Below are positions 1 through 44,988 of a stretch of DNA of 44,988 bases, one piece after another. The DNA is taken from positions 363,360 to 408,347 of the forward strand of contig NZ_JH711481.1 of the NCBI RefSeq assembly GCF_000269805.1, given 5' to 3'. The position numbers and the translations under genes are program-made. The first letter of the stretch is position 1. Each line of letters begins with the position of its first letter. The stretch is from Actinomyces massiliensis 4401292. GTDB taxonomy: Bacteria; Actinomycetota; Actinomycetes; Actinomycetales; Actinomycetaceae. The notes under the pieces are model-generated. The model saw nothing but the letters and a program-made list of their open reading frames with translations, searched no databases and was not told where the DNA came from.

Positions 1-42
1 CTCAGATGTAATGACACACCACAACCTCGCACCGGTAGTACC

Positions 43-108
43 ACCGATCTCGAGCCGGAACCGGACCGATCTCGACACGGGTTACGACCGATCTCGACAC
101 GCGCGGCG
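43..108 (+). repeat. 22-bp tandem repeat array 1 (3 units)
   Basis: Three units of the core ACCGATCTCG start at 43, 65 and 87, exactly 22 bases apart. The third unit degenerates after its core. The array lies just beyond the terminator-like hairpin of the nhaC operon. No protein is plausible here; the open frames that cross it only translate the repeat. Confidence 0.85.
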
Positions 109-110
109 GG

Positions 111-140
111 GTGCTGTCCGCCGAGGCCGGCGGACAGCAC
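111..140 (-). terminator. Hairpin downstream of the nhaC operon
   Basis: GTGCTGTCCGCC at 111-122 and GGCGGACAGCAC at 129-140 are perfect 12-base complementary arms around a 6-base loop. The hairpin sits 15 bases past the nhaC stop. There is no U-run, so it may act as a pause or 3'-end stabiliser and not as a classical terminator. Confidence 0.6.
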
Positions 141-155
141 TGGCAGGCCTCCGCA

Positions 156-1694
156 TCAGCCCTCGGCGAGCATCCGCTCCCGCTCCTGCGAGGACAGGCG
201 TGCGATCCCGATGCCGGTCGCGCCCCAGAGCATCGCGAAGAAGATGGCGATCCAGTTGGAGACGGCCCACGGCATGTAGCTGAGCGTGGCGACACCCAGT
301 GTTCCGGCCATGTAGGCGCCCGCAGAAGTCCACGGGAGAATCGGCTCCCACACTGTCGCGGCGTCCTCGATCGTCCGAGAGAGGTTCTTCGGGTGCAGGC
401 CCCGGCGAACGTACTCATCGCGCAGCATCTCGCCGGGGATGAGGAGGGAGACCTGCCCGTTGGAGGTGATGCCGATCGTCGCGAGGCCCGTGACGATCGT
501 GGCGAGAATGAGGCCGAAAGTCGAGTGGACCGGCTTGAGGACCCGGGAGATGAGGACGTCGAGGGAGCCCGAGACCGACACGACGCCGGCGAAGCTGATC
601 GCGCAGAAGCAGATGAGCAGGACACTCATCATCGAGTTCATGCCGCCGCGGTTGAGGAGGCGGCTCACGTCCTCGATGACGGCGGAGGCGTCGAAGCCCG
701 CCTTGCCGACCATGTCGACCTCGAAGCCGTTGACCCCGGCGACGACGGCATTCTTGAAGCTCACGTGCTCGAAGACGACGGCGTTGATCATGGCGCAGGC
801 CGCGGAGACCAGCATGACGGGGATCGTCGGCTTCTTCCAGATGGAGCCGCCCAGGACGACGACGACCGGAACCAGCAGCAGGATGTTCCAGTTGAAGGCG
901 GCATCGAGGGTGCTCAGGATCGTCCCCACCTTCTCGGGAACGGCCCCGCCGTGGGACTGGATGCCGAAGATGGTGTAGACGACAGCCGAGACGAGGAAGG
1001 CGGGGACAGTGGTCCACATGAGGTGCCGAATGTGCGTGAAGAGGTTCACGCCGGTGGCGACCGAGGCGATGTTCGTCGTGTCCGACAGCGGCGAGAGCTT
1101 GTCGCCGAAGTAGGCGCCGGCGACGATGGCCCCTGCGACCATCGGCAGGTTCGCGTCCACACCCATTGCCACGCCCATGAAGGCGACCCCGACCGTGCCC
1201 GCCGAGCCCCAGGAGGTGCCGGTGCACAGGGAGACGATCGCCGTGACGATGAGGGCGATGAGGGCGAGGAATTTCGGGCTGATGATCTTCAGCCCGAAGT
1301 AGATGAGCATGGGGATCGTGCCGCCGGCCATCCACGTGCCGATGAGGAGGCCGACGCAGATGAGGATGAGGATCGCCGGCATGGTCTTGGCGATCTTCTC
1401 CGCGATCGACGAGATGATCTCGTCCCACCCGTAGCCGAGGTACCGGGCGACGACGCCCGCGACGACGGCCGAGGCGATGAGGAGCGGCTCGACGGGCAGC
1501 TCCGCGGCGATATAGCCGCCGCCCAGGAGGACGATGAGGGTGAGGACGGGGATCGCGGCGACCCAGACGCTGGGACTCCGATGGGCACGGGCCTTGTCGG
1601 CCCGGTCGGCCCGGTCGGCCCGGTCGGCCCGGGGGCTCTCGGAGCCCTGGGAGCTGGTGGAGCCGGCATCGTCCTTGATGCGGGATTCGGACAT
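156..1694 (-). CDS. nhaC: NhaC-family Na+/H+ antiporter
   Basis: This is a 512-residue polytopic membrane protein of the NhaC family. Members exchange Na+ for H+, or in MleN-like members couple Na+/H+ to organic-acid exchange. The family signature GAYFGDKLSPLSDTTN is at residues 193-208. Hydrophobic segments run from about residue 43 to the C-terminus. The N-terminus is hydrophilic and carries ADR repeats (about 22-33) encoded by a 9-bp tandem repeat near 1597-1635, which is probably length-variable. It is the last gene of a minus-strand operon, 27 bases after the aminotransferase-like gene. The regulator and PLP enzyme upstream suggest the substrate could be an amino-acid breakdown product and not only sodium, but the sequence does not decide this. 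Confidence 0.88.
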   Translation of the reverse strand: MSESRIKDDAGSTSSQGSESPRADRADRADRADKARAHRSPSVWVAAIPVLTLIVLLGGGYIAAELPVEPLLIASAVVAGVVARYLGYGWDEIISSIAEKIAKTMPAILILICVGLLIGTWMAGGTIPMLIYFGLKIISPKFLALIALIVTAIVSLCTGTSWGSAGTVGVAFMGVAMGVDANLPMVAGAIVAGAYFGDKLSPLSDTTNIASVATGVNLFTHIRHLMWTTVPAFLVSAVVYTIFGIQSHGGAVPEKVGTILSTLDAAFNWNILLLVPVVVVLGGSIWKKPTIPVMLVSAACAMINAVVFEHVSFKNAVVAGVNGFEVDMVGKAGFDASAVIEDVSRLLNRGGMNSMMSVLLICFCAISFAGVVSVSGSLDVLISRVLKPVHSTFGLILATIVTGLATIGITSNGQVSLLIPGEMLRDEYVRRGLHPKNLSRTIEDAATVWEPILPWTSAGAYMAGTLGVATLSYMPWAVSNWIAIFFAMLWGATGIGIARLSSQERERMLAEG

Positions 1695-1721
1695 GAAGGG
1701 ATACCTTTCTCAGTTGTTTTC

Positions 1722-3035
1722 TCAGTGAGTGGGAACAGATCGTGATTGAGAACCGGCGGCCCCGGCAGTGCTGCCGGCTTCAGCGGCGCCGGCAGTGCTG
1801 CCGGCTTCAGCGGCGCCGACCGCGCCGACCGCACGGATCTCACGGCACAGACGCGGCAGTGCGGCGGCGAGCTCGCCCGCCGGCAGGGCCGTGTTGATGC
1901 GGAACCAGCCCGCGTAGCGCTCCCCGAAGTCCTCGCCGGGGGTGACCGCGACGCGGCAGGCCCGCACCGCGCGGTCGAGGTCGGCCTCGTCGCGCAGGTA
2001 GGAGCGCGCATCGACCCAGACGAGGTAGGTGCCGTCGGGATCCGCGACGCGGGCGCGGGGCAGCTCGGCCCGGACGATCCTCACGGCCTCGGCGAGATTG
2101 GCATCGATGAAGGCGCGAAGGCGATCGACCCACGGACCCCCTCGGGTCCATGCGGCGATGGCCGCCGGAATCGCGAAGTAGGAGGGGTTGTGCAGGCCCA
2201 TCCGGCGCTTGGCGGCCTCGAGCTCGTCCCCGAGGTCCCCGGGGGCGAGGACGGCGGTGGCCTCGAGGCCGGCAATGGTGAAGGTCTTCCCGGGCGAGGC
2301 GCACTGGATGAGGCGGCCCGATTCCCACAGGGCGGGGCGGGTACTGGCGATGGGGGCGTAGCGGGTGCGTCCGGGGCGCTGGAAGTCGGCGTGGATGTCA
2401 TCGGAGAGCACGAGGACGCCGGTGGGCAGGACCGCATCGGCGACGGCGCCCAGCTCCTCGGCCGTCCAGATGCGGCCGGTGGGGTTGTGCGGATTGCACA
2501 GCAGGAACAGGTCGGCGCCGTCGAGCGCCCGCTCAAGGGCCGGGATGTCGATTCGTGCGGGCGATGCGGGGAAGTCGTCCAGGAGGAGGGGGACGCGGCG
2601 GATCTCGGCACCGGACCGCTCGGCGACCTCGAGGAGCGGCCCGTAGGCCGGGTCGAGGGTGACGACGACGGGCCGGGCGGCGCGGCGGTCGGGAAGGACG
2701 ACATTGAGCAGGGCGCTCACGCACTGGACGACGCGTGGGAAGAAGCGGACGCAGCCGGGCTCGGGCGCCCAGCCGTGCCGCTCGCGCTGCCAGAGGACGG
2801 CCGCCCGCCTGAAGTCGTCGAAGACCTCCGTGTACCCGTAGGTCCCGTGCCGCGCGGCCGCGGTGACGGCGTCGATCACGCACGGGGCGGTGCGTAGCTC
2901 CATGTCGGCAACCGACATGCTGACGGCTTCGGGCCCGAGGCGGGCGGCGAGTAGATCCCACTTCGCGCTGTGGGTGCCCCAGCGGTCGAGGTGCTCCTCG
3001 AAGCCCCCGGCCCCCGACGGCGGCGCGGCGGTCAT
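1722..3035 (-). CDS. MalY/PatB-type PLP-dependent aminotransferase or C-S lyase
   Basis: This 437-residue fold-type I PLP enzyme resembles MalY/PatB cystathionine beta-lyases, which cleave cystathionine or cysteine to a thiol, pyruvate and ammonia. Supporting motifs are SVADMEL near 41, NPHNPTGR at 181-188, the cofactor-binding SDDIHAD at 211-217 and the Schiff-base lysine in SPGKTF (Lys250). The ATG overlaps the TGA of the upstream regulator in an ATGA, so the two are probably translationally coupled. The C-terminus carries a 27-bp direct duplication that encodes an Ala/Gly/Ser-rich tail (about 400-430) absent from typical relatives, so the tail is unlikely to be catalytic. Whether it acts as a beta-lyase or an aminotransferase cannot be read from the sequence. 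Confidence 0.85.
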   Translation of the reverse strand: MTAAPPSGAGGFEEHLDRWGTHSAKWDLLAARLGPEAVSMSVADMELRTAPCVIDAVTAAARHGTYGYTEVFDDFRRAAVLWQRERHGWAPEPGCVRFFPRVVQCVSALLNVVLPDRRAARPVVVTLDPAYGPLLEVAERSGAEIRRVPLLLDDFPASPARIDIPALERALDGADLFLLCNPHNPTGRIWTAEELGAVADAVLPTGVLVLSDDIHADFQRPGRTRYAPIASTRPALWESGRLIQCASPGKTFTIAGLEATAVLAPGDLGDELEAAKRRMGLHNPSYFAIPAAIAAWTRGGPWVDRLRAFIDANLAEAVRIVRAELPRARVADPDGTYLVWVDARSYLRDEADLDRAVRACRVAVTPGEDFGERYAGWFRINTALPAGELAAALPRLCREIRAVGAVGAAEAGSTAGAAEAGSTAGAAGSQSRSVPTH

Positions 3036-3913
3036 GACGGATCCTCCGCCGCGGTGGCCGGGATCGAGGAGGCTGAAGACGCCGGGGGCTTGCCGTCCTC
3101 GCGCTGCCGGTCGGCGCTCTCGCCGATCTCGTTGAGGTAGTTGTAGATGGTGAATCGAGTCACGCCCAGGGCCTGTGCCGCCATCTCGACGGCGTCGCGC
3201 AGCATGAAGAAGCCGCGCCGCTTCAAGGAGCGGACGGCCTCCACCTTGTGCGCCTTGCGCATGAGGGAGACGGGCACGTCCTGCTCGGCAACAGCCTGCC
3301 GAAGGACGGCGGCGGCCAGCTCATCGACGTCGTGGACGAAGGCCTCTCCGCCGTCCGCGGAGCCGAGCGCCGCCGCGCCGCTCCGCTCATCCTGAGCATT
3401 CCGCTCGTTCTGCCCGACGCCCCCGACGCCCCCGCTGCCCCCAGCGTCGAGCCCGGCCTCGTTCTCACCGAGAATTGAGCGCGCGGCACTGCCGATGATC
3501 TGCCAGTCGGTCACGTCCCGATTGATGCACAGCGCGGCGGCGGGTCGGCCTGCGGCGTCACGGATGACGATCGTCGTCGATAGCAGGCTGCGGCCACTCG
3601 GAGAGGTCGTGCGATATCCGGTGCGCGTCTCGAAGCTGCCGCTGGCGGCGGTCTCGAGGAGCCGATCCGTGGCCGGGTCCCCGGGGCGGCGCCCGGTGAC
3701 ATCCCCCTCAATGGCGACGATCGAGTTGGGCAGGGCGGCGAGATCGTGAAGGACGATCTCCACGGGCCCGGGCAGCGAGCGCCCGAGAGGGCCGACAAGC
3801 TGGGACAGGACGGCGAAGACAGCCTCCCTGTCGGCGTCTCCGTCAGCCTCTCCGTCGGCGGCACCGGATCGCTCTTCTGATTTAGGACTATCACAGATGG
3901 AATCACTCTTCAT
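3032..3913 (-). CDS. YheO/DauR-type PAS and HTH transcriptional regulator
   Basis: The N-terminal part (about 25-140) matches YheO-like PAS domains, with motifs such as IVLHDL, NSIVAIEGDVTGR and ALCINRDVTDWQ. The C-terminal 60 residues contain a helix-turn-helix of the HTH_22 type (AAQALGVTRFTIYNYLNEIG). E. coli DauR of this family controls D-amino-acid catabolism. The linker is a low-complexity acidic stretch. An upstream in-frame GTG at 3925 has GGAG only one or two bases away, which is too close, so I chose the ATG at 3913, which has AAGAG and GGAG at better distances. It is the first gene of the operon with the PLP enzyme and nhaC, so it probably controls that operon. Confidence 0.8.
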   Translation of the reverse strand: MKSDSICDSPKSEERSGAADGEADGDADREAVFAVLSQLVGPLGRSLPGPVEIVLHDLAALPNSIVAIEGDVTGRRPGDPATDRLLETAASGSFETRTGYRTTSPSGRSLLSTTIVIRDAAGRPAAALCINRDVTDWQIIGSAARSILGENEAGLDAGGSGGVGGVGQNERNAQDERSGAAALGSADGGEAFVHDVDELAAAVLRQAVAEQDVPVSLMRKAHKVEAVRSLKRRGFFMLRDAVEMAAQALGVTRFTIYNYLNEIGESADRQREDGKPPASSASSIPATAAEDPS

Positions 3914-3973
3914 TGAGCTCTTCACACTCCATATCTAGCTCGATAGCAGCTATTAAAAGCCTTCATCGTTTTG

Positions 3974-3989
3974 TTGTTGAGGTCAACAA
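3974..3989. promoter_or_regulatory. Perfect inverted repeat between divergent regulators
   Basis: TTGTTGA and TCAACAA are perfect 7-base arms around GG, about 60 bases upstream of the DauR-like start and 300 bases upstream of oxyR. The placement suits an operator for the DauR-like regulator. The rest of the 3914-4289 divergent region shows no convincing gene. The oxyR Shine-Dalgarno AGGA lies 7 bases before its ATG. Confidence 0.5.
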
Positions 3990-4289
3990 TAAGCTGAAGA
4001 GTGGCCGGCGTCAACTCCTCTTTGAAGCCCTCAACACCCCGTGACACGCCTCCCCGCACCCCAGACCGGGCGGGTGTATGGACGAGCGGGCCGGCCGAAC
4101 CGGCAGCTGAGCGGCCCGGCCGAGTCGCCATCCGGACGGCCCGTCCGAGTGTGACGAACCACCACCGCCACCCCCGCTGTGATGTCACCTGTAAAACGGC
4201 TCAGATTAATTGGGAATACCGTACTGTTATCTAAAGAGTAGGCCTTCGCTTATCAAGAGCCCGACCATCTGACACCTTCAGGACTCCAC

Positions 4290-5219
4290 ATGCCCACTTC
4301 ATCCCCGCCCTCCTTCTCGCAACTCAGAGCCTTCGTCGCGCTATGCGATCACCAGCACTTCGGCGAGGCGGCCGCCACCCTCGGCGTGAGCCAGCCGAGC
4401 CTGTCCCAGGCGATCACCGCCCTGGAGAAGCGCGTCGGAGGAGAACTGGTCGAGCGCACCACTCGCCGAGTCCTCGTCACCCCGCTCGGCGAGACCCTGC
4501 TCCCCTACGCCCGCGAGGCCGTCCTGTCCGCGGAGTCGTTCAACGACGCCGTCGCCAGTCAGGGCGCCGCTCTGACCGGGACGATGCGCCTGGGCCTGAT
4601 CCCCACCCTCGCCCCCTACATGGCCCCGGTGATCCTCGACGGCCTGCCCGCCGAGCTGCCCTCCCTGCACCCCGAGCTGCGCGAGATGGTCACCGGCGAC
4701 ATCCTGGACATGCTGAGTCAGGGCCGTCTCGACGCCGCCGTCATCGCCATCGACGTCGACCTCCACCGCGCCGCCGCCGTGCCCATGTTCGACGAGCCGC
4801 TCGTCGTCCTGGTCCCCCGGAACCACCCCTGGGCCGGACGCACCGACCTGAGCACCGAGGAGCTCGAGGAGCAGCAATTGCTGCTCCTGGACGAGGGCAA
4901 CTGCCTGCGCGACCAGACGCTGGCCCTCTGCCAGCGCTACAGCTCCCACCCGCCGGCCGCCGTGGCCACGACCCTGTCCACGGTCGTGCGCATGGTCGTC
5001 CATGGCGTGGGCATCACCGTCGTGCCCGAAGGGGCGCTGCGCATGCTCGACCATGAGGACTACGCCGTCGCGCGCTTCGCCGGTCGCGGCCCGGTGCGCC
5101 GGATCGGCATCGTCCACCGCACCTCGTCCTCGCGCTCGGAGGATTTCACCCGACTCGCGAAGGTCCTCACTCGACTGGCGGCCGACGCCGGGCTGCCCAT
5201 GCTCCCCCTGAACGGCTGA
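4290..5219 (+). CDS. oxyR: OxyR-like LysR-family peroxide sensor
   Basis: This 309-residue LysR-type regulator has an N-terminal winged HTH (about 8-65, with GVSQPSLSQAI) and a C-terminal sensor domain. The key OxyR feature is present: two cysteines nine residues apart in the NCLRDQTLALC motif (Cys205 and Cys214). These match the peroxidatic and resolving pair Cys199/Cys208 of E. coli OxyR, which form a disulfide with H2O2 and switch on peroxide defence genes. AGGA precedes the chosen ATG by 7 bases. No ahpC, ahpD or katG gene adjoins it here, so its targets are probably elsewhere. The gene ends close to a hairpin element and a repeat array. Confidence 0.88.
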   Translation: MPTSSPPSFSQLRAFVALCDHQHFGEAAATLGVSQPSLSQAITALEKRVGGELVERTTRRVLVTPLGETLLPYAREAVLSAESFNDAVASQGAALTGTMRLGLIPTLAPYMAPVILDGLPAELPSLHPELREMVTGDILDMLSQGRLDAAVIAIDVDLHRAAAVPMFDEPLVVLVPRNHPWAGRTDLSTEELEEQQLLLLDEGNCLRDQTLALCQRYSSHPPAAVATTLSTVVRMVVHGVGITVVPEGALRMLDHEDYAVARFAGRGPVRRIGIVHRTSSSRSEDFTRLAKVLTRLAADAGLPMLPLNG

Positions 5220-5243
5220 GCGCGTACAACGGCGGCGGGCCCC

Positions 5244-5314
5244 GTCGAGGTCGACTTTTTCGAACGAGATCGACGGTGGCGCCGTCTGTTTCGTGCGAAA
5301 AAGTCGATCTCGAC
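5244..5314. repeat. Long hairpin element, family A copy 1
   Basis: The outer arms are about 24 bases with two mismatches. The left arm contains GTCGAGGTCGACTTTTTCG and the right arm its near-complement. A GC-rich inner hairpin (GACGG...CCGTC) sits in the loop. The element lies between oxyR and the lipid kinase, just before repeat array 2. Related copies are at 23012 and 24960. Confidence 0.8.
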
Positions 5315-5332
5315 GTACAGGCCCCAGCGCGG

Positions 5333-5420
5333 ACCGATCTCGCGGCGAGTTGCGACCGATCTCGACGCGGAACCGGACCGATCTCGAGCCGGAGTGCGAC
5401 CGATCTCGACGCGGCCGCTC
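5333..5420 (+). repeat. 22-bp tandem repeat array 2 (4 units)
   Basis: ACCGATCTCG cores begin at 5333, 5355, 5377 and 5399, with exact 22-base spacing. The 12 bases after each core differ between units. The array ends about 50 bases before the lipid kinase start and is followed by its putative -10. Confidence 0.88.
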
Positions 5421-5457
5421 CCCCGCGGCCTCCCTGCCCCAGAATCGACTTCGCCCG

Positions 5458-5463
5458 TACGCT
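5458..5463 (+). promoter_or_regulatory. Leaderless-type -10 (TACGCT) for the lipid kinase
   Basis: TACGCT lies 7 bases before the ATG at 5471. There is no Shine-Dalgarno sequence, so transcription would begin at or next to the start codon. Confidence 0.5.
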
Positions 5464-5470
5464 GGAGCAC

Positions 5471-6493
5471 ATGACCACGCGCCGGGACACGACGAGGGCA
5501 CGCACACGCCCCCTGGCCTGCGTCGTCGTCAACCCCAGCAAGCCCGCGGCGACCGACGCCGTCAGACGGCGCATCACCACCTCCCTGCGCAATGCCGGCT
5601 ACGTCGAGCCGGTCTGGCTGGAGACCACGCCCGCCGAGCCCGGCGTCATGCAGGCGCGCCTCGCCGTCGCCTCCGGGGCGAGCCTCGTTGTCGCGGCCGG
5701 CGGAGACGGGACCGTGCGAGCCGTCGCCGCCGGCACGGCCCGCACCGGCGTCGACATGGCGATCCTGCCCCTGGGCACTGCTAACCTCGCCGCCCGCAAT
5801 CTCGGCCTGCCCATCGGCCGCCTTGAGGCGGCACTCGAGGTGGCCGCACACGGCACAGCCCGGCCCGCGGACCTGGCGTGGGTGAGCACCGAGCCCGGCA
5901 GCGCCTCCCTTCCCGCACCGCCAGGCGGTTGGGCGCGCCCCACGCTGGGGAGCGAGCACGTCTGCATGGTGGTGGCCGGGATCGGCTTCGACGCGGGCCT
6001 GGTCGCCTCCACGCGCCCCGAGCTCAAGGCGCGGATCCGTTGGGGCGCCTACGCGGTGGCCGCGGTCGCCAACCTCGACTCCCCCCATATGGACATGGTC
6101 GTGCGGGTGCGAGAGACCGACGGCGGTGAGCGGGTCGAGCGCCTGCGCGGGCGCACCGTGCTGGTGGCCAACGGGGGTCGCCTGCCCGCCGGGATCACGC
6201 TGCTGCGCGAGGCGCGCATGGACGACGGCGTGCTGGATGTCGCGGTGATCGACACGGTCGGCGGCGTGGCCGGATGGAGCTCCCTGGCGCGCCAGGTCCT
6301 ACCGCCCTTCGCCGCCACCTACTCCGACCCCGCCCGCGCGCTGGGACGCGTGACTCTGCGTCGCGGCACCGAAGCGATCATTCGGCTCACCGACTCGGCA
6401 CCGGTCCAGGTCGACGGCGAATTGATCGCGCCCACACGCGGCCTGAGAGCGCGTATGGATGCGGGCTCGCTCCTCGTGCGGCGCCCCGACTGA
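5471..6493 (+). CDS. Diacylglycerol/sphingosine kinase-like lipid kinase
   Basis: This 340-residue protein of the DagK/LCB5/YegS family phosphorylates a lipid alcohol such as diacylglycerol with ATP. VVVNPSKP at 18-25 and the nucleotide-binding GGDGT at 77-81 are diagnostic, followed by the LPLGTANLAARNLG motif near 96-109. A C-terminal beta-sandwich with the VDGE motif is present near the end. The frame stays open 65 codons further upstream, but those codons translate the hairpin and repeat array. The ATG at 5471, preceded by a TACGCT -10, is the likely start. The gene converges on pheA with a gap of about 45 bases. Confidence 0.87.
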   Translation: MTTRRDTTRARTRPLACVVVNPSKPAATDAVRRRITTSLRNAGYVEPVWLETTPAEPGVMQARLAVASGASLVVAAGGDGTVRAVAAGTARTGVDMAILPLGTANLAARNLGLPIGRLEAALEVAAHGTARPADLAWVSTEPGSASLPAPPGGWARPTLGSEHVCMVVAGIGFDAGLVASTRPELKARIRWGAYAVAAVANLDSPHMDMVVRVRETDGGERVERLRGRTVLVANGGRLPAGITLLREARMDDGVLDVAVIDTVGGVAGWSSLARQVLPPFAATYSDPARALGRVTLRRGTEAIIRLTDSAPVQVDGELIAPTRGLRARMDAGSLLVRRPD

Positions 6494-6539
6494 GCAGGCG
6501 TCCGGCGCACTTCTCTCTCCCCCCCTTCGCCGAGAAACC

Positions 6540-7496
6540 TCAGAGCGTGCGGCCCGCCAGGACGTCGCCCACCCAGGCACGGGCGACAACGAAGTCCTTG
6601 TCGCTCGTCCCGGCGGGCACCACCACGGGGCGGGCGTCCAACCGCGGATAGGAGCCCAGGAAGCGCACCACCGGGCACGTGCGGTGCAGGCCGATGAAAG
6701 CCGCCTGCAGGCGCTCCTCGCGGATATGCCCCTCGGCGTCGATGGAGAACCGGTACCGGCCGAGCGAATCCCCCACCGGCCGGGACTCGATGCGGGTCAG
6801 ATTGACGCCGCGAGCGCTGAACTGCTCGAGCATGCTCAGCAGGGCGCCCGAGCGGTTGTGGGAGAGCTGGACGAGCAGCGTGGTCTTATCGGCGCCGGTG
6901 GGCTCGCCGACCCGCCCGGGTCGCGCGACCTTGACGAAACGGGTCACGGCGTCGGGGTTGTCGGCCACGCCCCCGGCCAGCACGTCCAGACCGTACTGCT
7001 GGGCGGCCAGCGGGTTGCACAGGACCGCCTGATACCCCAGGGCCTCGGCGTCCGCGGCGCCGTCGGCCTCCGCAAGGGCGCGCGCCGGCGCGGAGGTGGA
7101 GGTGCCGGCGACGTAGCTCGCCTCGGGCAGGTGCTGGTGGACCCAGCCGCGGCACTGCGCCCAGGCGTGGGGGTGGGTGGAGATGGCGCGCACGTCGTCG
7201 AGCGCGACGCCGGGGCGCCCGGCCAGCACGAAGGTGATCGGCACGGCCATCTCGGCGGTGATGACGAGCGGCGCACCCGCCACGAGGTTGTCGAGGGTCG
7301 CGTTGACCCCGCCCTCCACCGAGTTCTCGATGGGGACGACGGCGGCTTCGGCGGCCCGGTCGCGCACGCGATCCAGAGCGGTGGGAACGTCCTGGCAGGA
7401 GTCGAGGACGACGTCGTCTGGGGCGACCTGCCGCAGCGCCATTTCGCAGAAGGTGCCGGAAGGCCCCAGGAAGGACCAGGTGGGAGCGGGGTTCAT
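6540..7496 (-). CDS. pheA: Prephenate dehydratase
   Basis: This 318-residue enzyme converts prephenate to phenylpyruvate in phenylalanine synthesis. The start region has the FLGPSGTFCE motif (9-17). The catalytic domain shows PIENSVEGGVN and the NPDAVTRFV segment with the catalytic Thr. The C-terminal ACT domain carries the LTRIESRP motif used for phenylalanine feedback inhibition. There is no chorismate mutase domain, the usual monofunctional form in actinobacteria. The frame extends 54 codons upstream, but family members begin at about this ATG, and TAGGCT lies 7 bases upstream of it, so I chose 7496. Confidence 0.93.
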   Translation of the reverse strand: MNPAPTWSFLGPSGTFCEMALRQVAPDDVVLDSCQDVPTALDRVRDRAAEAAVVPIENSVEGGVNATLDNLVAGAPLVITAEMAVPITFVLAGRPGVALDDVRAISTHPHAWAQCRGWVHQHLPEASYVAGTSTSAPARALAEADGAADAEALGYQAVLCNPLAAQQYGLDVLAGGVADNPDAVTRFVKVARPGRVGEPTGADKTTLLVQLSHNRSGALLSMLEQFSARGVNLTRIESRPVGDSLGRYRFSIDAEGHIREERLQAAFIGLHRTCPVVRFLGSYPRLDARPVVVPAGTSDKDFVVARAWVGDVLAGRTL

Positions 7497-7503
7497 GGCG
7501 CCA

Positions 7504-7509
7504 AGCCTA
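7504..7509 (-). promoter_or_regulatory. Leaderless-type -10 (TAGGCT) for pheA
   Basis: On the minus strand TAGGCT is followed by 7 bases and then the pheA ATG, with no Shine-Dalgarno sequence. Confidence 0.55.
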
Positions 7510-7682
7510 AATTGTCGATCCGGCATGTGCGGGATGCCTGACTCGACGCAACTCGACGCACGCCATGATCGGGTGCGCGACTCCGCCGATCCGAAACACG
7601 CAGTCCCGACGACGTCGTTCCCCGGCCTCTCCGAACCCGTGAGCATTCGCGCGCACAAGCGGCCGCGGAATCATCCGCCCGG

Positions 7683-7792
7683 ACCGATCTCGACGCGGAA
7701 CCCGACCGATCTCGAGCCGGAATACGACCGATCTCGACGCGGAGTACGACCGATCTCGCGGCGGAAGTGAACCGATCTCGAGGCGGAATAGG
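7683..7792 (+). repeat. 22-bp tandem repeat array 3 (5 units)
   Basis: Cores start at 7683, 7705, 7727, 7749 and 7771. The last unit runs directly into the TAGGCT -10 of the next gene, so the array occupies the expected -35 and upstream promoter space of the kinase-like gene. Confidence 0.9.
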
Positions 7793-7794
7793 CT
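7789..7794 (+). promoter_or_regulatory. Leaderless-type -10 (TAGGCT) inside the last repeat unit
   Basis: TAGGCT lies 6 bases before the GTG at 7801. It falls within the 22-base footprint of the last repeat unit (7771-7792). Confidence 0.55.
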
Positions 7795-7800
7795 GGGCGG

Positions 7801-8760
7801 GTGAGCAGCGCCGGTCCCACCTTCCGCAAGCACGACGATCTCCCTGGCGCCACCGGCCTGGAGGCCCTGGGCCTGGAGTGGCTGGCCGAGCCCATGGCCG
7901 ACGGCGGCGCCCACGTGGTCCCGGTGACGACCGGCCCGGGTTGGATCGATGAGCCCCGGCTGGCCGCCGGTTCCGTGACCGCTTCCGCCGCGGAGGCCTT
8001 CGGACGAGCGCTCGCGGTCACGCACGCCGCGGGCGCCCCCGTCTTCGGAGCGGCTCCGCCCGGTTGGGACGGTCGCACGCAGATGGGCCGCTCGAACGAG
8101 CGCATCCGACCCTGCCGGAGCGAACCTGCAGGAACCGCGCCCCGGCGATGGGGCGAGTTCTTCGCCGAGGACCGTCTGGCCCCCTACCTGGCGCCCTGTC
8201 TCGATCAGGGGTCGATGACGGCGCGGGATGTCGCCGTCATCGAGAGGGTCTGCGAGCGCCTGCGCGACGGCGCTTTCGACGCCGACCAGCCCGCGCTCGT
8301 GCGCCGAGCGGCCCGCGAGCGTGGGGACAGGATCGCCGTCGCCCGCACCCATGGCGACCTGTGGACCGGCAACGTCATGTGGGTGCCCGAGTGGACCATC
8401 GACTGGGCGCCGCCCCGGGCGGGACGCGGGCCGGGAGCCGACGACGCAGACGCCCCGGCGACCGCTGACGACCCCGCAGCACTCCCGGACCCGGCTCCAC
8501 GGAGAGGCGACGTCGTCGGCGTCCTCATCGACCCGCTCGCCCAGGGCGCGCACGGGGAGACGGACCTGGCGGCCCTGGGCGTGTTCGGGCAGCGCCATCT
8601 GGAGCGGATCGTCGCCGGATACGACGAGGCCTCGCCCCTGGCGGACGGGTGGCGCGAGCGCGTGGGCCTGCACCAGCTTCACCTGCTCATCATCCACGCC
8701 TTCATCTTCGGGGGCTCCTACGGCGCCGAGACGGCGTCCGTGGCCCGCCGCTACGCATAG
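7801..8760 (+). CDS. Fructosamine/ketosamine-3-kinase-like protein
   Basis: This 319-residue protein of the fructosamine kinase / aminoglycoside phosphotransferase-like family resembles enzymes that phosphorylate ketosamines on glycated protein or small amines so that they decompose. The catalytic HGDLWTGNV motif is at 184-192 (Asp186), and the metal-binding LIDPLAQGAHGETDLA lies further on. Between them is an unusually long, Asp/Pro/Ala-rich insert (about residues 205-238). The GTG start is supported by a TAGGCT six bases upstream. The product could act on another amino sugar. Confidence 0.85.
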   Translation: MSSAGPTFRKHDDLPGATGLEALGLEWLAEPMADGGAHVVPVTTGPGWIDEPRLAAGSVTASAAEAFGRALAVTHAAGAPVFGAAPPGWDGRTQMGRSNERIRPCRSEPAGTAPRRWGEFFAEDRLAPYLAPCLDQGSMTARDVAVIERVCERLRDGAFDADQPALVRRAARERGDRIAVARTHGDLWTGNVMWVPEWTIDWAPPRAGRGPGADDADAPATADDPAALPDPAPRRGDVVGVLIDPLAQGAHGETDLAALGVFGQRHLERIVAGYDEASPLADGWRERVGLHQLHLLIIHAFIFGGSYGAETASVARRYA

Positions 8761-8789
8761 GCGCCCAGCCGCCCGCGCGCCGGCGCACG

Positions 8790-8795
8790 TACCCT
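8790..8795 (+). promoter_or_regulatory. Leaderless-type -10 (TACCCT) for the large membrane protein
   Basis: TACCCT is followed by 6 bases and the ATG at 8802. No Shine-Dalgarno sequence is visible. It sits in the 41-base gap after the kinase-like gene. Confidence 0.5.
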
Positions 8796-8801
8796 GGCGC
8801 C

Positions 8802-11705
8802 ATGAGCACGTCCCGGAGTAACCGGAGCAGACGACAGCAGCGCTTCGTGCGCACGGTCGTCTACATCCTCGTTCTGGCACTGGTCATCGGGCTGATCGCC
8901 ACCATGGTGAGCTCGGCCCTCGCCTCGCCGCACCCCACGGCCTCGATGACGCCGGCTACCGCCACAGAGGGCGCCACGCAGGGCACGACGGCGAACACGA
9001 CGGCAAGCGCTGCTCCCTCCCCGGTGGCAGCGGGCGGGGACACAGCAGATCCAGCAGACCCAACGTCAGCCCAGGCGTCGGAGCCGGGCGGTCAACAGGG
9101 CGAACACAGTGAAAACGGTGAACACGGTGAGCGCAGACCCGTGGTCGTCCTGGGCACCGTAGACCTGACCTGGGCCGATCTGCTGGCCGCATCAGACTCC
9201 GACGACCCCTCCCTGTCGTCCGCGGCCAAGGCCCTGCTCGCCTATGCGGGCGCCGGGCGGCCGGTCAACCTGGTCACCCGCACCGTCGGGGAGCGCACCT
9301 GCCCGGCGGACGGCTGGCTGACGCTCGGCGCGGGGGCCCGGGTGCGGGCCGCCGAGCACTCCGGCGACGGGAGCGCCGGATGCCGCTGGCCGGCGGACTG
9401 GGCGGAGGCCGCGGAGGCGGGAGGGTCAGCGGGGACCGCGGGAACAGCGGGAACGGCGAACGCCACCACCGCGCGAGCCGGCACGCTCGCCGGGGTTCTG
9501 GCCCGCGCGGGGACGACCACGGCGGCGGTCGGGAGCGGAGGCGCCCTGGCGCTGACCAACGACGGCGTGAGCCCGGACGTCGGTGCTTCTGCGAGCGAGC
9601 TCCTGGCTCGGGAGGATCCGCCCGACCTGATCATTGCGGACACCGTCCCGCAGTCCGCGGACCCAGGTGACGCGGGGGATGCGGCGTTTCCAGCAAGTCC
9701 GACAAGCACATCGAGCACAGCAGGCTCCGCCCCCGACGCTTCCGACGCCGACCGTATCCTCGCACTGGCCGCCGCCCTGGAGCCGCTCGCCGACGCCCCT
9801 GCCGGCACGCGTGTGGTCGTCGCCTCGGTCGCCGACGCCACGGACCCGAGCCCGCAGCTGGCGATCCTGCCCCCGGGAACGAGTTCTCCGCTGAAGACGA
9901 GCACGGGGTTACTGGTCGGCCCATCCACGCACCGCAGGGGCCTCATCCAACTCACCGATCTCGCCCCCGCGCTGTTCCTGGGCGTCACCGGCCAGAAGCC
10001 GGGCCCGTACTGGTCGCAACCGCTGGAGATAGCGCCCGAGCTCCGCGAGCAGCCCACCGACGGCGCGCTGGGCACCGGCTCTGTCAGCAGTGGGGTCTCG
10101 CAGGCCCGGCCGCTGGCCGACGACGCCCTTCATGCCCAAGCCTCCCAACGCGCGAACGTTCCGGCAGGCCTGGTGCTCATCGGCGCCGCCCTGGCCCTGG
10201 GGCTGGCGGCGGCCCGGGTGCTGCGCGCCCCGCGGGCCGCAACGGACGAGGAGCCACAGGCCGCAACGAGCGAGGAACCACAGACCACGACGGACGGGGA
10301 GCCGCAGGCCGCAGCGCGCGGGCGGGCGGGCGGCGAGCAGCCCCGGCCGACCACCGCCCCGGATCCTTCAGAGGCCCCGGGCGACTCGCCGGCCGCAGAC
10401 TCCATGGGCCCCGCAGTCTCCACCCCATCGGGCACCGGGACCACCTCTACCGCGCCTCCAAGGAAGCACCTGCGCGCTCTAGCCTGGGCGGCCTGCCTGA
10501 TCACGGCGCTGCCGGCGGGGCTGTGGCTGGCCAACATGCTGCCCTGGTGGCGAACCGGAAACGCCACCGCGGCGGCACTCGGCCTTGCGCTCGCCTTCGC
10601 CGTGGCGTCCGTAACCGTGACGGGAGCCGCGGCACGAGGGGCGCTGGCCCTCATGCGGCGCCTGCGGCCGCAGGCGCCTCGGCTCCTGCTCACAGAACTC
10701 GGGATCGCGGGTGCGGGCAACGGCCGCGGCTCAGACTCCACCTCCGCTACGCCTCAGGATCTCGCAGCGCTGATCTCATCACTACTGCTGGCGGCGCTCA
10801 CAGCAGTCGTCATCTTCTACGACGCCGGGTACCGGGCACCTATCGCCTTCAACGGGCCGCTGGGAATGAATGCCGTCGTGGCCGGCCGGTTCTACGGCAT
10901 GTCCAACACGGCCTTCGCACTGGCCGCGGCCTCCCTCCTGGTGACGATCGCCGCCTGGGCGGGTCCATTGGTCGCCGCGCAGCAGGGGTCGCGCGAAAGC
11001 AGGCACGCCGCAGCGGTTGCGCTCGTGGCGGTTCCCGGAGTCATGGCGCTGATCCTGGACGCGGCGCCTGAGATGGGCGCCGACATCGGCGGGGCCCTGA
11101 CCCTGGTGCCGGCCCTGGTGGCGCTGGGGGCCGGACTGGCCGGCGTCCGCCTGGGCTGGCGGCGGTGGGTCGCTGTCGGGGCGGCCGCCGTGGGAATCGT
11201 GCTCCTGCTCGGGCTGATCGATTTCCTGTTCGGAGGTTCGAGCACTCACCTGGGAGGCTTCTTCAACCAGTTGCTCACCGGCACTGCGGGGGCGACCCTC
11301 ACACGCAAGGCGACGGCCCTCATCGCGCCCTTCATCTCCAACTGGCTCGCAGTGGCGGCGCTCGCCGTCGGGGTGGGCGCGATCGTGCTGGTCGGGCGGT
11401 GGGCGATGCGCGCGGTGCGCGAGGCCCGGCAGGGGTGGGGGCCCTACGCGTGGCTCACGGGACCGGGTGTGCTGCCACAGTGGCTGCGCCCGCTGGGGCG
11501 GGCGCTGGCCGTACTCGTGATCGTCGAAGTGCTCGTCAACGACTCGGGGCTCGTCATGCTCTGGTTCTCAGCCGCGGCGGCGGTGCCGGCGCTCACGGCG
11601 ATTCTGGCCGCCAGGCTCGCCGCAGCGGGTCCAGCCGAGGCGGCAACCGCTTCTGCCTTTTCTGCCTCGCCCTCCCGACGGCGGCCGGCGAGTAGAGACG
11701 AGTAG
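8802..11705 (+). CDS. Large multi-pass membrane protein with an extracytoplasmic domain
   Basis: This is a 967-residue protein of unknown function. A membrane segment at about 17-40 is followed by a roughly 430-residue Ala/Thr/Ser-rich domain predicted outside the cell. Then come a second membrane segment (near 460-480), a charged low-complexity linker and about eight to ten further helices. The helical part has the motifs GRFYGMSNTAFAL and MGADIGG, which recall a widespread family of envelope proteins with RFYGxGN and GADxGG motifs whose outer part resembles alkaline-phosphatase-like domains. The ATG at 8802 is chosen because 51 upstream in-frame codons overlap the previous gene. Its stop is 4 bases from the convergent glycosyltransferase, which suggests but does not prove a joint role in envelope glycan assembly. 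Confidence 0.75.
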   Translation: MSTSRSNRSRRQQRFVRTVVYILVLALVIGLIATMVSSALASPHPTASMTPATATEGATQGTTANTTASAAPSPVAAGGDTADPADPTSAQASEPGGQQGEHSENGEHGERRPVVVLGTVDLTWADLLAASDSDDPSLSSAAKALLAYAGAGRPVNLVTRTVGERTCPADGWLTLGAGARVRAAEHSGDGSAGCRWPADWAEAAEAGGSAGTAGTAGTANATTARAGTLAGVLARAGTTTAAVGSGGALALTNDGVSPDVGASASELLAREDPPDLIIADTVPQSADPGDAGDAAFPASPTSTSSTAGSAPDASDADRILALAAALEPLADAPAGTRVVVASVADATDPSPQLAILPPGTSSPLKTSTGLLVGPSTHRRGLIQLTDLAPALFLGVTGQKPGPYWSQPLEIAPELREQPTDGALGTGSVSSGVSQARPLADDALHAQASQRANVPAGLVLIGAALALGLAAARVLRAPRAATDEEPQAATSEEPQTTTDGEPQAAARGRAGGEQPRPTTAPDPSEAPGDSPAADSMGPAVSTPSGTGTTSTAPPRKHLRALAWAACLITALPAGLWLANMLPWWRTGNATAAALGLALAFAVASVTVTGAAARGALALMRRLRPQAPRLLLTELGIAGAGNGRGSDSTSATPQDLAALISSLLLAALTAVVIFYDAGYRAPIAFNGPLGMNAVVAGRFYGMSNTAFALAAASLLVTIAAWAGPLVAAQQGSRESRHAAAVALVAVPGVMALILDAAPEMGADIGGALTLVPALVALGAGLAGVRLGWRRWVAVGAAAVGIVLLLGLIDFLFGGSSTHLGGFFNQLLTGTAGATLTRKATALIAPFISNWLAVAALAVGVGAIVLVGRWAMRAVREARQGWGPYAWLTGPGVLPQWLRPLGRALAVLVIVEVLVNDSGLVMLWFSAAAAVPALTAILAARLAAAGPAEAATASAFSASPSRRRPASRDE

Positions 11706-11709
11706 AGAA

Positions 11710-12549
11710 TCAGGAGGCCGGGCCGCCAGGTCCATCCCAGGCCTTGTAGGCGCGGAAGGGCGACTGGTCGTGCACGGCCTCCTTGTTCATGGCCTTGGCG
11801 GGCACTCGGCGTCGGCGCAGGCGGCGGCCGGCGACCGCCCGCAGGACGTCCTTGTACTGGGAGGCGCGGTGCAGGCGGCCGGCGCTGTCATTGCCGGTCA
11901 CCCGATGGGTGATGTCGCAGGGGACCTCGATCACGGTCATTCCGGCCACGAGCACGTCTATGGTCAGGCCCACTTCGACCCCCCACCCCTCAGCCAGGGG
12001 CGCCGCCGCCTCATAGGCCTGCCGGGTCAGGCAGCGCTGCCCCGACAGCGGCGCGACGGGCGACCAGCCGGTGGCGACTGCGATGGCGGAGCGCGCGAGC
12101 CGCACCACTCGGCCGCGCCCCCCGGCACCGGTCTGCTTGGGGGGGACGGCGATGGCCATGTCGGCGACGCCGTCGACGATCGGGGGGACGAGCTCGGCGC
12201 AGGCGGCGGCGGAGTCGCCCAGGTCGGCATCGACGAAGAGCAGCAGACGGGCAGGACCGTCCACGTAGTCGCGCATTCCCACCACGCTGGCCCCGGTCTC
12301 CAGGGCGGAGGCCTTGCCACGGCCGACGGAGTGCCGAACCGTCACCGCACCGGCGGCTCGAGCATGGTCCTGGGTGCCATCGGCAGAGCCGTCATCGACG
12401 ACGACGACGAGATCGACGCGGGGAATGGACCGGCAGGCCCGCACGGTGGCGGCGATGCGATCCGCCTCATCCTTGGCGGGAATGATGACAGCCACTCGTT
12501 GCTCAGAGCACTGGTCGGGCTTTGGCTCATGCGATGGCGTCGGACTCAC
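11710..12549 (-). CDS. GT2-family glycosyltransferase
   Basis: This 279-residue GT-A fold enzyme transfers a sugar from a nucleotide-sugar donor. VIIPAKDEADRI is at 21-32, the nucleotide-binding VDDGSADGT at 51-59, and the metal-binding DAD at 107-109. A PLSGQRCLTR motif follows and is typical of a subgroup of actinobacterial GT2 proteins. No membrane helix is evident, so it is probably a cytosolic or peripheral protein. The C-terminal tail is Arg/Lys-rich. The GTG start is supported by TACGCT six bases upstream. Acceptor and donor cannot be named from the sequence. Confidence 0.85.
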   Translation of the reverse strand: MSPTPSHEPKPDQCSEQRVAVIIPAKDEADRIAATVRACRSIPRVDLVVVVDDGSADGTQDHARAAGAVTVRHSVGRGKASALETGASVVGMRDYVDGPARLLLFVDADLGDSAAACAELVPPIVDGVADMAIAVPPKQTGAGGRGRVVRLARSAIAVATGWSPVAPLSGQRCLTRQAYEAAAPLAEGWGVEVGLTIDVLVAGMTVIEVPCDITHRVTGNDSAGRLHRASQYKDVLRAVAGRRLRRRRVPAKAMNKEAVHDQSPFRAYKAWDGPGGPAS

Positions 12550-12555
12550 AGGGCC

Positions 12556-12561
12556 AGCGTA
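12556..12561 (-). promoter_or_regulatory. Leaderless-type -10 (TACGCT) for the glycosyltransferase
   Basis: On the minus strand TACGCT, then 6 bases, then the GTG start. Confidence 0.5.
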
Positions 12562-13198
12562 GCCACAGGAAGGCGAAAGTCATTGTTTCGGTCTGTTCAC
12601 GCGTGCCGCTCGTTCCTCAATCGGAGTACATGGAGCACAGGAGCATCAGGACCACAGCGGGTGCGCCGCGCGCGCCTGACAGCAGGACCGCCAAGAAGGC
12701 CGAAGAGATTCCAAGCGGCTCTATGAGGACCTCAGTCCCTGGAAGACACGGCTGGAGTGATGTCGGAAGCTGACAGATTGTACGACTTTCCCTAGTTTCC
12801 CCCTAGTTAGTGGTTTTCGTCACAGAAAGGTAACGTTGGTCATGAGAGCCTTGCGCCACAGGGACCCGTCAACGGCGCCGGGTTCCTCCCTAACTGCACA
12901 TAACTGCATATATGCGATCCCGTCCGGATCCGCACCCCACGACTCGCACCGAGGAGCGTGCAGCACGCGCAACACACACGAAGACACAGAAAACAAGGAA
13001 AACACGGAAAATACAGAAGACGCCAACGGTGCGGCGGAGGCATCCGCCGCACCCGGCTCCGCGACGACGCGGACACCTGCGGCAAGCCGCCCACGACGCA
13101 GCGCGCCGCACCGCGAGAACCACCAGAAGCGCTTAAGGTGGGGTCCGCAACACCTGCGACGTGCCGCGCGTCGTCAGCGAGGGAGGTCTGCACCACCC
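12562..13198 (+). other. Intergenic region with an A-rich tract, no convincing gene
   Basis: The frame of the next gene stays open back to an ATG at 12842, which has a weak AAAGG 11 bases upstream. The codons there include CTA, ATA, TTA, AGA and AGG, which are rare in this window, and the peptide is low-complexity. An A-rich stretch at about 12971-13022 contains degenerate 9-base GAAAACAxG repeats and may be curved DNA. I see no RNA gene. Confidence 0.5.
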
Positions 13199-13204
13199 TA
13201 TGAT
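13199..13204 (+). promoter_or_regulatory. Near-consensus -10 (TATGAT) for the unknown operon
   Basis: TATGAT is followed by 6 bases and an in-frame GTG at 13211. This is the closest match to the sigma-70 consensus among the leaderless-type sites here and argues for the short form of the gene. Confidence 0.6.
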
Positions 13205-13210
13205 CACGAT

Positions 13211-13915
13211 GTGGTAACACACGATGCGGTAGCGACGGACCTGACGCCTCAGCAGCACCTTGAGCTGCAGTTCAAGGCGTCCTCCTCCAGCGACCTCATC
13301 GACGACGGGCTGCAGACCATTCGCGATGGGCGTCTGTCGACGACGAACCGCGATCAGGTGCTGGCGAGCCTGGCCACCGGGCTCGGCCGGCTCTACACCC
13401 TCGCCCTCGACCTGCACCGACTCGAGATCGATCATCTGCCGGAGCGCCCCGACCCGACATCCTCCGAATCCGGCCTGGCGGATCTTCACGCCAGGCTCTT
13501 CGACATCCTGGGACTTCACCCCGAAAGATCAGGAAGCGCCGCCGACCAGTGGCTGTGCCGCCTGAGCGCCGACCCGGTCGCCGATGCGCTCATCGAGGCG
13601 CTGGACGTCTACCGGGGCGCGACTACCGGCGAGCACACGGCACCGGATGGCGCCTGGGACTGCGTCCGGGCCGCCGTCGACCTGGACCCGGGCGTCGGGA
13701 GCCGCCGGATCACAGCGCAGGCGGACGACGAGGCGGAGACGAGCTCCGTACCGACGGGCGCCTACCAGGAGGCGTGGAACAGCCGGTTCATCTCCACCGT
13801 TGAAACCATCAGATCCACTATCGACGCCTGCAGCCAGGACGGCCTGCTCGGCGGCCCCGCCCAGAGCCTGGGCGCCGCGCTCGCCCACCTGCGTCAGGGA
13901 ACGGCAGCGGCATGA
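13211..13915 (+). CDS. Protein of unknown function, first gene of a two-gene operon
   Basis: I do not recognise this 234-residue protein. It has no membrane segment or signal peptide, looks mostly alpha-helical and acidic, and contains a conserved-looking central region (STTNRDQVLASLATGLGRL near 45-65). Start choice: the frame is open to 12842, but the extra 123 codons are low-complexity with rare codons. The GTG at 13211 sits 6 bases after a TATGAT, so I prefer it. The stop overlaps the next gene's ATG (ATGA), which implies translational coupling and a shared function. It could be a small partner or chaperone of the downstream protein. That is a guess from gene order only. Confidence 0.6.
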   Translation: MVTHDAVATDLTPQQHLELQFKASSSSDLIDDGLQTIRDGRLSTTNRDQVLASLATGLGRLYTLALDLHRLEIDHLPERPDPTSSESGLADLHARLFDILGLHPERSGSAADQWLCRLSADPVADALIEALDVYRGATTGEHTAPDGAWDCVRAAVDLDPGVGSRRITAQADDEAETSSVPTGAYQEAWNSRFISTVETIRSTIDACSQDGLLGGPAQSLGAALAHLRQGTAAA

Positions 13916-15450
13916 ACCCGCGGGGCACAGGAGTGCCGAGGCGGCCTCAGCGGACCGGGGCCGGGCCGACCGCACCGGGTTCTTCGCCGACGCAGCATCC
14001 GTCCAGACGCCGGAGGGCCTCGACAGCGGCCGTCCAGCAGCTCGGCGAGCAGCAACCCAGTGATCCGCTCCAGCGCCCCGCGCGGCGAGCACGACAGTCA
14101 CGAGCACGTGAGGATGATGAACAGGTGCAAGGACGCTCACAGGCAGGACGAACCGGTGAGACCGTGAGCGGCGTCGTGGTGCCACCGCTCTCAGGTCCGG
14201 TGCGGGTGGGCGACTACGCGCGTTCGGCATCCCTCGGCGACGGCGACGCCGCCTCGGCGGAACGACTCCTCCCGGCGGGGACGGTGGCGCGGTGGGACAC
14301 GTTGGCGGCGACATGGCAGTCGTCCGGCCAGTCCTGGGGAAGCGACTTCGATCGCTACACGCTCCCGAACGGCGGAGCCTGGTCGTTGCTGGTTCCGCAG
14401 ACCGTGGAGCGCCCGAGCGGCTTCTCGGCCTGGGCCGATCACGGCGCGTGGGGGCGGAGGCTGCCGCGGGAGGCCACTGTCGATGGCTTCCGGGCCGCGG
14501 CCTCGGCGATGCTCGACCGCACGCCGGTGCGACTGCTCGACGTGTGGGGGGACAAGGCGCGGGTGAGCGCGGATGAGCGCGATGCGCTCGGAGACTGGGT
14601 GGACCTGTCGAGGCTGACACGGGTGGTCGTGGAGCAGACCCGATCCCTGGCGGCGATCGGCGGTGAACTGACGGCGTCCGTCCCCGATCGCTTCATGGAC
14701 TGGCGGGTGGTGCTGCCGCAGGGCTTCAGCGGGCTCGGGAGCTCCGGATGCGCGCCCGAGGCGCCGTTGGAGGGCTGGACGCCGTCGTACGTCGGACCGG
14801 TGCCCGCGTCGGGGCAGACGTTCGCGGTGCTCGGAGGCATGCCGTTCAAGGCCCAGGAGTTCCATGACCGCGACCACGTGTACCCCGAGCCGGTGACTCT
14901 CCTGAAGGCCGACCCCTACTACCCGTGCCCGCAGGGTTTCGGCATCGATCGGAACTACTCGAAGTGGTGGATGACCGATCCGATCGCAACGTCGCAGCTC
15001 GACGGGACGTTCTCCGTGGCCCGGGTGCGGGCCGTATGGCGGGGCAGGCACGTGGAGGTGCGCCATGTGGCCTACGCCTACGCCTACGTTCGCGAGCTGG
15101 AGACCGTTCCGGAGCGCCCGCGGCCGGCGCGCCAGCCCGGACTCGCCGAACTGGACGCCCTGGAGGGGCCGATCCGCCTCGACGAGCTCGAGCACGTCAG
15201 GTTCAGCGTCTCGGTCAAAACCCGGCATCGGGATGGCGGCCCCTGGCGCTTCCTGGAGGCGTGGGGACTGAACCCGTACCTGCGCACCTGGGCGGCCGTG
15301 CACATCGAGCGCGGCGCCTGGCAGGCGTGGCCCACGCCTGCGCCCGCATCCGCAGCCGCCCCCACGACCCCCGCAGCCCCGGCCGGACCCGCCCGGATCA
15401 CCAGGAGATCGCGCACCGGCCACCGGGTGTCGTCGTATGCGAGTTCCTGA
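13912..15450 (+). CDS. Protein of unknown function, second gene of the operon
   Basis: This 512-residue predicted soluble protein is not recognised. The first 84 residues are basic and low-complexity with codon use unlike the rest. An in-frame GTG at 14164 (VSGVVVPP) is a possible alternative start giving 428 residues. From there the protein is rich in Trp, Tyr and Pro and well structured in composition (for example RNYSKWWMTDPIATSQL and AWGLNPYLRTW). It ends in a Pro/Ala-rich tail. The ATGA overlap with the preceding gene supports the longer form. No catalytic motif was recognised. Confidence 0.6.
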   Translation: MNPRGTGVPRRPQRTGAGPTAPGSSPTQHPSRRRRASTAAVQQLGEQQPSDPLQRPARRARQSRAREDDEQVQGRSQAGRTGETVSGVVVPPLSGPVRVGDYARSASLGDGDAASAERLLPAGTVARWDTLAATWQSSGQSWGSDFDRYTLPNGGAWSLLVPQTVERPSGFSAWADHGAWGRRLPREATVDGFRAAASAMLDRTPVRLLDVWGDKARVSADERDALGDWVDLSRLTRVVVEQTRSLAAIGGELTASVPDRFMDWRVVLPQGFSGLGSSGCAPEAPLEGWTPSYVGPVPASGQTFAVLGGMPFKAQEFHDRDHVYPEPVTLLKADPYYPCPQGFGIDRNYSKWWMTDPIATSQLDGTFSVARVRAVWRGRHVEVRHVAYAYAYVRELETVPERPRPARQPGLAELDALEGPIRLDELEHVRFSVSVKTRHRDGGPWRFLEAWGLNPYLRTWAAVHIERGAWQAWPTPAPASAAAPTTPAAPAGPARITRRSRTGHRVSSYASS

Positions 15451-15455
15451 ATCGG

Positions 15456-15475
15456 AGACGCCGGGGCGTCCCCGG
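15456..15475 (+). terminator. Hairpin after the unknown operon
   Basis: GACGCC and GGCGTC pair around GG, with flanking GG/CC pairs, 6 bases after the stop codon. There is no T-tract. Confidence 0.4.
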
Positions 15476-15621
15476 GTAGTGCCGGTTATAGCGAGCGCCG
15501 GGGAATCAGGGGATCACGCGGATCGGGGAGTATCCGGCAATGCGGGAAGGCAGGATTCGTAGCGCATTCACAGGTTGCGCGGGGGCGAGCATTCAGGTGC
15601 GGCCGGTTGCATAGTGGCTGC

Positions 15622-15824
15622 CGCCGGACGGTGCGGGTCGTGAGGAACCGGATTCCCCACGGACAGGCCCGACCGAGAATCGCAGGGTTTACAGGGACCC
15701 CTGACGGATTCGCTCCGGCGAAGGAGGGTGTGCTCCCCGGATATCAGGGAACCCGGAGGTGAGCCCCTCGACGCCGCAGGCCCGCGGGCCGGGAGAGACA
15801 ACCCGGCGCCGCGGGCCCGGTCTT
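15622..15824 (+). ncRNA. Candidate structured RNA, copy 1, with terminator
   Basis: No protein gene fits here. A CATAGT at 15610-15615 could be a -10. The transcript would contain GCCGCCGGACGG...CGTGAGG, a GGCGAAGGAG block at 15717, a CTCC...GGAG hairpin and a strong hairpin with arms GGCCCGCGGGCCGGG (15779-15793) and 15802-15817, then GGTCTT. A second copy with the same order of blocks lies about 378 bases downstream. The two differ at many bases but keep the hairpins, as expected of RNA. No known family was recognised, and I see no clear -35. Confidence 0.55.
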
Positions 15825-15999
15825 CGAGGGCGGAGCACCCCCGCTTGTGCGACGAGCCGCTCATCCTGGAATTCACGATGAATGCACGACGAACGACTGC
15901 GCCACAACGGCCCGGATCGACCCGGGGAATCAGTTTCCTAGGCATTTCTCAGGCTTACCGGAGTAACTTTCCAGTCCGGTCCTGTTACATAATCGTTAC

Positions 16000-16204
16000 C
16001 GCCGGGCGGGGCGGACCGTGAGGGTTGGGGAGCCCATCGACCGGTTCGTCGCCGAGGTCAGGATGGGTCTTAGGGAGCCCGTCGCTGACCGTCCCGGCGA
16101 AGGAGGTGCACTCCCCGGGGATTGGGAACTCCGGGGCAGGGCTCCTTGATGACGCAGGCCCGCGGGCCGGGGGACATACCTCGGCCCGCGGGCCGAGTCT
16201 TTCC
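16000..16204 (+). ncRNA. Candidate structured RNA, copy 2, with terminator
   Basis: A better promoter is present here: CATAAT at 15988-15993. Blocks follow in the same order as copy 1: CCGTGAGG, GGCGAAGGAGG at 16096, a CCCCGG...CCGGGG hairpin, then a terminator hairpin with 13 perfect pairs (GGCCCGCGGGCCG at 16157-16169 and its complement at 16182-16194) followed by GAGTCTTTCC. It faces the ebgR-like gene tail to tail. It could be a free-standing small RNA or an orphan riboswitch-like element. Confidence 0.6.
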
Positions 16205-16248
16205 CTGTCATTCTCTTTCGTTCCCCGTCGTTCTCTGGAACTGACGCG

Positions 16249-16285
16249 GGCCGGCAACCGGCCGCGGGCGCCGGCGGAAGGCGCC
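16249..16285 (-). terminator. GC-rich hairpins downstream of the ebgR-like gene
   Basis: Two small hairpins, GGCCGG/CCGGCC (16249-16263) and GGCGCC/GGCGCC (16267-16285), lie between the end of RNA copy 2 and the stop of the LacI-family gene. Neither strand shows a U-run, so the function is uncertain. Confidence 0.35.
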
Positions 16286-16333
16286 GATCCCGCCCTGAAC
16301 CACTCAACCCCACTCAGACCCGCTCAACCCCGG

Positions 16334-21188
<4,855 letters not shown>

Positions 21189-21198
21189 GAGCTCCTAA

Positions 21199-22926
<1,728 letters not shown>

Positions 22927-22933
22927 ATGAGGC

Positions 22934-22974
22934 GCGCGGTGAGGGAGCGGTGAGTAGCTGCTCCCTCACCGCGC
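22934..22974 (+). terminator. Strong hairpin after the permease gene
   Basis: GCGCGGTGAGGGAGC (22934-22948) and its exact complement (22960-22974) form 15 perfect pairs around an 11-base loop, 8 bases after the stop. No T-run follows. Confidence 0.65.
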
Positions 22975-23011
22975 ACCCTGCACTTACCTCACCCCTCCCA
23001 CCTCTCACGCT

Positions 23012-23044
23012 CATCGAGGTCGACTTTTTCGAACGAGATCGACG
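23012..23044. repeat. Family A element, half copy
   Basis: CATCGAGGTCGACTTTTTCG and the following 13 bases match the left half of the hairpin elements at 5244 and 24960 almost exactly. The right arm is absent. It lies at the boundary between GC-rich sequence and the lower-GC ATPase region. Confidence 0.75.
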
Positions 23045-23142
23045 CATGGGCACGGGCCAACACCAATCACAAGATGTCACACATGTCGACCGCATCCCGC
23101 GTGAGCAACCGAGCGGCGTCCAGCACGTCTAACGACTATAGC

Positions 23143-23196
23143 AAGGTATAGGGAAGTGTAGTGAAACGCTATACTTGGGTAGAGATTGCTACACTT
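23143..23196. promoter_or_regulatory. Interleaved inverted repeats upstream of the AAA ATPase
   Basis: AAGGTATAG (23143-23151) pairs with CTATACTT (23169-23176), and AAGTGTAG (23154-23161) pairs with CTACACTT (23189-23196). The boxes are close variants of one 8-base word, so they look like a multi-site operator overlapping the promoter. Confidence 0.55.
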
Positions 23197-24385
23197 GGAC
23201 CATGAGGGGCATATTATCGTGGACCCTATCCGCAACCCGTACGTCCCCGGCGCCGGCAGACGACCCGGTGCACTCGTTGGCCGCGACGACGCCATCCGGT
23301 CCTGGTCGATCGCTCTTCAGCGTGCAGAGCGCAACATCACCGACCAACCACTGATCCTCTATGGCCTTCGCGGCGTAGGAAAGACGGTTCTTCTCACAAA
23401 GCTCCGCCACGACGCCGAGGCACGAAGCTGGATCACCGTCCAGGTTGAGGCGGATCCCGATCGCCCCTTGCGCGAGATGCTCGGCGAAGGACTCTATGCT
23501 CCACTCACCGATATCACACACCCATCCGCCGGAAAACGGCTAATTAAGGCACTTAAGACCGCCCTTTCATTCAAAGCCTCCTATGACGCTTCAGGAAAAT
23601 GGGACTTTGGCATCGACCTCAAAGAATTTCCTGGCGGCGGAGCCGACACTGGAATACTCGAAACCGATCTGAAAAAAATCATGAAAGATGTAGCGCTAGC
23701 TGCAGCTGAGAAGCAAGCAGGCCTAGCGATTCTTATTGATGAAGCACAAGACCTAAATAAAGACGAATCGAAGACTCTAGCCGTTGTTGCCCAAGCCGCC
23801 GCTCAAGACAACTGGCCTGTTCTATTTGCGTTTGCAGGCCTCCCCAGTTTGCCGCAGGCGTTAGCGGAAGCAAAGTCATATTCTGAACGATTCCAATACA
23901 TCAAAGTCGAAACTCTTGACGCAAAGGCAGCAAAGACTGCATTAATCCAACCAGCAGAAGAGGCTGGGGAGTCCTGGGATGACGACGCCGTTGATTACGT
24001 TGTCAAAGAATCAGGACGATACCCATATTTCATTCAGCAATTCGGCCAAGAAGCATGGAATACAGCAACTGGTTCAACGATTACACTCGCCGATGCTAGA
24101 GCTGGCGTCGCTACCGGCCACAACCAGCTTGACAACGGTTTCTTCCGCGCACGCTGGGATCGCACGACCACCGCAGAGAAACGCTACTTACGTGCTATGT
24201 GTCCCGAAGGAGACGCAGGAATCGGGACTGGAGAAATTGCTGCCCGCCTCCAGAAAAAGACCAACAGCCTTGGTCCTACTCGTGCGAACCTTCTTCATAA
24301 AGGCCTCATATATGCCCCCGATCATGGTGTCGTCGCCTTCACAGTTCCCGGCATGTCAGGATTCATCACCCGGCAGCCGAGATAG
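23186..24385 (+). CDS. AAA ATPase, probably horizontally acquired
   Basis: This protein has up to 399 residues. Walker A GLRGVGKT lies near 61-68 and Walker B AILIDEAQDL near 180-190, with an AAA_16-type core and a winged-helix-like C-terminus (GEIAARLQKKTNSLGPTRANLL). Such orphan ATPases occur with mobile elements and defence regions, but the function is unknown. Base composition is about 50% GC inside the gene, with many A/T-ending codons, unlike its neighbours. Start: a TTG at 23186 gives the longest form, and a GTG at 23219 is an alternative; neither has a good Shine-Dalgarno. No partner gene adjoins it. Confidence 0.8.
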   Translation: MLHLDHEGHIIVDPIRNPYVPGAGRRPGALVGRDDAIRSWSIALQRAERNITDQPLILYGLRGVGKTVLLTKLRHDAEARSWITVQVEADPDRPLREMLGEGLYAPLTDITHPSAGKRLIKALKTALSFKASYDASGKWDFGIDLKEFPGGGADTGILETDLKKIMKDVALAAAEKQAGLAILIDEAQDLNKDESKTLAVVAQAAAQDNWPVLFAFAGLPSLPQALAEAKSYSERFQYIKVETLDAKAAKTALIQPAEEAGESWDDDAVDYVVKESGRYPYFIQQFGQEAWNTATGSTITLADARAGVATGHNQLDNGFFRARWDRTTTAEKRYLRAMCPEGDAGIGTGEIAARLQKKTNSLGPTRANLLHKGLIYAPDHGVVAFTVPGMSGFITRQPR

Positions 24386-24688
24386 GTCAGAAGCCCTCAT
24401 TCAATCTAGCCATTGTCAGCCCGCAGGAGTCGAGGGCGGGATGCGTGGTTGGTCGAGCCCGGGGCGACTCGGTAGCGAAGGCCGGGGGTGGCGGAGGTTC
24501 TGGCCGTCAACGGGGCTGCCGCCCTCAACGCCGGCTTGATCCCTGATGACGAAGTTCCCGGCTCTCGTGATCGGCCTTGAACCCGTGTTGGCGGCGCACA
24601 CCTTCGTCCACGATGATGCTCGCGCGCCCTTGAGCGCCCCGGGGACAGCCCTGCCCTGGTGCCAGCACGGCGCATTGAGGACGCCAGA
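24386..24688. other. Intergenic, no supported gene
   Basis: GC content returns to normal after the ATPase. Open frames on the minus strand here show no recognisable protein motif and overlap each other. I see nothing that can be supported. Confidence 0.4.
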
Positions 24689-24831
24689 TGTCCAAAACGG
24701 AGGAGATCAGCCCGGGCACCATGCAGCGCGACACTGAGGCACACCGGAAACACGCCGAAAACACCAGGTCATCGCACGGTTTCTTCGAGATACCCACGCC
24801 ACCGGAGCTTTAATCACCTCCGTTTTGGACA
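24689..24831. mobile_element. MITE-like element with terminal inverted repeats
   Basis: TGTCCAAAACGGAGG at 24689-24703 is the exact complement of the sequence at 24817-24831, and the match extends to 19 bases with one mismatch. The ends start with TGT, as in several IS families, and the 143-bp element has no gene. It is probably a non-autonomous transposon or an IS remnant. I see no clear target duplication. Confidence 0.6.
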
Positions 24832-24959
24832 CACCCAGCCCAACAAGCCCCATCAACCCACCCCACCAGCACGCCGCCCCACCGAAAACAACCACCCCCC
24901 CCCGAGAACGACACGTAGAGACCCACGAATAAACCTCCAAGAGGAAGCATTCGGACAGC

Positions 24960-25032
24960 CATCGAGGTCGACTTTTTCGAATGAGATCGACGGTGCCACC
25001 GCCAACTTCGTTCGAAAAAGTCGACCTCGATG
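24960..25032. repeat. Long hairpin element, family A copy 3
   Basis: Arms of about 25 bases with one or two mismatches begin CATCGAGGTCGACTTTTTCG. The loop holds CGGTGCCACCG. The element lies about 80 bases past the metQ stop, where it could also help end transcription, and resembles the copy at 5244 in size and layout. Confidence 0.8.
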
Positions 25033-25110
25033 CATGTGGGGCCGGGAGGCTAGGCCGGCACTCGGCAGCGAGCCCGCAACCCGGCCACCCGGCCGCCCGG
25101 CCCATCGCCG

Positions 25111-25962
25111 TCAGAACGCCGGAAGCACAGAGCCGTCGGTCCAGTTCTGCTCGATGTACGTCTTGAGCTCGGGGGAAGTCATGAGTTCGGCGAGCTTCTT
25201 GAGGTACTCGTTGTCCTGGTCCGCGGTGCGCACGACGAGCTCATTGGCGTAGGGGCTGTCCTTGGCCTGCTCGAGGACCAGCGCGTCCTTGCTCGGCGTG
25301 AGGCCGGCGTCGAGCGCGTAGTTGCCGTTGATGACGGCCAGGTCCGCGTCGGCCCTGGAGTTGGCCACCTGCGCGCCATCGACCTTGGTGAACTCGAGAT
25401 TCTTCGGGTTGTCCGTGATGTCGAGCTCCGTAGGCAGCTCGACGGAGGGGTCGAGGGTGATCAGGCCCGTCGACTCCACGAGCTTCAGGCCGCGCGCAGT
25501 ATTGGCGGGGTCGGAGTTGAGGATGACCTTTCCGCCGTCGGGCACCTGATCGACGGAGGTGTAGCCCTTGGAGGTGTAGATGCCCAGCGGCTCGACATGC
25601 ACGTCGGCCAGTGAGGTGAATTTGTAGCCCTTCTCCTGGATCTGCTGGGCCAGGAAGTTGGGCGTCTGGTAGAAGTTGGCCGCCAGGGCGCCATCGTTCA
25701 GCGAGGAGTTGGGCGTCTGGTAGTCGTTGATCTCCTTGATCTCCAGGCTCAGGCCGGCGTCGGCGGCGAGGTTGTCCTGAATCCACTGCAGGATGGTGAC
25801 GTGGGGCTGCGGGGTGGCGCCGACGGTGATGGTGGCGGTGTCGCCGCTGACCTTGATGCCGTCCACTCCGGAGGAGGACTTGCCGCAGGCGGCCAGAGTC
25901 AGAGCGGCGGCGGCAGTGAGGCCTCCGGCGAGGACGGTGCGACGGGAGATGCTGGTGGTCAT
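25111..25962 (-). CDS. metQ: Methionine ABC transporter substrate-binding lipoprotein
   Basis: This 283-residue NlpA/MetQ-type lipoprotein binds methionine outside the membrane. The signal sequence SRRTVLAGG...LAAC ends at the lipidated Cys26. The twin arginine suggests possible Tat export. The mature part shows family blocks VGATPQPH, EINDYQTPNSSLNDGALAANFYQ and ANSRADADLAVINGNYAL in positions typical of MetQ. The ATG at 25962 follows AGGAA at 5-6 bases. The 39 codons upstream in frame are rejected because the signal peptide would be internal. The gene is third in the metN-metI-metQ operon, 137 bases after metI. Confidence 0.93.
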   Translation of the reverse strand: MTTSISRRTVLAGGLTAAAALTLAACGKSSSGVDGIKVSGDTATITVGATPQPHVTILQWIQDNLAADAGLSLEIKEINDYQTPNSSLNDGALAANFYQTPNFLAQQIQEKGYKFTSLADVHVEPLGIYTSKGYTSVDQVPDGGKVILNSDPANTARGLKLVESTGLITLDPSVELPTELDITDNPKNLEFTKVDGAQVANSRADADLAVINGNYALDAGLTPSKDALVLEQAKDSPYANELVVRTADQDNEYLKKLAELMTSPELKTYIEQNWTDGSVLPAF

Positions 25963-26099
25963 AGTGGTTCCTGTTCGTGAACGGCTCGGGGGCCTTGAGG
26001 GCAGGGAGAAACTGATGAGGTGATGCCGAGTCCCAAGCGACTTGCGCGCGCAGCCCGAAACGGCCGCATCAGCGAGCACTCACTCCGGCTGGTCGAGGC

Positions 26100-26861
26100 T
26101 CAGCGGTGGTCGACCAGCCGGCTGAGCATGTCGCCACAGACCTGGATGATGCCGACGATCGCCACGATGAGAACGACGACGATGACCATGACGTCGGTGT
26201 CGTTGCGCTGATAGCCGTGCTGAATGGCGAGGTCGCCCAGGCCGCCTCCGCCGACGGTGCCCGCCATGGCGGTGTAGCCGAGCAGGGTGATGATGGTGAC
26301 GGTGGCGGAGCGGACGAGCGTGGGCAGAGCCTCGCGCACGAGGACGCCCCAGGTGATCTGACGGCTGGATGCCCCCATCATGAGGGCGGCCTCGACCTTG
26401 CCGTGCTCGACGTCGTTGATGGCGGTCTCGACCAGGCGCGCGTAGAAGGGGATCGCCCCGACCGTGAGCGGCACGCAGGCGGCCTGCCAGCCCAGGGAGG
26501 TGCCCACGAGCATGCGGGTCAGCGGGATGATCGCGACCATGAGGATGATGAAGGGCATTGAGCGCCCCATGTTGACGATCTGGGAGAGGGTCTCGTAGAT
26601 GAAGCGATTGGGATGCTGGCCGCGGCTGCCGGTGGAGATGAGCGCGAGCCCGAGGAGAAGCCCGAGGATGATGGTCAGGCCCCCGGACAGCAGAGTCATC
26701 TCCAGCGTCTCGATAGTGGCGGGCCACAGCCTGCGCTGGATGGCCGAGTTGTTGAACCAGGTGCCGTTCGGGCTCGAGCCGGCAGCCAGCGCGGTCGCCA
26801 GGCCCGGCGCCCTGACGGCGAGGGCGGATGCGGCTGTGGCGGTCAGAGCAGTCGGAATCAT
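26100..26861 (-). CDS. metI: Methionine ABC transporter permease
   Basis: This 253-residue MetI-type permease has five to six membrane helices. The EAA loop that docks on the ATPase is visible as EAALMMGASSRQITWGVLVREALP. GRSMPFIILMVAIIPLTRMLVGTSLG is a family segment. The ATG overlaps the metN stop as ATGA, so translation is coupled. It is longer than E. coli MetI (217) because of an N-terminal Ala-rich stretch of about 35 residues. Confidence 0.93.
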   Translation of the reverse strand: MIPTALTATAASALAVRAPGLATALAAGSSPNGTWFNNSAIQRRLWPATIETLEMTLLSGGLTIILGLLLGLALISTGSRGQHPNRFIYETLSQIVNMGRSMPFIILMVAIIPLTRMLVGTSLGWQAACVPLTVGAIPFYARLVETAINDVEHGKVEAALMMGASSRQITWGVLVREALPTLVRSATVTIITLLGYTAMAGTVGGGGLGDLAIQHGYQRNDTDVMVIVVVLIVAIVGIIQVCGDMLSRLVDHR

Positions 26862-28000
26862 GAGCGCACCTCCGCGGTGATGCCGGCCTCCCGCAGGGCC
26901 GCAACGGCAGCCCGGGCACGATCGGCGGGAATGGTGAGGGCGAGCCGCCCGACCTGAGCGGTGCCGAGGGTCTCGAAGACGCCCCCGGCCACATCGGCGC
27001 CCTGCTCGGCCACCAGGGAGAGCACCTGGGCGGCGGCGGGCTCGCCCGAGTGGGCGGTCAGGGCGACGTCGATGACGGCACTCTCAGCACTGTCAGTACT
27101 GCCAGCATGATCCGCATCGCCGGCTCCAGCGGCCTCGTCGTCGGTGTCCTCGGGGCTGCCGGCGACGAGGGCGGCCTTGGGCACGTCCGGGGGCGGCACG
27201 AGTTCGAGGGACAGCCGGGAATCGACGTCGGAGACGACGTCCTCGATGGGGCCGGACTGGACGATCCGCCCGGCCTCCAGGAGGCTGACGGAGTCGCAGA
27301 TCCTGCGGACGACGCTCATCTCGTGGGTGATGATGACGACGGTGACGCCGAGGCGGTCGCGGACGTCGCGGATGAGGTCGAGGATCGAGCGGGTCGTCTC
27401 GGGGTCGAGGGCGCTGGTGGGCTCGTCGCACAGGAGGACGGCGGGCTCGTCCGCCAGGGCCCGGGCGATGCCGACGCGCTGCTTCTGGCCGCCGGACAGC
27501 TGAGCGGGGTATGAGGAGCCGCGGTCCGCCAGGCCCACGAGCTCGAGCATCCGGGAGACCCGCTCGTGCCGCTGGCCCTTCTGGGCTCCGGCCAGGTCCA
27601 GGGGGTAAGCGATGTTCTGGGCGGCGGTGCGCTGGTCGAGGAGGTTGGCGTGCTGGAAGACCATGCCGATGGCGCGCCGGGCCTTGCGCAGCTCGTTGGC
27701 GCTGAGGGTGGTCAGGTCCTGGCCGGCGACGCGCACCTCGCCGTAGGTGGGGCGCTCGAGGGCGGTCAGGCAGCGCACGAGGGTGGACTTGCCGGCGCCG
27801 GAGGTGCCGACGATGCCGTGGATGGAGCCGGCCGGGATGTTGAGGGAGAGCCCGTCCAGGGCGTGGACCTGCGAGCCGTCGCGCAAGCGGTAGACCTTGT
27901 GGACGTCGCGCAGGGAGATCATGGACTCGTCCGCGTCAGGGGCGCCTGTCGGAGCGGCGATCTCGTCCGGCTCGCCAGTGGTTGCGGAATTCACGCTCAC
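26858..28000 (-). CDS. metN: Methionine ABC transporter ATP-binding protein
   Basis: This 380-residue ATPase drives methionine uptake. Walker A GTSGAGKS is at 65-72, with the signature LSGGQ, Walker B VLLCDEPTSALD and the H-loop ITHEMS. A C-terminal NIL domain (about 315-378), which binds methionine for trans-inhibition, is present after an Asp/Ala-rich linker. Start: an ATG at 28012 lies inside the Shine-Dalgarno GGAGG, so I prefer the GTG at 28000, which has GGAGG 5 bases upstream. Expression is probably controlled by the SAM riboswitch-like leader. Confidence 0.93.
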   Translation of the reverse strand: MSVNSATTGEPDEIAAPTGAPDADESMISLRDVHKVYRLRDGSQVHALDGLSLNIPAGSIHGIVGTSGAGKSTLVRCLTALERPTYGEVRVAGQDLTTLSANELRKARRAIGMVFQHANLLDQRTAAQNIAYPLDLAGAQKGQRHERVSRMLELVGLADRGSSYPAQLSGGQKQRVGIARALADEPAVLLCDEPTSALDPETTRSILDLIRDVRDRLGVTVVIITHEMSVVRRICDSVSLLEAGRIVQSGPIEDVVSDVDSRLSLELVPPPDVPKAALVAGSPEDTDDEAAGAGDADHAGSTDSAESAVIDVALTAHSGEPAAAQVLSLVAEQGADVAGGVFETLGTAQVGRLALTIPADRARAAVAALREAGITAEVRS

Positions 28001-28008
28001 TCGTTCCT

Positions 28009-28094
28009 CCATCGGTCCTGGCGGAAGCACCTGCACCGCTAAGCGGAGGTTGCTGCAACGTCGATGAGCCAGGTCTCTCGGCTGCTCTAGATGG
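28009..28094 (-). promoter_or_regulatory. SAM riboswitch-like leader of metNIQ
   Basis: On the minus strand the leader reads GAGCAGCCGAGAGACCTGGC, then GACG, AGCAACC, a CCGC-TTA-GCGG hairpin and GGTGCTTCC. This matches the order and key words of the S-box/SAM-I-SAM-IV superfamily core. P2 can form as GCAGC/GTTGC. P1 pairs CCATC (28090-28094) with GATGG (28009-28013), which overlaps the first bases of the metN Shine-Dalgarno. Binding of SAM would thus hide the ribosome site. The usual P4 hairpin is not evident, which favours a SAM-I/IV or SAM-IV variant. Confidence 0.8.
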
Positions 28095-28102
28095 TCGGTT
28101 GA

Positions 28103-28132
28103 ACAGTAAGCGCTACCAGCAGAGGGACGCAA
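28103..28132 (-). promoter_or_regulatory. Possible promoter of metNIQ
   Basis: TACTGT (28103-28108) and TTGCGT (28127-28132), spaced 18 bases on the minus strand, would start transcription just before the riboswitch. Both hexamers match consensus only partly. Confidence 0.35.
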
Positions 28133-28233
28133 GTCCTAGGCCGTGAAGGGATGCATCTCACGCATGCCTGCGCACCACCCGCTGCTGCGGTATCGGCGCC
28201 TGACGGTGGCGCACCCTGGCCGGGATTCTGGAT

Positions 28234-29139
28234 ATGTTCGGCAATCTGTGGGACTCCATGACGCCTGTGGATCAGGATCTGCTGATGGTGACGGCCGGGG
28301 CGCTGATCGTGCTGTCCGGGGGTACTCTGGGGGCGGCATTCGAGGTGAGCATGGGAATGGCCATGCTCGGTTCGGCGCATGATGCTGCCAGGTTCGTGCG
28401 TGATCCCAAGGAAACGGCTGCCGGGTATGTCTCCTCGCATACACCCGCCGAGATGGTCCTGGACGCCACAGTATGGGCGGCCGCCATGGCCGGCGTGTTC
28501 GGCGGAGTCGCCCGCTATGGGCGCCAAGCAGCCCAAGAATCTCGCCGCTGGAACCAAGCCGAAAAAGCAGCCCGGGGTATGTCTGGACCACGCGCCGCCC
28601 ACGCCGACCCCCGCCGCACCCCGCGCCCCCAGGGCAGGCCCGACAACGGTGCCATGTGGCGCGCCCAGCAGGGAAGCGGATACGGCGGCAGCGGACGGCG
28701 CAAAGCACAGCCCGAACCGAAACCCGACATCGACCCCCGCGACGGCAGGGATCACAAGGGCCAGTACGCCGAGGGCAACGGGGGATCCCATGCCTACGAA
28801 CCCTCCGAATGGCAAGGAACCGAACAATACCGTAAGAACATGGAGGAGCTGGGCCACCCGCTGCAGGAGATCGTCAACGAGAAGCGCGCTGCGCGGATCA
28901 ACGGCACCGGGAGACCGCGCTTCTACGATAGGTTCATCCTGACCGAGGACGGCACCTGGGAGGGCCTGGAAGTCAAATCGGGAGGCGGCCACTACGAAAC
29001 GGATCAAAGGGCCTTCGACGCACAGGTCTCCCCGGACAATCCAGCATACGTCACACTCAGCGACGGACGAACCATCAAAATCACCCAAGTCCACGTAGAA
29101 TACGTGGATAAACAACAATTCCCAGAATACCCACAATAA
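28234..29139 (+). CDS. Polymorphic-toxin-like protein with putative nuclease C-terminus
   Basis: This 301-residue protein has a hydrophobic N-terminal part (about 15-50 and 72-92), a Pro/Arg/Gly-rich linker (105-160) and a compact C-terminal domain (about 180-301). The C-terminal domain holds YDRF...EGLEVKSGGGHY, which resembles the D...ExK core of restriction-endonuclease-fold toxins. The layout is that of a secreted toxin's C-terminal module. The upstream frame is open only back to a stop at 28201 and the start lacks a Shine-Dalgarno, so the N-terminus may be truncated from a larger toxin. A likely immunity gene follows after 10 bases. The nuclease assignment is an inference. Confidence 0.65.
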   Translation: MFGNLWDSMTPVDQDLLMVTAGALIVLSGGTLGAAFEVSMGMAMLGSAHDAARFVRDPKETAAGYVSSHTPAEMVLDATVWAAAMAGVFGGVARYGRQAAQESRRWNQAEKAARGMSGPRAAHADPRRTPRPQGRPDNGAMWRAQQGSGYGGSGRRKAQPEPKPDIDPRDGRDHKGQYAEGNGGSHAYEPSEWQGTEQYRKNMEELGHPLQEIVNEKRAARINGTGRPRFYDRFILTEDGTWEGLEVKSGGGHYETDQRAFDAQVSPDNPAYVTLSDGRTIKITQVHVEYVDKQQFPEYPQ

Positions 29140-29149
29140 GGAGAGAGCG

Positions 29150-29647
29150 ATGAGACGATTGGTCACCTGGACGGTAGATAATGAATTTGGGCACTCCGAG
29201 GGATTCACCCTACCCCAAACCCCGGAAAAAATAGCCGATGAATTTTCTCGCATGCTGACATATCCCACTTTCTTCACTGGGGAGAAGCGCTTCGCCCTGG
29301 GTGTGTGGGCGCTGCCCGAGGGCAAGACCCACCCCGACGAGGTCTCCAAGGATGGGTGGGGGGAGTTCTACATGCAGGCGGCTGGTTCCAACCGGGCGAT
29401 GACGGTCGAGGTGCGAGTGCCCGACAGTACGGAGGGCTATGCCCACTACGTCGTGGCCCGCGAGCCGGTTCGGGACCCGAACACATGGGTGCCACTGTCC
29501 TGGAACAACGGAGGCGACGAGCCCTTCACCACCCACGTCCACCCCGAAGAGGTCTTCACCGGCCAACAGGCCGTCCCCATCTTCCGCGCCTACATACTCA
29601 CCGGCCAAACCCCACCCCCCAACCTCCTACGCCGCATCAACATCTAA
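29150..29647 (+). CDS. Probable Imm1-like immunity protein
   Basis: This 165-residue acidic soluble protein has AAGGAGAG just before its ATG. The C-terminal segment VHPEEVFTGQQAVPIFRAYI then LTGQTP fits the pattern ending Imm1-type immunity proteins, which often read as an acidic helix followed by a TGxxP motif. Its position directly after the toxin-like gene supports a role in neutralising it in the cytosol. The family match is by pattern only. Confidence 0.6.
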   Translation: MRRLVTWTVDNEFGHSEGFTLPQTPEKIADEFSRMLTYPTFFTGEKRFALGVWALPEGKTHPDEVSKDGWGEFYMQAAGSNRAMTVEVRVPDSTEGYAHYVVAREPVRDPNTWVPLSWNNGGDEPFTTHVHPEEVFTGQQAVPIFRAYILTGQTPPPNLLRRINI

Positions 29648-29746
29648 CCGCGCTGAATCGCATGCGGCACGTCAAGCCGTTCACTGCCGCCCCACCTCCG
29701 CCGCCCCACTCACTCAACCCGCTCAGACCGTGCCAGGATGCTCCAC

Positions 29747-30979
29747 ATGACCGAGACCGCCCCCACCGAGCCCTCCGGGCCGACCGGGCCCGCCGCACAT
29801 GCCACGCACGCCGAGCCCACCGGCTCCGCCTCGCCTCCCATCCCGGCTACAGCGCCCCCCGCGTCTTCCACACCCAAGGTGAGCACGGACATCCTGGGAG
29901 AGCCATGGGTGGCCCGTCGCATCGACGTCGCCCTCAATGAAACTGCGGCCCCCAACGCGGACCACGCCGTCCTGGTCCACCAGCGCGGGGCCGCCCCGGC
30001 AGCCGGCACCCAAGCAGCCCCCCGCCATGAACGAGCCGTCCTCTACCTTCACGGCCGCAACGACTACTTCTTCCAGACCCACCTGGCCGACGCCTTCCTG
30101 CAGGCCGGCTACGAGTTCTACGCCCTGGACCTGCGAACCTGCGGGCGGGCGGGCATCGGCCACCCCTCCCCGCACGACGTGCGCGACCTGCGCATCCACG
30201 ACGAGGAGATCGGCGAGGCCCTGCGAATCATCCGCTCCGAGCACGGGCACAGCGCCGTCGTTCTCAACGGCCACTCCACCGGCGGACTGCAGGCGGCCAT
30301 CTGGGCAGCGGACCACCCCGGCAGCGTGGAGGCGGTAGTCCTCAACTCCCCCTGGCTCCAGCTGAACGCCTCCGGGCTCATCCGCTCCTACGGGTCCGCC
30401 TACGTCGATGTGCTCTCGCGGCGGAGCCCGGAGCGGATCATCGACAACCCGGCAGAGGCCAAGGCGCGCAAACGCCTGGCCGCCGAAGCCGCGAGCGCCC
30501 AGAGTCCGGGCGACGCGGAGGCCGGCATCACCGCCCCCGGAGCCGGAGTCACGGCGGAAGGCAGCCCCGGACCGGTCGAGGCCGATCTCTACGTGCGGGT
30601 CCTGCACCGGCGCTGGGGCGGCGAGTGGGACTGGGACCTGCGGCTCAAGCCCTCGCCGGCCTTCCCGGTGAGAGCCGGATTCCTGGCGGGAATCCGCCGG
30701 CTCCAACGGGAGGTGCGCCACGGGCTGGGCATCGAGGCGCCCGTACTCGTGTGCTGCTCGACGACGTCGAGCAGCCCCGAGGCGAGTCCGGAAGAGGCGC
30801 TGCACAGCGACATCGTGCTGTCGGTCGAGCAGATCATCGAGCGCGCCGCCTTCCTCGGGACGGACGTCACCGTCCGGCAGATCCCCGGCGGAGTGCACGA
30901 CCTGGCACTCTCGCCCTCACCGGCGCGCGAGGAGTACCTGGCCACCGTGACCGGCTGGCTGGACGAACACCTGGGATAA
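29747..30979 (+). CDS. Alpha/beta hydrolase (lysophospholipase-like)
   Basis: This 410-residue serine hydrolase has the oxyanion segment VLYLHGRND, the nucleophile elbow GHSTGG (Ser177) and a C-terminal GVHDL with the likely catalytic His. It resembles Hydrolase_4/lysophospholipase-type proteins. The first 45 residues are Pro/Thr/Ala-rich and do not resemble a signal peptide. The ATG at 29747 is chosen over 29738 because AGGA lies 8 bases before it. An insert (about residues 245-280) is rich in Ala and Gly. The substrate is unknown. Confidence 0.83.
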   Translation: MTETAPTEPSGPTGPAAHATHAEPTGSASPPIPATAPPASSTPKVSTDILGEPWVARRIDVALNETAAPNADHAVLVHQRGAAPAAGTQAAPRHERAVLYLHGRNDYFFQTHLADAFLQAGYEFYALDLRTCGRAGIGHPSPHDVRDLRIHDEEIGEALRIIRSEHGHSAVVLNGHSTGGLQAAIWAADHPGSVEAVVLNSPWLQLNASGLIRSYGSAYVDVLSRRSPERIIDNPAEAKARKRLAAEAASAQSPGDAEAGITAPGAGVTAEGSPGPVEADLYVRVLHRRWGGEWDWDLRLKPSPAFPVRAGFLAGIRRLQREVRHGLGIEAPVLVCCSTTSSSPEASPEEALHSDIVLSVEQIIERAAFLGTDVTVRQIPGGVHDLALSPSPAREEYLATVTGWLDEHLG

Positions 30980-31077
30980 GCCAGAGCATGCCCGGATAAG
31001 CCCGAGCAAACCCAGAAAGTGAGCCGGGCCGCCCGGGCGCCGGGGCGGCCCAACTCAGCACGCCGCCCGGCCGCTCC

Positions 31078-31734
31078 TCAACGCTGCTGCCGCTGCTCCG
31101 ACAGCTCCACCAGCGCGGGAGCCACGGCATCGCACACGCGCTCGACGACATCAAGAGTCTCGACGAAATCCTCCATCGTCCCGTACCAGGGGTCGGGCAC
31201 ATCCAGCTCGTAGCGGGCATCGGCGCCGGCCCAGTGCCGCTCCGCACCGGCAGCCGGGTCGAGTTCGCGGAACATGCGGATGCGATCGGCGTCGACGCCG
31301 AGGCGCTCGGCGCGACGCAGGAGTTCGCGGCGGTGGGCCGAGGTCATGGCCAGCACCAGGTCGGCGCCCGCGAGCTCGGCGTCCCCGATCCGGTGGGCGG
31401 CGTGGCCGGTGATGGCGACGGTGACCGCACGGGCGGCGGCGTCACCTCCGGTGCCGTAGTCCCGCTCGGCCAGAAGACGACGAGCACGGCGGTCGATGGG
31501 GTTGCCGCGCTCCTCATCGGAGACGCCCGCGGAGGTCACGACGACGCCGGTGCGCCCCGAGGTGGGGACTCCGGCAGCAGTCAGGCGATCGATGAGCACG
31601 ATCTCGGCCATGGCCGAGCGGCAGATGTTGCCGGTGCAGACCATGGAGATCGTGTAAGGGGCGTCGCCGTGGCGGGGCGTCGGCAGGTCGGATGGCGTAA
31701 TAGTGACGGGCATGCGGGCCAGGCTCTCGCTCAT
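31078..31734 (-). CDS. Low-molecular-weight protein-tyrosine phosphatase
   Basis: This 218-residue protein has the LMW-PTP active-site loop CTGNICRS (Cys33 nucleophile, Arg39) and the general-acid DPWYG motif near residue 184. It removes phosphate from tyrosine, perhaps on envelope or exopolysaccharide proteins. The N-terminal 30 residues and the length exceed the usual 150-160. A second ATG at 31713 would shorten it by 7. No tyrosine kinase adjoins it. Confidence 0.9.
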   Translation of the reverse strand: MSESLARMPVTITPSDLPTPRHGDAPYTISMVCTGNICRSAMAEIVLIDRLTAAGVPTSGRTGVVVTSAGVSDEERGNPIDRRARRLLAERDYGTGGDAAARAVTVAITGHAAHRIGDAELAGADLVLAMTSAHRRELLRRAERLGVDADRIRMFRELDPAAGAERHWAGADARYELDVPDPWYGTMEDFVETLDVVERVCDAVAPALVELSEQRQQR

Positions 31735-31956
31735 GGAGCGCCCGTGGCAAGCCGGCTCTCCATGAATTTCTCAGGCTCTCTCAGGCTCTCTCAGCCGATC
31801 GAAGCGGTCTCATCAAACCTCGTCAAAGCGACTTGCGCGGGCAGCAGAGCCTGAAGAGACCTCAGCCTCACCGCCTCAGCTTCTCCGCATGCCCTCAACA
31901 AGCCCTCCCGGAACTGAGAACGCCCGCGCATGGGCTAGGCGTGAAAGGCTTCACCC

Positions 31957-32709
31957 ATGCCGACAGCCCTGATCGCAGCCCTGACCGCCGCCGTAGTGGC
32001 CATCGCCGCCCTGGTCCTGGCGGCCGGACCGGCCGCTTCTGCCGCCCGAGAGTACGTGGCCCGTCTCGCCGCGACGGACTCGACAGACTCCACGCACGCA
32101 CCGCAGATCCGCCGCCCCTGGCTCCTGGAAAGGCGCTTCCAGGCTCTGATCGCACTCGCGCTGATGGGGCCCATCCTCTGGCGGGGAGTCGACAGGGCCC
32201 TCGCAGACACGCTTGTGGCGCTCCCACTGGTCGCCGTCCTGGGGGTGGCCTGCTGCGTCGATGCCGTCAGCCACCGCCTGCCCAATCGACTGCTCGGCTG
32301 GGCGGCGCTATGGCTGATCGCCGCGACCGGATTGCATCTCGGAGCCGAGATGCTCTCGTCGGCCCTTGGAGGAACGGAGACATCCGGGGCAGCCGGAGCA
32401 CTCGGAGCACTGTGGCCCGTGGGCCGCGCTGCACTCGCCGCGCTCGGAATCGGGATAGTCATGGTCGTCATGGCGCTGCTGCCCTCGGGATTGGGATTCG
32501 GGGACGTCAAGCTGAGCGCGCTCTGCGCGCTGTGGCTCGGGCAGCTCAGCGCCGAGGCGCCCATCATGGGCATCATTCTGGGATTCTTCACCGGCGGCCT
32601 GGCCGCTCTCGTGCTGATGGCCCTGCACCGGGCGGACCGCAAGACGGCAATCGCCTTCGGCCCCTACCTGGGAGCGGGAGCCTGGCTGACATGGCTGCTC
32701 GTCGTCTGA
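31957..32709 (+). CDS. Type IV prepilin peptidase-like protein (A24 family)
   Basis: This 250-residue integral membrane aspartic peptidase cleaves prepilin-type leader peptides. The two catalytic aspartates are visible: Asp102 in VDAVSHRLPN and Asp183 in GLGFGDVKL. It has about six to seven helices and lacks the N-terminal methylase domain, as in TadV-type enzymes. GAAAGG lies 8 bases before the ATG. No tad, pil or com genes adjoin it, so its substrates are encoded elsewhere. Confidence 0.86.
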   Translation: MPTALIAALTAAVVAIAALVLAAGPAASAAREYVARLAATDSTDSTHAPQIRRPWLLERRFQALIALALMGPILWRGVDRALADTLVALPLVAVLGVACCVDAVSHRLPNRLLGWAALWLIAATGLHLGAEMLSSALGGTETSGAAGALGALWPVGRAALAALGIGIVMVVMALLPSGLGFGDVKLSALCALWLGQLSAEAPIMGIILGFFTGGLAALVLMALHRADRKTAIAFGPYLGAGAWLTWLLVV

Positions 32710-32819
32710 CGACGGGGCGCCTCCTGCATCAAAGAGTCGCGCAGGACGTGTGTTGCACGCCCAGGTGCGACTTGCGCCAGACAGAACCGCGGAATCATGC
32801 GAAAACAATGTACGTGCCA

Positions 32820-32825
32820 TAGGCT
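32820..32825 (+). promoter_or_regulatory. Leaderless-type -10 (TAGGCT) for the DUF885 gene
   Basis: TAGGCT, then 6 bases, then the ATG at 32832. No Shine-Dalgarno sequence. Confidence 0.55.
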
Positions 32826-32831
32826 CAACCC

Positions 32832-34583
32832 ATGACCCGGTCCCATTCTGAGTCCGCTGCTTCCTCTACACCTTCCTCGACACCCTCCACCCCCAGCACC
32901 ACCCGCACCGCCACCGACGTGGACGCCATCGCCGATCGCTACGTCGCACGCCTTGCCGACCTGTCCCCCGAGTTCGCCGTTTACAACGGGCTGCCCGGCC
33001 GCCGCGGCGAGCTCGACGACTACTCCCCAGAAGGCCTGGCTGCCCTGAGCGACCTGGACCGTTCAACCCTGCGCGAGCTGGATGCCGTCTCACCCACGGA
33101 CGACGTGGATCGCATCACCGTGGCCGCCATGCGCGAGCGCCTCGGGGTGAGCGTGGACCTGGCCGACGCCGGCGAGGAGCTGCGCTGCCTGAACGTCGTC
33201 GCTTCGCCGGTACAGAGCCTGCGGGACGGATTCGACAACATGCCCACCCGCACTGAGGAGGACTGGGCGGACTTCGCCTCCGCCCTGCGCGACGTCCCCC
33301 GGGCGCTGGACCAGTACGCCCAGTGCCTGCGTCTGGCGCTCTCCTGCGGCGACGTCGCGGCGCGGCGCCAGGTCGAGGCCGTCATTTCCCAAGCGCACAT
33401 CCAGGCCGCGGAGGACACGAGCTCCTACACGGCCCTGGTCGACAGCGCTATCACCGCCGACGGCGCACCGCTGTCGGCGGTGATGGCCGAGGATCTGCGC
33501 TCGGCCGCCGCCACCGCTCGAAAGGGCTACGTCCGCATCGCCCAGGTGCTGACCGATGAGATCCTGCCGTATGCGGGCAACACCGACGCCGTGGGCCGGG
33601 AGCGCTATGAGCGCTTCAGCCGGCATTTCCTGGGCGCTGTGGTCGACCTGGATGAGACCTACGAATGGGGCCGGGAGCGCCTGTCCGCGATTGACGCCGA
33701 GCAGCGGGCGATCGCCGAGCAGCTCTACGGGCCCGGGGTGAGCGTGCGCGAGGCTCTGGACCGGCTCAACACCGACCCCGAGCGCACCATCCATGGCACG
33801 CGGGCGCTGCAGGCATGGATGCAGGAGACCTCCGACGCTGCGATAGCGGCTCTCGACGGGGTCCACTTCGACATCCCCGCCCCGCTGCGAACCCTGGAGT
33901 GCCGCATAGCGCCGTCGGCCACCGGCGGCATCTACTACACCGGCCCGAGTGACGACTTCTCCCGGCCGGGGCGCATGTGGTGGTCGGTGCCGGCGGGGAC
34001 CGAGGACTTCGCCGCCTGGCAGGAGCGCACCACCGTCTTCCACGAGGGCGTGCCCGGCCACCATCTGCAGATCGGCATGCAGACCCTCCTGCGCGACGAG
34101 CTCAACTCCTGGCGCCGCCTGGTCTGCTGGGTGAGCGGGCACGGCGAGGGCTGGGCCCTGTACGCCGAGAAGCTCATGACGGACCTGGGTTTTCAGGATG
34201 ATCCGGGCGACCGCATGGGCATGCTCGACTCCCAGCGCCTGCGCGCGGCCCGGGTCGTCCTCGACATCGGTGTGCACCTGGGCAAGGAGCGGCCGCCCGA
34301 GCTGACGGATCTGCCCGGCGTGGGCGAGGGCATCTGGGATGCGGGCAGCGCCTGGGCCTTTCTGCGGCACAACGTGGCGATGGACGAGTCATTCCTGCGC
34401 TTCGAGTTGGACCGCTACCTGGGATGGCCGGGGCAGGCGCCGTCGTACGCGGTCGGGCAGCGGCTGTGGGAGGACGCGCGGGATCGCGCGCTTGCGGGCG
34501 GAGCGAGCCTGAAGGACTTCCACGCCCGAGCGCTGCGCCTGGGCAGCGTGGGGCTGGACGTCCTGCGCGAGGCCCTCGCCTAG
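32832..34583 (+). CDS. DUF885-family putative zinc metallopeptidase
   Basis: This 583-residue soluble protein of the DUF885 family has the expected metal-site motif HEGVPGHH (His404, Glu405, with two more His) and a later GEGWALYAEKL segment that supplies a further glutamate ligand. The first 30 residues are a Ser/Thr/Pro-rich tail, not a signal peptide. It is a predicted cytosolic peptidase of unknown substrate. It converges on the broken M20 gene, with repeat array 4 filling the whole gap between the two stops. Confidence 0.87.
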   Translation: MTRSHSESAASSTPSSTPSTPSTTRTATDVDAIADRYVARLADLSPEFAVYNGLPGRRGELDDYSPEGLAALSDLDRSTLRELDAVSPTDDVDRITVAAMRERLGVSVDLADAGEELRCLNVVASPVQSLRDGFDNMPTRTEEDWADFASALRDVPRALDQYAQCLRLALSCGDVAARRQVEAVISQAHIQAAEDTSSYTALVDSAITADGAPLSAVMAEDLRSAAATARKGYVRIAQVLTDEILPYAGNTDAVGRERYERFSRHFLGAVVDLDETYEWGRERLSAIDAEQRAIAEQLYGPGVSVREALDRLNTDPERTIHGTRALQAWMQETSDAAIAALDGVHFDIPAPLRTLECRIAPSATGGIYYTGPSDDFSRPGRMWWSVPAGTEDFAAWQERTTVFHEGVPGHHLQIGMQTLLRDELNSWRRLVCWVSGHGEGWALYAEKLMTDLGFQDDPGDRMGMLDSQRLRAARVVLDIGVHLGKERPPELTDLPGVGEGIWDAGSAWAFLRHNVAMDESFLRFELDRYLGWPGQAPSYAVGQRLWEDARDRALAGGASLKDFHARALRLGSVGLDVLREALA

Positions 34584-34596
34584 CACCTGGCACCGC

Positions 34597-34694
34597 CGAG
34601 ATCGGTCGTACTCCGCACCGAAATCGGTCGCAACCCGCGCCGAGATCGGTCCGCTTCCGCGCCGAAATCGGTCGCAACCCGCGCCGAGATCGGT
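34597..34694 (-). repeat. 22-bp tandem repeat array 4 (5 units)
   Basis: CGAGATCGGT or its CGAAATCGGT variant recurs with exact 22-base spacing (ATCGGT at 34601, 34623, 34645, 34667 and 34689). Two non-adjacent units are identical. The array fills the gap between two convergent genes. Its first unit directly adjoins the M20 stop codon (TGAACCGATC on the minus strand). Confidence 0.9.
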
Positions 34695-35998
34695 TCAGCC
34701 CCAGAAGTGCTCGACATCGACGGCGCCGCCGGCGGCCCTCTCCATCTCCCGAGTGTGGAGGGCGACATCGGGACGGTCGGTGACCCTGATGAGCGGGTGG
34801 ATGCCGGGCACGCGCTGGGAGACATTGCCGAAGTCGGTGCCCGCCGCGATCGTCTCGGGCACGACCCCGGTGGGCAGCGGATCACGGCCGCGCTCGCGCT
34901 GGGAACGGACCCAGGCGGCGGTGAGCGGCCCGTTGGTGCGCACCGGCATTTCATTGGTGTACTCGGGGGTGATGATCTCGACTCCAGTGCCGGTCATCAG
35001 GGCGGCGCCGCGCAGAAGATCCTCCACGCGCCCCACCAGGTCCTTGAGGGTCTCGGGATACTTCGAGCGCACGAAGATATTCAGCTCACTGCGCTCGGGA
35101 ATGACATTGGGAACCCGACCGCCATCCACCACGACGGCGTGAAGGCGGTCCATGGGCAGGATCTGCTGGCGCATCATGCCGATCCCGGCCAGGGCGAGGG
35201 AGGCGGCATCAAGGGCGTTGCGCCCCATGAAGGGCTGCGACGCGGCATGCGCGGCCACGCCTGTGAACACGGCACGGATACGACGCACCCCCAGCCAGGT
35301 CTGATCGGCCAGGTCGTAGGCGTAGGAATGGGTCTGAATGGCAGCATCAACGCCGTCGAGCATGCCGCGCCGGGCGAGGATCTCCTTGGCGGTGTCGGGC
35401 TCCTCGGCAGGAGTGGTCTGAAGAATGATCCGACCGGGCAACGCGACGTCCTCATGGAGCGCCAGAGCGGCCAATGCGAGGAAGGCTCCCACGGAGTTGG
35501 CGCACATGACGTTGTGTCCGCAGGCATGACCGATGCCGGGCAGGGCGTCGTACTCGGCAAGAATGGCGATGGTGGGGCGGGGGCGCTCGCAGCAGAACCG
35601 GCGGTGCCAGCGGTGCCAGCGGTACTGGCAGAACCAGCAGAACCGGCAGACTCCGGGGCGCCCGTCCCGATCTCGGCGCGCAAAGCCGTATCCATGTCGT
35701 AGACCCCGACTCGGGGCTGAATGCCATGGGCCCGCAAGAGGTCAGCCACCGCGGCCACCGCATGATGCTCGCGGTATCCGACCTCGGGATGGGCATGAAT
35801 ATCGTGCGATAGGGAGATGATCTCGGGGGCGTAGTCGGCGATGGCGTCGGCCAGGGCGGCGCGCAGGGCCGACGGGGCGCCGGCATTCTCGGACAGGGCG
35901 ACGGCGGGAGCCGCGGCAGCGGTGCGGGCGGCGGTTTCAGCGGCCATGCGCTCCTGAACGGCACGACATGGCTCAGACGGGCGGGAGAGGTCACGCAT
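34695..35998 (-). pseudogene. M20-family amidohydrolase, frameshifted
   Basis: Two overlapping frames together encode one M20 peptidase of the amidohydrolase/PM20D2-AbgB type (about 434 residues). The first frame (from the ATG at 35998) gives ISLSHDIHAHPEVGYREH. The second gives PTIAILAEYDALPG, the metal-binding GHACGHN, the catalytic TTPAEEP and TDFGNVSQRVPG. Adding one C to a five-C run (35579-35583 on the plus strand, as G) would join them as APRPTIAIL. The gene is a recent pseudogene, a phase-variable gene, or has a sequencing error. A 9-bp tandem repeat precedes the break. Confidence 0.85.
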
Positions 35999-36065
35999 AC
36001 GACCATCATGCCGCGTCAGGACGGCGCCGCCACTCGACAGCGCCGGCAGACTCGAACCGTTCCGG

Positions 36066-36320
36066 TCAGGCGCCGAGCCTGTTGTTCGCGCCCTGTTTGG
36101 TCATGCCCAGGATGTCTCCGATCTGCTGCCAGGAGCGCCCGTTCTCGCGCGCCCGGACAACAGCCGCATCGAGATCGGCCTCGGCGGCGGCGAGCCGGAG
36201 CTGGGCCATGGTGATGCCCATCAGGTAGGGATCACTGGTCCAGGTCGTCACGTCAGGCCCCTGCCCGATGTTGGCCTGCTCGATCTCGTGGAGCATCTTC
36301 TTCATGCTGCGCATGGTCAT
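36066..36320 (-). CDS. Small HTH protein, probable antitoxin
   Basis: This 84-residue protein has a C-terminal helix-turn-helix (RSWQQIGDILGMTKQGANNRL) and a charged N-terminal helix. Its ATG overlaps the stop of the preceding small gene as ATGA. A small HTH protein translated with a toxin-like partner is the usual form of an autoregulating antitoxin. Confidence 0.6.
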   Translation of the reverse strand: MTMRSMKKMLHEIEQANIGQGPDVTTWTSDPYLMGITMAQLRLAAAEADLDAAVVRARENGRSWQQIGDILGMTKQGANNRLGA

Positions 36321-36529
36321 CGCCTCCTGGCGTACTTCGATCGAGCTCTCCTGGCATGGAAGACCTGCCCCATCTCATCGACCGCGACCTCGAGCAGATC
36401 ACCGAGTCGATCCGACCCGAGAACCATGACGTACCCGTCGTGGAAGTGCACTTCGCAGGGGTGACGGAGCGCCTGCTCGATGTCCTCGCGCTCGACGCCG
36501 TGCCTGAAGGCTCTCCGCTGGTACCCCAT
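36317..36529 (-). CDS. Small protein, probable toxin of a TA pair
   Basis: This 70-residue basic protein has a HGVEREDIEQAL segment, a short beta-rich middle with VMVLGSDRLGDLLEVAV, and a C-terminal HARRARSKYARRR. The pattern resembles BrnT/DUF4258-like RNase toxins that end in an HA.RAR motif. The toxin-first order and ATGA overlap with the HTH gene fit such modules. TACAGT six bases before the ATG supports the start. Confidence 0.55.
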   Translation of the reverse strand: MGYQRRAFRHGVEREDIEQALRHPCEVHFHDGYVMVLGSDRLGDLLEVAVDEMGQVFHARRARSKYARRR

Positions 36530-36535
36530 TCGGTC

Positions 36536-36541
36536 ACTGTA
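36536..36541 (-). promoter_or_regulatory. Leaderless-type -10 (TACAGT) for the TA pair
   Basis: On the minus strand TACAGT, 6 bases, then the ATG at 36529. Confidence 0.5.
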
Positions 36542-36653
36542 GTTGCCAAATCGTTACATACACGGAGCCTCGCCGTTGCCCCGGCCGGGGCATGCATCTC
36601 GGGGCCGGGTCATCCGCACCCGAGCGCCTCGCCAACGGCGCAGTCGTCGGGCG

Positions 36654-37913
36654 TCATTCCCACAGCGTGTTCAGCGGCAGGCCCCACAATCCCTCGGCGT
36701 AGCGCATCGGCTCATCCACAGGGGCGAGGACGACGCCCGCAGCCAGCCGGTCCCCCAGCTTCCGCTTCAGGTCCGTCAGACCGGCGAAGTGCCGGCCGGT
36801 CAGTCCCGCAGCCGACTTCACCTCGACGGCGATGACACGACCATCGCCGAGCTCGATGATGACATCGACCTCAAGACCTCGACGGTCCCGGTAGTGGTAC
36901 AGCCGGTAGTCGACCTCGGCCCAACCCGCCTGAGCACTCAACTCGCCAACGACGAATCCTTCGAGAAGCGCCCCGAAAACCTTGCCGCCGCGCACGACGT
37001 CCTTGAGCAGGCCGACGCTCGCACCGCACAGCCAGGCCGCAAGACCGGAGTCCCCCACCCGCACCTTGCGCCTTCCGATCTCGCGAGCGGTCAGGTTCAC
37101 GGCCCATGGATGAAGATCCTCTGTGAGGTAGAGCCGGTCGAGGGCGTCCAGGTAACCGGTGACAGAGGCGGCGGACAGTGCAGCCTCCTGAGCGATCCGG
37201 GCTTTGACGAGCTCACCGGACTGATTGGCGGCGATGAGTCTCAGCACAGCAGCGAGTCGCAGCGGATCCAGTCGGCCGCCGCCCTCCCGGGCGTCCACGC
37301 CCAACAGGCGCTCGACGTAGTCGGACAGCCAGGCTGTGCGCAGCCTCGTGCCCGCCTCCCGAATACTGGGGTAACCACCGCGCAGAAGCAGCTCGACGAC
37401 GTCGACGCGCGACGGCGGGACCGCGACTGCCAGTCCGGCAGGATCATCGATCCGTTCCAGCAGTCGATCGACGAAGGCGCCGCGCCCCAGGCTGCCCCGC
37501 AGCTCGGCCTGACTGAGCGGGTGAAGACGCACGCTGAGGGCTCGCCCCGCCAACGAATCCTTGTCTCCGCGGATCCGCGCCACATCCGATGAGCCGGTGA
37601 GGATGAATCGACCGGGTCGCCGGTCGCGGTCGACCGCCGCCTTGACGGCGAGCGTCAGTTCAGGAAGGCGCTGCACCTCATCAATGACGAGCAGACCATC
37701 ACCCGCCTGCTCCACGAAGCCGCGCGGGTCCTCCCGGGCGGCATCCAGAGCGCCCGAGTCGTCCAATGTGAGCGAGCGGGACCCATCGGGGGCGAGCATC
37801 CGGGCGAGCGTCGACTTTCCCGTCTGACGGGCGCCCTGGACGACGAGCACGGGAGAGAAGCCCAGATACTCACGAGCCCTGCCCAGCACACCACGATCGA
37901 GGAGCTCCTCCAT
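36654..37913 (-). CDS. AAA_14/DUF4143 ATPase
   Basis: This 419-residue protein has Walker A in GARQTGKST (27-35) and Walker B in LLVIDEVQRL (74-83), followed by the sensor segment FILTGSSDV. The second half is a DUF4143 domain with a nuclease-like EVDVIIELGDGRVIAVEVK motif (D...ExK pattern). Such proteins are common orphan genes of unknown role, sometimes linked to mobile DNA. TATAGT six bases upstream supports the ATG. Direct repeats of CATAGTTT(C/T)GCC(A/G)C lie at 38002 and 38025. Confidence 0.88.
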   Translation of the reverse strand: MEELLDRGVLGRAREYLGFSPVLVVQGARQTGKSTLARMLAPDGSRSLTLDDSGALDAAREDPRGFVEQAGDGLLVIDEVQRLPELTLAVKAAVDRDRRPGRFILTGSSDVARIRGDKDSLAGRALSVRLHPLSQAELRGSLGRGAFVDRLLERIDDPAGLAVAVPPSRVDVVELLLRGGYPSIREAGTRLRTAWLSDYVERLLGVDAREGGGRLDPLRLAAVLRLIAANQSGELVKARIAQEAALSAASVTGYLDALDRLYLTEDLHPWAVNLTAREIGRRKVRVGDSGLAAWLCGASVGLLKDVVRGGKVFGALLEGFVVGELSAQAGWAEVDYRLYHYRDRRGLEVDVIIELGDGRVIAVEVKSAAGLTGRHFAGLTDLKRKLGDRLAAGVVLAPVDEPMRYAEGLWGLPLNTLWE

Positions 37914-37919
37914 AGTTCG

Positions 37920-37925
37920 ACTATA
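37920..37925 (-). promoter_or_regulatory. Leaderless-type -10 (TATAGT) for the DUF4143 gene
   Basis: On the minus strand TATAGT, 6 bases, then ATG. It overlaps a near palindrome, CATAGT-TCG-ACTATA, which may be an operator. Confidence 0.55.
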
Positions 37926-38069
37926 GCCGACAATATCGCCCTATTCTGCGACATCCATAGGAACGCCACGACCCAACCCGCACATTCGCCTACAGTCATC
38001 ACATAGTTTCGCCACGGACGATCCCATAGTTTTGCCGCTACAAATCTTGCGACAAACAGCTCTTGCGCC

Positions 38070-39560
38070 TCACACCTCCGGATGGGTCCGACGCCGCTCA
38101 GCGAGGGTGCGCCACACCCCCAGCGTGGCGGCAGGACCGATCGGCCCCAGTCCACCCAGGGAGTCGTCCAGCAGCACGGGCACGCCCTCGAGCCGGTCGG
38201 GCACGAACTCGCGTCCGCGCGTCACCACCAGGGTGAGGTCGCGCAGCGCATCCAGACTCTCGCGCGGGTCCCCCGCCACTGCGATGAGATCGGCCTCGAA
38301 TCCCTCGGCCAGCACCCCGGTGATGCCCGCGCATCCGATGGCGGCGGCCGCCCGCGACGTCGCCGCGAGGATCACCTCGGCACGCGGCAGTCCCACCCAC
38401 TCCAGCGCCTCGAGCCCGGCGACGTAGCCGCGCTGCGGCACAGCGGGGATCCCGGCGTCGTGCCCGGCGACGATCTTGACGCCGTGCTCCCACAACTGGC
38501 GCGCGGGCGGGGCGTAGGAGTCGTCGCGCCGGAGCATCTGGGGCATGTCGGCGGTGATGGTGCAGTCGACGTACACGCCGGCGCGGGCCATCTCGTCGGC
38601 CAGGGCCGGGTCGAACTCGCTGCGGCCGTCAGCGGTGATGAAGGAGGCGTGGGCAACGTAGTCGACACCCGCGCGCACGGCCCGCTCAATGCCCTGAACG
38701 CCGTGGGCGTGGGCGGCCGTCCACTTGCCCAGGCGGTGCGCCTCGGCGATGAGCACGTCGAGCTCGCCCTGGCTGAACTGGGCGAACCAGGGAGCGGAGC
38801 CGCCCGTCATGAAGCCGCCGGTGGCCATGACCTTGATCGTATCGACCCCCATCTTGTGGTGGTGGCGCACCTCGTAGCGGATCTGATCGAGGGAGTCGAC
38901 CTCCGCGCCGGCGTGGTAGGAGTGCCCGGCGGTGGTGGTGATCTGCGGCCCGGAGGCGACCACCCGAGGCCCGCGCACATCCCCGTTGTCTATGGCCTCG
39001 CGCACGGCCACGTCGATGTAGTGCCGCGCCCCCAGGCTCTGAGTACTGGTGACGCCGACGCTGAGCAGTTCGCGGGCGGAGCGCGCGGCGTTGAGGGTGA
39101 GGCGGGCGACCTCATGGGGGCCGTAGTCGGGGTATTCGACGGCGGTACCGGAGGTGAGCAGATGGTCGTGGGTCTCGATGAGACCGGGCATAAGCGTGGA
39201 GCCGGGCAGGTCGAGGCGCCCGATGTCGGCAACGGCCAGGTCGGTCCGGGAGGACAGGTGCGCCTCCGCCTCGGCGACGGTGCCCACGAACAGGATGCGC
39301 TTGTGGTCCAGCAGCACGGCGCCGCCGCCTCCGGCGCGCCGGGCGGCCTCGGCCGGGCCCGCGCCCTCGCCGTCGGGCCCGACGTCGGGAACATCGCCGA
39401 CGACCTCGAGAGTGCCGGGCGCGTCGCCACGGCGCCCCGTGATGAGGCGGTCGGCGGTCAGCAGAACGGTAGAGCGGCCGTCGAGGCGCTCACCGCCATC
39501 AGTGGGAGGAGTGGTCCACCCGGTGATCTCACCGGGGGCAGGGAGGGGATAGTCGGTCAT
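38070..39560 (-). CDS. Metal-dependent amidohydrolase
   Basis: This 496-residue amidohydrolase-superfamily enzyme has metal ligands His131 and His133 in GLIETHDHL, a lysine in IKVMATGG (Lys243) at the position that is carbamylated in relatives, then AHAHG, VAHAS and the GHDAG aspartate. The overall pattern is that of imidazolonepropionase/prolidase-like members, which hydrolyse cyclic amides or dipeptides. An Ala/Gly-rich insert near 60-80 is unusual. The substrate cannot be assigned. The start codon lacks a Shine-Dalgarno sequence. Confidence 0.85.
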   Translation of the reverse strand: MTDYPLPAPGEITGWTTPPTDGGERLDGRSTVLLTADRLITGRRGDAPGTLEVVGDVPDVGPDGEGAGPAEAARRAGGGGAVLLDHKRILFVGTVAEAEAHLSSRTDLAVADIGRLDLPGSTLMPGLIETHDHLLTSGTAVEYPDYGPHEVARLTLNAARSARELLSVGVTSTQSLGARHYIDVAVREAIDNGDVRGPRVVASGPQITTTAGHSYHAGAEVDSLDQIRYEVRHHHKMGVDTIKVMATGGFMTGGSAPWFAQFSQGELDVLIAEAHRLGKWTAAHAHGVQGIERAVRAGVDYVAHASFITADGRSEFDPALADEMARAGVYVDCTITADMPQMLRRDDSYAPPARQLWEHGVKIVAGHDAGIPAVPQRGYVAGLEALEWVGLPRAEVILAATSRAAAAIGCAGITGVLAEGFEADLIAVAGDPRESLDALRDLTLVVTRGREFVPDRLEGVPVLLDDSLGGLGPIGPAATLGVWRTLAERRRTHPEV

Positions 39561-39640
39561 GAGGCCAGGATCGCAGGTTTTCGCGGTTCTGGCGCTTCAG
39601 CCTCGCAGGACGGGACGCCTCGGGTGCGCGCACGGCCCGC

Positions 39641-40615
39641 TCAGCCCCGCGGCATGATGAAGGAACTGCCGAGCGCGAAGGGGAAGCCCGGCTTGAGCAC
39701 GGCATCCACGACCGGTTGGGCCAGCTCGATGAGGCCCTCGGTCTCGAAGCTCTGCTCGCCGTCGGGCCCCGAGGAGGCGAGGAGGCGGGAGTAGGGCGCA
39801 TCGATGTCGAGCAGAGCCATGCCATCGGCGTGGGTGGCGCGCTCCCAGGCGCCGCCCTCCATCTCGAGCAGAGTACCCAAGTGGAAGTGCATGACCTGCT
39901 CGCCATCGACGGTATCGACGTCGCTGGGCACGCTGAGCACATGATGGGGCTCGGGATCGCGCGGGGCGCGCAGGGTGAACAGGAGAATGGCGCTGTCGCG
40001 GGCGGCGCGCAGCATGAGCCGCGCCAGGTGAACGGTGAAGCCGGTGATGTCGAAGTCGGCGGGGCTGGAGCCCATGGCCTCTTCGACGGTCAGCGCCGGC
40101 GATAGGGGGACGGCGGCTCCGCGCCTGGGGTCGTTGAAGGCTCGCCGACCCGTGGGGGCCTCGGCCCGCAGGCGCAGGATCGGGCCGAACTCGGCAGGCT
40201 CGGCATTGGCCCCGACGTCGTCGGGATCGGAGCCGGGCGCCAGCAGAGTGCCGGTCTCCACGATCTCGACCCAGCCGTCGGGAGCGGTCGAGGGGCCGGG
40301 CTCGGTCTCGACCACCCCCATGCCGAGCACCGTGGCGAAGTCGGTGCCGTCGGTTGCACGATGCCAGGTGATCTCGGCGTCGTCATGCCAGATGGGGACG
40401 ACTCCGTTGAAAGGGATCCCGAAGCGGACGTGCTCGGGAGCCGCGTGCCTGCCTCGAGCGGGGGCGGCGGCGTGCCTGCCCCGCCGGGCGTGCCGGGCGC
40501 GTCGAGAGCGCCGGGTGTCCGGGCCTCCCAGGCCTCCCGAAGGTGAGTCGGGGATCGGCGTCCCGGAAGAGCTGGTGCTGGCATCGTCGTGCTTCCCCAC
40601 GAAGTACTCGCTCAT
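39641..40615 (-). CDS. Protein of unknown function
   Basis: I do not recognise this 324-residue soluble protein. Residues 15-60 are a Ser/Gly/Arg-rich low-complexity stretch. After it comes a well-composed domain with RFGIPFNGVVPIWHDDAEITWH and, later, HHVLSVPSDVDTVDGEQVMHF. No transmembrane segment or catalytic motif is evident. TAGGCT six bases before the ATG supports the start. It lies 80 bases upstream of the amidohydrolase on the same strand and could be co-expressed with it. Confidence 0.7.
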   Translation of the reverse strand: MSEYFVGKHDDASTSSSGTPIPDSPSGGLGGPDTRRSRRARHARRGRHAAAPARGRHAAPEHVRFGIPFNGVVPIWHDDAEITWHRATDGTDFATVLGMGVVETEPGPSTAPDGWVEIVETGTLLAPGSDPDDVGANAEPAEFGPILRLRAEAPTGRRAFNDPRRGAAVPLSPALTVEEAMGSSPADFDITGFTVHLARLMLRAARDSAILLFTLRAPRDPEPHHVLSVPSDVDTVDGEQVMHFHLGTLLEMEGGAWERATHADGMALLDIDAPYSRLLASSGPDGEQSFETEGLIELAQPVVDAVLKPGFPFALGSSFIMPRG

Positions 40616-40621
40616 GACAGC

Positions 40622-40627
40622 AGCCTA
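40622..40627 (-). promoter_or_regulatory. Leaderless-type -10 (TAGGCT) for the unknown gene
   Basis: On the minus strand TAGGCT, 6 bases, then the ATG at 40615. Confidence 0.5.
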
Positions 40628-40759
40628 CGGGGCGCATCCCGCAGCCGGCGCGGCGCTCGCGTGCGGCCGGCGGTGAACCGCTGCAGGCGAGAGGAGATGC
40701 ACGATGTGCTGGATGCGAATGCGCTCGGCGCCCCCGGGCTGCTCCGGGACCCCTCTCAC

Positions 40760-40865
40760 CGAAATCGGTCCGGTTCCGGCTCGAGATCGGTCGTACTCCG
40801 CGCCGAGATCGGTCCACTTCCAGCTCGAGATCGGTCCGGTTCCGCGTCGAGATCGGTCCACTTCT
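40760..40865 (-). repeat. 22-bp tandem repeat array 5, left part (5 units)
   Basis: ATCGGT occurs at 40764, 40786, 40808, 40830 and 40852. The array is cut by the insertion sequence. A short open frame beginning at 40697 (MHDVLDANALG) runs into it and is not supported as a gene. Confidence 0.9.
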
Positions 40866-41944
40866 GCTGTACTCGGTCATGAGGTTGGTGACACTCGGCT
40901 GATGGGGGGCTGGCCGTCGCAGGCGGTGTGGGGTCGAGTGTAGTTGTAGTGCTCGAGCCAGGGCGCGAGGGCGTCGGCGCGGTGCTGGTTGGAGACGTAG
41001 GGCGCTCGGTATGCCCAGTACTCCTGCATGGTGCGGTTGAAGCGCTCGGCCTTGCCGTTCTGCCAGGGACAGTGCGGTCGGGTAGTGATGTGTTTCGCCT
41101 CGATGCGGGTCAGCTCGCCCTGGAAGGCTGTGGAGACGGTGTAGTTCTTCGCGTTGTCGGTCATCACCTCGCGGATCTGGACGCCATGGCGGGCGAAGAA
41201 CTCCGCTGCGGCAGTGAGGAACGCCGCGCAGGTGGTGCCCTTCTCGTCAGGCAGGATCTGCGCGAACGCGAGCCGGGAGTGGTCATCGACGGCGACGTGG
41301 ACATAGTCGAACCCGAGCTTGGTGGACTTCACTCGACCGCGGTTGTGGTCGATCGCGTCGGGACCTTCGACGCGCCAGCCGCCGCCTTCGGGGACGCGGC
41401 CGAGTTTCTTTACGTCGACGTGGATCAGATCGCCCGGAGCGTCACGTTCGTAGCGGACCTGGGTGCGCCGTGAGGCGCGCAACGCGATCCCGGTAACTGG
41501 GTCCAGCTCGTGCAGCGCCGGAAGGCCGGCCCGGGCGATCAGGCGGGACGCGGTGCGCGGGCTCACCCCGCAGGCCCGGGCGATGTCGTCACGTCCGAGC
41601 CGCTCACGACTGCGCAGCTCGACCGCCGCCGCCGCGGTCTGCGCCGGTGTCGCCGATGGTGACGAGACCGGACGCGACGACCGGTCTGACAAGCCAGCTT
41701 CGCCGTGGGCGCGATAGCGAGTCAGCCAGCGGTGCGCGCACTGACGACAGACGCCCATCTCCTTCGCGACATGCGAGACGGGACGGCCGGCGAGGACCCG
41801 GCGCACGAGAATCAGCCGGCCCTTGACAGTGAGCCGCGCATTACGATGGACCAAGAGAAGGCCTCCACTTCGGTGACGTTAGACACCACCAATCGTGGAG
41901 GCCTTCTCCCTACCCGAGTGTCACCAACGTGCTGACCGAGTACA
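40866..41944 (-). mobile_element. IS481-family insertion sequence
   Basis: The ends TGTACTCGGTCA...GTTGGTGACACTCGG (40868-40898) and its complement at 41914-41944 match at 28 of 31 bases. A single transposase gene fills the element. The sequence TCT occurs on both sides (40863-40865 and 41945-41947) and is the likely target duplication, although two bases, GC, lie between the left TCT and the perfect inverted repeat. Confidence 0.9.
40877..41854 (-). CDS. IS481-family transposase
   Basis: This 325-residue DDE transposase has an N-terminal HTH (VSHVAKEMGVCRQCAHRWL, about 29-47), a second HTH (GRDDIARACGVSPRTASRLI) and an rve-type catalytic core with HVDVKKLGRVP, VMTDNAKNY and the glutamate in QNGKAERFNRT. 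It appears intact, so the element may be active. The stop codon lies inside the left inverted repeat. Confidence 0.93.
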   Translation of the reverse strand: MVHRNARLTVKGRLILVRRVLAGRPVSHVAKEMGVCRQCAHRWLTRYRAHGEAGLSDRSSRPVSSPSATPAQTAAAAVELRSRERLGRDDIARACGVSPRTASRLIARAGLPALHELDPVTGIALRASRRTQVRYERDAPGDLIHVDVKKLGRVPEGGGWRVEGPDAIDHNRGRVKSTKLGFDYVHVAVDDHSRLAFAQILPDEKGTTCAAFLTAAAEFFARHGVQIREVMTDNAKNYTVSTAFQGELTRIEAKHITTRPHCPWQNGKAERFNRTMQEYWAYRAPYVSNQHRADALAPWLEHYNYTRPHTACDGQPPISRVSPTS

Positions 41945-41947
41945 TCT

Positions 41948-41990
41948 AGCTCGAGATCGGTCGAACTCCGCGCCGAGATCGGTCCACTTC
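41948..41990 (-). repeat. 22-bp tandem repeat array 5, right part (2 units)
   Basis: ATCGGT occurs at 41956 and 41978. A third, degenerate unit continues to about 42000 without the GAT. Confidence 0.85.
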
Positions 41991-41999
41991 CGCGCCGAG

Positions 42000-42470
42000 G
42001 TTGCGGTGTGTCAGGACATCCGAGACAGGGCGAGTGCGTCGGGTGCGGTGATCAGGTGGAGTGCTTCTTGGGGCTGGGGGTCGTATGAGTCGGGCCGCAC
42101 CGCCGCGGGCCGACTGTGCCGGTGCTCGCGTGGGCCGGGGGTGGTGGGCTGTGAACACCTGAAGTCCACTCACGTGAATCCCCATACCCACGCGTGCCGG
42201 GGGCGGTCAATCGTTGCACACTCGCGTGCGCTCCGCGTCGACGGGAACCGCGAAATCATGCGGAACAGCAATACCGGTAACGGCCGCGGTCGAGCTCCCA
42301 TGTGCGCAGACCCCCCTCACCGCACATGGGAGCCCAACCACCACACATGACACTCGCCAGAAAAGCCCGTAATTCCAACAAAAACCAGCCCCCCACCCCG
42401 CAAAGACCCTGCCCTCCCATGTGCAACACCACAAACAACCACACCCACCAGACACGCCCACCACGCCCCA
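42000..42470. other. Intergenic region with a long hairpin, no supported gene
   Basis: GCTCCCATGTGCG (42294-42306) and its exact complement (42321-42333) flank a 14-base loop. A third copy of CTCCCATGTGC lies in direct orientation near 42415. The segment at 42006-42030 (GTGTCAGGACATCCGAGACA) looks like the end of an insertion sequence but has no partner here. No protein gene is plausible. Confidence 0.5.
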
Positions 42471-42477
42471 CACCAAG

Positions 42478-42505
42478 ATCGGTCGTATTCCGCCTCGCGA
42501 TCGGT
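42478..42505 (-). repeat. 22-bp repeat array 6 (2 units)
   Basis: ATCGGT occurs at 42478 and 42500, 22 bases apart. The flanking units are degenerate. It is in opposite orientation to array 7. Confidence 0.75.
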
Positions 42506-42615
42506 CCGATTCAGCCCAGCCGACCCAACATCGAAGCGCGCACGACAAGCTCAAGGACGAAGACCGCATGCCGCACCCCGCAACCACCAACGAGCAGCAA
42601 ATCCGCAGCAGCACG

Positions 42616-42715
42616 ACCGATCTCGACACGGGTTACGACCGATCTCGAGCTGGAAGTGGACCGATCTCGGCGTGGAGTACGACCGATCGCGAGCCGGAGA
42701 GCGACCGATCTCGGC
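42616..42715 (+). repeat. 22-bp tandem repeat array 7 (5 units)
   Basis: Cores begin at 42616, 42638, 42660, 42682 and 42704. The last unit abuts the stop codon of the lipoprotein gene at 42716. Confidence 0.9.
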
Positions 42716-43393
42716 TCAGCCGTTCTTGACCGTCACCTTCGAGCGAGACGCATGCGCCTCGTCGCCCTTATCGCCACCACCGGTGGCGGCCTCCCGATCA
42801 TAGGACAGGGTCATGGCATCCTCGGGCAGGGGCTTGGCCTGGGTGCTGTCGCCCATGGCGACAAACCCGTACCACCCGTCGACATGGCTGGCGCCGTAGT
42901 CGTCAGAGGTAATCGGATGCAGCCCCGCCTGCGTCATGTCGTCCTTGAGGTTGTCCTGCATGAGGACGACGAAATGGTACGTGTCGTTCTCATCAATGAG
43001 ATTCAGGGTGTTGTCGGCCTCGGAGGTGAATGAGAAGCCGTCTGAGAAGTCCAGGGTGCAGTGCACCAGGTAGACCGTATCGTTCGCCTCGGAAGCCTGA
43101 GCCTTGTACGTCGGGGTGTCGAAGTCCGAGACGATCTGGTCGCAGGTCTGGGTCAGGCCGATGGCTTCGTCGGTGAAGGTGACGGGCTCGATCTCCTGAG
43201 CCCCGGCCACAGTGCTCTGACCCGTTGCCTGCACAGCCGAGTCCGTCGAGCCGCCGGACACCTGACTCGTCGGGGCGCCCGTGTCAGAAGCCGGGCCGCT
43301 TGCGTCCTGCCCGTCCTTACTCCCGCAGGCGGACATCCCGACGGCGCAGGCAGCGGCGGCGACAGCACTGAGGATCTTCACGATGGTGCGCAT
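42716..43393 (-). CDS. Putative lipoprotein of unknown function
   Basis: This 225-residue protein has a signal peptide ending in the lipobox MSAC (lipidated Cys near residue 23). A Ser/Gly/Thr-rich spacer follows (25-65), then an extracytoplasmic domain with acidic and aromatic residues (for example SEANDTVYLVHCTLDFSDGF). It contains two further cysteines (in QTCDQ and VHCTL) that could form a disulfide. The domain recalls small beta-rich lipoproteins such as DUF4352 proteins, but I cannot assign it. GGAACC lies before the ATG. Confidence 0.75.
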   Translation of the reverse strand: MRTIVKILSAVAAAACAVGMSACGSKDGQDASGPASDTGAPTSQVSGGSTDSAVQATGQSTVAGAQEIEPVTFTDEAIGLTQTCDQIVSDFDTPTYKAQASEANDTVYLVHCTLDFSDGFSFTSEADNTLNLIDENDTYHFVVLMQDNLKDDMTQAGLHPITSDDYGASHVDGWYGFVAMGDSTQAKPLPEDAMTLSYDREAATGGGDKGDEAHASRSKVTVKNG

Positions 43394-43557
43394 ACGAGGT
43401 TCCGTTCTCTTGCGGGAGCGATGACGGAGTCAAGTGTGCTCGATGCGGCACGGCCGAGCCGAGTCGGCCCCCTTTCGCGAGATCGGCAAGACGGCCAGAC
43501 GAGGGCGGCAGACAGCCAGAACAGCAGCATCTGCCGAGCAGACTGCAGAGCCTCTGC

Positions 43558-44760
43558 TCAGCGCCCGCTGCTCAGCAGGACGTGCAGCACGGCCGGGGCG
43601 GCGTAGCGACGCGGTTGGGAGCCCGAGTTGATGACCTCCAGAAGACCGAGCTCGACGAACTGGCCGACAAGCCCATTGGCGCGCCCGTAGGACAACCCCA
43701 TCTCCCTCTCGACCCTGCGAACGGTGAAGGACGGATTGGCCACGGCGAAGTCGACGAGGTCGAATGCATGGGCCGAGCGCAGCGATGACGCCTTGACCTG
43801 CTCCCGAAGATCCTCCTGCACTGCGACCAGCGCCAGCATCTGCTCCTTCGTCCCGGTCGCGGCATCGGCGAGGCCGCGGGCGAAGAAGGACAGGAAGGAG
43901 TCCCAGTCGCCGTCCGTGCTCACGCCGAGAAGCGTGTCGTAGTACTCGGTGCGGCGAGCCTCGAACCAGGGTGAGACGGTGAGGCTCGGCTCCGACAACA
44001 GCCCTGTGTTCAGGAGTGTCAGGACAATGAGGTACCGCCCGAGGCGGCCGTTGCCGTCGCGGAAGGGATGAAGCGTCTCGAACTGGTAGTGGGCCATGCC
44101 CGCCACGACAACCGGGTCGATGCGGTCGGAATGATCTGCTCCGAGCCAGTCGACGAGCGCCGCGACACCCGCGCGCAGCTGATCCCCCGGCGGCGCGGGA
44201 ACGAACCTGCCGGCTTCAACCGGCACGCTTCGGGGCCCTGCCACATCGCGACGTCCGATGACGACTTGACTCTCGCGCAGCCGCCCGGACTCCTTCTCCA
44301 ATGGTGTTCCGCGCATAAGGCGCCCCTGGAGGTCCTCAATGAGGGTCAGGGTGAGCGGACGTCCTTCATTCATCCAGTCGAAGCCGAGCCGAGCCATACC
44401 GGCGTAGTTGAGGATCTCAGTCATCTCAATGGACGCCGACATATCGTCGTCCGCCTTGAGTACCTCGTCGAGCGGGGCGTATGTCCCCTCGAGCGCTGAT
44501 GTGGACTGCGCTTCTCGACGCAGCGACGGCGTCCGAAGCAAGTGCGGGTTGGGAAGTCGCCGCGCCGTAGCATCAAGAGCTGCGAGCGCCCGACCCGCCG
44601 CCGCAATGGTCCGATAGGTCGTGCCGGAGAGTTGCGGCTCTTCCTCTCCCAAGGGAACTGGGATGAAGGCGTGATGACGCCAACTGCCCAGATGCAGGTC
44701 CGATCCGCTGATCTCGACCAGTTCTCCCATCGACGGGTTCCTGAACATCTCCACATCCAC
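43558..44760 (-). CDS. Fic-domain AMP-transferase with winged-helix C-terminus
   Basis: This 400-residue Fic protein would transfer AMP (or another nucleotide) to a hydroxyl group on a target protein. The active-site loop HPFRDGNGRLGR is at 231-242 (His231). The autoinhibitory helix motif TSALEG is at 87-92 (Glu91), which makes it a class II, self-inhibited Fic. The last 70 residues form a winged helix (FTVRRVEREMGLSYGRANGLVGQF), so it may also bind DNA. GTG start: TAGCGT lies 6 bases upstream. An ATG at 44748 is the alternative. The upstream palindromes suggest autoregulation. Confidence 0.92.
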   Translation of the reverse strand: MDVEMFRNPSMGELVEISGSDLHLGSWRHHAFIPVPLGEEEPQLSGTTYRTIAAAGRALAALDATARRLPNPHLLRTPSLRREAQSTSALEGTYAPLDEVLKADDDMSASIEMTEILNYAGMARLGFDWMNEGRPLTLTLIEDLQGRLMRGTPLEKESGRLRESQVVIGRRDVAGPRSVPVEAGRFVPAPPGDQLRAGVAALVDWLGADHSDRIDPVVVAGMAHYQFETLHPFRDGNGRLGRYLIVLTLLNTGLLSEPSLTVSPWFEARRTEYYDTLLGVSTDGDWDSFLSFFARGLADAATGTKEQMLALVAVQEDLREQVKASSLRSAHAFDLVDFAVANPSFTVRRVEREMGLSYGRANGLVGQFVELGLLEVINSGSQPRRYAAPAVLHVLLSSGR

Positions 44761-44766
44761 GATGTC

Positions 44767-44772
44767 ACGCTA
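44767..44772 (-). promoter_or_regulatory. Leaderless-type -10 (TAGCGT) for the fic gene
   Basis: On the minus strand TAGCGT, 6 bases, then the GTG at 44760. It adjoins the nested palindromes. Confidence 0.5.
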
Positions 44773-44781
44773 ACGGGGGTT

Positions 44782-44854
44782 GTGTGACATGAGCAAGGAG
44801 AACTTTTCACACAAACCCCCATTGTGTGAAAAGTTGTCGGCGGACATGTCACAC
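44782..44854. promoter_or_regulatory. Nested symmetric palindromes upstream of fic
   Basis: The inner arms AACTTTTCACACAA (44801-44814) and TTGTGTGAAAAGTT (44822-44835) are exact complements around 7 bases. The outer arms GTGTGACATG (44782-44791) and CATGTCACAC (44845-44854) are also exact complements, each 9 bases from the inner arm. All four contain a GTGTGA word. No gene is evident from 44855 to the window end. Confidence 0.8.
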
Positions 44855-44988
44855 ATATGACATGAGCCGAGCACCCCGGCGGATCGGCACCCCGGAGCAC
44901 CCAGAGCCGCCAGCCCCGTTACCTTGGTGGTGGTCGCAGGGAGGAGTCTTGCGGCTGGGCCAGCGGTGGTCGGCATGATGTCTTGCCC

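Follow-up and report, generated by a model that had tools for sequence, protein, structure and literature searches.

Direct arrays of a 22-bp unit in Actinomyces, a candidate REP/BIME-like extragenic element with polarity at gene 3' ends

We describe direct arrays of a 22-bp unit in Actinomyces whose tails lie close to gene 3' ends far more often than expected by chance. Our tentative interpretation is that they are a REP/BIME-like extragenic element of the genus, built differently, whose units would be recognition sites and whose arrays may form a polar transcript boundary. In the mechanism we propose, each unit, comprising CCG-R-N-Y-TCG and lineage-specific bases, would be a putative recognition site for a sequence-specific factor that, aligned along the array, would hinder RNA polymerase leaving the gene. 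Arrays would lengthen and shorten where they stand, two units (44 bp) at a time, would be duplicated as inverted pairs whose tails point outward, and would be lost and regained over the time of the genus. Judging from the pattern of constraint within the unit, base-specific recognition by a putative factor is highly probable, and DNA, rather than RNA, is probably what is recognized; the role at transcript boundaries is possible but open to real doubt. Should it hold, transcripts would be ended or insulated chromosome-wide by protein arrays, and the core would offer a ready bait for the protein. The 3'-end polarity, the core kept while the spacer is swapped, and the 44-bp dimer together with the outward-tail pairs are new here; in papers on Actinomyces, REPs or roadblocks, judged by titles and the beginnings of abstracts, no description of the arrays was found.

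Arrays in the window

The window is the whole stretch of 44,988 nucleotides of Actinomyces massiliensis 4401292 that was analyzed. It contains 26 exact copies of the core ACCGATCTCG (100 dinucleotide shuffles: mean 0.26, maximum 2), one of them a lone copy at 9954 outside any array. With one mismatch tolerated there were 31 cores in 8 arrays, as counted by an array finder that takes 22-bp steps only. Core-to-core steps within the arrays were exactly 22 both in this listing and in a separate distance listing that had no such condition, bearing out the exact period given in the preliminary description. Its figure of about 31 units likewise stands, while its seven arrays become eight, the one at 41952 having been missed. 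The features are as follows.

43..96, + strand: array of 3 cores; tail pointing at the Na+/H+ antiporter gene 156-1694 (-), whose 3' end lies at a distance of 59 bp
5333..5408, + strand: array of 4 cores, flanked by a LysR-type gene, 4290-5219 (+), and a DAGK-type gene, 5471-6493 (+); tail toward a gene start, 62 bp away
7683..7780, + strand: array of 5 cores in a divergent gap; tail 20 bp from the start of a fructosamine-kinase-type gene, 7801-8760
34597..34694, - strand: array of 5 cores occupying almost the whole 111-bp gap between the convergent genes DUF885, 32919-34583 (+), and peptidase M20-type, 34695-35507 (-); tail toward the DUF885 stop, 13 bp away
40760..40857, - strand: array of 5 cores adjoining an integrase-core (rve) gene, 40877-41566 (-); tail toward a gene start, 144 bp away
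41952..41983, - strand: array of 2 cores abutting a copy of a repeated module of ~330 bp; tail toward a gene start, 385 bp away
42474..42505, - strand: array of 2 cores, each one change from ACCGATCTCG, forming the left-hand member of an outward-tail pair; the closest gene beyond its tail (a gene start) lies 907 bp off
42506..42615, no strand: 110-bp module separating the arrays 42474..42505 and 42616..42713
42616..42713, + strand: array of 5 cores, forming the right-hand member of the outward-tail pair; 2 bp separate its tail from the gene 42716-43393 (-), at the 3' end of that gene

For three of the eight tails, a gene 3' end is thus no more than 60 bp away; the other five point toward gene starts (distances 20, 62, 144, 385 and 907 bp), and the arrays at 5333, 7683 and 40760 run against the 3'-end rule set out below.

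Structure of the unit

Arrays range from 2 to 9 cores. Among the 229 units in 438 kb of the source genome, we counted 113 different 12-mer spacers, and the nine commonest spacer second halves accounted for 166 units. The small set of modules envisaged initially is partly borne out. The two halves were not independent (mutual information 0.552 compared to a maximum of 0.489 in 1000 shuffles, computed on the 151 of 229 units with the commonest modules); spacer mutual information lay mostly between adjacent bases. In the 46 arrays with at least three full units, neighboring units were less alike than order-shuffled ones (12-mer identity 0.567 vs 0.62) and next-but-one units were more alike (0.74 vs 0.622); neither figure was matched in 5000 shuffles. 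Since units alternate in this manner, what is amplified is a 44-bp dimer. Free shuffling of modules is unsupported in the form first described, tandem amplification of two-unit blocks accounting for much of the order.

Constraint within the unit was measured on 123 interior units, each read blind to its own core. Departures from the commonest base occurred in 0-4% of units at positions 1-6, 8-10, 14-16 and 22, in 17-26% at positions 7, 13 and 17, and in 38-66% at positions 11, 12 and 18-21. Such base-specific constraint fits recognition by a protein, and putative binding along one face of the DNA is possible. A spacing of exactly 22 bp is not obligatory, since the relative G030 carries 23-bp arrays of the same core alongside 22-bp ones. 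The array tail is G-rich, a feature absent from the preliminary description, as are the 3'-end polarity, the outward-tail pairs and the replacement of the spacer among species.

Polarity at gene 3' ends

We compared eight sets of arrays, including those of the source genome (G000) and of the genomes assigned to A. gerencseriae (G028) and A. israelii (G060), with random placements that rely on rough gene calls from our own codon-model script. In all eight sets, tails at most 60 bp from a gene 3' end were commoner than the random mean, and in seven sets they outnumbered those of every one of 300 random runs. The respective counts were 29 of 72 for the main source-genome set (random mean 4.4, maximum 13), 11 of 20 for other samples of that genome (2.1, 8), 10 of 20 for A. 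gerencseriae (1.8, 7), 14 of 42 for A. israelii (3.1, 7), 7 of 10 for G033 (1.3, 5) and 3 of 4 for G031 (0.4, 3, a tie). With double-strand matches removed, they were 6 of 13 for G005 (0.6, 4) and 5 of 9 for G030 (0.9, 4), compared to 6 of 15 and 6 of 10 before this one-strand recount. Arrays overlapping a gene call or an edge were excluded, amounting, in the order just given, to 5 of 77, 3 of 23, 1 of 21, 3 of 45, 0 of 10, 3 of 7, 1 of 14 and 0 of 9. Tail-to-start, head-to-end and head-to-start counts all fell inside the random range in the same sets.

With the array length removed, arrays stood at 2 of 441 ends in co-directional gaps below 60 bp and at 12 of 158 ends in convergent gaps below 60 bp (seven genomes); arrays avoid tight co-directional gaps. 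Between stop and array, the sequence held 0.436 C and 0.311 G in the source genome, compared to 0.349 and 0.346 at other ends (n = 29 and 241), and 0.532 C and 0.294 G in A. gerencseriae, compared to 0.393 and 0.365 (n = 10 and 214). Read from the gene, the order is stop, C-rich stretch, CGAGATCGGT, spacer, CGAGATCGGT, and on. Arrays that are often set in a fixed direction after genes, with a core that hardly changes although the remainder drifts among species, suggest landing pads for a putative protein at gene ends.

Distribution and shared positions

The source genome contains 544 exact core-12N-core pairs (284 forward and 260 reverse) and none for the reversed-pattern control, so that the genome-wide search proposed at the outset returned a structured family with a fixed period. 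A looser pattern gave 1-675 pairs in 36 of 49 Actinomyces genomes (reversed controls 0-1), with at least 73 in 12 of them, just 1-4 in several, and no match in the other 13; the 600 pairs of G005 may include double matches, since some of its units are near-palindromic in the looser core. Between species the core is constant as CCG-R-N-Y-TCG and the spacer is replaced, G015 and G067 being among the examples. The three-core pattern had zero matches in 84 further sampled genera of the order, and the pair pattern had none in viral contigs. Density within the source genome was uneven (77 arrays in 438 kb vs 23 in 400 kb sampled elsewhere); with regard to a chromosome-arm bias, composition and strand bias gave no origin or terminus position. 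G005 (8) and G030 (4) also carry another array family, whose core is TTGGACC and whose period is 18-20; its arrays lie outside the 3'-end rule because they are at least 225 bp from called genes.

At orthologous ends of the source genome and A. israelii, an array was present in both in 7 cases, in the source only in 2, in A. israelii only in 4 and in neither in 23, most A. israelii loci having been chosen for their arrays and either array direction being counted; array position is partly inherited. The corresponding numbers for A. israelii and A. gerencseriae were 2 in both, 10 in one and 31 in neither, and beyond this trio of species 1, 11 and 43. Location is poorly shared even between close species. 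As a side observation, convergent neighbors were found on the array side in 6 and on the other side in 3 of 8 inspected one-sided ortholog pairs (of 16), a weak difference; in 12 one-sided pairs from the comparison beyond the trio the numbers were 8 and 5, and cases may overlap between the two series.

An alternative is that the arrays are purely selfish REP-like repeats, in which a putative mobilizer reads the core, copies survive where they are harmless (at transcript ends and outside operons) and the host derives no function. We consider this a serious contender, with about the same weight as our own interpretation and less than even odds for either. In its favor are copy numbers that vary strongly among species, uneven density, the few ends shared (2 of 12 array-bearing ends for A. 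israelii and A. gerencseriae, 1 of 12 beyond the trio) and the copied noncoding modules that adjoin arrays. It is also favored by the arrangement of opposite-direction neighbors within 600 bp in one gap, whose tails point outward in 40 of 41 cases (four overlapping G005 matches having been dropped as double matches of the near-palindromic core); such pairs also occur in tandem (22) and divergent (4) gaps. Tolerance alone, however, gives no direction, yet tails sit near gene 3' ends far above chance; 7 of 13 array-bearing ends are common to the source genome and A. israelii; and the RAYT (Y1 transposase, PF01797) was found in 0 of 13 Actinomyces genomes, compared to 5 of 14 control genomes. Were the selfish reading alone true, the arrays would be a high-copy extragenic repeat family, with no RAYT detected, that keeps its core and swaps its spacer, and what multiplies such repeats would become a testable question.

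RNA folding and terminators

An RNA-level signal in the 3' UTR, in which the C-rich stretch and the transcribed repeat recruit Rho or an RNA-binding protein, would explain the preferred sense orientation and the C-richer stretch between stop and array in the source genome and A. gerencseriae. We nevertheless regard it as improbable. The 26 source-genome arrays with at least five cores gave no general fold signal on either strand (z -4.1 to +3.1 against single-base shuffles), the sole array below -2.4 being the outlier C1:351377 (z -4.1 and -3.8), and the mutual information between mostly adjacent spacer bases likewise argues against it. The three window matches to Rfam 15 at the gathering threshold did not fall at arrays.

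The idea that arrays replace T-run hairpins was unsupported, such hairpins being no rarer at array ends (19 of 87) than at other ends (135 of 820). Stems of at least 11 bp, counted without the 27 ends that have inverted pairs, occurred in 2 of 40 convergent gaps with arrays vs 74 of 399 without (p = 0.028, uncorrected, and the array itself occupies room) and at 3 of 38 tandem ends with arrays vs 44 of 489 without (p = 1; both classes combined, p = 0.11). At the DUF885 3' junction found in the window, a stem of at least 13 bp was missing from all 3 genomes that have an array there and present in 9 of the 18 that have none. The array which G036 has at this junction is directed away from the DUF885 gene. 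A more specific form of the boundary reading, in which a share of transcript ends is marked by arrays where a dedicated factor recognizes CCG-R-N-Y-TCG at 22-bp intervals, stops or insulates polymerase one way and replaces hairpin terminators at many gene ends while its spacer contacts drift, seems unlikely to us; under it, species drift of the protein's extra spacer contacts would mean that arrays and protein co-evolve.

Inverted pairs and copied modules

Outward-tail pairs are separated by 8-9, 18, about 60, about 110 and up to 599 bp. Identical spacers across the two halves of close pairs were found in 6 of 8 pairs in G036, 5 of 5 in G004 (each of these sets including one gap-18 pair), 1 of 1 in G033, 1 of 2 in the source genome and 0 of 2 in A. 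israelii, one of whose close pairs appeared in two sets and was counted once. Many arrays belong to pairs in G036 (18 of 26), G004 (12 of 22) and G033 (6 of 10), and some inverted pairs in these three genomes form perfect palindromes (hairpins). The gap lengths, the identical spacers and the frequency of pairing speak for arrays as tandem transposase sites at the tips of a transposon family, as in multi-site transposon ends, with pairs 8-600 bp apart as miniature elements. We judge this very unlikely, given that single arrays make up 61 of 93 intergenic arrays in the source genome and all of those in A. gerencseriae (20), G030 (10) and G031 (6). In addition, arrays within 250 bp on both sides flanked 10 different genes (11 rows), and a single one of these recurs across species (G004 and G036). 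Its DUF559 match (E 0.035) was below the cut-off, and it was dropped as an unproven enclosed mobilizer.

Related modules, 109-111 bp long and each flanked by a minus and a plus array, are found at six places in 438 kb, including 42506..42615. By eye the 110-bp module resembled a LacI-type C-terminus; we leave it without a name because one search gave a WD40-repeat match (E 6.3e-06, 25 residues) and another gave nothing.

Finally, ordinary minisatellites, arising by chance tandem duplication without recognition, are highly improbable: they would account for two-unit expansion and length variation but scarcely for a core constant across species despite different spacers, for polarity at gene ends, or for the contrast between fixed and free positions inside the unit.

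Relation to known systems

REP, BIME and REPIN elements of enterobacteria and pseudomonads are short extragenic repeats. The Actinomyces arrays resemble them in numbering up to hundreds, in often lying at transcript ends, in occurring as singles, inverted doublets and clusters, and in having lineage-specific sequence. Unlike REPs, they iterate a 22-bp core in direct arrays, with no RAYT in the 13 genomes. As regards a hairpin-forming unit, single arrays of the source genome gave no general fold signal, and inverted pairs of G036, G004 and G033 form perfect palindromes. An extract of PMC3733652 names REP tags, GTAG or CGTC, at one end; by-eye inspection of the consensus units revealed neither. 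An extract of PMC2817692 describes BIMEs as regularly spaced REPs in alternating orientation. In contrast, Actinomyces arrays are direct, and opposite neighbors occur as two-array pairs.

Plasmid and phage iterons are direct repeats of ~22 bp, about two helical turns, with a fixed core. The arrays have the ~22-bp direct repeats and fixed core in common with them, but occupy many chromosomal places, often gene ends, rather than one origin. Transposons with multi-site ends, Tn7 among them, carry several ~22-bp sites, inverted between the two ends; here no enclosed transposase was found, and despite the outward tails of opposite neighbors, which recall a MITE or transposon end, most source-genome arrays are single. 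Intrinsic and roadblock terminators follow stop codons and are polar. Post-stop position, polarity and avoidance of tight co-directional gaps are common to the arrays and terminators, although array ends show no difference from other ends in T-run hairpins. CRISPR loci have unique spacers at one or a few places; the arrays share the repeat-spacer look, but their 12-bp spacers recur, each array has 2-9 cores, and there are 77 arrays in 438 kb.

Unit structure and growth of the arrays

The window contains 31 cores (≤1 mismatch per core) in 8 arrays with a step of exactly 22 bp; the exact core is present 26 times in the window, compared to 0.26 expected. Throughout the source genome (G000; 3.37 Mb, 13 contigs), exact core-12N-core pairs number 544, while the reversed pattern is absent (0). 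Within the first 438 kb, 132 sequence windows of noncoding DNA repeat at lag 22, compared to a median of 1 for lags between 12 and 60, and this same region contains 77 arrays of 2-9 cores each.

The unit consensus in the source genome is ACCGATCTCGRnSCGGAnnnSG. Scoring 123 interior units without regard to their own core, we found the core to be perfect in 94, altered once in 29, and altered more than once in 0. Positions 1-6, 8-10, 14-16 and 22 are nearly fixed (0-4% of units deviate), positions 7, 13 and 17 are intermediate (17-26%), and positions 11, 12 and 18-21 are free (38-66%). Since all bases of a unit share one copying history, this contrast between fixed and free positions points to base-specific recognition, as far as the sequences can indicate. 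Likeness was 0.74 between next-but-one units and 0.567 between adjacent units (0.62 for adjacent units after shuffling), and 0 of 5000 shuffles matched either value; arrays thus grow by 44-bp dimers. Pairs with the spacer NNNCGGAACCGG total 59; the initial 450 kb of contig C1 accounts for 23 of them and contig C2 (748 kb) for 1.

Distribution and turnover within Actinomyces

The pattern CCG-R-N-Y-TCG at 22-bp spacing was matched in 36 of 49 Actinomyces genomes (controls, 0-1). Pairs were most numerous in the source genome (675), its relative G005 (600, a figure that can include double matches), A. israelii (333) and A. gerencseriae (271); the rest of the top twelve had 212, 173, 155, 120, 111, 106, 75 and 73. 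In a separate scan of named genomes (at least 84 stretches), the 80 matches listed all came from A. israelii, A. gerencseriae, A. ruminicola, A. ruminis or A. succiniciruminis, which identifies the genus as Actinomyces. When 248 genomes from across the order were searched with a three-core pattern, hits fell in 3 Actinomyces genomes, with none in the other 84 genera; the reversed control gave 1 match.

The spacer is RnSCGGAnnnSG in the source genome, and those of A. israelii and A. gerencseriae are close to it. In other relatives it is RTSGTnATWWCn (G005), GYACGTAASATCT with a 23-bp step (G030), MTCCTRWTTTCG (G036), MGGTCAGGATGT (G031) or CGTGTCGTTTCCG-like (G015). At orthologous gene ends, the source genome and A. 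israelii both carried an array in 7 cases, one did in 6 and neither in 23; the source genome and A. gerencseriae both did in 1 and neither in 10; and A. israelii and A. gerencseriae both did in 2, one in 10 and neither in 31, the loci of all three comparisons being partly chosen for holding arrays. Beyond this trio, the counts were 1 (both), 11 (one) and 43 (neither). Array location is thus inherited in part and turning over.

Polarity toward gene 3' ends

In the main sample, 29 of 72 placed arrays had their tail, the array end beyond the last core, ≤60 bp from a gene 3' end, compared to a mean of 4.4 and a maximum of 13 over 300 runs of random placement; the three other array-gene relations fell inside the random range. 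The preference recurred in 11 of 20 arrays from 20 other places of the source genome and in six relatives, although in the smallest set (G031; 3 of 4 tails) the count equals that of the largest random run. Of the window's 8 arrays, 3 follow this rule; the other 5 point their tails at gene starts, in two cases from distances of 20 and 62 bp. Arrays avoid narrow gaps between co-directional genes.

Read in the gene's direction, the stop is followed by a C-rich stretch and then by CGAGATCGGT, onward. Bases resembling GCGAAGGGG adjoin the tail in many arrays of several species, and tail conservation over 100 arrays of the source genome is moderate (G 0.61, C 0.65 and G 0.82, followed by positions that are mainly G, at 0.36-0.57).

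Outward pairs and hairpins

Where neighbours of opposite direction lay ≤600 bp apart in one gap, tails pointed outward in 40 of 41 pairs (14 in convergent, 22 in tandem and 4 in divergent gaps), excluding four overlapping double matches in G005. Many close pairs in the relatives G036 and G004 are perfect palindromes with a loop of 8-9 bp. A. israelii has the same outward geometry with unlike halves, suggesting that the paired layout can persist with no need for spacer pairing.

Arrays lie behind the DUF885 gene (window 32919-34583) in 3 of 21 genomes, namely the source genome, A. israelii and G036, the last in opposite direction. At this junction, stems of ≥13 bp were found in 0 of the 3 array-bearing and 9 of the 18 array-free genomes; z was ≤ -3 in 9 of the 18 array-free genomes (each from 20 single-base shuffles). 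Genome-wide, stems of ≥11 bp occurred at 2 of 40 convergent ends with arrays versus 74 of 399 without (p=0.028), a weak contrast confounded by the room that the array takes up. Tandem ends displayed no stem difference (convergent and tandem combined, p=0.11), and T-run hairpins no deficit at array ends.

Relation to known elements and possible function

Iterons, Tn7 ends, CRISPR and terminators were also compared. The arrays act most like REP/BIME elements (PMC3733652, PMC2817692). They differ in that no RAYT, the Y1 transposase linked to REP elements, was detected in Actinomyces (0 of 13 genomes), and in being direct arrays without a general fold signal; we therefore do not class them as REP. 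A literature search of titles and abstract starts found no description of these arrays.

At the level of DNA sequence, the analysis demonstrates base-specific constraint, a fixed period within arrays, polarity toward gene ends, a two-unit order and outward pairs. A putative DNA-binding factor may align along the array, which would act as a polar boundary to RNA polymerase. That the arrays are selfish is about equally probable, because their copy number, location and density shift quickly and copied noncoding modules border them.

Neighboring repeats and other features

Further features of the window are as follows.

About 5243-5316, a palindromic repeat of ~74 bp lying immediately upstream of the 5333 array; related copies adjoin the arrays at C1:314281 and C1:356082
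15617-15726 and 15995-16105 (+), the Actinomyces-1 RNA (Rfam RF02928) in duplicate, 268 bp apart
28006-28097 (-), a SAM riboswitch (Rfam RF00162) at 47 bits, just above the gathering score of 44.4
About 42028-42461, a ~330-bp dispersed noncoding module

The ~330-bp module recurs roughly ten times elsewhere in 438 kb of C1, often between or adjoining arrays, and contains repeated GCACATGGGAG / CTCCCATGTGC motifs and TTCCGCATGATTCCGCGG. Sampled stretches of G030 (L217-L221) and G005 (L210-L216) contain another tandem family, whose core is TTGGACC and whose period is 18-20; it is found in part as inverted pairs and lies ≥225 bp from the nearest called genes.

Some array pairs ~60 bp apart enclose CCACAG...CTGTGG in G036, G004 and G033 (L202-L209, L250-L269). 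This motif lay ≤60 bp from the head in 4 of 26, 5 of 23 and 3 of 10 arrays, respectively (expected 0.6, 0.7 and 0.4); six other genomes had just 0-1 near heads, with 0.2-2.9 expected. TATCCACAG resembles a DnaA box. Finally, a protein of 365-367 aa (L267, 12761-13864, +; orthologue in G036) has a sub-threshold match to DUF559 (E 0.035), and its gene is flanked by arrays on both sides in G004 and in G036.
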